Below are positions 1-64,000 of a stretch of 64,000 nucleotides of DNA, piece after piece. The stretch's first letter is position 1. Each line of letters opens with the position of its first letter. Source of the stretch: Antedon bifida. Its lineage: Eukaryota; Echinodermata; Crinoidea; Comatulida; Antedonidae. Location of the stretch: positions 7,821,501 through 7,885,500 of the forward strand of contig OY727096.1 in the NCBI GenBank assembly GCA_963402885.1. Direction: 5' to 3'. Under the pieces are notes generated by a model that did not search any database, was not told the DNA's origin, and saw only the letters and a program-made list of their open reading frames with translations. Made by a program: the position numbers and the translations under genes.

Positions 1-817
1 CAGTCAATTGCTAAATGGAAAACTTTTCAATCTTTGATTTTTTCAGTCACGTGTAACGGTTTCCATGGTGCATCTGTCTGTTGAGAGTAGGCCTACATTT
101 GAAACATATTTGTAATTCAATTTAAAGAGCAGTCTACCTGTTTAGCTCTGTCTGGACTGGACAGTTAATTTCGCACCGTCTAAGTAAATACTTGTAGGAA
201 TTTTATGCTTGATCTCGAGGATTTGGTGCTTATAAACGATACCCTTTGATTAGAGAGTGAAAAAACATGCCTCTAATTTCCATTCTTGTCAGATTTACAT
301 TATGGATTCATTCATTTTAGACAGGAGTTTGAATAAAAGTTAATAGTGCCATAAAATACATAAAGGGCACATTGACACAGCAAACACTCCTTATACATAA
401 CTATTATACACAGAGAGCTTCATCCTGAATCGTAAAATCATTGTAGGCCTAAACTTTGAATTCATTTAAAGCTAACCACTAAGAATCATTAGGCATAATA
501 TGCATATACAGTATACATTATTATGTATATGCCTAATGGGTATATATGGGATGGGGTTTTTACTTCTGCAAATACGAGGAATTAGACTATATATGTATAG
601 GAGACCAAATTTACGTACATGCGAAGATGTTTATAGCCTAGCATAATAACCGAAACGTCGAAACACTCAACATTTTATTTATTTTTTGAGGGTGGGGGAC
701 ATGTTTTTGTATTGTGTTTTGCTTTTACCGGTTTTTTTTTAAATAGATATATTTCTGTAATGTTTTTCTGAAAATCTCGAATAAGGTCAACAATCAAAAA
801 ACCTTACCGGTACTTTA
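1..817. other. non-coding flank, no gene seen
   Basis: AT-rich sequence with no open frame of useful length and no recognisable domain on either strand. It runs up to the TTA target duplication of the transposon that starts at 818. I see no RNA gene here. Confidence 0.6.
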
Positions 818-1307
818 GGGTCTGTTTCTGCTGCATAACGCAATTTAACCGGTTATTTTAAAATAGATTAAAAAAAGATAACAATAACAAGACCGCGTTT
901 CTGCTCAATTTGTGCTCCGAAATAACCGGTTAAATCTATGGGTGGTCGTCGAGCAAAACGTCATCATTACCCAAAATGCAATACACTCAGACGGAAGTAG
1001 TAAGTTGGCTGTTTGTTTACATCGACGTCAGTACACACGTGTGTGATATCGCCGAACATCTCAAACATGAACATAATAAAATGTTGTCTCCGGGTCTACA
1101 AGTTTTGTTTTTTGTAAAGCCTACTTACCATCACTAATAAAATTAATTCTCATGCCACCTTCAATAAACATGGGGAGGGTCGTGCAGCGTCCGATCGCCT
1201 AGGATCATTATTATCTAGCCTAATTCCTCAAAAAGGCGATGTCATACGGCCCTTCCCACGTGAACGACTGTCTTTCGCGAGCGCGGTCCTACTAAACACC
1301 AAACGGA

Positions 1308-1885
1308 AAAAAAACCAGACTCAGAATGTTGCAATACCTACCAAACGAGAGTATATAATTGTTAATTAATTATGAAAACCCAACTTTTATAGCAAAAATC
1401 GTCCGAATTTATGTTAAAAACGATGAGTTTGACCGCAAAAACTTAAATCAAACGAGTGTATCCAAGTCATAGAATATCGCACGCACATAGTGCCTTTGAT
1501 AGAATAATGAGTGTTGAACATTATTTCGTATATTTATGTACTAACATAAATAATAGCACATTTTTATGCTTAATAAAATCATATGTAATATATTATCAAA
1601 GGCTCTGATAACCTTTGTTTTCGGTCGATGTGATGTTTTTATAAAAAATGATGATGTAAAACGATCAAAGTAAGATTGTTCATTGTTCTCCTATTAAAGG
1701 CACTAAGGGCGTGCCATAAATACGCTCGTTTGGTTTCAGTTTTTGTTGCTAAAATTCATCTTTTTTAACATAAATTCGGACGATTTTTGCTATAAAATTT
1801 GGGTTTTCATAATTAATTAACCATTATCTATTCTCGTTTGGTAGGTATTTGCAACATTCTGAGTCCCTTTTGTTTCCGTTTTGGT
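1308..1885. repeat. internal inverted duplication (foldback) inside the Harbinger element
   Basis: Sequence at about 1308-1505 returns as its reverse complement at about 1675-1885. Shared words include AATACCTACCAAACGAGA, TTAATTAATTATGAAAACCC and CGTCCGAATTTATGTTAAAA. The two arms of about 200 bp flank roughly 170 bp. The right arm overlaps the 3' end of the Myb/SANT frame. This could be a nested foldback MITE or an inverted duplication formed when the element was rearranged. Confidence 0.6.
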
Positions 1886-2101
1886 ATTTATAGGACCATA
1901 CATATACCCTTCGCGAGCGTGTATTAACACCTCAAATTGTTTAGCTTGGGTAGTCCGGAACTCCACCCCGAATTCCTCTTTTACTTTCGCAAAAATGCTC
2001 TTATATATCTGTGAATCTTTTCTATTGCCTGCCATCCTTCCCCGTAGTTTCTCTTCCCCCCACAACTGAATAACATATCTTGTGATTTCATTCATCCACA
2101 T
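1817..2101 (-). CDS. Myb/SANT-like (trihelix) DNA-binding protein fragment of a Harbinger transposon
   Basis: 94 codons from ATG at 2101. The protein has the spacing of a Myb/SANT-like trihelix domain: a first helix around YVIQLWGEEK, the middle block LRGRMAGNRKDSQIYKSI, and a third helix around FRTTQAKQFEVL. In Harbinger transposons this type of protein is the second, DNA-binding gene that partners the transposase. It lies inside the element at 818-2425, which supports that reading. The C-terminal residues fall inside one arm of an internal inverted duplication, so the tail is probably not the original one. It may be expressed or may be a relic; no promoter can be recognised. Confidence 0.55.
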   Translation of the reverse strand: MWMNEITRYVIQLWGEEKLRGRMAGNRKDSQIYKSIFAKVKEEFGVEFRTTQAKQFEVLIHAREGYMYGPINTKTETKGTQNVANTYQTRIDNG

Positions 2102-2428
2102 ACATGTTCACTTCTTCGTTCGATTGTCAAAACCACGAGGAAAACACACATGGTTCGCGACGGTATCTGACCCGGGGTCACAACTGTCAATCAAATAACC
2201 GTTATTTCGTGTTGCAGCAAGAATTGCTCAGCGATAACCGGTTAAACGGCGTTCTAACACCGATTTAAATTGGTGTTTTTAACCGGTTATTTTGCGCTGC
2301 CTTTTAACCGGTTACCAAAAATGTGTCCTGTTTCTGCTGGCAAGAAAATGTTAATTTATTCACACCGATTTTAATTTATTCACACCGATTTTAACCGGTT
2401 ATTTTTATGCAGCAGAAACAGGCCCTTA

Positions 2429-4137
2429 GAGATCAAATCCGAGATCAACTCCCTTCTCAATATTAATCACTAGTGTATTTGACAGTACGTAGGCAATCGA
2501 ATGGATCTCGGGAAGCTTGGAGCCCCATTATTAATAATCGACAACAACACGTTATTGTTATTATAATAGACCTTTATTGTTCCTTTAAGTTCACATTGAA
2601 CACAAGTGGGTAAGTTTAACCACACCTCCTTGCCACACCACTGCAAAGTACCTGGTTCAATATTATTCTTATACTCTGCGCTTCAATTGTGTACATTCGC
2701 CTTTGTTTCAATGTGTTATCACAACTCAATTAGTAATATTTTAAACGATATGCTTATGTGGCGTCTTGATAATACATATACGTACAGTAATTATAAGACC
2801 TTATATAAATATATCCGTTAAATTATGTCCATATTATTATTTTTTTAAACTTTAAACAGCGTTGGTCAAAAATCGTGGGAATTTAACATTTAATTCTGTC
2901 TATCTGAAGGAACAAATTGACGGCGATCGTAACCCATGAATATTTTTAATTATTCAGGAAAAAACATTAGAGATACGAACCGTATACTGTAATTATTATT
3001 ATTTTACAATGAACCTATATCTTGCAAAACAAAATTCAACATTCTTGGCATGTATTAACATGCTATTAACGTATATAGGCATGTACGATGTACGAGTGAT
3101 GTCAGTATATGTATTTAGTAGACATTAACCTATGGTTATATACCCAGAATGGAATGGTTTAGTTTTTAATTAACCGGAGTATCGTCATTATGCTTCCGTG
3201 GTGGATGATGTTACCATCACCGCAGGCATAGTCCTAAATATTTAAGAATCATTATTTGACTTGTCTATCCTGTAGGTAATCAGGAAAGACTCTATTTTCC
3301 AATTTCCCTCTTCCTTGGAATACTAAACATGTAATGTTGTAGTGTTGATTAAAATCATATCCATTGTTATATATATATATATATTATGTTAAAGCCAAGA
3401 AGGAATCGAATTTCAGTTGTTTAATGTATTATATTAGACTATTAATATTGATCAATCTGGTATTGGAACACATTTAATTTGGGTTGGGCATTGCATAAAC
3501 TTGTGACAGCCTATACATATACACAGCCGTTAATGTAGATGTATAATTCTGTATTGTGTTGAGTTTTTTCCGGACCATATCTTAAGCAGTGAGGTATTTT
3601 TACCTCCCTGTCTTAAGCCTGTACAGTATAATATTAGATTCATTCCAGCTACGGGTTCATAATCGGAGAGTTTTAACACGAGAGGCCTCAACGGGAGGTA
3701 TATACTAACATCGAAAATGATTAGTGTATAAACATTAGCTTACGTATTTAGACTTTTAAAATGAATAACACGTATAGAATGTTGTAGTCAAAAGTTGCTG
3801 GTATTAATGATCGAATCACGCGGTTAATCCGCTTTATACGACACATCAATACTCAGATATAATTATATCGTCTGATACAATCGGCGGGAAAGACCGATAT
3901 CGATTTTCTCAAGATTTACTTTTCATCGCGTTGATTTCATAGGCAGAGCAAAAGCATTTTAGCAAACAAGTTAGAGTGCTATGCATCTATTGAAATTAGG
4001 TAAGCGTGAATCGCCTATTTGACAAGTCTTTTGTGCTTCGTTGAATGCCCAGTGTAAAAAATTCGTCATTTGAAAGAAAGCAAGCATAGTATCCGGAGGG
4101 GTGTTAGCCAAGATATCGACGGATAGTGTAGGCTGCA
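2429..4137. other. intergenic, no gene seen; short TA microsatellite
   Basis: No supported gene. A short (TA)n run lies at about 3368-3384. The stretch just upstream of 4138 should hold the promoter and 5' UTR of the sulfotransferase-like gene, but I cannot identify a TATA box or initiator with confidence. Confidence 0.5.
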
Positions 4138-5037
4138 ATGGATATGCCTAGGCACAAGCCAGGTCGTTCTCAAACTCGTGTAATGCTGTGGTCGACTCCA
4201 CGAGCGCTATCAACGGCATTCCTTCGCTCTATCCACACTCTAGATAAATGTGAAATATTTAATGAACCGTTTATGACTGCTTGGCATTTTGGTCCTGAGC
4301 GTAAGTACCAACCAAATAAACTAATAAGCTTTCTTATAGGATGTGAGGAAAATTATTCATACCAATGGGTAAAAGAACAATTAGAGAGAGAATACGTCGA
4401 AAAAGATGTGGTGTTTTGTAAAGATTTTGCTTACGCTATTGATGGTAACTGGGATGCTATTCCAAAACGATATAAACATACATTCCTCATACGAGACCCA
4501 TCTAAAGTTATGAAATCTTGGAAGGAACGAATTAATTGTGGACCGCTACCCGGAATGGGACTTATATGGAAGCGAAGCGTGTCTTTTGCAATGCCACCTG
4601 GTTATATGTACGAAGAACTTCATGATCTTTTTATTCACTTACGCGATACTACTGGTGAGGCACCTCTTATACTGGACGCAGACGATCTTCTTGCCGATCC
4701 TAAGCAGATGATGCGTAAATACTGCAAAGCTGTAGGACTTCCATATCGAGAAGAGATGTTGCACTGGGAACCAGAAGAAAAAATGAAATGGCACGTAGCG
4801 TATTCTAATTTAATTGCTGATAAAATCATGGGTTGGTATTCTGATGCGATGAATAGTGATGGAATTAGGCAAAAATCTAAAAGATCGAGAGTTGATATGG
4901 ATTCTTTGCCAGATGATGTTCGAGAAGTTGTTAAATTTGTTCAGCCATTTTACGATGTGTTATATAACGAACGATTACGACTTGATTGCGATATTGTAGA
5001 TTCTCCTGCCACTTTTGTGATTAAAAGATCAAAATGA
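4138..5037 (+). CDS. sulfotransferase-like P-loop protein (Sulfotransfer_5 type), intronless
   Basis: 299 codons in one uninterrupted frame. Residues 15-28 (VMLWSTPRALSTAF) match the 5'-phosphosulfate-binding loop of sulfotransferases. Residues near 116-128 (FLIRDPSKVMKSW) match the 3'-phosphate-binding segment with its Arg and a following basic helix. These motifs belong to the sulfotransferase-related P-loop family that databases often label branched-chain aminotransferase-like; they support a PAPS-type nucleotide fold, while the acceptor substrate is unknown. There is no signal peptide or membrane segment, so the protein is probably cytosolic. The start was chosen as the first ATG of the frame; a second ATG follows two codons later. 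Lack of introns fits either an intronless family or an old retrocopy. Length is typical of the family and no damage is visible. It points away from the minus-strand array and shows no link to it. Confidence 0.85.
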   Translation: MDMPRHKPGRSQTRVMLWSTPRALSTAFLRSIHTLDKCEIFNEPFMTAWHFGPERKYQPNKLISFLIGCEENYSYQWVKEQLEREYVEKDVVFCKDFAYAIDGNWDAIPKRYKHTFLIRDPSKVMKSWKERINCGPLPGMGLIWKRSVSFAMPPGYMYEELHDLFIHLRDTTGEAPLILDADDLLADPKQMMRKYCKAVGLPYREEMLHWEPEEKMKWHVAYSNLIADKIMGWYSDAMNSDGIRQKSKRSRVDMDSLPDDVREVVKFVQPFYDVLYNERLRLDCDIVDSPATFVIKRSK

Positions 5038-5142
5038 AAACGCTTTTATTTTACCAGAAAAAGAAATAAGTGACGACGGAAGAACGCATTGATTTTAATA
5101 TTATGTGTGTCTGTTTGGTCTCCCGCAGCGTGGAACGACGAC

Positions 5143-5148
5143 AATAAA
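5143..5148 (+). terminator. poly(A) signal AATAAA, sulfotransferase-like gene
   Basis: A canonical AATAAA about 105 bp after the stop codon at 5037, on the same strand. It is the first such hexamer after the gene. Confidence 0.5.
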
Positions 5149-8100
5149 AAATACCCGGAAATGTATACGGTAGTCAAGGAAACGAACTTTGTATTACTTT
5201 CGGATCCGTTGTGTGTGGTTAAGATATTCCGTTCATACTCAAATTTAATTATAGTAGTAGTAGCCTACGGTAGTTTAAACATGCATATGCCTAGATATAC
5301 ATATAATACAAACTTTGTATTGCCATACATGGAGAAACCGCACAGTATCACAATAAGCATGCTCGAAATTGTATACCGTAACCAAGGAAACGGATTTTAA
5401 ATCAGAACACTCGGATACGCTGTGAGCTTTGCAGAAAAGCATAATTCAATATTTGAGTATTATGAACTACTATTGTTATTTCAATATAAAGCCTATTGAA
5501 GATTTTATTATAGAATTAGGTAGATAACACAATGTGTTATAAATAATATCGCATACAACACCAAGCATGTTTCAGGCATGTGTTCTGATGCATGAAACCT
5601 GTCATTTTATTATTTTCTACTATGTAAAATGTACAATTAAAATTCCAGGACACAAATTAAACTCCTATACTGTATATTTTAATAGTACTTTAATTAGTAC
5701 TGTGCACGTCAAATATCATGTAAGCCTACGTATCACTGATTTTAAAAGTGAAGAAACAATTATGTAGGCCTAATATTTGTTTGTCACTAACTTGCAGAAT
5801 AGCAAGTTGGATATCTGCCAGTTTAATTCATCGTCTTCGGGATTGATGTAACCGGTATTTACCGTCTATGGCGTATTCGTAGAATCATATAATTTTTATC
5901 TTTTGTTAAGACTATTATATAATTAGGTCATATATTATAACTATATTATTTAATGCCTTAAGTACGCCTATTTTCGGTACATATGCATAAGCAAGCCGGA
6001 CTGATTATGGAAAGACGATGTAGCCTATACAGTTATTTACGAATCACTATTATTATTAGTTGTAGTGTAAATGGAACCTTTCCAAATTATTATCTACACT
6101 AAATACATAATTTTACTGTAATATCCGTACTGAGATTTTAAATGTTTCAATGTAGAAGTTTATGTGTCTACACTATCTATATATTAAAGTTATAGTTTGA
6201 CTAAACAGTGTGATGTGCCCAAATATGGTAGTGATATGACGTCATCATGCCCATATACAGGCACATCACATTTTTTGTCAAATCAAGTCTGACAGTGTAG
6301 AAAAAGCTTTATAAACAATGTGTATCATTATTTTTTAAAAAAGGCTTGCTAGATATTTCAAGTTAAAGAGTAAACAACATAACATTTGACATGATCCCTC
6401 TGTGCAAATGCGTGTATTAAGAGGAAGTAAGCGTAGTACCAGTTAGTCCGTCCTAAGAGTATGCAACTAAATTAAAGAAAGTAATTGTAGTTGTAATGTT
6501 CTTCGATTTTGTTCATGTTAACATTCTTTTAATCATTAATTCAACCTACTGATCCAATTTTCTCCAATACGAGTCATAATAATTGTCTATAGCATACTAA
6601 TTTAATAATACAATATACTTCTTAGCTCCTATGGGATACAATTCCCTAAAATTGAAATGTATATATACACTAACATTAATATTACCTATCACAGTTCCTT
6701 AATGTGAATATACACATCTATCGTGCATTAACGAGTTTTTTTCGAAATTAATACATACTCGGTTCGATTATTATAAATAATACACTGTAGCAACGCAATT
6801 AATTTTATCATTATATTTCACTAATATCGTTAGTGTACTAAGTAACGCTTTAAATACAATAGGAAATCTTGATGGTGAAATAAATACTCATTCACTTTGA
6901 TACTGCAATATGCATATCGCTATTAGTAGGCGATTATTGCTGTGTAACGTCGTTTAGTTCAGTTTACACGAATATGAATACCATGTGATCTACCTAGTGC
7001 CTGTACGTCAATGATCAAACTATACACAGACGGATCCAGGGGTGGTGGGGTAGCCACCCTCACCCTACACATTTCTAAAATTGCAATGCAAAATAGGACA
7101 TACATTAAGTGTTGTACTTTTTTAATGTTTCGACCCTCTAAATCCTGGATCGGCCTCTTGTATAGGCCTAATTGCCATGCAGTACTCTAAGCCTACATGA
7201 TGCACGGTTATAATAAATAATAATTCTCGGTTTGCTTGGGGTATCGTAGGCCTACAAAAGTTGCTGTAACTTGTTTACTCTTTCACGAGTCGAATTCTGT
7301 GCGATTTCTACCCTTGCATTTGGAATTTAAAAACAAAATAAGTTTTGTAATTATTTTAAATTTGATGGATAAACATAATTAGGCCCAGTTTAAAATCAAC
7401 ATGGCAACATACACTCGAAATGGTAAATTTAAACCAATAAACTCTTTGCAGTGCAACGATCGTAATTGACAATATTTATTATAAGTATTATTATAAGTAT
7501 GTAATGTTTGTGGAACCACTCACGGAGGTCCTTATTAGAATCAATTATTCCATGGAGAAATAAGTTATTATTATTCTTTCTCAGAAATGTCAAGATTCTC
7601 TTTGACTTTTCGTACGTCAATATTGACTAGTCTTAGTCGTGGGAGAGATTTATTAATACTGTAGTTCATTTCAAATGCCTATACAAGGTTGTCTCGAGAC
7701 TACCTCATTGACTTTTATCCGACTTAATTACTTATTCCATTACCTACAAACTAATCAATATCGCAGTATGTGTTTGCAGTAGATTAGGAAACATTCTGAG
7801 CTAGCTTATACAATGCTGCTAAACAAACAGCTTTGAATAATTTAAATGTTACCAAGCGCATCGCGTGTGAAACGCGTTTATTACCTGCGCCGCTCATCAT
7901 ATGCAGCAGTACCATTACACTACTATATGAGAAGTAACCCTTCTTTCGCTTGAAATGTCGCTGGGTACATTCCACAGTATTCAAAATTCAATGTGTGGGA
8001 TTTGTTATATGTAGAACCCAATGACCTGTTCATGATCCCAGCAATCGCGTATTTTATCAATGCAATTAGGCCTACCTCTGAACACTAAAAACCACGTTCT

Positions 8101-9755
8101 CGATAGAATACCTTGTTACCATGTGTACGGTTATGCCTAATTAGGAACTTTTAGATTTGAGTGAACGTGCACGACGTTCAGGTCCACATGGGTCGTAGTC
8201 GATTGATACTCGTCGACAGATATTATTATGCATGTTTATATTAAGTGGACAATTACGTTGATCTCAAATAACGCTCGTCCGCAGAGCTATTCCACCCGCT
8301 GGGCCGATGGCTGCAGGCATACACGGGCTTTAGTAATAGGGTAGCAGTCGACATAGTCCGACGTGAAAATCTAAAAGTCCCTGTTACCGAGCAGCAGACG
8401 ATCACAAAGTTGTCCTCTTCAAAATTGTATTTAAGTATGTTAATTATTGTCTGGCGGTCTTATTGGGTTTGACAATAACATTTCTTTCGTTAAAATCATA
8501 GGCTTAATTGTAATATTTATTCAAATCTCATAAATAATTTGTCTAATATGTTTACCGATTATCCATAAAAAAATTATCTAACAATTTGATTTATTAATTA
8601 TTTTCATTAATAATATATCTGGTAGTGATTCAGCAGTCTAAAAGTATTGATGGTTGCCAATCGATTGCTTTTGACTATGCTGCCATCTAGAGTTCAAAAG
8701 GGTCAAATATAATCTAAGCAGTATTGTGTAGGCTATAAAACATGTAGACATTTAATTTAGCAAATTGATTCACACGTACAACAGGGTAAATTCATTCGTA
8801 TTTGTTATAATATATTTTTCATAATACTACGATTACCTATTGCAAGAGGAGAAAACGTAGTTTAAACTGTAACACATTGCTTCATTATTTATAAATCATT
8901 ATCACGTCGCATAACGAATGCACAGCGCCACCACAACTATATCCAATGAATAAAAAACAATCATTTTGTTTTTATACCAACTGTTACAATAAACTTAATA
9001 AGCCATCTTGAATCAATGTCGAATACTGCTGAACTATTTATAAATAATATTCTGCTATCTCCAAATCAATCTTATTCCAAATCCTAGCCCTTTTTTTAAT
9101 ATATTTTATCTATTTCATATATTTCATAAAATAATATAAATTACATTACTCGATTACATTACAAATTAATACAAACATAAATAAAGTAACATTTAAAAGT
9201 TACTAAACGTATATGGCTAATACTATAAAAAAATATCAATAAAGATTTAATTTAAACAAGAAAAGAATGACGCAAAAAATTATTGAACGTGATATAGGCC
9301 TAAAAAACATGCGTTCTCTGTCTAACTATTTTTAAAAACAATGTATTATTCAATTTCTTTATGTCTCGCATATACCGAATTCAAGTGATTTATGTGAGTA
9401 TTTTGTCCATTAACTTTTCAGTTATAAATATACAGTTTTGCAATTAGTAATAAATTATTAATTACATGATTAGTTTTATGATTTTCAATACCAAAACATA
9501 TCCTTTTTTTATCTAAAGTCAATTTTTCTTTTAAACTCTGTTTCGTTTACGCTAAGTCATAGGCAGTCAACAAACGTACCTGCATTTCGTTTAAATTAAC
9601 CTCACTCATATTTTGCTTGTGGATATTGGTACGTACGTGTTTCTTTGCACCCCACCGCAGCACGGTTTTCAATTTTAAACTGTTTTATAATAATAATATT
9701 TTGTCTTCATGTGTGTGAACCAATGGTGATTTACTTTTTGCGTTCCTTATCTGAT
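5149..9755. other. long intergenic stretch, no gene seen
   Basis: No supported gene in about 4.6 kb. The open frames are short, lack domains and have no neighbours that would make sense of them. It contains a MITE at about 6154-6311 and a possible small repeat at about 7027-7165, whose ends read CGGATCCAGG and CCTGGATCGG and look like imperfect inverted termini. Confidence 0.5.
6154..6311. mobile_element. MITE, same family as the copy at 45515-45664
   Basis: The left end has GTGTCTACACTATC and the right end has GACAGTGTAGAAAAAGCTTT, an imperfect inverted pair. The interior shares GTGATGTGCCCAAATATGGT and GGCACATCACATTTTTTGTC with the better preserved copy at 45515-45664. This copy is older and its ends have drifted. 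Confidence 0.55.
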
Positions 9756-11523
9756 TCAACAGTCACCGGAGTTGACAGCATCAGATCTACGCATTGTTAC
9801 TTCTTCCGTATTCTTTTCAATTTCTGTTAAATCCTGTCCAGTCACACTAGTATCATGTGCTTGCATGTCTTCAGATGTAGGCTTTGTAGTCGACTTTTCC
9901 TCGATATCGGATAATGTTGTTCCGATAGTGTAACTGTTGGAAGTTGGTCGCCTTGTAATTGTTGTGACAGCTTCTTCGATAGTTGTGGTGCTGTTTTCAG
10001 ATGTAGGCCTAGTAGTGACACTTTCCTCGATATCAGATAGTGTAGTTCCGATACTTTTACTGTTTGAAGTTCTACTCTTTGCAGTTGATGCGAAAGTATC
10101 TCCGGCAGTCGTGGTGCTGTGCATGTTTTCAGATGTAGTAGTCGACTTTTCCTCGATATCAGGCAATGTAGTTCCGATAGTGTAACTGTTTAAAGTTGTT
10201 ATTGTAATTGTTGTGACAGCTTTTCCGGTAGTTGTGGTACTGTGTCTGTTTTCAGATGTAGGCATAGTAGTCGACGATTCCTCGATATCAGATAATGTAG
10301 TTCCGACAGTGTTACTGTTCGAAGATGTTATTGTAATTGTTGTGATAGCTTTTCCGGCAGTTGTGGTGCTGTGCATGTTTTCAGATGTAGTAGTCGACCA
10401 TTTCTCAATATCAGATGTAGTTCCGATAGTGTTACTGTTGGAAGTTGTTCTTTTTGCAATTGATGTGATAGCTTCACCAATAGTCTTGGTTTCCTTGCTC
10501 TGAAATGATGTAGTTTTTGAAGGTTTAATTTCAGAAGTCGTCATCTTTGCACTAGTTGTGGCAACCTCTCTCACAGTTGACCTTTCTTCGTGATTGACTG
10601 TACTTTCCAAATTATCGGGCGTAGAAGTTTCCATAAAAGTTGTGTCAGCTGTGTGTGTTGTTCCAAAATTGTTCTTGTTAGTAACAGATATAGGCCTAAG
10701 CTGACTTTCTTCGATATCAGATGATTTAATTGTAAAATTCTCGGTAATAGTTATTGTTATCGCTTTCGTGCCTTGAATTTCTTCTGTTGTAGACCTCATT
10801 AAAGAAGTCCTTTTTTTATAAAGACAAGCACTGCTTTTCCCAATTATTTTAATGCAACGTTCTTTACCCGATACATTTACCATAGTTTGATCACTGGGGC
10901 ATGTTATGTCACTTGCTATTGCATATGACGTCAAACTAAGATAAATTTCAATAAGAAATGCCTGTAAAAAAAGAAAAAACTTATCTAATAAGACATTATC
11001 GTTTTATTAAAACATAGTATAATCAGGAATGAAAATAAACCGAGAATGAAATCAACACTTGCTATTGCATATGACGTCAAACTAAGATAAATTTCAATAA
11101 GAAATGCCTGTAAAAAAAGAAAAAAATTATCTAATAAGACATTATCGTTTTATTAAAACATAGTATAATCAGGAATGAAAATAAACCGAGAATGAAATAA
11201 ACCGAAAATGAAATCAACATTAACAATCGCATTGCATTTCCCAACTTTCTAGTTGGGATGAACTTGTGACATTAGCTATGGGGTCACATCATGATCTGGT
11301 AGCCTATATGTATTGTCTTGTGGTGTGGTACCGTTATATGTAGTGGTTGCCTTTTACAGTATTTTCTTAATTCTTTATTTGAAATAAAATTGAGAGAAAA
11401 AAATGGCCCTGAATGATCATAACATTTACATTACTAAAATTAAAAATTACTTACCCAATAAATAAATCTATGTTTAGATACGGATTTTTCAATTCGGAAC
11501 TTCTTTCCCGCCTTATTATGCAT
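9756..11523 (-). CDS. secreted Cys-module protein with Thr-rich repeats, lacks the LamG domain
   Basis: Two exons are inferred. Exon 1 (11455-11523) runs from ATG for 23 open codons to TGG followed by a GTAAGT donor. Exon 2 (9756-10961) follows a T-rich tract and CAG acceptor, and the join is phase 0 as in the paralogues. The predicted protein is about 424 residues. The hydrophobic AFLIEIYLSLTSYAIA at the start of exon 2 completes a signal sequence. It is followed by the family cysteine module (CPSDQT...RCIKI...CLYK). The rest is a Thr/Ser-rich stalk of about 5-6 units of roughly 38-41 residues, recognisable by GTTLSDIEE and TSENMHSTTT. The frame stops at 9756 with no LamG domain, and none is seen further downstream. 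It may be a truncated paralogue or a genuinely shorter secreted mucin-like protein. A possible donor (CCG|GTGACT) close to the stop leaves room for an unseen 3' exon. Confidence 0.65.
9840..10500 (-). repeat. coding tandem repeat, about 115-125 bp unit
   Basis: On the + strand the unit is marked by TTTTCAGATGTAG and CGATATCAGATAATGTAGTT recurring about every 115-125 bp. It encodes the Thr/Ser-rich stalk of the gene at 9756-11523. Units are divergent, which points to an older array than the ones at 22.1-23.3 and 60.2-61.2 kb. Confidence 0.7.
10911..11202. repeat. 146-bp tandem duplication spanning a splice acceptor
   Basis: 10911-11056 and 11057-11202 are near-identical direct copies beginning ACTTGCTATTGCATATGACG. 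The duplicated block contains the first about 50 bp of exon 2, its acceptor and part of the intron of the gene at 9756-11523. Only the copy at 10961 leads into the open frame. Confidence 0.85.
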
Positions 11524-11814
11524 ACTGACTAAATTTGTTTGTGTTAACTCTGAAAGCTGTGTACAAAATAATTTGTTTATGAGAAGGACTTTATATTGTG
11601 AAGATATTTACTGTATTGTTAAAGATATATTGTTTCCCAAAAACATGTAAATGAAGATTAATACAATTAGACTTTGAATAGGCAATGAATAAAGGTATTC
11701 ATTTCCGTATAAAAAAACGAAAAAAAGTAATGTTTTCACGTATAAAAAGAAAAAAATAAACTGTTAAATTCAACCAAAACCTATGGCAAGCCTCAGCTGT
11801 CTGAAGTATTCAAA

Positions 11815-12135
11815 ATATTATATTATTATATCATTTTTTTATTATATTATATATTGTATTGTAATGAATTATACGTTTTGCATTATATTACTTGGTTTTA
11901 GCATTATATTATATCTATTTCTAATATATTATGTGAAAAATGTAACAAATTATTGACTTTTTGTATTATATTATTCGGTTTTGGCATTATATTATGAACA
12001 TTTACTATTATATTATTAATAAAATACATTATATTATAATATAATTGTATTATATTAAACTCATTTACCTTACTTTATAACATACAACATTATTATATTA
12101 TACGGATTCGTTAGTTATATTATTATTTTGTATGA
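11815..12135. repeat. subterminal TTATATTA repeats in the left arm of the palindrome
   Basis: Many iterations of GCATTATATTA / TTATATTATT spaced by short linkers such as CTTGGTTTTAG and TTCGGTTTTGGC lie close to the left end. The mirror copy is at about 18440-18770. Repeated subterminal words are usual transposase-binding sites in DNA transposons; here that role is inferred. Confidence 0.7.
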
Positions 12136-12239
12136 TGTTTATTATACGTCACGGCTCATTTCAGTTCTTCTAACTCTTTCTCTCCCTCCCCCTGTTCACT
12201 AGCAATCAGCGGCAGAATCTGAATTGTGTGACTGTTGAA

Positions 12240-12740
12240 GAATAACTATACTACGTACTAGGCCTAGCCTAGGCCTACTAGGGGATCTAGCCTAGACGTA
12301 GCTAGTTAGACAAGTGACCAAGGACCACCGGACAGCTACAACTAATACTACAATACAATAATACTACTAATGCAATAACTACTACTGCTAATACTTAGGC
12401 CTAGCTAGTAGAGTACTAGGTAGGTTAGCTACTACTAGGCTCTAGGGGGGTTAGGGCGTATGTATGATGTTAACTACTAGGCCTAGGCCTACTAGTACTA
12501 GCCTAGGCTAGGCCTAGACTTAAGTTGTAGTAGGCTAGGGCCGGGCCTGCTGCCTTACTTAGGCTAGGCTAGGCTACTACTACTACTAGGCAGCCAGCCC
12601 ATGATGGTTACGAGTAAGCCAAAATTTTGGATATAAGTAAACCAAAATTTGGGTACGAGCGAGTTGGCATGGGTACGGGTTGACCTGTATCCTTCTTTCT
12701 AGCTAATCGTACTAGGCCTAGGCCTCAAGTAAGTCTACGC
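12240..12740. repeat. CTAG/AGGCCTA-rich simple repeat in the left arm
   Basis: Dense overlapping CCTAGGCCTA, CTACTAGG and TAGTACTA words form a low-complexity block, mirrored at about 17890-18320 in the right arm. It has no coding potential. Confidence 0.7.
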
Positions 12741-15281
12741 TACCCAGTCCGGCTACAATATGGTCTATTTTGTTTTATAGCTTTATTGATAGCTGGGTTC
12801 AAATCTGGGTTGGGACGGCTTTTTCTCATTCTAAAACAGAGTTCCTTATCATAATAAAATAATATATGAATTTATTTGTAATAGTACCTAGGCCCTAATT
12901 GCCATTGCATTTATTATTATTAATTATATATTATACGGTTACCCCTTAATTATACTATAGTATAATTTCCTTGTTATATTTTACAATATTTTCTTTATAA
13001 TTCTACAATTTTGTCTTTCACAGCACAAATTTATCATACTGTATTTGTCCAAGCTACTCCAGCTACATGGTATTGCCTTGAGGCTAAACTACACGGTATA
13101 CTGGCACTACCATCATTCCTGGCTCGTCAACCTGGACCACATAAGCACAGTTTCAGTTTCAGTTTATTTACCATTTCAATTTCTGAACATAAGAGATGAA
13201 CAACTTATATGGATGGATAACCATAAGAGCGAAGCTCGTTTACCGGTCACCCGTTAGTGCAGTGACATTACGGACAACATAAAGACAGGACAAAGGTGCA
13301 ATACATAACAAGACATGTGAACACTTGTGTTTGCAACCCCTTGGATAAAATAATATATTTATATAAAGGAGAAAGATAGATATTATAATATTTCTTTTTT
13401 ATCATACAATACATAGTACCTATTGGTATTATATCTAAAAATACAAAGGCGGCTAACACAGATAGTTCCATATATACAGTACTCTCTTATAAATAGATGT
13501 ATCTCTCCAATCTACCTAATCTAATAATAGTACTATTAGCATACTACTATACACTTTGTAGACAAGAAGTAAGTTGTATACACCTAGAGGACTTATGGTA
13601 GTACAGTCGAACGCCCTCTCACTAGCCCGGTCAACATAATCTATACCTAGGTTATTACAGTAATTAAAGTACATTATTACAGAGATTTTTTTTTTTTTTT
13701 TTTGCAGAAATCAAAGTTATGTGTATAGAAAGCAGTACTCGTATTAAAAACTAAGCAGGTTGTACTCTTGAACGCAAACTGGCAGGATATTTTGAATATT
13801 TTTTATTGTTGAAATGAATGGAATCCTAACTTCTTTGCAACAACTGGAGACGAAGACATATTATGACCCTTTTATTTAAATTTATTTGAATAGACCTTCA
13901 TGTAAATTCATTAAAGGCTATATGTTTGTTTTATAGTTTAATATGTGATAGTAGAAAATCATTGTGTATAATGAGGACTAAGAATCTGATATTCACTTGC
14001 ATTCTCATCTTTTAAAAATTTTATTTATAATGCTGGTAATGAGTTTAAAATTTAATTATATTGACTAGTTTTGATAATCATTATTTCTTTTGTGTAATAT
14101 AGTTCATATATTATGTATTGAATAAATTGGTAAGGCCCTATACTGTTATTATTTAAGGAAAGTTTATATACACTTATTTTATGCCTACTTAGTATTAATT
14201 GTTTATATAAATATTTTGTCTAATTGCCTTGATTTTTTGTATAGGCCAATGGCATCAATGTTTTTCTCAACGCAAATTAGCCTAATAATGCCACATTTAA
14301 ACACATGATTCATTGATTTCTGATATTCTGTACTTGAGTATGCATTACTAAAATAACCAAGTAGTTAATATATTTCATTTGTAATGTATGTATAAACATT
14401 AAGTTTTTTTTCACATTTTTAAATTTAAAAATTATTACAATACCTACCTTTCTGATATTGTTACTATTGTATAATATATTTTGAGGCAGCAATAAAAAAA
14501 AATTAAAACAATTAATTTGACTTATACTGTACTATGTTAGTTCAGGATATGAAATGTGTGTGGGCATCTGGTGTGTTGGAGGTTGGTGGTGTGAGGTGTA
14601 TATTTGTCACTTTAAGACCTAAATTAGATGTTTTCTGAAGAAAAGAAGTAAGAGGATACGCTTTCAAACAATTCCAAGAAGATTCACACAAAAATAATTA
14701 CTTTCCAATAAAATAGTATAACAGTGTATATTACAGTACATTGAATAAACTCGAGCGGAAAAATAACGCACATAAAAAAACACTCATATTCTTGTCGAAA
14801 AGTGCCCTCTATAGTTTTCTATTAATTTATTAATAATTATTATTAATTAATGAGTAATATGAACATATTTTTAACATTCAATGCTGGAAACTGGTTCTAC
14901 TCCTAACAAAGTTTCATACCTCCAAATTTCATCAACGTATTCAAAGCACTTCAATATTAAATATCACATTTAACATAAAAAATTCGGGTTTTGGATAGAA
15001 TTTTGCTTAAAAACAAATACAAAAAACATCGATAAAAAATACTTTTCGTATATGTATAAAACAGATGATACTTGGTATAAATGTTCACTATAGGTTGCTC
15101 TATTCACAGAAACAAAATTGCATTCATGAACGTTTTTTGTTGGTTGTTTTTTCAAAATAGTTATTAGCTTGAAAAAAATGAGTTGGAATTGTATAGTCTT
15201 TCATAAGTGTACATTTTATAAAAACGTAAATTTAAAAAATCAGTGATATGGCTTGATAGTTATTTTTTTTTTGCAATATGG

Positions 15282-18200
15282 ATGGAGCAACCTATATTGA
15301 ACATTTATACCAAGTATCAAATGTTTTTGAATACGAAAAGTATTTTTTATCGATGTTTTTTGTATATGTTTTTAAGCAAAATTCTATCAAAACCTGGATT
15401 TGTAATGTTAAATGATATTTATTTAAGTGCTTTGAATACGTTGATGAAATTTGGAGGTATGAAACTTTGTTAGGAGTAGAACCAGTTTCCAGCATTGAAT
15501 GTTAAAAATATGTTCATATTACTCATTAATTAATAATAATTATTAATAAATTAATAGAAAACTAGAGAGGGCACTTTTCGACAAGAAAATGAATGTTTTT
15601 TTATGTGCGTTATTTTTCCGCTCGAGTTTATTCAATGTACTGTAATATACACTGTTATACTATTTTATTGGAAAGTAATTATTTTTGTGTGAATCTTCTT
15701 GGAGTTGTTTGAAAGCGTATCCTTTTACTTCTTTTCTTCAGAAAACATCTAATTTAGGTCTTAAAGTGACAAATATACACCTCACACCAGATTCTGCCCA
15801 CACACACTTCATCTCCTGAACTAACATAGTACAGTATAAGTCAAAATAATTGTTTGTTAAAATTTTTTTTTATTGAAAACAATCTGCCTCAACAAATATC
15901 ATACAATAGTAACAATATCAGAAAGGTAGGTATTGTAATAATGTTTAAATTTAAAAATGTGAAAAAAAAATGAATGTTTATACATACATTACAAATGAAA
16001 TATATTAACTACTAGGTTATTTTAGTAATGCATACACAAGTACAGAATATCAGAAATCAATGAATCATGTGTCTAAATGTGGCATTATTAGGCTAATTTG
16101 CTTTGAGAAAAACATTGATGCCATTGGCCTATACAAAAAATCAAGGCAATTAGACAAAATATTTATATAAACAATTATACTAATATTGGTAGGCATAAAA
16201 TAAGTGTATATAAACTTTCCTTAAATAATAACAGTACAGGGCCTTACCAATTTATTTAATACATAATATATGAACTATATTACACAAAAGAAATGTAAAT
16301 GAATTTATAAGGACATAATTATTATCAAAACTAGTCAATATAATTAAATTTTAAACTCATTACCAGCATTATAAATAACATTTTAAAAAGATGAGAATGC
16401 AAGTGAATATCAGATTCTTAGTCCTCATTATACACAATAATTTTCTACTATTAGTATCACATATTAAAATATAAAACAATCATGTAGCCTTTAATGAATT
16501 TACATGGAGGTCTATTCAAATAAATTTAAATAAAAGGGTCATAATATGTCTTCGTCTCCAGTTCGTAGAAAATGAAGTTAGGATTCCATTCATTTCAACA
16601 ATAAAAAATATTCAAAATATCCTGCCAGTTTGCGTTCAAGAGTACAACCTGCTTAGTTTTTAATACGAGTACTGCTTTCTATACACATAACTTTGATTTC
16701 TGCAACAAAAAAAAAATCTCTGTAATAATGTACTTTAATTACTGCAATAATCTAGGTATAGATTATGTTGACCGGGCCAGTGAGAGGGCGTTCGACTGTA
16801 CTACCATAAGTCCTCTAGGTGTATACAACTTACTTCTTGTCTACAAAGTGTATAGTAGTATGCTAATAGTACTATTATTAGATTAGGTAGTTGGGAGTAG
16901 ATTGGAGAGATACATCTATTTATAAGAGAGTACTGTATATATGGAACTATCTGTGTTAGTTGCCTTTGTATTTTTAGTTATACTGTAATACCAATAGGTA
17001 CTGTGTATTGGGATGCAATTCAACAGTTATGAATAAAAATAGTCCTATGTACTCTGTATGTTGGAGGAAATAAGCATAAGAGCAAGTCTTGACCACAGGG
17101 TGTAAGTCAGTCACTATTTTGAATCAGTAGTATGACTTCTTAGGATTTAATTAATTTTAAAATTATCATTGTATGTTTGAAAAGAAATATTATAATATCT
17201 AACTTTCTCCTTTATATAAATATATTATTTTATCCAAGGGGTTGCAAACACAAGAGTTCACATGTATTGCACCTTTGTCCTGTCTTTATGTTGTCCGTAA
17301 TGTTACTGCACTAACGGGTGACCGGTAAACGAGCTTCGCTCTTACGGTTATCCATCCATATAAGTTGTTCATCTCTTATGTTCAGAAATTGAAATGGTAA
17401 ATAAACTGAAACTGAAACTGTGCTTATGTGGTCCAGGTTGACGAGCCAGGAATAATGGTAGTGCCAGTATACCGTGTAGTTTAGCCTCAAGGCAATACCA
17501 TGTAGCTGGAGTAGCTTGGACAAATACAGTAGAAATTTATGAGACTTGGTGTGTGATGATTCAGTATGATAAATTTGTGCTGTGAAAGACAAAATTGTAG
17601 AATTATGAAGAAAATATTGTAAAATATAACAAGGAAATTATACTATAGTATAATTAAGGGGTAACCGTATAATATATAATAAATAATAATAAATGCAATG
17701 GCAATTACTTATATTATGTATACATTACAATATTACAAATAAATTCATATATTATTTTATTATGATAAGGAAATCTGTTTTTGAATGAGAAAAAGCCATC
17801 CCAACCCAGATTTGAACCCAGCTATCAATAAAGCTATAAAACAAAATAAACCATATTGTAGCCGGACTGGGTAGCGTAGACTTACTTGAGGCCTAGGCCT
17901 AGTACAATTAGCTAGAAGGATACAGGTCAACCCGTACCCATGCCAACTCGCTCGTACCCAAATTTTGGTTTACTTATCCAAAATGTTGGCTTACTCGTAC
18001 CCATCATGGGCTGACTGCCTAGTAGTAGTAGTAGCCTAGCCTAAGGCAACAGGCCCGGCCCTAGCCTACTATAACTTAAGTCTAGGCCTAGCCTAGTACT
18101 AGTAGGCCTAGGCCTAGTAGTTAACATCATACATACGCCCTAGAGCCTAGTAGTAGCTACCTAGTACTCTACTAGCTAGGCCTAGGTAGTAGCAGTATTA

Positions 18201-18798
18201 GTTATTGTAGTAGTATTATTGTATTGTAGTATTAGTTGTAGCTGTCCGGTGGTCCTTGGTCACTTGTCTAACTAGCTACGTCTAGGCTAGATCCCCTAGT
18301 AGGCCTAGGCCTAGTACGTAGTAAAGATAATTAGTTATTCTTCAACAGTCACACAATTCAGATTCTGCCGCTGATTGTTAGTGAGCAGGGGGAGGGAGAG
18401 AAAGAGTTAGAAGAACTGAAATAAGTCGTGACGTATAATAAACATCATACAAAATAATAATATAACTAACGAATCCGTATAATATAATAATGTTGTATGT
18501 TATAAAGTAAGGTAAATGCGTTTAATATAATACAATTATATTATAATATAATGTATTTTATTAATAATATAATAGTAAATGTTCATAATATAATGCCAAA
18601 ACCGAATAATATAATACAAAAAGTCAATAATTTGTTACATTTTTCACATAATATATTAGAAATAGATATAATATAATGCTAAAACCAAGTAATATAATGC
18701 AAAACGTATAATTCATTACAATACAATATATAATATAATAAAAAAATGATATAATAATATAATATTTTGAATACTTCAGACAGCTGAGGCTTGCCATA
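15282..18798. repeat. right arm of the 7-kb palindrome
   Basis: Reverse complement of 11782-15103. Easy anchors are AACCAGTTTCCAGCATTGAA (right) against TTCAATGCTGGAAACTGGTT (left, about 14876), and CAACGTATTCAAAGCACTT against AAGTGCTTTGAATACGTTG. Confidence 0.85.
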
Positions 18799-19394
18799 AA
18801 AACCCACCAATTGCCTGATTATTTTTTGCCTTAAATTACAAAGTGAATAACTATTATGTGACATTAAATGGCATATTAAACAAAACAATTTGAAAAAGGA
18901 CAATATGTCTTTAATAAACACATCATTATATTATATCTATCTAAATTGTTTTTAATTTTTATTTCAGAAATCTATGATGCAAATCGCGTGAAATGCGAAG
19001 AAAAAATGTTTAAATTATCGGTTACGAATATATCTACGTAAAATTGAGAGGAAACGACAAGAAACGCCCTTTTTATTCTTGCAATGCTCCTTCAAGTGGT
19101 TTGAAAATAACTTTTGTTTATTTATATTGATGTTCTTACATATAATTCAGGAATCGTGTGGTATTATACCTATTACATCAGGAAACGTGTGTTTCTTTTG
19201 GAATATTGAGATGCAAAACCAACGATCAATGCAATTGTTGACACATTATTTGTAAAATCATCATTGTTGTTCATCTAACCTGTTCTAAAGTTAGTATATT
19301 ATTACGGAATAGCTGTCTTATCAGGCCCTATTTATGGTAAGTGAACTTTATATATTTATTTTACCTATTTTACACATTATTGGAAGGGGGAAGA

Positions 19395-19445
19395 GGTTGA
19401 ATTGAAGATCATTAAAATGAGATTTTAATAATCTTCAATTCAACC
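19395..19445. repeat. short hairpin
   Basis: GGTTGAATTGAAGAT and ATCTTCAATTCAACC form a long stem with a small AT-rich loop. A G-rich run on the left and C-rich run on the right extend it weakly. It could be the core of a very small MITE. Confidence 0.6.
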
Positions 19446-19572
19446 CTACCTCCCCCACCCCCCACCCCAATCAAGTCATTCGTTATAGTTTGAATCAGCG
19501 CCTCTGTGAACATCTGAATTTTATTTATTTTTTATCATCAATTTGGTTGACATTGTGATACGTCAACTGAAG

Positions 19573-19812
19573 TTTTTTTGTTTTTTTAACCATATTTTAT
19601 GAGGGTGCTCCATCTAGCAATTGCTGATCATTTGCGACCCTCAGAGGTTCACAAGAAAAACATAAACACGAAATGCTCTACATAAACAATTTTATTACAA
19701 GTCTTTGGGAGTGGAGTTGTAATTTTGTCCTTAGAAAAAATCTTGACATGTGACGGGACTTGAGCGTAAGACCCGTGGTAGCCAAGCATCATAACCACCA
19801 AGCCACAACTCG
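19573..19812 (-). mobile_element. tRNA-derived SINE (minus strand copy)
   Basis: Reverse-strand relative of the SINE at 40845-41075. The tRNA-like head (GTTGTGGCTTGGTGGTTATG on the minus strand) lies at the high-coordinate end. The body and A-rich tail, seen here as T runs, extend to about 19573. The B-box region has drifted (TTACGCTCAAGTCCCG), so this copy is older than the + strand one. Confidence 0.75.
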
Positions 19813-21184
19813 AAATTGTTTTGAACTGACCGTACAATATTAATGTCATAAGAACTAAATACATATATGACACTAAAAGAAACAGTTTACAGTTGAATAA
19901 TGGAAGAACGTACATACCTTAAGTCTGGGTTACAATCCACTGTTATCGTACGTGTTCAGTCTAACGATAATAGATGCTCAATGATTGGCATAGATACAAA
20001 ATATATTGTTTTATTATGACTGATGAAATATTCTATGCAACACGAAACCGTAGAAAATTAACAAATTTAGTGATTAATGATCTTAATATTATACGTCAAA
20101 CGTAAAGAAATGGGCAATTTTAGTTTTAGTGTTTAATGTTGGCGTTTATCATATTTTATGGTAACGAATACAGCTCCAGGGGACATGTAAGGTAAAATGG
20201 CCCATAGATCAGATTAGCCACATACTCTCTCAATTTCTACATGGTAGACGTTAAAAGCTTGGCTCACTTGGCGAACGCGACGCAATAACGTAAGCCCATC
20301 GTATTAATTTAATCATTCACGTCGTTTGTGACTGGGCTTAGGCTTACTATACGTCATTATTGCGTCCACTCTTTAGGCCTACTTATTTTCACGCCAACCA
20401 ACAGAAGGCTCAAGGTTCAATACCGTGAATAAAAAAAACGTTTTTGTGTTCATTGTTTATCGAGTGATAGGCAATGAACTTCTAGAAAGGTTTTATTATT
20501 TGCATACATTGTATTTGTACTATTGATTATTCGTAATCATGTGCTCGTTATTTCGTTAAATTATCACGAGTGTTTCAACCTTATTAATTTGTTGTAACTT
20601 TCTAATGACACAGCTCATTTTTTAATCATAAAATGAGTAAACACAATACTTTGTATATATATCTTGCTAAGAATAAAAAACGAATGTTATATATGTAGAC
20701 CTATTTCCAAATCCTTTTCGTCACTCCAATGCATTATCCAGTTACTCCATTTATTGTCGATTTGATATCTGACTGTTTGTCTGAAACGTGCAGTATCATA
20801 GTTGTAGGACTATCCGCATTCAACCATGGCAATTTTGAGCACAGCACAGTATTATTGTTGAAAAGTATATGCCTACTCTCAATGCTTTTGAATGTCGATT
20901 CTCCTGAAGTTAGGACTTTGATATGTATTAAATCCAAAAAGAAAACAACTTGTTTTGTGTATTAAAGTGGTCGAAAAACATCAATATATTACCGTTAAAA
21001 GCCTAATAATTTATGCAATGTGTGTGGGGGTATATGAGTATACAGTTTTTTGGGTTTTTTTTTAAAGAATTTTTAAAAAAAGGTTGTGCATAATGCTTAT
21101 GGATTTATAGATTATGTTGTATATGTTATAGCATTGTTGACTGTCTTAACTATGTATATAAATAGGCCGAAATCCGTAACATGT

Positions 21185-24100
21185 CTAAGTAACATAACTT
21201 GAATCATCATCATAACCATAATCATTAGGCCTAAACAAAGATATGCTTTCATCGTCGTATGCCGTAAGGACACTTCCATTCAGGGTTTGATTTTCTGTAA
21301 TTGCTGTCAGTGACGTTATAATTTGTGATAGCGTTAATTCACTTAAGCTTTCAAAATAATAAAGAATATACATTTGGTTTCTTGATAAATAAGTATTGAA
21401 AAGCATTAGATCATCTATCACCCCTTGAAATGAGGACGGCGCACAGCCATGTTCAAATTGACCTATTGACATTCTAAACGTAATACGTGCGTTGTAAAAG
21501 CAGCAGCTGTCGCAGTTATTAGATGAATTTCCGTTTAGATAAAATGAAAAGTCAGTGCCGTTGTAAGCCATTACTACATGATGCCATTCGTTTACATTTC
21601 CACCAACAATAGAGCAAATCACGTGCTCATTAAGATGTCCAACGACAACGATTTGATAATCATCGTTAATTTGTGTTGTAATTTTCCAACGATTAGGACC
21701 ACACCCATTATTAATTATAACTTGTGTGTGCATTCCACCTGTTCTTACAAACCACACACTCACGGTAAACTGGTCTATTTCGCCCAGACGAGACAGTGAA
21801 GGTACCACTAGTCGTTGAATACCAGTAAACTGAATGCCAACTCCATGAATTACAGGTATATAGCTATAGTTTATGTTAGTGCCAAGCATATTACCATCGT
21901 GACCATTACCGGAAGTGTCTTGTATGTTATGTTCAAAGTCGTAATAAGCTAAAATATTTACTTCTTCTGCTGCTGGATTCTCTTCAATTCCACCGACCAT
22001 GTGATCTGATAAATTATCTTTACTCGTGCCTTCTCCAACATTAGCTTTAGTCACTCCAATCGTGACTTCCGCTAAATGTTCTTCAGACAATATATTCGTG
22101 TTTTCTGATACGTTCTCGTCAGTCATCCTGTTTTCTTGTACATTCTCTTCTGTCAACACCCCATTTGTATGTTCTGTTACAATCTTTTCTGTCAACACTC
22201 CATTTGTATGTTTTGTTACACTTTCTTCTGTCAACACTCCATTTGTATGTTCTGTTACACTTTCTTCTGTCAACACTCCATTTGTATATTCTGTTACAAT
22301 CTTTTCTGTCAACACTCCGTGTGTATGTTCTGTTACACTTTCTTCTGTCAACACTCGATGTGTATGTTCTGTTACACTTTCTTCTGTCAACACTCCATTT
22401 GTATGTTTTGTTACACTTTCTTCTGTCAACACTCCATTTGTATGTTCTGTTACACTTTCTTCTGTCAACACTCCATTTGTATATTCTGTTATAATCTTTT
22501 CTGTCAACACTCCGTGTGTATGTTTTGTTACACTTTCTTCTGTCAACACTCCATGTGTATGTTGTGTTACACTTTCTTCTGTCAACACTCCATTTGTATG
22601 TTCTGTTACACTTTCTTCTGTCAACACTCCATGTGTATGTTCTGTTACACTTTCTTCTGTCAACACTCCATTTGTATGTTTTGTTACACTTTCTTCTGTC
22701 AACACTCCATTTGTATGTTCTGTTACACTTTCTTCTGTCAACACTCCATTTGTATATTCTGTTACAATCTTTACTGTCAACACTCCGTGTGTATGTTCTG
22801 TTACACTTTCTTCTGTCAACACTCCATGTGTATGTTCTGTTACACTTTCTTCTGTCAACACTCCATTTGTATGTTTTGTTACACTTTCTTCTGTCAACAC
22901 TCCATGTGTATGTTGTGTTACACTTTCTTCTGTCAACACTCCATTTGTATATTCTGTTACAATCTTTTCTGTCAACACTCCGTGTGTATGTTTTGTTACA
23001 CTTTCTTCTGTCAACACTCCATGTGTATGTTGTGTTACACTTTCTTCTGTCAACACTCCATTTGTATGTTTTGTTACACTTTCTTCTGTCAACACTCCAT
23101 TTGTATGTTCTTTTACACTTTCTTCTGTCAACACTTCATTTGTATGTTCTGTTACAATCTTTTCTGTCAAAACTCCGTTTGTATGTTGTGTTACAATTTT
23201 TTCTGTCAACACTCCGGTTGTATGTTCTGTTACACTTTCTTCTGTTAACACCCCATTTGTAGTTTCTTTTATATTATCTTCTGTCAACACACCATTTGTA
23301 TGTTCTGTCACATTATCTTCTCTCAACGCCCCGTTTGTATGTTCTGTTATGTTGATAACAACGGCGGTTGATAGTTCATCAAATTCTGTCGTCATTCGTA
23401 AATTCTTAATAGTTGTGGATTCTTTTAAAAATGTCCGAGTATCTCTGTCTATTACTGGCTCTGTGACTCTTTGTGTGATGTTAGCGTCACTTTCTCTGAA
23501 TATTGTATTGTTTTCTTTAGTCGTTTGGTTAGATACATTATTAACAGTATTTGTCATATTTTTACTATATCTGAAACACTTATTTTTGACTAAAAGCGTA
23601 ACACATCGGTATCCGTCTGAAGCTTTCACTAGTGTCTGGTTGACTGGGCATGCGCTGATATTTTTACAATCTGCTAAGTAACATCTTTGAGTTACAAGAA
23701 ATTCCTAAATCAAAGAAACGTTATCCATAATTATTTAACAATTTAAAGTTATATTTTTAAATTACATTTTGAAAACATGCCAGAAAAGAATATATTATTA
23801 TTGTCATTGTAATAATAATATTTATCATTATTATGATTATAGATGTAGACCTACATTAAAGATGTATTGTCCCCCTGAAAAAATAATTCTTAAACAATTT
23901 TTTGTTGAATATTCCATATTAATGTAACATAATATTTATCCACTTTGACCAAAAATTGGATCGAAAAAAAATGTATTTACCTAAAAAAAACGTGATTTAA
24001 AGCAAAAAATGGTCAAATTGGCTGCCAGCCAATGGTTTTTTGGTTGAATTTAACCATTTATTTTGTCATTTTATAAGTGAAACCATTATTTTTTTAATTT

Positions 24101-24502
24101 TTTTTTCTATGGAAGTGATCAACTTTATTAAAACTACAAAATAATATATTCAAAGTCTGATATAATTATTTTTCATTTTTCATGTTTTTGGGGGACAATA
24201 CATCTTTAAAAAATGAAGAAAAAATTTAACTTTTAGGCCTATAACTGAACAAAACAGAAAAATACCTATTTAATAGTAGACCATTTTTGGATATCTTAAA
24301 TTGTCTGTACAGGTATACGTATTTTGCAGTAGAGCACTGAGTCGAATAACAAATATAAATAGACGAAACATGTCTGTTGGTTGCCCATCACCGAAAATGT
24401 CCCAACCTATAATAATGTGACAATGCAAGTACTTACCCAAATTATTATTATATAAATTAATGTACATTTTCGTAGAATTTCAGTACTATTTTTGCAAAAC
24501 AT
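21185..24502 (-). CDS. secreted LamG_3-domain protein with 13-residue repeat stalk
   Basis: Two exons. Exon 1 (24437-24502) is 22 codons from ATG to TGG before GTAAGT. Exon 2 (21185-23704) follows a TTTAG acceptor, phase 0. The predicted protein is about 861 residues. The signal sequence spans the join (TLIYIIIIW then EFLVTQ). The cysteine module follows at about residues 41-65 (CPVNQT...YRCVTL...KCFRY). The stalk has about 31 tandem 13-residue units of the type VTEHTNGVLTEES, acidic and Thr-rich. The LamG_3 domain occupies about the last 260 residues, with VSVWF, IINNGCG, NEWHHVVM and the closing GVIDDLMLFN. After the domain comes a Tyr/Asp-rich tail not seen in paralogues. It is probably extracellular; the ligand is unknown. 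A MITE sits in the intron. The only in-frame start is in exon 1, because exon 2 has no ATG before the cysteine module. Confidence 0.8.
22136..23345 (-). repeat. 39-bp coding minisatellite (about 31 units)
   Basis: On the + strand the unit reads CTTCTGTCAACACTCC followed by ATTTGTATGTTCTGTTACA, 39 bp. Variants marked by KI, YTNG and HTHG recur every 5-7 units, so a higher-order unit has been amplified. All frames stay open because the unit is a multiple of three, which creates long false frames on the + strand. Confidence 0.9.
23857..24209. mobile_element. MITE in the intron of the 13-residue-repeat LamG gene
   Basis: The termini TTAAAGATGTATTGTCCCCC and GGGGGACAATACATCTTTA are a near-perfect inverted pair about 350 bp apart, with TA at both edges, as in Tc1/mariner-derived MITEs. 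The centre carries the internal palindrome GGCTGCCAGCC. Relatives lie at 38772-39079 and 11619-18914 (split). Confidence 0.8.
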
Positions 24503-26316
24503 TCTTGTATCTATCTTCAATGTTTGTTCTTCAAAAATTGCGTGCAAGTCAAGTGATTGTACTTACAGCTAGTCTTCTTATTGTACGATGTCATAACTGT
24601 CATCCATATTTTGTGGTCATTAAAGTTTCTAATTTGTCTTTACAAATCTACATCAAATTTCTTTCCATTTATGTATTGCGTCATAGTAAATATTTTTAGA
24701 GCTCTTAACGTTGGGTATCAAATGCATTTTGAAACTACACAATTCCAGTCATCAATATTTTTATTTGTAATTGTAGACTGTTTAATTTGATCTGAACAAT
24801 GTATTTAAAATATGACTTCATCGAGAATAATTTACCTAATTAGTAATTGAGTACTAATTATATATTTTGTGAAATACGATATATGCCATGTAAATGAACT
24901 TATGTTAAATGCTCTTTCTTATAATTTCCATGAGATTATCTTCATTTTATCTCTAGGAAAGAGTGTTTTACTCTTCCCTGGTATTTCCACATTATGGCAT
25001 TATTATTGGCCGATCCTGTAATAAATTTCATCCTTGTGATCAAATAAACTTTTTCCAAAAAAATAATACCATCTTGAGGTGTTAATTGTGCCTATTTTAC
25101 CATTTTTTTCATTATTAACATTTTTATTTGTAATATTGCATATTCATTTGTTTATGATGTCACGATAAATACAAATAAAAAACAAAAAAATAATAATTGA
25201 GTACAAATTATGGATTTGTGCAAGACGATATATACAATGTAAATTACTATGTGTTAAATGCGACTTTTTCAATTCTCCAGATTATCTTTAGTGTATCTCC
25301 ACATATAGCATTTTATGGCCAGTGTCATAGGCACAATCTGTAATACAGTGGTCCATTATATGTATCTCTCGTGTTTGTCTGTATTAAATATAAAGAAAAT
25401 ACATGTTTGCAATGGTTAAAGTCAGTTTACTACAGGCGCCACATGGAATAAATGTAAAACTGTATCTCAACATTTTCCTATGGTACTGTAGGCCGAATAA
25501 TCGGCTAAAAAATTAGAAACCTTAGAAAATGCAAACCAAAATGTAGAAATTCTTGTCAAAATTCAGAATTCTGCAATAAATTATCTGTTCGGTAAACACA
25601 ATCCAAAGTTAATCATTGCAGTTTGGCATGGAACAAAATTCCAAAACCGCTTAGATAAGTGAACCACTTTGTATCTCTGGCAATGGGTAAAAAACAATGA
25701 TCAAAAAATCAATCTTGCAATCACATGCTCTATATAGTGTATCTTTCCATACTAATTAGTATTGTTACAAGAAATAATACCAACTGGTAAGAATAATATG
25801 AGGGAATAGGATTTTAGTTGTGCAAATTCTATCCGGTTCAACAGTTTGTCAGAACATAAAAACAAAAGTTTTTTTTCTCTTTTGTGGGGGCAACCCACTT
25901 TTATTGCAATGATAAACAATATGGTGAAGGTTACAGTATATATGACTATCTATCTACTTATCAATGAATATTTAAGTGATATTACACAGACAGAGGTTAA
26001 AAGATTATATAAAATATTTTGATATTGTGTTGAAATTTAGATAAAACAAACATGTATACAGAGAAAATTTATATTACAGGGCTAAAACGATATAAAGATT
26101 GATATTCAGTATTAAAAAGAGATTCGATATAATATAAATATATATGATAAAATGGTATATTGCATTATAAGATTATGTTTTGTTTGAATACTTTTAGTTT
26201 TACATTTTGAACATAATATTGCATTTTTTATTTATATGATAAAATAATAAATAAATACAAACTAATAAATATTGCAAAGCTAAACCCAAACCGAAGTATG
26301 GGGATACGCCCTCGTC
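24503..26316. other. intergenic, no gene seen; promoter side of the 13-residue-repeat LamG gene
   Basis: No supported gene. The part near 24530-24570 holds a degenerate copy of the upstream block conserved in the family (minus strand, GACTTGCACGCAATTTTT). Around 24700 is a word shared with 32010 and 32815 (AGAGCTCTTAACGTTG), showing that flanks of family members were duplicated together. The rest is AT-rich without clear structure. Confidence 0.5.
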
Positions 26317-26346
26317 GCTAGCCAGGTTTATTTTAATAGTTCTAGT

Positions 26347-27551
26347 TTAAATCCTGGCTAGCACCAGTTGCGTCTCGGTCATCCCGGACGATTTAACGAT
26401 CAGTTTACGGAATTTACTCAAATCTGATTGAATATTATTACAGGTATACAACATGTGTTTTTCACTTTCTATTTCTATACAACACTTTTCGCAACAATCA
26501 CTTTTATTAAGATTCCACTTCTTTAAGTTTTTTCTACAAGCTAAGATACGATGTAATAATTTAAAATTAAATTGGGCGACTTTTGGTAAATGTTTCATAT
26601 TGTGAACTTTAAAGTACCATGTTTTGTCCCAGTCTATTTCATTTTTACCTAACTCAACTTCCCACTTTGCTTGTATATTTGGGATTTTAGCAACCTTGCT
26701 AACAAAAAGGGTATAATAAAAAGATGCCTTGTATTTTTTATGAAATACGGTTTCTTTGACTTGCAGGTTAATTTGATTGTTTTCTATTGAATTAAAGATG
26801 ATTTCTTTCCACAAACATGGAATTGAATACAAGAGCGCAAAATATTCGATAAGTCCTTTTTGTTTATTGCTTAAAGTAGGTATCACTTCATCTGAAGTTA
26901 GAAATCTGTTATTAACGATAATGTCACATACCGATTTGTATTTGGAATGTATCCATATTTTTAAATAAAGAGATTTTCCACTTGAGGAAATTATATATTT
27001 ATTTTCCCAAAGTGGTTGTTTTAAAATGTCTTCTATATTTTGTGGAACTACACTAACAATATTATTCAACTTAACCGCTGATTTTAACATTGATACATAA
27101 AAATCAGGCATTCTATTCAAGTCAATATGATCTTCAAAGTTAAGCTGAGTAGCACCTATAGTGTATTCTATTGGATACATAAAGTATTTCGGAATATTTT
27201 TCCATTTTCCTGGATTAGGACTGAGTAATCTTTTTATCCATGTTAGTTTTAATGAATCTATTACGGAGTTGAAATTTATCATATTCAAGCCACCTTCGCA
27301 TGCTTTTTTAATAAGAACAAGTCTTTTAATTTTTTCACGTTGACCATTCCACAGAAAATTATAAAGTATTTTTTCAACAAGTGGAATTATATGTAAGGGT
27401 ACGTTAATTATGCTTGCGTTATAAATCAATTTAGAGATTGCAAGCGTTTTGATGATTGTTATTCTTCCAAAGAAAGTTAAATTTCTTTTTTTCCATAACT
27501 GAAGAACGTTTTGTAGTTCAATAAACAAAAGTTTATGAAATCGTAATAGAA
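26347..27551 (-). mobile_element. 5'-truncated LINE, C-terminal part of reverse transcriptase protein (L1/Tx1-like)
   Basis: About 400 open codons on the minus strand, closed upstream by a stop near 27551. The start of the frame (LQLWKKRNLTFFGRITIIKT) and the following FLWNGQREKIKR...GGLNMINF match the region just after the RT core in L1/Tx1-like LINEs. Near the end, CCEKCCIEIESEKHMLYTC is the Cys/His cluster of the zf-RVT domain. The catalytic core is absent, so the copy cannot act on its own. A stem-loop (GCTAGCCAGG...CCTGGCTAGC, 26317-26362) overlaps the stop codon and could be the 3' recognition hairpin. The frame is remarkably intact for a dead fragment, suggesting a fairly recent insertion. 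Confidence 0.8.
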
Positions 27552-28049
27552 AACAATTCTATTTTGTCGAGAAAAAAAATGACCGCTTAAACTAGTGAAG
27601 TAGTGGCAATTGGCGTAAAAAACTCAAATATATTACATCGAATACAAGCATATAAGAAAACAACTTGTATTTATTAATTACAAAATTAATTTTTAAAACG
27701 ATGTATACTGGTATAATGAATAGAAGTTAATTTATTGCAGTGAAGTGAATTTTCTTCCATTTGGTGCTGTGTTAATGTTTTTTTAATGTTGGAGAACCAA
27801 GGACCTTGTTTCTTAATAAACTGAGATGAACTGATTAGAAGCTTTACTAGTGTCTACTCAATATATTTACGCATTATTGAATAAGAAAGAAGAAATAACG
27901 TGTGAAACTTGAAAGCATCAGATATTTCAAAACTGGATTTAAGTATTATGTATCATTAGCAAATTTTTCGTTGCTCAATTAAAGAATGGAATAGTCTGTT
28001 TGAGGAGGTTGTAAAATTAAGTTAATAAATATTTTCAAAATGAACTGAA

Positions 28050-29452
28050 CAAATTTGACTATAGATGATAATATATCCGACTCGCTCTTCATTGAAATTT
28101 CCCAAAAAAACTAAAAATATTATTGTTGGTATTATTTACCGCCGTCCTAGCTCTCCGATTTCCGATTTTACTGATAATCTTAAAAAGGTCCTCCATGCAG
28201 TTAATAAGGAAAATAAACACTGCTTTATCCTAGGCAATTTCAATATTGATATTAGTAAAAATACAGCTAATACCAAAACATTTATTGATACCATTGAATC
28301 TTCCTCTTACTTTCCATTAATAAACAATCCAACTCGTGTAACTGAAACAACTGCAACACTTATAGATAATATTTTAACTAATTATAGAAATCTGAATCCT
28401 GAACCATTACAATCTGGTATTATCACATCTGAAATAACTGACCATTATCCCATTTATATTATTTTGAATGATCTCAATATACCCTTACATAACACGGCAT
28501 CATCTACAAAAATTAAAATCATTAATCAAACTACAATTAATGATCTTAATACTAAAATTGTGCAAATTAATTGGAATGCACTTTACAATTCAAATGACGC
28601 TAATACTAGTTATAATATGTTTATTAAAGAAATACAAGATGCGATTGAACAAACTATTTCATCTAAAACACCTAAACCAAGAAAAAATCATATAAAAAAA
28701 ACATGGATTACTAGAGGTATTCTTAAGTCAATCAATAAAAAAAATGTATTATATAAAAAACATTTAAAATCCCCAACACAATTAAATATACTTATATACT
28801 ATTATTTGGTTTAATTCATATGCTTCTTATAGTGATAAACTTGTTAAACTCCAGAAAAAAGCGATACGAGCTATAACTTGGTCTGATTATCGTGCACCAA
28901 CAAGTCCTCTCTTCCACATACATAATGTATTAAAAATTGACGATATTCATAATTACCAAATTGGCATTTTTATGTTCCGAATATTGAATAATCCTGATTT
29001 ACGATTTTTAAACCTTAAAAATGTTACTGATGGTAATGGTCATAAGTACAATACTAGAGGAAAATGTAAACTTCGACCTCCTCTTCGAAGACTAGTTTCT
29101 ACAAGTCATAGTATTGCTGTTTCGGGTCCTCATTTCTGGAACAACTTAGATATGATTTTAAAAATGCAAAATCCATCAATGTTTTTAAAAAATTGTATAA
29201 GTTGTATCTAATTAATAAGTACAAATCTTAATTTCTGCCGATGTCAATGTTATTTTATATTTATATATTAATATATTGTATATAACCTTTTATAGTTTTA
29301 GCTGTTTAGTTTTTTTAGGTCTCCAACCTTGTACAAGCTTTTAGCTTTTTGTTGTTGATCCTTTTCATCTTTTATGCATTTTATCTTTGACATGTTTTAT
29401 CATTTTTATGTTTTTTTGATGAATAAAATGAATGAAATAAAATGAAATGAAT
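28050..29452 (+). mobile_element. CR1-like LINE with the reverse transcriptase core deleted
   Basis: The frame at 28065-28814 encodes the C-terminal part of an apurinic endonuclease: IIVGIIYRRP, FILGNFNID (catalytic Asp replaced by Asn in the usual GDFN), LIDNILT and SEITDHYPI. It continues into the linker (KKHLKSPTQLN). At about 28780 the frame jumps straight to the C-terminal RT tail (YASYSDKLVKLQKKAIRAIT, then YNTRGK and GPHFWNNL) up to 29211. The whole RT palm is missing. The element ends in ATGAATGAAATAAAATGAAA, the short 3' tandem tail typical of CR1-like LINEs. It is inactive. Confidence 0.75.
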
Positions 29453-29599
29453 TTTAGACTTCCAAACAATATGCATACTCAGTTTAAAGTAAAATTATAG
29501 TGCGCCCTCTCTACTTGTTTTCTGTACTGTGTTGTTTTCCAGAGCGGTTAACAGGCGAAAATTGCCTTTAACAATCGTTCTCTCTATTAAATTTGTTTA

Positions 29600-29830
29600 A
29601 ACACTTCATTTTTTTTTCTGCAACATCCTCAGTAATCATCATGTTACATTCTCTTCAGTCACCACGTGTTCTCTTCAGCGTTCTTTTCAATCATTTCATT
29701 CGTATTGTCTGTTTGTGTTACATTCTTCTCTGTCAATTCATTCGTGACCTTTTCTGGTATTTTCTTCTCCACGTACCCCAAACGTATTCTCTACGTTCTC
29801 TTCCATTACCCTTTTATTTTTTTGAATTGA
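29600..29830 (-). pseudogene. decayed fragment of a family repeat stalk
   Basis: On the minus strand the sequence can be read as VTNELTEKNVTQTDNTNEM followed by more (L)TEEN-like words before a stop, and related words continue in other frames on both sides. This resembles the VTEHTNGVLTEEN repeat of the gene at 21185-24502, but with several indels. No cysteine module or LamG domain is attached. It is best read as a remnant of a dead copy. Confidence 0.45.
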
Positions 29831-31154
29831 TATGTTATCATTCAATTATGCTACTTTTTTTGCAGAATCCACCCCAATTATGTTGTCACAAAGATTTGTT
29901 TGTTAGGTTTTAATAGTTTGTCTGCACACACACCCTCACACAGAAACAACTTAAAAAGTAAGTTTACAGGCAAACAGGCGAACTATCTACAACGGGCCGG
30001 ATTTATCCAACTTGCTTAGTAGAAAAATCGCCATAACTTTGCCTTAAATCCTTGATTTTTCAGATTTATTAAATATCAAAGCAACAATATTTGCTTAATT
30101 TTGTTTTAAATCTAAGACGAATAACACCCTGCCTTAAGATGAAAAATTTCGTCTCATCTCATTTCTGCAACAGGAAAATTCTTTTTTTGAGAACGCGAGC
30201 GTGCTGAGCTGGAACATCGCATCGGAAAGGCTACGCTAGTGCGTTTTCCGCGGTATCACGGACGCTAAATTATGATAAAACTACTATTACGGAATAGGTA
30301 CGACCCATTTTACTAACCAGCAGTTACTTTAGAAAACTGTATCACTGTCATAATTGATATAAATAAATAAATCTTGAATTTATTTAATTTTAGAGCGAAT
30401 GATTTTTGAATGATTTTAATATCTACTTCAGACTTTTAATCTTTCTCTATTTCAAGTAACAAAAGCATAGTAGCCAGAATGCGCCAAGAGATCAAGCGTA
30501 ATACGCACACGTAAGCAAAGATTTTTCGTCTTAAGACATGATTTGCTGCCCTCTAGAGTTTCACTTTGCGCTTGCGCTAAGTAAAATTTACCTATGACAA
30601 TTTTTATGTCAAGACGGTTTGATAAATAAGCTTAAATTGTTTGCTTAAGCACTTCTTAAATATAAGCTATATAACTAGACTATTGATAAATGCCAACCCT
30701 GATGCCCTGCGAGTTAGTCATATGGAAAAATGAAGTACACAACAATATAGATATATGTCAAGTCTTTATTCATTAATTTCCCACAAAAATCAAATCTATA
30801 TACATACAGTTTCTTTCAAACCTACTTCGGTCCGGCTCTGGCAAATTAAAATCGCATCTCATAATGCTTCATTTTCACGACGCTACATGCGGTCAATAGG
30901 TCAATCTTATTCGATATGCGGGTAGCCGCGTTGCGCGTCGTGAAAGCAAGAAGTCGCTAATGCTGTACGTAAAATCTGACGTGAACCTGAACTGGGGCCG
31001 GACTAATCATTTTATCAATCAACAATACATATGAACATTATACTTGTACACCAATATACATCAAAACTTGAAACAATAGCAATATACTTGCCACAAGAAT
31101 ACTTGCGATTAGGCAGCCAGGCACACTAGTTGATGCATTGTAACATTGATATTT
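29831..31154. other. intergenic, no gene seen
   Basis: No supported gene. The right end (about 30760-31154) is the presumed 3' UTR of the LamG gene at 31155-32594; a minus-strand AATAAA (TTTATT at about 30764) is the most likely poly(A) signal. Confidence 0.45.
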
Positions 31155-32594
31155 TTAGATCTGATATAAGGTTTGAATTACGTTTATGGGTATAGAGCTA
31201 TTAAATATTAACAATTCATCTATCATACCATTAAATGGACCATACGAATTAGAACATTCATCACTAGTTTGACCAACGAAAATATCAGAACTCATAACGG
31301 GAAGTTTAAGAGAAACATCACCTGCCAGTACGCCGTCTATGTACACGGAAATCACAAAGCCATTACACGTCATAAGTACATGATGCCATTCTTGGACTTC
31401 TTTAACAAAACCAATGACAGTTCCAGATAACATATCATCGGTAAATACAACCATAACCATATTTGATATTGATATTATTTCCCAGTGAGCACTACCACAC
31501 CCATTGTTTATGATAACTTGATTTCCATCACCACCAACACGACGAAACCAAAAACTGACAGAAAATTCAAAATCCAAATCCTCCAATGCAAACATCATTC
31601 TCTGATTGCCTGTAAAAACAATTCCTAGGTTAAGAAATCCATGTGTGAAGGTAATTCCAGAACCGCTCATGGCACCGTAGATTTCTGTGTCAACTGAGCT
31701 GGCCAATGTATTGCCTTCAAATGCGAAATGAGCCAAAATACCATCATGTATTTTTTCTGATGTAGCTTTCGTTTGGTTAGATACATTGTTTACTGTATTT
31801 GTCATATTTTTACTATATCTGAAACACTTATTTTTTACTAAAAGTGTAACACATCTGTGTACGTCTGAAACTTTCACTCGTGTCTGGTTGACTGGGCATG
31901 CACTGATATTCCTACCATCCACTAGGTAACTTCGCTGAACTGCAAGAATTGTCTATTAAAAAAATATCGATAAAATACAATTATTAATATGTAGTACATT
32001 TTTCTAGAGCTCTTAACGTTGTCTATTATTGTATATACAAAAGTACAGCCAATCTTATAACTGTAAAGGTAAATTGTTTAGCATGCGCTGATATTCCTAC
32101 CATCCACTAGGTAACATCGCTGAACTGCAAGAATGTTCTATTAAAACATATCGATAAAATACAATTATTAATTCTGAAAACATATTTACAACTTTTAAAT
32201 AATGTTTAATACAGAAAAAAGAAAATATTAACATTGTTATAATTCATATCATTCGAAATATGAAAATATTGAAAACCAAAAAAAAAATGAAATGATGATA
32301 AAAACCGATCATTATAATAAAGTCTAAAAAAATTAATCTAAAAAAGTAGAATATAAAACTGGGTTTTTTTTCATCATGTCAATGCTGTGGTTTCGTTTTC
32401 TTTCGGCCAAAAGGTACTCAATGCCACTTCGTTATGCATAGGCCTACAGTAGTAATAATTCGCACACTTCCAACCCTGTAATAATTTCAAATTGTCCCAG
32501 TCTATAAATACTTTGACAATGTACTTACCAACATTATTATGACGTGACTTAATGTACGTTTTCGTAGAATTTCAGTACTATTTATACATAACAT
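31155..32594 (-). CDS. secreted LamG_3-domain protein, short form without repeat stalk
   Basis: Exon 1 (32529-32594) has 22 codons from ATG to ATG-TTG before a GTAAGT donor. Exon 2 (31155-31952) follows TTTTTTTAATAG, phase 0. The predicted protein is about 287 residues. The signal sequence is split by the intron (LSHVIIML then TILAVQ). The cysteine module is clear (CPVNQTRV...RCVTLL...KCFRY) and is almost identical to that of the neighbour at 21185-24502. A linker of only about 25 residues leads to the LamG_3 domain: ILAHFAFEGN, FSVSFWFRR, IINNGCG, EWHHVLMTC and GMIDELLIFN. There is no stalk. The frame has no defects. It is a secreted single-domain lectin-like protein of unknown ligand. A partial second copy of the exon 2 start lies in its intron, and another usable first exon lies upstream at 33426-33491. 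Confidence 0.8.
32080..32165 (-). pseudogene. partial duplicate of a family exon 2 start
   Basis: Near-copy of the first about 55 bp of exon 2 of the gene at 31155-32594, with its acceptor region and adjoining intron: GCGCTGATATTCCTACCATC and ACATCGCTGAACTGCAAGAA. It ends abruptly within the family sequence and lies inside that gene's intron. It is a relic, although the AATAG acceptor is still recognisable. Confidence 0.7.
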
Positions 32595-33425
32595 TCTGCT
32601 ATCTTCAAATCTATCTTCTTCCAAGTCTACTACTATTGCGTGGAGTCTAAGTTGTACTTGTACACAATCTTTACACTATTGAATTTATACCATGTAATAA
32701 CAGTATTTTATTCATTACATTAACGTTCCTAATTCAAGATTATATTAATTATGCATGACTTTGCAAATTTACAAATCAAATTTCTTAGCAATATAATATG
32801 TAGTACATTTGTCTAGAGCTATTAACGTTGGGTATTGTTGTATATACAAAAGTACAGTCTTCAATATTATAATTGTAAAGGTACATTGTTTAATTTGATT
32901 CGAACATTGTATATAAAATCCTGACTTCCTCTGAAGTAATTTACTACCTAATTTGCAATTGATTATAATTATGTATTGTGTGCAATACGATATATATCAT
33001 TAATTATATAATTATTGATTGATAAATTCTTTTTTACTTGGTCGACCACAATGACTGGAATTGTAGGCCTACTCAAAATGTTTTAATATTACTTCCGTAC
33101 CGCATTACTTCTCTAGTACTAAACTAAACAGACTTATATAGTATTAATCATATTGTGTTCACTTATACCCCCATTCACACCAAAACTCCGCAATGATATC
33201 CGGAGACACTACTCCGGGGTTTGTAGAAATTCAAAACGCTGAGAAACTCCTGAGATATCCCATTTACACCAACCCTAGCAACACCAAGAACATTTCCGAA
33301 TTTATCATTGGAAATCTTATTGATGCAACGCATTGTTCTTCAAATGTTAAGAACGAATGTGCCCATTAAAATGATTCAAATTCATAATTATCTAGTTTCC
33401 AATATGAATACAATTCTTTATTTAC
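32595..33425. other. intergenic, no gene seen
   Basis: Contains duplicated flank sequence of the family (TTAACGTTGGGTATTGTTG near 32825, also near 32020 and 24705). The segment just right of 32595 is the 5' region of the gene at 31155-32594, with GCACGCAATAG-like sequence on the minus strand near 32635. Nothing else is recognised. Confidence 0.45.
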
Positions 33426-33491
33426 CCACATTAATATTATATGAATCAATGTACATTTTCGTACATTTCTGTTATTAATATTGGACACCAT
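33426..33491 (-). other. orphan family exon 1 (22 codons) with splice donor
   Basis: On the minus strand, ATG is followed by 21 open codons ending ATG-TGG and then a GTAAAT donor. Length, reading frame and the ending LIHIILMW match exon 1 of the family exactly. No exon 2 lies between this exon and the next first exon at 32529-32594. It may serve as an alternative first exon for the gene at 31155, since phase 0 is compatible, or it may be all that is left of a deleted gene. The conserved upstream block is present at about 33528-33584. Confidence 0.65.
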
Positions 33492-34433
33492 TCTGTTTTG
33501 TATTTTTTTAAAATGTTTGACAGTGGTATTGCGTGCAAGCTATATGACTCTGTTTTGAAAATCGGTATCCTTATTGAATTGTACATCGTTTTATTAAAAC
33601 AAAAACCTCCACAATTTGAGTTTATTTATTAATATTTCTAAAATGTTTTATTGTGGTTAATATGGATATCAAGTTTCTTTGTCTCTATCATTGCTCAACG
33701 TTTTAATTTATCAAAAAAGTTAATTTAATTAATTTTTAGCATGCATCAACGTCAACGTTTATAGATTTGTTTAAATGATGTAATTGAATTATAATGAATA
33801 ATTATATTTCATCTTCAAAAAGGAAAGTATCTCGGATGCTGGCTGCTCTATTGCGTGAAAACTATGACCTTCTGTTCTTATTAAATTGTTCAAAAATGCT
33901 TTATACACATTTCTAATTTCTCATTATTAATATTGCAGTTTATATAAAATTCGCAAAGTTTTGAAAATGTCTGCAATATAGAATCTATATCCAAATCCCA
34001 GTGTTGTATCTCCACATACTACAATATTTTCCCAGTATCATAGGAATCTTTGGTACAGCTGCTTATTTGTATGGCCTTGTGCTTGTGCGGTTAGGTTAAG
34101 AGTTAGATAATAATACTTAATCATATTTATTATAATACACATGGATTCTATATTGCGGGATATTTCTATGATTCTTCAGAAATATAGATACAGTAGCGAG
34201 TATCGCGTGGAATCTAAACACTTGAAACTAAATATATGCGATCGAATAGTACTTCCATATGACGTCATAAGTTCTAGGTCCTAGGTTGAAATCGAAAGCT
34301 TTCTAAATCTCATCATCAGATCACTGTACATTATTTATCTATTATTTAATACTAATAGCCAAACTTTATAAACTTCATAGATTGTTAATACAATTGAATG
34401 GTAAATCCAGTCAACGATAAAAGAATAAAAAGC

Positions 34434-36200
34434 CTAATAGCTATTCGGGATCAAAGTACAGGTAACCATAGTCAGCATAAAAACCCACCCATCATTTGAT
34501 ACAGTTGTTTCATATAGAGTATAGATTTGCTCTCTCGATAATGTTGTGTTAAATATTTTTAGTTCATCTATAACACCATTGAAGTACGAGGAACATTGTC
34601 GAGCTACCGAGATAATGGACTGTTCAACTAAAATGTGACAACATATGTAGCAACTTTGACTTCGACCGTCAATGTACATTTCAAACTGTTGATTATCATA
34701 TGTAACAACTATTATGGTGCCATACATCGACTCCACCAATACTTTGCTGACATGCAAGTACCCCGTTAAGAAAGAAAGAAACAACAAGCTCGTTTTGCTT
34801 TTTCATGGTTTCAATTTCCCAGCCTGTCTCACATCCATTACTAATAATGCTTTGCTGTTTGTTGTTGTTGCCGTTAAAATGAAGAAACCAGATGCTTATG
34901 GTAAATCCTCGTCTGAGTTGAGAATAATTGATAGTTCTAATATCGATTTGACACTGATTACCATTTTTGAATGCAATTCCTTCACCAATAACACCAACGA
35001 AAAAAATCATAGTAAAATCGATGGAAACCGAAGCACTGTTTCCGTTTCATGATGTGTCTAAATGTTGCCTTCGAACTCGTAATATGAGATAAGAAATAAA
35101 TTGAAATCATAAGTATCATCATCAATACCGACATTTTGATTGCTTGCTTCAGCAGAGTCTTCAGCTGTCATCGTTTGTACATCCATGTTGTCAGTAGTTG
35201 GATCATTAACTCTCGTCGTTTCTACATCCATGTTTTTGGTTGCTGTATTTTCAAATGGCGTAGTTTCTGCAAGCATGTTGTCTATTGTCGTATCTTCAAC
35301 TGTTGTCGTTTCATCTCGGATGTTGCCAATGGCCGTTGCTTTAGCGGTAGTCGTTTCCTTGTTAATAGTGTCGATGGTCGAATTTTCAACTGCCGTCGTT
35401 CCTATATGCATTTTGTTAATGGTCGTATTTTCAACTGTCGCCGTTTCTACATGCATGCTGTCGATTGTCGTATCTTTGTCTGTTATTGTCACATCTCGGA
35501 TGTTGCCAGTGGCCATTGCGTTAGCGCTAGTCGTGTCCTTGTTGATATTGTCGATGGTCGGATCTTTAGCTGTCGTTGTTTCTTCTTGAATACTGTCGAT
35601 AGTCGTATCTTGAACTCTCATAATTTCTTGTTGAATATTTTTATTGATGGTTGTTGCTTCATCGGTCTTATTATTCTTTTTATATATAATACATTTCGTT
35701 TGTTCTACAATTTTAACGCATTTATGTTCTTCGGGTAATTTCACCAACGTAAGGTTTACGGGGCAGAATATTTTGCTAATTAAATGTGCTTCTGGGTTTT
35801 GATAAGATCTCTGGTCCATTACTAATCCCTAAAAATAAAAGAAATAGGACAGAAATATAAAAAAATGATAAAGAAAGGTTTAATTGTTATAGAAATATCA
35901 TTAATAATTCTACTTTACATTTTATTTTCATCTTTCCGTGTTTAACATCAATATCTATTTTCGGGAGCATAAAATAATATATATTTTTAAAATAAATCAG
36001 CATTAGCATTTTCGAGGAAAAGTGCCGTTCCTTTTGATTTATAGAATATTTTTGTCGATTTAATGTTTGTCTCAATGCAAAATTTCCTATAATCTCCTGT
36101 TTCTATTGGTTTACTACATTATATATTTACTTACCCACATTAACATGATGTACATGATTGTACATTGGTGCACTTTTCCGTTATAGATTTTGTACAACAT
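34434..36200 (-). pseudogene. LamG_3 family copy broken by two frameshifts (15-residue repeats)
   Basis: Exon 1 (36135-36200, 22 codons, GTAAGT donor) and the start of exon 2 (from 35828, after TTTTTAG) are intact. They encode the signal sequence, the cysteine module (CPVNLTLV...KCVKIV...KCIIY) and about 12 units of a roughly 15-residue repeat (TTTVEDTTIDNMHV type). Just after the LamG domain opens at YYEFEGNI, loss of one base creates a stop at 35058. The domain continues in another frame (GFTISIWF, ISNGCETGW), then one extra base at the WHH motif (about 34713) shifts the frame again, and the end (FNGVIDELKIFN) is reached at 34434. Compared with its close sister at 37327-39296, two independent indels are needed, so it is a pseudogene unless the assembly is wrong at both places. 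Confidence 0.8.
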
Positions 36201-37326
36201 TCTCCTAATATCGTAAGAATTCGTCCACTCCGACCTTATCTCTTAGTAGTTAATATTGAATTGTACACAGAATGGTATAAAATAGATTTTCATTTCATCT
36301 CAAGTTGTTTATTATATTATTTCTGTTTACTATCCTATTCCATTGTTACAATATGTTTTTAAAATAATTATAGGCCTAATTAATTAATAATGAAATTATA
36401 GTATATATCAAATAAAGTTAACTGTATTTTTTTCCTTCTCATTTACCATAACATCATAATTAGTTTATGCATCAATGCATTTTCGCATCGTTTTTTATTA
36501 CGGTACGAATCAAATTACTCCGTTGTGATCAAATCATAAAAAGAAACAGAACAATTAAAGATAATGTTAGACATTGTTTATTTGTATTGTTTGAAGGTTT
36601 TCAATGCGAAATACAGGTTGCGGTACACGCCACGTATATTTTATTTTTTTAAAGGGTTACTGAGTTTCTTTACGTTTCGATCAATATACTAGTTAATCAA
36701 AGTATATTGATTGAAACGTCGAGAAACTTAACTTTCAGAACTAAATATAAGTTTAACCTTAACCTTATTGTCATCAACAATTTTTAATTGCTAAAACAAA
36801 AAGAATTGCGTAAAGAATAACACAATTAATGGACAAAATAAAGTGTTTTTGTAACATTCGTCAGTGTATTACCATGACCTATTTTTTGTTTTATCACCGT
36901 TATTCTTTCTTCTAAATATTCAATTTATTTTTAAAAGCCATTTCATTCTTATGCGACTAAATAACAAACAGTTTACAGTAAATGCTTAAACTCTCACCTA
37001 CGTCATATAAAAAATATCTTAAGTAGTTTTAGGCATATTTTTTTAAAATAAAACATACAGTTTACATATCATTTTCATCTTTATCAAATAATATCACAGA
37101 AGATCCTTTTTACAGTGTATATATATAATACACAAATACATGTTCTCCGTTTCACATCTCTTAGCACACATGATACAAATATTTTCTTTTAAGATTTGTT
37201 TATACAAATCCACTTTATATATCATTGTTTAAAGAATATTTATAGTTAGCTTACATTGGTTTAAATTTAAATGAGTTTGTAGAAAACCTGTTTAAGAGTG
37301 AATGGAAATATTGCCGCTTTTAATCA
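36201..37326. other. intergenic, no gene seen
   Basis: The part from 36201 to about 36780 is duplicated at 39297-39960, upstream of the next gene copy. It includes a hairpin at 36673-36718. The remainder is AT-rich and without recognised features. Confidence 0.5.
36673..36718. repeat. hairpin CGTTTCGATCAATATACT, copy 1
   Basis: CGTTTCGATCAATATACT and AGTATATTGATTGAAACG form a near-perfect stem with a loop of about 10 bp. The same hairpin sits at 39861-39904, also upstream of a family first exon. It could be a tiny MITE or a structured regulatory element. Confidence 0.65.
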
Positions 37327-39296
37327 TCAAGAAATAAATTTTGCTGTTGTTTCATAAAGAGTAGCGATTTTCTCACTCGATAACGTTCTATTAAATACTT
37401 TTAGTTCATCTATTGAACCATTGAACTCTGAAGAACACCGTGATGCTACTGAGATAATGGAATGATCGACTACAACAACAAAAGAATAATTGCAGTTTTG
37501 TATTTGACCGTTTAGATATATTCTAAACAGTTGGTTAGCATACGTGATAGATATGTGATACCATACATTTACTCTACCAATGTTCCACTGACATACTTGT
37601 AACCCATTAAGAAAGAAATTAACATTAACCTCGTGTTGCTTTTTCGTGGATTGAATTTTCCAACCTGCCTCACATCCATTACTTATAATAGTGTGCTGTC
37701 TGTTGTTGCCGCTAAAACGAAGAAACCAGATGCTCACGGTAAATCCTTGACTAAGTTGAGAATTACTGATAGTTCTCAAATCGATTTGATACCGATACTC
37801 GTTTCTGATTACAATTCCTTTACCAATGACACCAGTATCGTAGCGTGCAGTAATGTTATAGTCAACATCGTTGGAAAGCGAGGCACTGTTTCCGTTTCCT
37901 GATGTGTCTTCAACGTTTCCTTCGAACTCGTAATAAGCCATAAGAAATGAATTGACATCATAATTACTATCAATACCAACATTGCTATTGCTTGCTTGGG
38001 CTGTAGTTTCTACATGCATTCGGTCGATTGTCGCATCCTCAACTGCCGTCGTTTGTACATGCTTGGTGTCGATGGTCGAATGTTTAACTGCCGTCGTTTC
38101 TACATACATGCTGTCGATGGTCGAATGTTCAACTGCCGTAGTTCCTACATGCATGTTGTCGATGGTCGAATGTTCAACTGCCGTCGTTTCTACATGCATG
38201 CTGTGGATTGTCGTAACTTCAACTGTTGTCGTTTCAACTCGGATGTTGCCAGTGGCCGTTGCTTTACCGGTAGTCGTGTCCTTGTTGATATTGTCGATGG
38301 TCGGTTCTTTAGCTGTGGTTGTTTCTTCTTTAAAACTGTCGATGATCGTATCTCCTCTCTTAACTTCTTCTTGAAGATTGCTGTTGATGGTTGTTGCTTC
38401 CTCTGCCTTATTATTCTTTTTATATATAATACATTTCGTTTTTTCAACAATTTTAACGCATTGTTGTTCTTCAGGTAATTTCACCAACGTATAGTTTACG
38501 GGGCAGAATGTGTTGTTAATTAAATGAGCTTCTGTGTTTTGATAAAATCTCTGGTCTATTACTAAACCCTAAAAATAAAAGAATGTATTAATGACAGAAA
38601 TAAAGAAAAGGATCAACAAAAGTTTGATTGTTATCGAAATATTATTAATAATACTGTATTTGCTGTCCGACTGGTTGTAGTAATTTTTATTCATGTTTGA
38701 TAAAAAGCAATATTGTTTTATTTTCATATTTATACGTGTTAACATCAATATCTATTTTTTTGGGAGTATAATTAAAGATGCATTGTGCTTTAAAAACATG
38801 ACAAATGAAGATTTGAATATTCTATTTTGTACAAGGAAAATAATCACTTCCGTAGAAAAAAAAAACTATTATGTTTTCACTTATAAAATGACAGAATAAA
38901 CGGTTAAATTCAACCAACCCATTGGCTGGCAGCCAATTTGACTATTTTTTTGCTTTTAATTACAGTTTCTTCAGGTAAATACATTTTTTCGATCCAGTTT
39001 TTTGTCAAACTGCATAACTATTAAAATGGCATATTTAACATTTCAAAAAAAAAATGTTTCAGGGGAACACTATCTTTAATTATAAATATTTATAAAATAA
39101 ATCATTAACATTCTATGGAAATGTCGTTTGATTTTTAGAAATTTCTTTTGTCGATTTGATGTTTGTCTCGAAGCACAATTTCCTATAATCTCCTGTTTCT
39201 ATTGGTGTACTACACTATGTATTTACTTACCCACATTAACATGATGTAAAGTATTGTACATTGGTGCACATTTCCGTTATAGATTTTGTACAACAT
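37327..39296 (-). CDS. secreted LamG_3-domain protein with 15-residue repeat stalk
   Basis: Exon 1 (39231-39296) is 22 codons ending ATG-TTA-ATG-TGG before GTAAGT. Exon 2 (37327-38568) follows TTATTTTTAG, phase 0. The predicted protein is about 435 residues. The signal sequence is split by the intron (CTILYIMLMW then GLVI). The cysteine module is C-P-V-N-Y-T...QCVKIV...KCIIYKK. The stalk has about 10-12 units of roughly 15 residues (ETTAVEHSTIDSMHV type), rich in Thr. The LamG_3 domain follows: AYYEFEGN, GFTVSIWFLR, IISNGCEAGW, VNVWYHISITY and FNGSIDELKVFN. The frame is clean. It is the intact sister of the pseudogene at 34434-36200. The intron is longer because a MITE (38772-39079) is inserted in it. 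Likely secreted or matrix-bound; binding partner unknown. Confidence 0.8.
37990..38400 (-). repeat. 45-bp coding repeat of the stalk
   Basis: On the + strand CAACTGCCGTCGTTTCTACATGCAT and TGTCGATGGTCGAATGTT-type words recur about every 45 bp and encode the 15-residue units. A related array is in the pseudogene at about 35160-35640. Confidence 0.8.
38772..39079. mobile_element. MITE in the intron of the 15-residue-repeat LamG gene
   Basis: It starts TTAAAGATGCATTGT and ends AACACTATCTTTAA, with the shared centre GGTTAAATTCAACCAACCCA and TTGGCTGGCAGCCAA. Same family as 23857-24209. Its absence from the short intron of the sister pseudogene (35829-36134) dates the insertion to after that duplication. 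Confidence 0.75.
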
Positions 39297-39860
39297 TCTC
39301 CTAATATCGTAAGAATTCGTCCACTCCGACCTTATATCTTAGTAGTTATTATTGAATTGTACACAGAATGGTATAAAATAGATTCTCATCATCTCATCTC
39401 AAGTTGTTTATTATATTATTTCTGTTAACTATCCCATTTCATTGTTACAATATGTTTTTAAAATAATTATAGGCCTAATTAATTAATAATGACATTATTG
39501 TATATATCAAATAAAGTTAGATTCGTTAACTGTATTTTTCCTTTTCATTTACCAAACATCATAATTACATTTTATAAGCAGAACTATTCTTCCTAAGTTT
39601 ATGCATCAATGCATTTTCCCATCTTGTTTTAGTACGGTACGAATCAAATTACTCAATAATTATTGTATACGCTGTGAAGCAAATCATAAAAAGAAACAGG
39701 AATTGTGTTACATATGATTTACAATTATACTTCAAGTACAATTAAGATGATGTTAGACATTGTTTATATGTATTGTTTGAAGGTTTTCAATGCGAAATAC
39801 AGGTTGCGGTACACGCCACGTATATTTTATTTTTTGAAAAAGGGCTATTGAGTTTCTTAA

Positions 39861-39904
39861 CGTTTCGATCAATATACTTCAATCAACGTATATTGATTGA
39901 AACG
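39861..39904. repeat. hairpin CGTTTCGATCAATATACT, copy 2
   Basis: Duplicate of the hairpin at 36673-36718, with a slightly shorter loop, at the matching position upstream of the next family exon 1. Confidence 0.65.
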
Positions 39905-40844
39905 CAACTTCGAGACACTCAACATTTCTTTTCAGAACTAAATATACGTGGGGTACCGCTAACTATAATATTATAACAATTTGTGATTTTTAAAACAAAA
40001 CAAATTGCATAAAGAATAATAATAATAATAAGAAGAAGAAGAAGAATTTTTACAAACTAATGTGATTTTTTTAGACATTCGTATTTTCTCGAGCTATTAC
40101 ACGTTTTCATAAACGCATACGCGAACTGTGAGAAACCTCGGGAGGAAACATAGTTTCGCGGTATTTGATTACTATCAATGGTCACTTTTATACCAGTACA
40201 ATACACGCGCGTGCAGTAATATATCGGAACAAAAAAAAACATAGGTTATTATCCTTAAATATATACTATACCAAACGAATGAACAATTACGTCAGTTACA
40301 AATAAAAAGTATTTACATTTCTAAAAATGTCTTGAAATATCTGTTTTAAAAGGTAATATAGTTTGACAATTATATTACAATAATTTTCAAAACCATTTTC
40401 AATTATCTGTTAAAATACTCTCCACTCCTCTACACGAATTGGGAAATGTTTTTGAATATGAACATAAACATCTACATATTCATACACCTATTTATTTAGG
40501 CTACCATTTCAGATAAAGAAAAATGTAGGCCTATTTATTTTTATATCAAATTGAGAGAAATCTTTACATATTTACATAAATCCCTGTCATTTGATTGGAC
40601 AATTGTGGATAACATGTCGTGCAATAGTACGCACTATTAAACGCTCGCGTTTGATAGAAAAATCTTATACCTTATATCTTATACTATTGCTTTATTGAAA
40701 TACAACAGAGCCATCTATTTTGTACTTTCCCCGCAAATGTTATTGTTATGACTGGTTTCGTGATGAAGTACATATTTGAAGAGATATATATGTACTAATT
40801 TAGATCAAAAGGCATTTATATTAACTTTAGATCATTTTAGGATT

Positions 40845-41075
40845 GGAGTTGTGGCTTGGTGGTTATGATGCTTGGCTACCACTCCAAGGGTCCTGGGTTC
40901 AAGTCCCGTCACATGTCAGGATTAATTAACAACTCCACTCCCAAAGACTTGTAATAAGACTTTGTTTATGTAGAGCATCTTGTGTATATGTTTGTCTTGT
41001 GAACCTCTGAGGGTCCCTAATGATCAGCAATTGCTGGATGGATCACCCTCAATAAATATGGTACAAAAAAAAAAA
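40845..41075 (+). mobile_element. tRNA-derived SINE with A tail and target duplication
   Basis: The head reads GGAGTTGTGGCTTGGTGG, containing an A-box-like TGGCTTGGTGG, and a B box GGTTCAAGTCC follows about 45 bp later, as in RNA polymerase III tRNA promoters. A tRNA-unrelated body follows and the element ends in a run of A. AGGATT occurs at both edges (40839-40844 and 41076-41081) as a short target duplication. It is not a functional tRNA gene, since the body and A tail continue past the tRNA-like part. Confidence 0.85.
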
Positions 41076-41458
41076 AGGATTTTGATTAATTAATGGGAAC
41101 ATCTCTACAAGACGTGGAATAGTTGGAAAAAACATAATTAGCCTAGATAAGTTCCAGTTGCCTATCGAAGTTTGGTATTGCTGTCTTTCAGCCTAGGCCT
41201 AGCTAGGCCTAGTAATAGGCCTGTTAGTATTAGGTTAGGCATAGCCGTTTTAGCCTTGCTAGGCCTAGGATTGTTTCGTTTGTTGACATAATTAACACTA
41301 ACAGTAGGTGCATTTATAAAATCCATATAAATAATAATATTTAATATAATTATTAAAAACCAAATGTTACTGTTTTAATCAATGTGAATCAAATTTCCTT
41401 GGCTAGGACTACCTTTTATTTGATTCAAATGACAGGAATCAATTTAGATGTTATATAA

Positions 41459-41624
41459 CAAATAATGAATGTTTTATATTCGTGTAATGGTACAAATAAT
41501 GGCATTTGGTGAATGATGAAAGGTTATATATCAACTCGGCTGTCGCTTTGTTGATATATAACCTTTCATCATTCATCTCATGCCATTATTTGTACCATTA
41601 CATTCATAAACTTTCATTATTTGT
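41459..41624. mobile_element. small foldback MITE
   Basis: The left arm (ACAAATAATGAATGTTTTAT...AAAGGTTATATATCAAC) is matched by the right arm (GTTGATATATAACCTTT...CATTATTTGT), about 75 bp each, around a short GC-richer loop. The word GGTACAAATAATG also appears near 58412 and 63023, suggesting more remnants. A clear target duplication cannot be seen. Confidence 0.65.
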
Positions 41625-41914
41625 ATACTATTATACTGAAAAAAAAAGAAGAAATACACTGTAATATTGCCTTATTTGTAATAATAATCGAAATAGGGAG
41701 GGTCGCATAAAATTGTTGTTTTCATTGGTGTATGCTTTGAATAGGCCTACATAGATTGTTGGAATAGTACATTTGCTGTATTGAAAAACATATTACATGG
41801 TCAAGACACAGGTTACACGTACATTCAGAAGCATTTTACAGAAATCTCTTCCAGCCGAACAAGCGCCTAGTTTTGGCTGTATGGCCCTAAAGAAAAACAT
41901 TCTTCATATCCATT

Positions 41915-44900
41915 CTATTCAGTATTTGCATTCCTGTCTTGGTACAAATTTTGAATTAGCTCTGTTGGTAAACAACTATTGAACATAACCAATTCATCGA
42001 TCATACCTGTAAATGGACGTAATTGAAAACAATCATCACTTTGTTGACCTACGAAAACATCCGAATTCGATATTGAAAAGTTACCAGATGTAACGCATTG
42101 TTCTTGAATTGCCGCGTTTAAGTAAAATAGAAAAACAGAACCATCATACCATTCATTAATAGCTTCCCCTGTACAGATACAAGTTATATCATCTGTAAAT
42201 TTACCCATAATATTCATCAATCCTGTGCTTTTTTTAAATACACTTTTTATTTGCCAGCGATTACCGTCACCACACCCATTGTTTACGACAGCTTGAATAT
42301 TATCACCACCATTGCGTCGAAACCAAACACTGACTGAAAATTCAGGTCCAAGTTCAAATGTTTGCATTGGAATCGTCATTCGCTGGTTTCCCGTGAACAC
42401 AATTGCAAGGCCACGAATTCCATTTTGATATTCAATTCCAGAACCGTTAATATTACCGTAGAATTGTCTATCAATGCCACTGGTCCATGTATCACCTTCA
42501 AATTCAAAATTAACCAAAATATCATGAGATGTGCTATCACATGTTCTATATGATGTAGTAACTTTACCAACTTCCGTGTTTCCGATTGTTGTAGACGATG
42601 GATTTATAGTAGTTGGTGAATGTGTAGGAGATGGTGAATTTATAGTAGACGGTGGATTTATAGTTGATGGTGGATTTATAGTAGACGATGGATTTATAGT
42701 AGATGGTGAATTTATAGTAGACGGTGAATTTATAGTAGATGGTGAATTTATAGTAGACGGTGAATTTATAGTAGATGGTGAATTTATAGTAGATGGTGAA
42801 TTTATTGTAGATGGTGAATTTATAGTAGATGGTGAATTTATAGTAGACGGTGAATTTATAGTAGACGGTGAATTTATAGCAGACGGTGAATTTATAGTAG
42901 ACGCTGAATTTATAGTAGATGGTGAATGTAGAGTAGATTGTGAATTTACAGTAGAGCGTCCATTTGTGTTGTATGTATCACTTTCTTCTGGTACTAGTAT
43001 TTCATTAGGCACTTGAGATACTGTGGTAATTTTGTGAATGTTTCTTTCTAACGTTACTAAATGTAACGTAGCTCGCGAGCAGCTCCTACAAGAAAACAAA
43101 TGTATAACAGAATGAATAATTTGTAGGCATATAATAGTGTAACTTATAAGATCTAATGGGTGTTAATCACGATCGACTCAAAATTCGATCAAATCTAGGG
43201 TCGTCTTTTGATGTAGGTAGAAATATATTACATTCATTCGTGAATTGATGATGAATAGCGTCCTCTATTTTTATTTTAGGTTCTGTCTTAGTAGTAGTTT
43301 AAAAAACTACAATTATTTAATTACATCAGTTAAAAATCATGCAGTGCTTTGGTAACAATTCGTATCACTTTTTTTCGGGTATAAGAATTTCATTACTCAC
43401 GTCAGGCATTTGAGATACATTTTTGACTGTGTTAATGTTGTGAATATTTTTCTTTTTAAAAGAAAAACATTTCTTTTCAAATAGGTTGATACATCGATAG
43501 CCTTCAAATGTTTTCAGCAGTGTTTGATCCACGGAACATGAGTTCACACTTCTAACGTTAGTAAATGTAACGTAAGCCGCGAGCAGCTCCTACAAGAAAA
43601 CAAATATATAACCAAATGAATAAATTGTATAGTGTAAATTATAAGATCTAAAAGTGGGTGTCTTCGATGGTCTTACATAAATTGTTGATTATTGTTTATT
43701 GATTTAATATTGTTTGTAATGAAAAAATGACTATCTTAAAATAAATGTTTATTGAACTTAAACTTGAAGTGAATTGGTGATAAATAGCGTCCTCTATTTT
43801 TGATTTTGTGTTCTGTCTCATTTCATTTTTATTCATTTCATTATTTATTTGGTCTATTTGAGTATATACATAACACAAAAAAAACTGAAATTGGGGAGAC
43901 CAGGGTCAACCTAAGTGAAATTAATCACTGTAGCTGAGCCGGTTGACCCAACCCCAAAGTCAGTATTAGTTTAAAAGATTACAATAATGTTATTATATCA
44001 GCTAAAAAACAAATCCAACAACACCAATGCTGTTTATTAATTGATGATTGGGAAAAATTCTCCTAACCTCTTAATCTTTGATTTTACTAATAGTGACTTT
44101 GTTTCCACTCGACTTTGCAGCTGTCGAGTTAGAAACATGCAAATATTGAAACATGCCCATGATTTAGTAACATGTTAGAACCCAACGAAAAACAAACAAA
44201 CAAATAAACAAAATAAACAAACAAACAAGAATGATTCTCAGACTGCGTATCGAGTGACGACGCTAATAACAGAGACTTGACAAATTAAAAAAATTGAAAG
44301 AAAGTGTGATTCAAGTGAGGCTTCTCGCCTGTAGTTTCCACTTCTGATATTAATTAAGTTCACACCAACCATTAAACGTTTAACCATTACAAATTAAAAA
44401 AGAAAAATATGTTTTCCACAAAAATACTACAGTACAGAATAATTGTGCCTTTGCATCAACTTTTTTACTGGTAAAATCGTTGAGGTACTGTATTATTAGA
44501 TTGACAATCTATTAAAACCTCAATAGTACTTTTTTAAATTAAAATATCGACCAGACCTTTTTTTACAATTGAAAAATTACAAATTTATTTTTATACTACT
44601 ACTGTTTTTTAAAAATAGGTTATTAGTAGGGTAGGAAGGAGGGGTTACCGTGCACCCCCATATCGTTTTATTAGGTTTATAGAAAACGGCGAAGACAGAC
44701 AGCAGTAGTGTAGGTGGCTAGATGACAGATGCGATGAAAATAGCATTTAAGAACACTTATAACTTATCCGATTATCCAAAAAAAAAAGCCATGCGAACTA
44801 CGCAGTTGTACGGGAAGATAATAATATATTATTATATTTCGTTTCTTGAAAGAGCATTAAGCAGGTCGGCTGGATATTTATATTTTATTCATGCCCTACG

Positions 44901-45053
44901 TTTTGTTTGTATGTAAGAACAGCCTATTGTTATTGAATGTTAGTCCCTGAGTTCCCTATATCTCAGTCTAAGTACATACGGTATCCTACTTACCAATATC
45001 ATCACAACATTGATAGCAGTTCTTTTAATTCCGTTGATGTTTCTGCTTAACAT
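41915..45053 (-). pseudogene. disrupted LamG_3 family copy with duplicated exon 2 start (6-residue repeats)
   Basis: Exon 1 at 44994-45053 (20 codons from ATG to TTG, GTAAGT donor) looks usable. A first exon 2 (43365-43589) encodes the signal-sequence end and the cysteine module (CSVDQT...YRCINL...KCFSF) but meets a stop at 43365, after an extra A in an A run. A second, tandem-duplicated exon 2 (41915-43085, offset 504 bp) keeps the acceptor but has lost the cysteine module by a deletion that also shifts the frame, so the stalk (about 20 six-residue units, STINSP type) and the LamG_3 domain cannot be read from a phase-0 splice. The LamG domain also lacks about six residues at NEWHHVVMTY (reads NEWYDGS). 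No arrangement of these parts that follows the family's splicing gives a full protein. Confidence 0.7.
42605..42960 (-). repeat. 18-bp coding repeat (STINSP stalk)
   Basis: On the + strand GTAGATGGTGAATTTATA recurs about 20 times with little drift. It is the same basic unit, by length and sequence, as the larger array at 60160-61215. Confidence 0.85.
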
Positions 45054-45514
45054 TATGGCACCATATCTTCAAAATGAGAAATCTTCAAACTTTTGGCTAA
45101 TATTGTTGACATTTGCTTTGAAAGGTAGCGTGTGAGAGCCTGAATTGGAAACTGCTCTTTTTATTGCACAACATGAAATTTTATAACAATAGATATATTT
45201 TCAAATATCACTAATTGGCATATTTCATTGAATTCTCTGGTATATTAGTTTCACATTTGTATCATAATAAGAAAATGAGAGAATTCAATGATTTCGAAAT
45301 AATAGAAGCCAAGGCATATCGATTACAGGTTTTGTCTTTATTTCTTTAATAAATTACTTTAGCTCTAATTTTAGAAAACAGTAGTATACAATGTAGGATT
45401 ATGAACTAGTATTGATGTTTATATTATTGTACAACAATTTCGGAATACCAGTTCCATTGTAACAAAGAACCATATCGGTTCTTTGTTTCCTTTGTGTTTT
45501 CTTTAGTCAACTCT

Positions 45515-45664
45515 GTAAAGCTATGTCTATCTACACTATCAACTTTTATGTGACAAACAAATGTGAGGATCTCATATCACTACCATATTTGGACATATCA
45601 CTACTATATTTGGGCACATCACACTTTTTTGTCAAACTAGTTTGATAGTGTAGACATAGCTTTA
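45515..45664. mobile_element. MITE with AAAGCTATGTCTA termini
   Basis: The left end is TAAAGCTATGTCTATCTACA and the right end is TGTAGACATAGCTTTA, an inverted pair flanked by TA. The interior holds CCATATTTGG and a GGGCACATCACAC word also found in the copy at about 6154-6311. Its features suit a mariner-type MITE. Confidence 0.75.
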
Positions 45665-46640
45665 GGCTGTAATTGTAAAACAAAATTGATACGTAATACA
45701 ATACTATGAACATGCTCTCACGGTGAACGTTATTGGTAGGTACTTAATATGAATATAGGATAAAGGTTGCGTAGTAGGCCTATTGTATTTCTAAGTGTAC
45801 GTTTATTGACAATTTATACCAATAAGTAGTATGATTAGTAATGTAAATAACCTAATGTATTTCTTTTTGTCACAAGAATAGGTCTACATTCAAATGTCTC
45901 TTTTGTCTCCTGTTTTCTATTATAAAAATTAAAAGATGAAAAATAAATCTGAAAGCATTTTTGTTTCTGTTTTTTATTGTCTTGATACAGATTATTGACT
46001 TCAATTCTGGATAAAGAATGTCCGGCGTAATGTTCGTTCGAGAAATCAGAAACGCCTCATGTAGTCTGCGCAGTTTTCTTTTACCGTCATAACTACGTGT
46101 TGCTATACTGAACGAAATGTTCAACAGTACCTTTACATTATAGCTATTATAGCTATAACATAATAGCAATTTTCCCTCTAACATATTATGCTAGAGGGAA
46201 AATAGCTAAAAATTAGACGATGTTATCTGTCTGCTGTGGATGTGAAAATACGACATTTATTAAGAAAACCCATTTTCATCTAGGACAAAACTCTGCTAAA
46301 ACAAATAACATGTCTAGCCTATCCTTTCTTATGCTCAGTAGTATTTTATTAATATTACAGGTAAGAATTCAAATTTACATAGTGCATGATAAAGCTTCAA
46401 GTATCCTAAAAATAAAATTTAAAAAATATATATGGATACAGTTATATAGTTCTCCTTGTCCCTAGAAGTATATTCAAAAGATGATAGTAAGAGTATAGAT
46501 AGTTGCTTTAATAACGGGTTACGTAAACTATTGAAGTTCCTATGTACATTGAACAAGCATAATAACGTTCCCTCCTTTTATGATAATTGGAGGAACTCTA
46601 ACTCTATTCATAGTTTTAACAAGGCCATATAGATGGCTGC

Positions 46641-47250
46641 AGTCGCGTGCTCAAGTTAGTGTTTACCGACCGACCGACCAACCGACCAACTGACCGACCG
46701 AAATTGCTGAACATGTTTAAAAATGTTGAAAATGTTTAAAAATATCCATATTGTCAAGAAAACAGAAATCAGGCAAAAAAAGTGCGTATTAACGTTTAAC
46801 GCGCAGTGCGCGTGCACAAATCTGCGCACTCATGGCAATTTTTTAAATACTTAAAATTGCCTGAAACGTACTCTTATTTCATCGAAAATAAATTTTGAAA
46901 ATTTTAAGCGCGCGTACGCATGCGTTACATGCGCTACGTACGTAATTGTATTGCCATATGATGATTTATGCCCTGACATTTATGAGTACCAAATTTTATT
47001 TAATTGTGATTCATGCTTGTGAAGATATGATTACAAACGTGATTTCGTTAAATCGTGCGTAGACCGCGTAATTTTTCATTGCGCACCGTGAAAACATAAC
47101 CACATTGATTCCTGGCCATAAGGAATATACTGTGAAAAATTGACTTAGCTAGATTAAACTGATATCAAGACAAGGTCATATACAAGTTTGTGTTTACCGA
47201 CCGACCAACCGACCGACATAGTGAGCTGTAGAGTCGCGTCGCACGCGACT
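46641..47250. repeat. repeat bounded by AGTCGCGTGC and carrying CCGA tetranucleotides
   Basis: The outer words AGTCGCGTGC (46641) and GCACGCGACT (47241) are an exact inverted pair. Just inside each lies GTGTTTACCGACCGACC in direct orientation, extended as (CCGA/CCAA)n. The centre has GC-rich words with CGCGTACGCATGCG. No target duplication is obvious, so whether this is a transposon is uncertain. Confidence 0.45.
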
Positions 47251-47475
47251 AAAAACAGAATTAATAAGAATTGAAAAGGCTTAATTACTTGGCATGTTCT
47301 AGACTCCCACAATCCAAACTTCATTAGCTTTGATGCAAGAGGTTGTGATGGTGGTTGATTTTATGGTTGAATTTGTATTTGTATTCTAGGCCTATGTTGC
47401 CTAGATTAACTATCTGAAATAAAAGAAATGAAAAAATCATTTACAGTAATTTAAATAGACAAAGTATTTACAAAA

Positions 47476-47845
47476 CATATACAATGTCAGTTACTAACAA
47501 CTTAATACTTTACATGTTCATGTCTTGAAATATTGAATCGAATACATGATAATATTTACATAAATAGGCCTAATAATCTAGAAACAATAACAAAATGATT
47601 AATTCAATAATATTTGGTACCGTTATTAGCCTTCACTTGATAACACGACAAAGTGCATTGTACTTACAAAACCCTAACATATACAATGTCAGTTACTAAC
47701 AACTTAATACTTTACATGTTCATGTCTTGAAATATTGAATCGAATACATGATAATATTTACATAAATAGGCCTAATAATCTAAAAACAATAACAAAATGA
47801 TTAATTCAATAATATTTGGTATTAGCATTCACTTGATAACACGTA
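47476..47845. repeat. 202-bp tandem duplication
   Basis: CATATACAATGTCAGTTACT begins copies at 47476 and 47678. The second copy ends at about 47845 in TTCACTTGATAACACG. The copies differ by only a few bases, so the event is recent. It lies downstream of the gene at 47940-49284. Confidence 0.85.
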
Positions 47846-47939
47846 TCATTCACTGTCTTTTTCTGATGCGTTCTCCGCGATCTATCGGATTTCATAAGTG
47901 AAAAGATTGTTCAAACGGCATAGGCATAGTTCGGTTTAT

Positions 47940-49284
47940 TCAGTACCTTCTGTCATAGAGAATTTTAATTAAATCTGATGTTAAAGGACTGCTGAATATG
48001 AACAATTCATCTATCATACCAGTGAACGCATTTGGTGCGCAATCATCACTTTGTCGACCTACGAAAACATCCAAATTCGTAATTGGAAAGTTACCAGATG
48101 TGATGCATTGTTCTTGAATTACAGCGTCTAAGTAAAGTATAAACTCAGGGCTTTTATACGTCATCACTACGTGATGCCATTCATTAACTGCTTCAACCAT
48201 ACAGACACAAGCTCTTCCATTAGAAAATGTAGCAACAACTTGCATCAACATTCGACTTGAAACCATAGTTTTGATTTGCCAGTGGTCAGTACCACACCCA
48301 TTGGTTATTATAACTTGATTATCACTACCACCATTGCGTCGAAACCAAACACTTACTGACAATTGAGGTACAAGATCAAAATATTGCATTGGAATCATAA
48401 TTCTCTGGCTGCCCGTAAACACTATTCCTAGATCCATACTTCCATTTTGAAAGTCAATTCCAGAACCGCTTGTATAACCAAAGAGTTCTAAACCTAATGA
48501 GCTGCCCTTTACATTGCCTTCAAATCCATAATGAACCAAAACATCATGTAAAGTACCACATGTTCTAGTTGTAGCATTAATTATATTGAAATTTATATTT
48601 GCAACTTCATAATCTCCGACTGTTATCTCATTCGAAATACTTTTTCGGGAATATCGAAAGCATTTATTTTCAACTAGTTTGACACATCGGTTTCCTTCCA
48701 AAGTTTTCAACAGTGTTGCATTGACTGGGCACAGGATGGAATGCTTCGTTAGGTACAATCCCTGAACGACAAGAAGTTCCTGAAAACAAATATATAGAAT
48801 TGATGAATTAAAGAATATGTTGTCTGTTAAAACCCAGTATTTTTTTCGGTGTAAATACAAATTCCAATAAGTAGATATATAACCTAGATTCCTAAAAAAT
48901 GTCCACCTATGGGATGCTTGTCTCTTTTCGACAGGTTCGGTCGATTAGACGGCCAACCTAGCTGAACTACAGCAAATAGTCCTTCATTTTTATTTATTTG
49001 AATTTCATTAGATGTATAAGATATCTCTGTTCGATTGTGTATAGACATTATACTTCCAGGTGTTATTATAGAAGGTAAAATATACATTTTATGATCAAAA
49101 ATTTTCCGCTTAGAGGAGGTATCCAATGCACAGGTTAGATAATAATAGGGAGTTTTTCTCTCACGAGAGGAACGACATGCAGGTTCAACTGTATCCACAC
49201 TAAGCTTGTTTATGTATGTTTGTTTGAGAATGGAAATAAATAACGAAAGAATATTTTTATGAATGCATATTTACTTACCCACAT
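47940..49284 (-). CDS. secreted LamG_3-domain protein, short form; N-terminus doubtful
   Basis: Exon 2 (47940-48779) follows TTTGTTTTCAG and encodes the cysteine module (CPVNATLL...NRCVKLV...KCFRY), a linker of about 35 residues without repeats, and an intact LamG_3 domain (GIVFTGSQRIMIP, LSVSVWFRR, IITNGCG, NEWHHVVMTY, FTGMIDELFIFS). The expected exon 1 is recognisable at 49279 and above with its GTAAGT donor. However, the in-frame codon 12 upstream of the donor-proximal TGG is a stop, so only ATG-TGG (49279-49284) remains and the signal peptide would begin MWELLVVQGL. That is weaker than in other members. Either a different first exon is used or the copy is losing secretion. The predicted length is about 281 residues. 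AATAAA overlaps the stop codon. Confidence 0.65.
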
Positions 49285-49360
49285 TAATAGAATATGAATT
49301 AGTACATATTTTCGTCACATTCTACACAGTCTTCAGGCTCTATCAGCTCTGGTTCGTTTA

Positions 49361-49416
49361 TTGTGTGCAAGCTAAGTGAATCTTTTCATGAAATGTGTAT
49401 CCTTATTAAATTGTAC
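49361..49416 (-). promoter_or_regulatory. conserved upstream block, gene at 47940-49284
   Basis: On the + strand TTATTGTGTGCAAGCTAAGT is followed about 25 bp later by TCCTTATTAAATTGTAC. Both words recur at the same spacing upstream of first exons at 33426, 57801 and 62407. The AT-rich part could be a TATA-like core promoter; this is inference. Confidence 0.4.
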
Positions 49417-49787
49417 GAAAATATTTTATCATTCAACATTTTTATTCAATTACCGTTTCTAATTTAACATTATTAAATTTCTCCAATCTAAGGTATACAG
49501 TAATTTTAAAATGTTGTATCAAATACCAAATTTGTAGTCCTATAATTGTATATGTTTTTTTATTAATTCAATATTCTACAATTAATATTTTCTGCTACAA
49601 AATCATCCTCAAAATATAAATCAAGCGCTGGTTACTAGTAATGCAATAGTTGCAATGATTAAAGTTATTTATAGTACGGTTATGTGTTCTATTACAAATA
49701 ATGAAAATAATAATACAGACATCTTGTTTGAAATATTATTATACAAATAATTTTAATTATAAAATAACACGTGGTGAAGACATAATT

Positions 49788-50920
49788 ACGGTGGCCTATA
49801 AGTGTCACGGCAACTTTCAAAAAATATCACGGCAATTTTTTCAAAAAAAGCCACGGCAATTTGAAAAAATCCACGGCAAATTAAAAATAAAACATCACGG
49901 CAAATTAAAAATAAAACATCGCGGCAATTTAACAAAAATACCACGGCAACTTAAAAATGAAACACCACGGCAAATTAGTATTGAAACACCACGGCAAATT
50001 AATAATGAAACACCACGGCAAATTACAGAATGCCACGGCGGAAGTGAATTACCACGGCGGAAGTAAAACCTTTGGAATCTTCGATTTTTTCTGAGGTAAG
50101 TAATTATTTGTGCATTGATGTAAATATTATTAATTATTATTATTATTACTTGTATAGCGCACATTTATATAACATTAATTATAATCAGCGTCGCTTCACA
50201 TCAATTAGTATCGTAAATATTATATTATATTAATATATTTAACTGCAGCAGTTTACGTCTTTATTGCACTCTTCTTCAACTTTCTAGGCCGGGCTAGACC
50301 ATAGGCCTTATTACAAGGTAGGCCTAGGCCCTATAACATTCTACAATGTTTTAATATATTTACAGTATAAATCTGTTTTTTATATAACAAGTTTTTTTAC
50401 AGTAGACCTAGCTACTACTGTAGGCCTAAGGCCTATGCCTTAGGCTAGTAGTAGGCATAGCTAGGCCTAGTGCAATAAACACGTAAATGCTGCAGTTAAA
50501 TAAATTAATATAATAATTATTTATTTACTTCAATGCACAAAATAATTACTTTACCTCAGAAAAAATCGAAGATTCCAAAGGTTTCACTTCCGCCGTGGTA
50601 ACTCACTTCTGCCGTGGCATTCTGTAATTTGCCGTGGTGTTTCATTACTAATTTGCCGTGGTGTTTCAATAATAATTTGCCGTGGTGTTTCATTTTTAAG
50701 TTGCCGTGGTATTTTTGTTAAATTGCCGCGATGTTTTATTTTTAATTTGCCGTGATGTTTTATTTTTAATTTGCCGTGGCTTTTTTCAAATTGCCGTGGC
50801 TTTTTTCAAATTGCCATGGCTTTTTTCAAATTGCCGTGGCTTTTTTCAAATTGCCGTGGCTTTTTTTTAAAGTTGCCGTGATATTTTTTTAAAGTTGCCG
50901 TGACACTTATAGGCTACCGT
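49788..50920. mobile_element. foldback DNA transposon with CACGGCAA arrays and 8-bp target duplication
   Basis: The left end is ACGGTGGCCTATAAGTGTCA and the right end is its complement with one change. The flanks ACATAATT (49780-49787) and ACATAATC (50921-50928) match at 7 of 8 positions. Each arm carries a dozen or more copies of CACGGCAA separated by A/T-rich linkers, all in opposite orientation in the two arms. The symmetry continues almost to the centre, with TTTAACTGCAGCA against TGCTGCAGTTAAA near 50238 and 50490. There is no transposase frame. An 8-bp duplication fits hAT or Zisupton-like mobilisation, which remains inference. Confidence 0.8.
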
Positions 50921-50939
50921 ACATAATCAATTATCTATC

Positions 50940-51290
50940 ATGGAAAATATTTCAAATAAGAAGAAATTATGCTATACCATGTTTTAATGGCATTGCACCT
51001 CTAAGACTATGTAATGAAATAGAAATGGTATTTGACAGACATAGTTATAACACTGAATATGGTTCCCCATAAGCCAAATGTATACATAATGAGGAGCTCG
51101 CTCAAATTCGCTGTTGCTCTACCGCAAAAAATTAAAGAATCTTCAAATTATTTTACTTTCAATCAAATTATAAAAAAACATTGTCTTCGCAAGTTCCTCA
51201 CTATTTTACCATTTTGCTTGAATCCAATTTTATTTTACAATTGTATTTTATTACTATATTTTTAAACATGTTCTGAAAAATTCATTTTAT
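50940..51290 (+). mobile_element. LINE 3'-end fragment
   Basis: Frames here read ...FNGIAPLRLCNEIEMVFDR and then, after a shift, VPHKPNVYIMRSSLKFA and LPQKIKESSNYFTF. These correspond to the C-terminal tail after the RT domain in CR1-like LINEs, where a core with LWNSLP precedes the I-K motif. At least one frameshift is present. It is a dead fragment directly next to the foldback element. Confidence 0.6.
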
Positions 51291-51334
51291 ATTTCCCTCC
51301 ATTTTTTCACTCCTTTTAAAACATTGTAAATATT

Positions 51335-52075
51335 GTCCCTCTTTGTATGATCAAACGTGCTGATGGTAGAATTCATATGCTCAAACTTCTCACTAAATTT
51401 TCATTGCCAAAGCCTGACCTTCTAATGATTTACTTAAGTTACGTTAGACCTTGTGGTAGAATATGCTACACCGGTTTGGCACCCAAACCTTACCGATGAA
51501 CATACCAATGCTATTGAAAGAGTACAAAAACGTGCGTGTCGAATCATCTTAGGTCACAATAATGTCTCATATGAAGCAGCTTGTTCGATTTTAAAATTAC
51601 AACCCCTTAAGGAACGAAGAACCGAATTATGTATTAAGTTTGGTACTTCTTTACTTAATTCTGAATTTAGAATGGTTACCGCCCCTAAGAGAAGAAACCC
51701 ATAAGTACAATTTAAGAAATAGGAAACACCATACGATCCCCAGTGTCAAAACAGAACGATACAAACGTAGCCCCATTCCCTACCTCGTAAATATTTCAAA
51801 TAACTGGGCCTAATGCAATTTACTACAATTCATATTCGCGGGGCAATATTATATTATTCAATATCAGACAGTTCCAAATTTCAGTTTTAATAATTGTTTT
51901 TTTTAATATAATGTATATTTTAAATTGTAATTGTATGTTGTTGATTAATGGAGATGTTAATTTTAATGTTAAATGTTTTTATATTATGTATCCAATTTTT
52001 ATATATTGTCAAGATTGTTGTAATTCAGTTTTTTTTTAACTGCAAGAACAATTAAAATAAATAAACCTTGAATAA
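51335..52075 (+). mobile_element. CR1-like LINE 3' fragment
   Basis: Readable pieces are MLKLLTKFSLPKPDLLMIYL, then VEYATPVWHPNLTDEHTN and IERVQKRACRIILG, then HKYNLRNRKHHTIPS in further frames. This is the thumb/C-terminal tail of a CR1-like reverse transcriptase with at least two frameshifts. An AATAAATAAACC-type 3' end follows at about 52060. It is a different LINE lineage from the one at 28.1-29.5 kb. Confidence 0.7.
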
Positions 52076-52914
52076 TTGTGATTTTAAAGTTTTATTGAAA
52101 GTTTTTTTAATGTCTTTTATGAATGTATTTTATCTATTTATAATTGGATCTACCAATTAGGTCAGATGCTGTTTATTCCGTTTTTTAACATACGCAGCTC
52201 TCGCAAGACTTCATTTAATCCAAAATAATATCAGCACTTGCAAAGTAATAATCCAGCAGAAATAAGGTGTAAATAATAGTTTAAAACTGTAGAGTATAGA
52301 GCAGGAGCTGGTAAGGGAAAATAATGGCTGCTATGCACTTGCATAGACAGGCTACATGTACACCCTTGCACAGGCAAACAACAACTGAACAGAACAAAAG
52401 AAAATCAGGACAAAAGAAAACAAAGGAGAAACAGCACACTGTGCACACTTGGCAAATAGTATGTAAATGAGAATGCAAATAAGAAAGTAACAGAATAAAT
52501 GAATATTCATAGGGCAGAAACTTCTAGAAAAACAGAAACTAATGTAATATAAAATAAATACATGAACTCTGCAGTAACAATCTATTGCTAAAAAAACAGG
52601 ACCATTAAACAGGTGAAATACCTGATTTTTATCCTGTCTAAATAAAATAAATAATATACCTTTTAATTCATACTGTACAACTAAAGGACATATTAATTAG
52701 ATGATTGTCATTTGCAGGTTATATACAAATAGTTAAACGTTTGTTATCAATGAATAAAAACAATATCGACAAAGTTATTTTGTACTTTTTTTCTCTAAAA
52801 ATTAATGAAATGTCTTTTATAAAACTGTTTTCTGTAAGTATTGTTTGTTTTATCATTCAAAGTATTAGATTCTTCAAAATAGAGTAGATTGTGAATGTAT
52901 AGAAGATTGTTCTG
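52076..52914. other. intergenic, no gene seen
   Basis: No supported gene. From about 52660 the sequence (TTTAATTCATACTGTACAAC...GATTGTCATTTGCAGG) resumes the family's intergenic unit seen near 58320 and 62930, which was interrupted at about 49760. Confidence 0.5.
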
Positions 52915-53147
52915 TTTATTGTATGTAACACTCTTCTATGATTGCTTCATCAATAACTTCAAGCACTTCGGATACTTTAAATAGTGATATCGTAGTTTCA
53001 TAAAACGTATGCTTTCTTGATTTAAAATTAAAATAGTTTAACACCTCGAAATCCTTCCAAAGTTCTCACCAGTTTGATTGACTGAACATGAGTTAAGTGG
53101 CTTTTAGCGTTCATTAATGTAAAGTAAGTTGCGAATAGGTTCTGAAA
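52915..53147 (-). pseudogene. relic of a family exon 2 (cysteine module only)
   Basis: On the minus strand a TTTCTTTCAG acceptor is followed by sequence alignable with family exon 2. The codons for CSVNQT are out of frame after an indel, VRTLEGF then appears, the second Cys codon is changed (FRG for YRC), and a stop follows KLF. Beyond it, degenerate counterparts of the LDVSNKIIIP linker are recognisable to about 52915. A degraded first exon may lie near 53895-53935 (ATTG before GTAGGT, ATG lost). No stalk or LamG domain remains. Confidence 0.65.
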
Positions 53148-55679
53148 GAAAAGAAAGGTTTAACGGACGGACTTTACAAACCCAAAACATTGTATCAATG
53201 TCTTTCTTTTTTTTTTGTAAATGCTTTTCGCAATATGTACTAATATTGAGAGAATAATTAGAGGCTACCATGGCTTTCTTTTAATTGTTTATTCATAAAA
53301 GTTTTTCTGGCTTCCCACGCCCTGATATATATTAAGGTTTAGAACCTTTTCCACCCTCTTGAAAAATATTAAGTTTACAAACAAGTTTTAGTTTATAGAC
53401 AAAATAGCTGTAGTTGTGTAGGTGACTAAAGGATTAAAATAGTCTACATGCAAACATTTAAGACCAACTACAACTATCTGAATGACAGGAAATCATAAAA
53501 TATGAAATACGTACAATTGTTGTATGGGACTCGTCATCATTTACAGTATCCTTAGCGACACACCAATTCAAGAGAGAATGTTTCCATGAAATAAACATGG
53601 AGTAATGCATGTAAACTGGAGACGCCTCTATTAATGTAACAGTTAATTAGGTTCAGAAAGTGTTCCTTACTTAGGTTTATACTGTATTTTATTTCTTAAA
53701 TAGGCAAGTGATAATGTTGGTTAAAATCCATATCACATGCATATTGTTTTGTCTTTTTTTTTCAATAGTTTATAATCATTATGTCGCATTGTTAGTTATT
53801 GGTAGTTACTGTAGGAAAAGCCTATTGTTACTTCATGTGTCCATCATAATGCCCGAACTCCCCTTTCTAGATAATACCTACCAAGTACCTACCAATACTA
53901 TTACAGCGTGAATGTACTTCCCCTTCTTTTTAAATGTCGAAATCTTGAAATTAAAAAGATGCTTGCATGTGATGTGAAGAAACGGTAGTCGATCCCATTT
54001 ACATTAACCAAATTTCCGAAATCACTTTTAATTAGCTGGCTCTCTATATACTGTATCATAGATTTCATTGCAATAAAACAGATTCTTCATTACCAAGTTT
54101 CAAATATACATCGTTGAAAAAATTGAAAATGAACAGAGAATTTGAACAACAATGATAAAGTAAGAAAAGCCCAGTCCTATCGGTTAATGTTTTTTCATAA
54201 TTTTATTGACTCTTTTGATTCTCCATTTGATAATTGAGAAAACAAGCAATAATAATCAATACAATAATATGAACAAGTTTGACATTAATAAGTGAACTTT
54301 ATTTCAGGTATTTACAGTAATATTACAGGTATTTAGAAACCTTCATAAAAGTCATGACCAAAATCAGCAAAGTAATAAACAATTAATGCTAGAAAACCTT
54401 TTGACATACTACTGTCCTTAACATTTTGTTTATAAAATCTTTTCATATTATGTTTACTTTCGAAATAGAGATTATACTAGTACCTAATATTTTTATTTCA
54501 TAGATTTGCTCCAAATTGTTTTTGTGTTTAACATTGTTAATATTCTTAAACAAAGCCGTTTTGATTTGGATAAAGTATGTTATGTTTATTAGGAAGATTG
54601 TTCTTGAATTTAGAGACTGTAGCGACATCTATATATATATATATATAAATCCAAAAGCAAACAACTGAAAAAATGACAATGCTGTGGGTATCAGTGGCTG
54701 GATCTCAATGGAGATACAAAAAAAAGCGAAAAGCTAAATCAAAACGATAAAGTAAAACAGCCAGAAAAGTTAGCAGAGCTTTCGGGCACCACTAGCCCTT
54801 CATCAATGCAAGGCATCTATATATATATATATATAATTAAATATATTCATAAAGCATTAGAATATATTGTGGGGAATAGTATATAAAATTACATCGGGAG
54901 AACTGATGATAAGACCTTTTGTTTGAAATCGAGTGAAACTCCGATAGCCGTGTTGTTGAGTTAGCTAACTAACTGTGAGCTATCTGTGTCCCGTTAGGAC
55001 CCTGAGATACTTCTGCCCATGTTGCAAGCCGTCTAAAACGTCTTCCTTCTTAGGCAGAAAACGGCCCACTGTGTCGCGGAAGTTAATTTCAAAATATACA
55101 TTTATACACATATTGTATTATATTTACACTATATATAATATTATACTATTTGTAGTAGAATTCATCGGACTGTTTACAATTTACCAAGCATTTGTTATGT
55201 TACCACTATATATTAGAGGATTTTATTTGATTATAAATGTACCCATTGTTATCAAAACTAACAAATTAAACGTATCCATCGAATAAGCACCTCCTTTAAA
55301 TGAAGTCGACCTTCCCACCTCCGCCCTATAAGGGCCCTACCAAACGATAAACACTATACCTTAAAATGTTATTAATCGTCTAAGACACTCAGTGAAACAG
55401 AGTAGGTTTAGTTTTACGAATATTAAGCATTTCAATAATGGTAATCGACCGGAAACGTCCAAGCCAGAACGCCCTTCTAAAACCTTTTTACCAGAGTCAT
55501 TATCATTCCGAGAACCATCGTCTACAATTCCTAGAGGGGAAGCAAGCTTACCATCTAGTATATGTAATGCCAGTAATTAAATTCGACATATTCAACGATT
55601 GGCCTACATGTAGGTCGACATTACTAGTAACAGGCTTCTTTCTTTTGGTGTATTTAATATTTTTATTCCTGTCGATATA
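53148..55679. other. intergenic, diverged copy of the array's spacer, no gene seen
   Basis: Parts align with the spacers at 56.9-59.4 and 61.5-64.0 kb: GTGTAGGTGACTAAAGG near 53418, and the half-hairpin GATTCTCCATTTGATAATTG near 54216. A TA-flanked repeat lies at 54631-54832. No supported gene. Confidence 0.55.
54631..54832. repeat. repeat bracketed by TA microsatellites
   Basis: CATCTATATATATATATATA occurs on both sides (about 54628 and 54808) of about 160 bp ending GAGCTTTCGGGCACCACTAG and CCCTTCATCAATGCAAGG. The direct flanking repeats suggest a microsatellite-associated mobile sequence. Confidence 0.5.
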
Positions 55680-55800
55680 GAAGATTTGAAAAATATTGAA
55701 TATGAACTGTACAATTCATCTATCCGTACAAGAAAAGCATTTTAGATATAAACAATCATCACTTTGTTGACCTACTATCCAAATTCAAAATTGTTATTGT
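55680..55800 (-). pseudogene. LamG domain 3'-end fragment
   Basis: On the + strand ATATGAACTGTACAATTCAT and CAATCATCACTTTGTTGACC match the reverse complement of codons for ...SDDC...MIDEL(F)IFN in the family, with gaps. It lies just downstream of the intact gene at 55873-57854 and is out of frame. It is a scrap left by duplication or gene conversion. Confidence 0.6.
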
Positions 55801-55872
55801 GTTCTTTCATGGCGTTTTTATTTATTTTTTTTATTTATGTGGGAAAAATTGAATTAAATTCAATAGTTTAGT

Positions 55873-57854
55873 TTATTCAATATTGTCATTCCTGTTGTTA
55901 TATAAATTTCGGATTAGCTCAGTTGGTAAACAACTATTGAAAATAAACAGTTCATCAATCATACCGGTAAACGGACGTAATTTAAAACAATCATCACTTT
56001 TTTTACCTACGAAAACATTCGAATTCGAAATTGGAAAGTTACCAAATTTAACACATTGGTCTTGAATCACGGCGTTTAAGTAAAATAGAAAAACGAAACC
56101 ATCATACGTCAAAACTATATGATGCCATTCATTATTAGTTTTCACTACACAGATACAAGTTATATCATTTGTAAATTTACCCATAATCTTCATAAAACCT
56201 GTACTTTGAACTGAAATTTTTATTTGCAACCGACCTTCGTCACCACACCCATTGTTTATTATAGCTTGAATATCATTACCACCATTGCGCTGAAACCAAA
56301 CACTGACTGAAAATTCAGGTCCAAGTTCAACATTTTCCATTGGAATCATCATTCTCTGGTTTCCAGTGAACACAATTCCAAGGCCGAGAAGTCCATTTCG
56401 ATACTCAATTCCAGAACCGCTAATATTACCGTAGAATTGTCTGTCAATGCCACTGGTCCATGTATCACCTTCAAATGCGAAATGAACCAAAATATCATGA
56501 GATGTGCTATTGCATATTCGATATGGTGTAGTAACTTTACCAACTTCCGTGTTTCCAATGTTATTAGACTGTACATTTACAGTAGAAGATGAATTTATTG
56601 TGGACGAAGAATGTATATTTGATGGTGAATTTATAGTTGGTGGTGAATCTGTAGTAGATTGCAAATTCATGGTTGATGGTGAACTTATAGTGGATGGTAT
56701 TATTATTTTATTACTCACGTCAAGCATTAGAGATACATTTTTAACTGTAGTAATATTGTTAATAGAATGCGTTCTTATAAATGTAAAACATTTATTTTCA
56801 ACTAGCTTGACACACCGATATCCTTCCAATGTTCTCACCGGTGTTTGATTGACTGAACACGAGTTAGCGTGTGCTAAGGTAACGCAAATTACGAGTAATT
56901 CCTGCAAGACAATTAAATAAGCAAGTAAACGGAAGTGATAGTTGCAATATCCATTAGAAAATAATCGAACATAAAATAATGTTAGAGCCTCTTCTCAATT
57001 GTTTCTTCAAGAAAGTGGTACTGTAATTTGCACTCGCGTTTGTTGTTTATGATAATTTGAAAGGCTCACCAAATTCCTCAATTCACAAGTGGTTATGTAG
57101 GTGACAGAATACATGAAAGTATTTAAGACCCCTTTGTTATGATATATCTGAATGGCTTATGGCACTACTACGATTATATAGAAATAATATATTTATTCTC
57201 GGCATACTATACAGTAAGTAAAACCCCATTAGATGCACTCTTACTGTTTTTATGAAAAACCTCTTATTAATTTTTAATTAATTTCATATCTGTCTTTCTT
57301 TTGATCATTTTATCATATCTTATATGGTATCATATGAAATATCATATTCCAGTCTAGGCCTACTCAATTAGTGTTCGTGAGAGTTTCGGTTGATTAGAGG
57401 GCCAGAATTCTTAGCTGACCTGCAGCAGATAGTTTAGACATTGTACATTTTCATTGAATCGGTAAAAACGAGGATTGCGTGTAAAAATTATATTCTTCAT
57501 CAAACTTACTTACAGAAGGTAAATTGTCATTTGTAAAAGTTGCCACTTACATGATGCATGCTTACAAATATTTTATGATACCATTATATTACGTGTTCAA
57601 AAAAGTTTAGATTGTTTGAAATATTAATATTGTTTGATTGATTGGATAATGTTCAAAAGAACAAACCCCATAAAAATGCACAGAGGGTAGTACAATATAG
57701 GGTTTCCATGGATGAGTGTCCTTTATGGAAAGTTTTCTAAACGAGAGAATGGTTCAACTGTATTTATAGTATATATTTTCAATAATGCACATTTACTTAC
57801 CCACATTAATAGAATATGAATTAGTAGACATTTTCGACCACTTCCGCTGCTCAT
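55873..57854 (-). CDS. secreted LamG_3-domain protein with short 6-residue stalk
   Basis: Exon 1 (57801-57854) encodes MSSGSGRKCLLIHILLMW before GTAAGT. Exon 2 (55873-56901) follows TTGTCTTGCAG, phase 0. The predicted protein is about 360 residues. The joined signal peptide has a basic start and a hydrophobic core running into LLVICVTLAHA, with likely cleavage before NSC. The cysteine module is C-S-V-N-Q-T...YRCVKLV...KCFTF (about residues 32-55). A short degenerate stalk of about ten Ser/Thr/Pro/Asn hexads follows, then the LamG_3 domain (FSVSVWFQR, IINNGCG, NEWHHIVLTY, FTGMIDELFIFN). The start was taken as the ATG of exon 1; the position of the 22-codon start used elsewhere is ATT here. The frame is open further upstream, so a longer start cannot be excluded. 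AATAAA overlaps the TAA stop. It is a close duplicate of the next gene. Confidence 0.85.
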
Positions 57855-57934
57855 TTTGTGCAAAATTCTACTATCAGGGAAAAGTGAAATTTCTTCCCTG
57901 CTACTATCTTCAAACTGTATCAACTCCGTTTCAT

Positions 57935-58000
57935 TTATGGCTTGCAAGCTAAGTGAGTCTGTTTCTTGAATTTGGTACACGACACTTATTAAATTGTACA
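57935..58000 (-). promoter_or_regulatory. conserved upstream block, gene at 55873-57854
   Basis: GGCTTGCAAGCTAAGTGAGT and, about 25 bp further upstream of the gene, CACTTATTAAATTGTAC match the blocks at 49361-49416, 33528-33584 and 62540-62602. Position (about 80-145 bp before the start codon) and conservation suggest core promoter and transcription start. Confidence 0.4.
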
Positions 58001-58824
58001 ATATTCTGTGTCCATTGCCGTTTCTAATTAAACATTATCAATTTTCTCCAATCTAAACTATAATTTTGAAACGTTGTATCAAATACCAAATTTGTAGTCC
58101 TATAATTTAATATGTTTTGTTATTAATATAATATTCTACAAATAATGTTTTCTGCTACAAAACCTCAAAACAATATATTTCACTTATTGATGGCGTGTTC
58201 CAATATTTGTAGAAATCGATTTATTAATAGTTTACTTAATAGTTGTTTATAGTACTGTACGTGTTCTATTACAAATAATGAAAATAATAATAGCGAAATA
58301 TTGTTTGAAATATTATTACTTTTAATTCTTACTGTTCAACCAAAGCACAAATAAATTAGATGCTTGTCATTTTCAGGTACTATAATATATAAATAATAAA
58401 TGGGTGCAATGGTACAAATAATGTTATGGATATACCAAATAAAATTTGTTTTATTTATTTTATACACTTCTACTTTAACGAGAGGCTAGGCCATGTTGAC
58501 TTTCTAAAGCGATCAGTCAACAGCCTAGCCTCGTGTCGCGCGGGTTGCTCATTATGTAACAATTATAATTATATAACACCTAAATAAATTCCTGTAATTG
58601 TATTGGGTGATTGTAGGTCACATGACGTGCAATAGTACGCACTATTTTATGATCGTTAAATAGTACTTTTCTAATTTTTTTCGTGCACATCATGGCCATT
58701 ATACGTCATAAAAATCGGTATGTATAATTATATGGTTAAAACACAAAGAAAATCAACACTGACAGAATCCAATCAATGATGTTTGTATAAGTAATAAAAG
58801 CTCAGTCCTATCGATTACGTATTG

Positions 58825-59000
58825 ACTTTAGTTGACTATTTTTATTCTCCGGTTGGTAATTGAGAAAACAACATTGATAAGCAATACAGTAAAACGAATA
58901 CGTTTAGACAAAACGTGTTCATTTTATACTGTAATGCTTATTAATGTTGTTTTCTCAATTACCAACTGGAGAATCAAAAGTCAGCTTTATTGACAGGTAC
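58825..59000. mobile_element. foldback MITE, copy 1
   Basis: GATTCTCC-type words TCTCCGGTTGGTAATTGAGA and TCTCAATTACCAACTGGAGA form arms of about 75 bp, continued by ACAACATTGATAAGCAATAC against its near complement. It is present again at about 63400-63575 through the segmental duplication, and as a one-armed remnant near 54200. Confidence 0.7.
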
Positions 59001-59481
59001 TTTAAGTATATGAGTAAAAATAAATAATATTTATTTCTTATTCTTATTACAATAGTTTAAACAATTCAAAAACTTCATAACGATCAACAGTGATAACACA
59101 ATCAGCAATACACAAAATTTAATATACAATTCTAGAAAACTACCTACTTGACTGTAACATACCACCGTACTTAACCTTATATTAATTGACCTCTTCTTCA
59201 ATTAACCTTTGAAATAAACTCCAAGTTTCTAATATTTTACTTGAAACAATTTGAGAGTATTTTTTACATTATTAATACTATTCCTTTTACGAGTTTTGAT
59301 TTTTGACAGACTATAACACTGTACTATAATAATTATTATAATTAAAACGATTGTTATTGAATTCGGAGATTCAGGCGTCATATACAGCATACATTGATAC
59401 CAGTCATTGAAAGTCGACAATTTGATACATGTAGGCCTAAATTGTTGGTAACATGCTTCTTTCTTTTGTTTATTCAATGTT

Positions 59482-62460
59482 TTAATTCCTGTTGTTATAC
59501 AAAATATGGATTAGCTCTGTTGGCATACAACTATTGAATATCAACAATTCATCTATCATACCAGAAAATCCATTTAGAGAGAAACAGTCATCACTTTCTT
59601 GACCTACAAAAATATCCGAATTTAATATAGGAAAGTTACCAAATGTAACGCATTCTTCTTGAATTACAGCGTCTAAGTAAAATAGAAACACAAATCCATC
59701 ATACGTCATAACTACATGATGCCACTCATTATTATCTTCCACTTTACAGATACAATTTACATCATTAGTAAATGTACCAATAACGTACATCGGTCCTGGA
59801 TTTGAAAAAATTGCTTTTATTTGCCAATGATCATTACCACACCCATTGGTTATTATAGCTTGAATACTATCACCACCATTTCGTCGAAAGAAAACACTGA
59901 CTGAAAATTCAGGTCCAAGTTCAAATGTTTGCATTGGAATCGTCATTCTCTGGTTTCCTGTAAACACAATTCCAAGGTCGAGAATTCCATTTTGATATTC
60001 AATTCCAGAACCGCTAATATTATCGTAGATTTGTCTACCAATGCCATTGTTGGTCCATGTATCACCTTCAAATACGAAATGAACCAAAATATCATGAGAT
60101 GTGCCATCACATGTTCTATATGATGTAGTAACTTTACCAACTTCCGTGTTAGACTGTACATTTATAGTAGAAGGTGAATTTATAGTTGGTAGTGAATTTG
60201 TAGTAGATGGTGAATTTGTAGTTGGTGGTGAATTTGTAGTTGGTGGTGAATTTGTAGTTGGTAGTGAATTTGTAGTTGGTGGTGAATTTGTAGTTGGTTG
60301 TGAATTTATAGTTGGTGGTGAATTTGTAGTTGGTAGTGAATTTATAGTTGGTGGTGAATTTGTAGTTGTTTGTGAATTTGTAGGTGGTAGTGAATTTGTA
60401 GTTGGTGGTGAATTTGTAGTTGGTGGTGAATTTGTAGTTGGTGGTGAATTTGTAGTTGGTGGTGAATTTGTAGTTGGTTGTGAATTTGTAGTTGGTGGTG
60501 AATTTGTAGTTGGTGGTGAATTTGTAGTTGGTAGTGAATTTGTAGTTGGTAGTGAATTTGTAGTTGGTGGTGAATTTGTAGTTGGTGGTAAATTTGTAGT
60601 TGGTGGTGAATTTGTAGTTGTTTGTGAATTTATAGTTGGTAGTGAATTTATAGTTGGTTGTGAATTTGTAGTTGGTTGTGAATTTGTAGTTGGTGGTGAA
60701 TTTGTAGTTGGTGGTAAATTTGTAGTTGGTGGTGAATTTGTAGTTGGTGGTGAATTTGTAGTTGGTGGTGAATTTGTAGTTGGTGGTGAATTTGTAGTTG
60801 GTGGTGAATTTGTAGTTGGTGGTAAATTTGTAGTTGGTGGTAAATTTGTAGTTGGTGGTAAATTTGTAGTTGGTGGTGAATTTGTAGTTGGTGGTAAATT
60901 TGTAGTTGGTGGTGAATTTGTAGTTGGTGGTGAATTTGTAGTTGGTGGTGAATTTGTAGTTGGTGGTGAATTTGTAGTTGGTGGTAAATTTGTAGTTGGT
61001 GGTGAATTTGTTGTTGGTGGTGAATTTGTAGTTGGTGGTGAATTTGTAGTCGGTAGTGAATTTGTAGTTGGTAGTGAATTTGTAGTTGGTGGTAAATTTG
61101 TAGTTGGTAGTGAATTTATAGTAGAAGGTGAATTTATAGTTGGTGGTAAATTTGTAGTAGATGGCAAATTCATAGTTGATGGTGAATTTATAGTAGATGG
61201 TGAATTTTTAGTTGATGATGGATGTTTAGTAGATTGTGAATGTTGGGTATATTTTGCATTTACAGTTAAATGTTCGTTTATATTATATATAACACTTTCT
61301 CCTGGTATTATTATTTTATTACTCACGTCAAGCATTAGAGATACATTTTTAACTGTGGTAATATTGCTAATAGTATGTGTTCTTAAAAATTTAAAACATT
61401 TATTTTCAACTAGCTTGACACATCGATATCCTTCCAATGTTCTCACTGGTGTTTGATTGACTGAACACAAGTTAGCGTGTGCTAAGGTAACGCAAATGAC
61501 GAATTCCTGCAAGACAATTCAATAAGCAAATAAACGGAAGTGATAGTTGCAATATCCATTAGAAAATAATAGAACATAAAATAATGTTAGGGCCTCTTCT
61601 CAATTGTTTCTTCAAGAAAGTGGTAGGCCCTACTGTAATTTTGTTGTTTATGATAATTTGTAAGGCTCACCAAATTTCTCCATTCCCTATAAGTGGTTAT
61701 GTAGGTGACAGAATACATGAAAGTATTTAAGACCACTTGTTACTATATATCTGAATAGCTTATGGCACTACTACGATTATATAGAAATAATATATTTATT
61801 CTTGGCATACTATACAGTAAGTAAAACCTCATTAGATTCACTCTTACTGTTTTTATGGAAAACCTCTTATTAATTTTTAATTAATTCATATCTGTCTTTC
61901 TTTTGATCATTTTATCATATCTTATAAATGGTATCATATGAAATATCATATTCCAGTTTAGGCCTACTCAATTAGTGTTCGTGAGAGTTTCGGTTGATTA
62001 GAGGGCCAGAATTCTTAGCTGACCTGCAGCAGATAGTTTAGACATTGTACATTTTCATTAAATCGGTAAAAACGAGGATTGCGTGTAAAAATTATATTCT
62101 TCATCAAACTTACTTACAGAAGGTAATTTGTCATTTGTAAAAGTTGTCACTTACATGATGCATGCTTACAAATATTTTATGATACTATTATATTACGTGT
62201 TCAAAAAAGATTTAGATTGTTTGAAATATTAATATTTTTTGATTGATTGGATAATGTTCAAAAGAACAAACCCCATAAAAAATGCACAGAGGGTAGTACC
62301 ATATAGGGTTTCCATGGATGAGTGTCCTTTATGGAAAGTTTTCTACACGAGAGAATGGTTCAACTGTATTTATAGTAAATATTTTCAATAATGCACATTT
62401 ACTTACCCACATTAATAGAATATGAATTATTAGACATTTTCGACCACTTCCGCTGCTCAT
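59482..62460 (-). CDS. secreted LamG_3-domain protein with long PPTTNS repeat stalk
   Basis: Exon 1 (62407-62460) encodes an 18-residue start differing from the neighbour by one residue (CLIIHILLMW). Exon 2 (59482-61506) follows TTGTCTTGCAG, phase 0. The predicted protein is about 692 residues. The signal peptide ends in VICVTLAHA. The cysteine module has Cys at about 32, 47 and 55 (CSVNQT...YRCVKLV...KCFKF). A stalk of roughly 58 hexads (PPTTNS/PPTTNL) spans about residues 100-470 and resembles a mucin-type, O-glycosylated rod. The LamG_3 domain fills about the last 210 residues: FSVSVFFRR, IITNGCG, NEWHHVVMTY, FSGMIDELLIFN. The W of SVWF is F here. The frame is clean despite the repeats. 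AATAAA follows the stop within a few bases. It is a tandem duplicate of 55873-57854 with a hugely expanded stalk. Confidence 0.85.
60160..61215 (-). repeat. 18-bp coding minisatellite (about 58 units)
   Basis: On the + strand GTAGTTGGTGGTGAATTT repeats almost without break. Single-base variants (AGTGAA, GGTAAA, TGTGAA) give Ser/Leu/Gln changes at fixed places. Low divergence between units implies recent expansion and likely length polymorphism. It also keeps the opposite strand open over 451 codons. Confidence 0.95.
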
Positions 62461-64000
62461 TTTGTACAAAATTATACTATCAGGGAAAAGTGAAATTTCT
62501 TCCTTGCTACTATCTTCAAACTGTATCAACTCCGTTTCTTTTATGGCTTGCAAGCTAAGTGAGTTTCTTGAATTCGGTACACGACACTTATTAAATTGTA
62601 CAATATTCTGTGTCCATTGCCGTTTCTAATTAAACATTATCAATTGTCTCCAATCTAAACTATAATTTTGAAACGTTGTATCAAATACCAAATTTGTAGT
62701 CCTATAATTTAATATGTTTTGTTATTAATATAATATTCTACAAATAATGTTTTCTGATACAAAACCTTCCTCAAAACAATATATTTCAGTTATTGATGGC
62801 GTGTTCCAATATTTGTAGAAATCGATTTATTAATAGTTTACTTAATAGTTGTTTATAGTACTGTACGTGTTCTATTACAAATAATGAAAATAATAATAGC
62901 GAAATATTGTTTGAAATATTATTACTTTTAATTCTTACTGTTCAACTAAAGCACAAATAAATTAGATGCTTGTCATTTTCAGGTACTATAATATACAAAT
63001 AATAAATGTCTATGGGTGCAAAGGTACAAATAATGTACCAGAATAAAATGTGTTTTATTTATTTTATACACATCTACTTTAACGAGAGGCTACGGCATGT
63101 TGACTTTTAAAAGCGATCACTCAACAGCCTAGCCTCGTGTCGCGCGGGTTGCTCATTATGTAATAATTATATAACACCTAAATAAATTCCTGTAATTAGA
63201 TTGGGTGACGTGCAATAGTACGCATAATTTTACGATCGTTAAATAGTACTTTTCTAATTTGTTCCGTGCACATCATGGCCATTTATAAAAATCGGTATGT
63301 ATAATTTTATGGTTGAAACACAAAGAAAATGAACACTGAGAGAATCCAATCAATGATGTTAGTATAAGTAATAAAAGCCCAGTCCTATCGATTACGTATT
63401 GACTTTAGTTGACTATTTTGATTCTCCGGTTGGTAATTGAGAAAACAACATTGATAAGCAATACAGTAAAACGAATACGTTTAGACAAAACGTGTTCATT
63501 TTATACTGTATTGCTTATTAATGTTGTTTTCTCAATTACCAACTGGAGAATCAAAAGTCAGCTTTATTGACAGGTACTTTAAGTATATGAGTAAAAATAA
63601 ATAATATTTATTTCTTATTCTTATTACAATAGTTTAAACAATTCAAAAACTTCATAACGATCAACAGTGATAACACAATCAGCAATACACAAAATTTAGT
63701 ATATAATTCTAGAAAACTACCTACTTAACTGTAACATACCACCGTACTTAACTTTATATTAATTGACCTCTTCTTCAATTAACCTTTGAAATAAACTCCA
63801 AGTTTCTAATATTTTACTTGAAACAATTTGAGAGTATTTTTTACATTATTAATACTATTCCTTTTACGAGTTTTGATTTTTGACAGACTATAATACTGTA
63901 CTATAATAATTATTATAATTAAAACGATTGTTATTGAATTCGGAGATTCAGGCGGCATATACAGCATACATTGATACCAGTCATTGAAAGTCGACAATTT
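61507..64000. repeat. segmental duplication, copy 2, runs off the window
   Basis: Counterpart of 56902-59480. The match continues to the last base of the window, where the sequence corresponds to about 59410-59420 in copy 1. A further LamG gene is therefore expected just beyond the right edge. A foldback MITE copy lies at about 63400-63575. Confidence 0.9.
62540..62602 (-). promoter_or_regulatory. conserved upstream block, gene at 59482-62460
   Basis: GGCTTGCAAGCTAAGTGAGT followed by CACTTATTAAATTGTAC, as upstream of the neighbouring gene. Part of the segmental duplication, so it adds little independent support; the matches at 33.5 and 49.4 kb are more telling. Confidence 0.4.

What the first reader, a model, noticed from the sequence alone, without database searches (positions are those of the whole stretch)
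9756..62460. Tandem array of a secreted Cys-module / repeat-stalk / LamG_3 gene family
At least seven minus-strand gene copies (five intact in appearance, one with a doubtful N-terminus, one lacking LamG), two large pseudogenes and several scraps share one architecture: split signal peptide, three-Cys module with the NQT and RCV words, variable stalk, C-terminal LamG_3 domain. I do not recognise this combination as a described family. A tandem array of secreted, two-exon, repeat-rich, fast-changing proteins recalls the sea urchin Sp185/333 (Trf) immune effectors and gamete-recognition families in general arrangement only. Function is inferred as recognition, adhesion or defence.
Basis: partly seen in the sequence, partly recalled or inferred. 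Interest (0 to 1): 0.88.

Follow-up and report, generated by a model that had tools for sequence, protein, structure and literature searches.

The report
Shuffled lectin-like gene array, feather star
A row of nine related gene copies, probably from a feather star, encodes proteins predicted to be secreted, with an unrecognised cysteine module, a repeat stalk of very variable length and a LamG fold of the kind found in sugar-binding proteins; in at least one copy the front and back halves differ in ancestry, and the family is likely used to recognise varied targets such as microbes.

Summary
In detail: nine same-strand units at 9756-62460, six with exon 1 plus open exon 2, five of those with LamG_3. 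A neighbouring gene is 98% identical to an Antedon mediterranea protein, so the source is probably a feather star. The Cys module matches nothing in Pfam (0 of 9 copies) or the PDB. Two protein searches found only three distant LamG_3 proteins (21-28% identity), none named as animal. New here: halves of one gene can have different histories. g31 joins a g21-type Cys module (synonymous difference 0.27) to a LamG near g42/g56/g59 (0.41-0.42; 0.68 to g21). g56 has a front nearly identical to g59 (upstream 97%), a LamG closest to the g42 pseudogene's, and behind it a decayed LamG tail with g59-type 3' flank. Stalk units are whole codons, stop-free, changing near neutrally. Folded modules are under purifying, not positive, selection. 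Best reading: a mosaic, probably secreted, lectin-like recognition family; its role is inferred. It works like Sp185/333 but is not a member.

The parts
11455..11523 (-). g10 exon 1 (23 aa, front of the leader)
   Evidence: ATG to GTAAGT donor, phase 0
9756..10961 (-). g10 exon 2: Cys module + S/T-rich stalk with 126-bp units, no LamG; 424 aa model
24437..24502 (-). g21 exon 1
21185..23704 (-). g21 exon 2: Cys module, about 31 x 13-aa stalk, LamG_3 (E 1.7e-12); 861 aa model
32529..32594 (-). g31 exon 1
31155..31952 (-). g31 exon 2: stalkless; g21-type Cys module joined to a LamG_3 (E 7.4e-12) of the g42/g48/g56/g59 group; 287 aa model
33426..33491 (-). orphan exon 1 copy
36135..36200 (-). p35 exon 1
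34437..35828 (-). p35 exon 2 pseudogene: Cys module, 45-bp-unit stalk, LamG in shifted frames
39231..39296 (-). g37 exon 1
37327..38568 (-). g37 exon 2: Cys module, 15-aa-unit stalk, LamG_3 (E 9.7e-16); 435 aa model
44994..45053 (-). g43 exon 1
43365..43589 (-). g43 Cys-module piece, ends in a stop
41915..43162 (-). g42 stalk (18-bp units) + LamG_3 (E 4.2e-7) with a short gap; disabled partner of g43
47940..48779 (-). g48 exon 2: Cys module + LamG_3 (E 3.2e-15), no repeat stalk; its exon 1, ending at 49279, has TGA right after ATG
57801..57854 (-). g56 exon 1 (18 aa)
55873..56901 (-). g56 exon 2: g59-like Cys module, short 6-aa-unit stalk, LamG_3 (E 1.8e-14) closest to that of g42; 360 aa model
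55605..55791 (-). decayed LamG tail behind the g56 stop codon, closest to the end of g59, followed by g59-type 3' flank
   Evidence: 71% over 210 columns; z 27.6 and 16.3 against shuffles
62407..62460 (-). g59 exon 1 (18 aa)
59482..61506 (-). g59 exon 2: Cys module, about 58 x 6-aa stalk, LamG_3 (E 1.6e-12); 692 aa model
56695..59423 (-). segment duplicated at 61303-64000 (94% overall): g56 Cys module, intron, exon 1 and upstream, up to 59 bp short of the g59 stop

Best explanation
This is a tandem, same-strand family of nine two-exon gene copies (six structurally intact), probably from a feather star, whose proteins are predicted to be secreted and would hold a lectin-type LamG head on a repeat stalk behind a three-cysteine module, and whose copies have likely been diversified by exchange of module-sized pieces between neighbours. 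Shown: the architecture; purifying selection on Cys module and LamG; whole-codon, stop-free, near-neutral stalk arrays; different histories of Cys module and LamG in g31; a g59-like front, a g42-like LamG and a decayed g59-like LamG tail in g56. Inferred: secretion; glycan binding by the LamG fold (nearest solved fold: domain 4 of the arabinanase AbnA); cross-linking through the odd third cysteine; use in recognising varied external targets, such as microbes or particles in mucus. Mechanism proposed: the stalk is a spacer free to change length by repeat slippage, and recombination or gene conversion between tandem copies places one promoter/leader/Cys front before another LamG head.
Against: No transcript, protein or binding data. 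No signal-peptide predictor was available; hydropathy only. The Cys-module alignment alone does not reject g31 grouping with g48/g56/g59/g42 (AU p=0.17), and the g31-g48 and g31-g37 contrasts are not significant (p=0.33, 0.66); nor is the g56-g59 synonymous contrast between Cys and LamG (p=0.084). In g56/g59 divergence rises gradually from intron to LamG end rather than at one break in the stalk, so a sharp joint at the stalk rests on g31 alone. No positive selection on LamG. No relatives in other animals, so no conserved-site test of ligand binding. A shared fold shows no function. The runs test can be inflated by locally conserved stretches; stalk differences copied by repeat expansion are not independent events, so P=0.007 is rough.
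Confidence: 0.5

Rival explanations
1. A structural or adhesive secretion family (mucus, food-groove or tube-foot secretion, matrix): the stalks are mucin-like spacers and LamG binds the animal's own glycans; variation is tolerated, not selected.
For: Stalk residues change near the neutral expectation; S+T 26-43% in five stalks, P up to 23% in g59; no positive selection.
Against: LamG heads stay diverged although noncoding flanks of g56/g59 are about 97% identical; stalk unit types differ between copies.
Confidence: 0.25
2. Neutral birth-and-death array: tandem duplication, patchy gene conversion and decay, with a few working genes of ordinary function; the mosaic structure has no role.
For: Three of nine units are damaged, plus scraps and a relic LamG tail; the divergence gradient in g56/g59 fits overlapping conversion tracts.
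Against: Six units keep open frames of 287-861 codons; dN/dS below 1. Neither excludes a neutral origin of the mosaics.
Confidence: 0.3
3. Gamete-recognition or egg/sperm coat family.
For: Tandem, repeat-bearing secreted families of narrow distribution are known in gamete recognition (recalled, no call).
Against: No sign of positive selection in either folded module; no expression data.
Confidence: 0.12
4. Assembly artefact: two haplotypes laid in tandem (g56/g59) and chimeric joins.
For: Flanks differ by only 2-3%, within reach of allelic difference; the decayed tail behind g56 and its flank also match g59, so the two copies could be allelic versions of one locus; a 7-kb palindrome lies in the same window.
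Against: The discordance also appears between old, diverged copies such as g31, and LamG of g56 and g59 differ at 29% of synonymous sites, far above the flanks.
Confidence: 0.1

Closest known systems
Sp185/333 (SpTransformer) immune genes of sea urchins
   Same: Tandem clusters of small two-exon genes, leader in exon 1, repeat-bearing mosaic in exon 2, segmental duplication, proposed gene conversion (PMC3091723: abstract and section 24; PMC5103432: abstract and section 18; PMC5491942: passages)
   Different: SpTrf proteins are Gly-rich, RGD, His-rich; here 1 RGD in 7 models, G 4-8%, H 2-6%, and LamG_3 and a Cys module are present. PMC5103432 section 18 reports almost no pseudogenes there; three of nine units are damaged here
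Rlec lectins of the prawn Macrobrachium nipponense (PMC7536079, abstract read)
   Same: Lectin gene family with coding tandem repeats of varying number
   Different: C-type lectin domain and 30/33-bp repeats there; LamG_3 and 18/39/45/126-bp units here
SmPoMuc polymorphic mucins of Schistosoma mansoni (PMC2576457, abstract and section 19 read)
   Same: Repeat-bearing gene family with mosaic genes from recombination and purifying selection on the constant part
   Different: No LamG head mentioned in what was read; another phylum
ConA-like folds in solved structures: AbnA domain 4, PAPP-A, a Limulus pentraxin
   Same: Fold of the C-terminal domain
   Different: Only 10-20% identity; no match for the Cys module

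Membership tests
Laminin_G_3 (PF13385) | domain match at or above gathering score | tested here: met
   7 of 9 family ORFs score 30.7-58.7 against cutoff 27.6; g10 and the first p35 ORF do not match
Sp185/333 (SpTrf) | two exons, leader in exon 1 | tested here: met
   Six complete models; here the hydrophobic core runs on into exon 2. No transcript confirms the splice
Sp185/333 (SpTrf) | Gly-rich, RGD, His-rich mature protein | tested here: not met
   1 RGD in 7 models, G at most 7.9%, H at most 5.5%, no His run over 2
C-type lectin / FREP | Lectin_C or fibrinogen domain (defining domains recalled) | tested here: not met
   No such Pfam match up to E=1 in the nine family ORFs
Mucin-like protein | Ser/Thr/Pro-rich tandem repeats | tested here: inconclusive
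   S+T 43% and P 23% in g59, S+T 40% in g10, but S+T 26-28% with 17-19% acidic residues in g21 and g37
Secreted protein | cleavable signal peptide | tested here: inconclusive
   Hydrophobic core across the exon junction in 5 of 7 models; no predictor available

The most novel reading that the evidence does not exclude
Feather stars carry their own combinatorial recognition family, unrelated to sea urchin Sp185/333: a leader/Cys front cassette and a LamG lectin-head cassette reassort between tandem copies across a codon-periodic minisatellite stalk, leaving relic heads behind, so that stalk length and head identity vary independently.
Probability: 0.3. Interest if true: 0.8.

Novelty: new variant of a known kind. 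Interest (0 to 1): 0.58.

Why it matters
Diversified secreted recognition families are well studied in sea urchins and little described in crinoids, the sister group of the other living echinoderms (recalled). If this array is a recognition family, mosaic tandem effectors arose at least twice in one phylum from unrelated protein parts. The Cys module has no match in the family libraries searched, and the array gives a system for testing whether coding minisatellites act as joints for swapping protein halves.

Tried and rejected
Rejected: positive selection on LamG or the Cys module (dN/dS below 1 wherever computable; window ratios above 1 go with low synonymous change). Rejected: the orphan exon 1 at 33426-33491 as the lost front of the LamG now in g31; it resembles g21 most (local score 72), then g48 (60) and g37 (53). 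Pfam hits NucS_C, UPF0552 and DUF7185 in g21 fall in its repeats and are taken as chance; Toxin_R_bind_N in g31 is below its cutoff. Bacterial neurotoxin chains in the fold lists share only the ConA-like jelly roll; no toxin reading is drawn. The three profile hits (one unnamed, one from a marine sediment metagenome, one named gliding motility-associated-like) and one viral-contig locus match at 21-28% identity.

Led nowhere: Rfam (0 matches), tRNA scan (0), phage records (0), NCBIfam (sub-cutoff matches only). Exon-1 pairwise identities were unusable and the script stopped. AlphaFold of the Cys module alone is weak (pLDDT 62, pTM 0.34, two strands); no fold search was run on it, so its fold is open. 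The whole-protein model rests on 10 window sequences and residues 1-77 and 85-109 are below pLDDT 50.

Papers: ten searches ran and none of the listings showed this combination; the library lacks most subscription papers and preprints. Passages of PMC10381214 (echinoderm matrix) were looked at and gave nothing on this family.
Full report
WHAT IS THERE. The window is animal DNA. A sulfotransferase ORF at 4132-5037 is 98% identical over 98% of the query to an Antedon mediterranea protein and 79% to one of Anneissia japonica, so the source is probably a feather star, Antedon or a near relative. The claimed array is real: nine units on the minus strand. Exon 1 encodes 18-23 residues and phase-0 introns of 493-900 bp follow in the six complete models; a large exon 2 encodes the rest. 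The donor is GTAAGT in 9 of 10 exon-1 sequences compared. Intact: g21 (861 aa), g31 (287), g37 (435), g56 (360) and g59 (692), with LamG_3, and g10 (424) without it. Damaged: p35 (frameshifts), g42/43 (Cys piece split from stalk and LamG), g48 (TGA right after ATG in exon 1).

SELECTION. dN/dS is 0.21-0.64 in every pair where it could be computed: 22 of 36 Cys-module pairs and 20 of 21 LamG pairs, pseudogene pieces included. This supports working proteins and argues against positive selection of the average site. Within the g31/g42/g48/g56/g59 LamG group pN/pS is 0.64.

MOSAIC HISTORY, g31. Its Cys module is g21-like (synonymous difference 0.27, nonsynonymous 0.11); its LamG is far from g21 (0.68, 0.41) and nearer g42/g48/g56/g59 (synonymous 0.41-0.42), while its Cys module is far from g42, g56 and g59 (0.81-0.83). 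Four g31 contrasts have p below 1e-4, and g42-g48 has p=1.6e-4; these five of 21 pairs pass the Bonferroni limit, though they are not independent and g42's Cys data come from the split g43 piece. g31-g48 (p=0.33) and g31-g37 (p=0.66) do not pass. The LamG alignment rejects g21+g31 as sisters (AU p=0.02); the short Cys alignment cannot decide (p=0.17). The g21/g31 match climbs from 80 to 93% and drops to 33% at the Cys/stalk border.

MOSAIC HISTORY, g56. Upstream, exon 1 and most of the intron match g59 at 94-100% per 200-bp window, the window across the intron end and exon-2 start at 92%, and the Cys module and stalk start at 88%. The first 300 bp of the LamG half match at 90-92% and the rest at 74-81%. 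Counts are 44/1530 upstream, 12/599 in the 5' intron, 22/293 in the 3' intron and 35/121 LamG synonymous sites (noncoding against LamG synonymous p=4e-23). Coding sequence is thus more diverged than its noncoding surroundings. The LamG of g56 is closest to that of g42 (synonymous 0.21 against 0.29 to g59; 96% support). Behind the g56 stop codon lies a decayed LamG tail, 55605-55791, which matches the end of g59 best (z 27.6; g48 17.1, g42 14.1) and runs into sequence found only in the 3' flank of g59 (z 16.3; the 5 other copies tested at most 0.5). The simplest reading is that a g42-like head was placed in a g59-like gene and the old head decayed behind it. The divergence is graded rather than broken at the stalk, so conversion tracts with different ends are likely involved, and allelism of g56 and g59 is not excluded. 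p35/g37 show 89-95% over most of the upstream and exon 1 (75% in the outermost window), 67-82% in a gapped intron, 91% in the Cys module and 67-83% in LamG; with p35 a pseudogene this pair decides little. A runs test over 484 polymorphic sites of seven copies is significant (global p=0.0005), with g21-g31 lowest on both measures.

WHAT IT MOST LIKELY DOES. The anatomy suggests a secreted protein with a lectin-type head on a flexible stalk and an odd number of cysteines suited to cross-linking, encoded in an array that exchanges parts. The most likely role is recognition of varied glycans in defence or mucus. The sequence shows the array, the constraint and the mosaicism; secretion, glycan binding, oligomerisation and target are inferred. 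Rivals are a structural or adhesive secretion, a neutral birth-and-death array, gamete recognition, and assembly artefact.

RELATION TO KNOWN SYSTEMS. In arrangement it works like Sp185/333 (PMC3091723: abstract and section 24; PMC5103432: abstract and section 18; PMC5491942: passages). It is not a member: there is no Gly-rich/RGD/His-rich protein and LamG_3 is present. Other analogues are prawn Rlec lectins (PMC7536079, abstract) and SmPoMuc mucins (PMC2576457, abstract and section 19). Two protein searches found three distant LamG_3 proteins, none named as animal, although the collection holds at least some Antedon and Anneissia proteins. The family may be restricted to few species or missed by gene prediction; I cannot tell which, because the own-genome search did not complete in 11 tries.

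Noticed in passing
window 11782-18798: A palindrome of about 7 kb between g10 and g21, centred near 15.2 kb; most of its 24 matched blocks are 90-99% complementary. Either a real inverted duplication or an assembly fold-back.
   Followed up: partly
window 49806-50145 and 50506-50838: Inverted arrays (93% alike) of a CCACGGCAAATTAAAAAT-type minisatellite.
   Followed up: no
window 10910-11202: A 147-bp tandem duplicate (98.6%) covering the acceptor and start of g10 exon 2, giving two possible acceptors.
   Followed up: no
window 26347-27558 (-), 28065-29211 (+), 51438-51813 (+): ORFs that look like remnants of non-LTR retrotransposons: zf-RVT and Exo_endo_phos matches below cutoff for 26350-27558 and 28065-28811, the rest by eye.
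   Followed up: no
whole window: TAGGCCTA occurs 45 times against 0.55 expected from base composition.
   Followed up: no
window 61303-64000: The segmental duplication still matches at the window edge, 59 bp before the point where the copy at 59423 meets the g59 stop codon, so another family member may begin just beyond 64000.
   Followed up: partly
window 4132-5037: Sulfotransferase-like ORF (PF19798), 98% to an Antedon mediterranea protein.
   Followed up: yes
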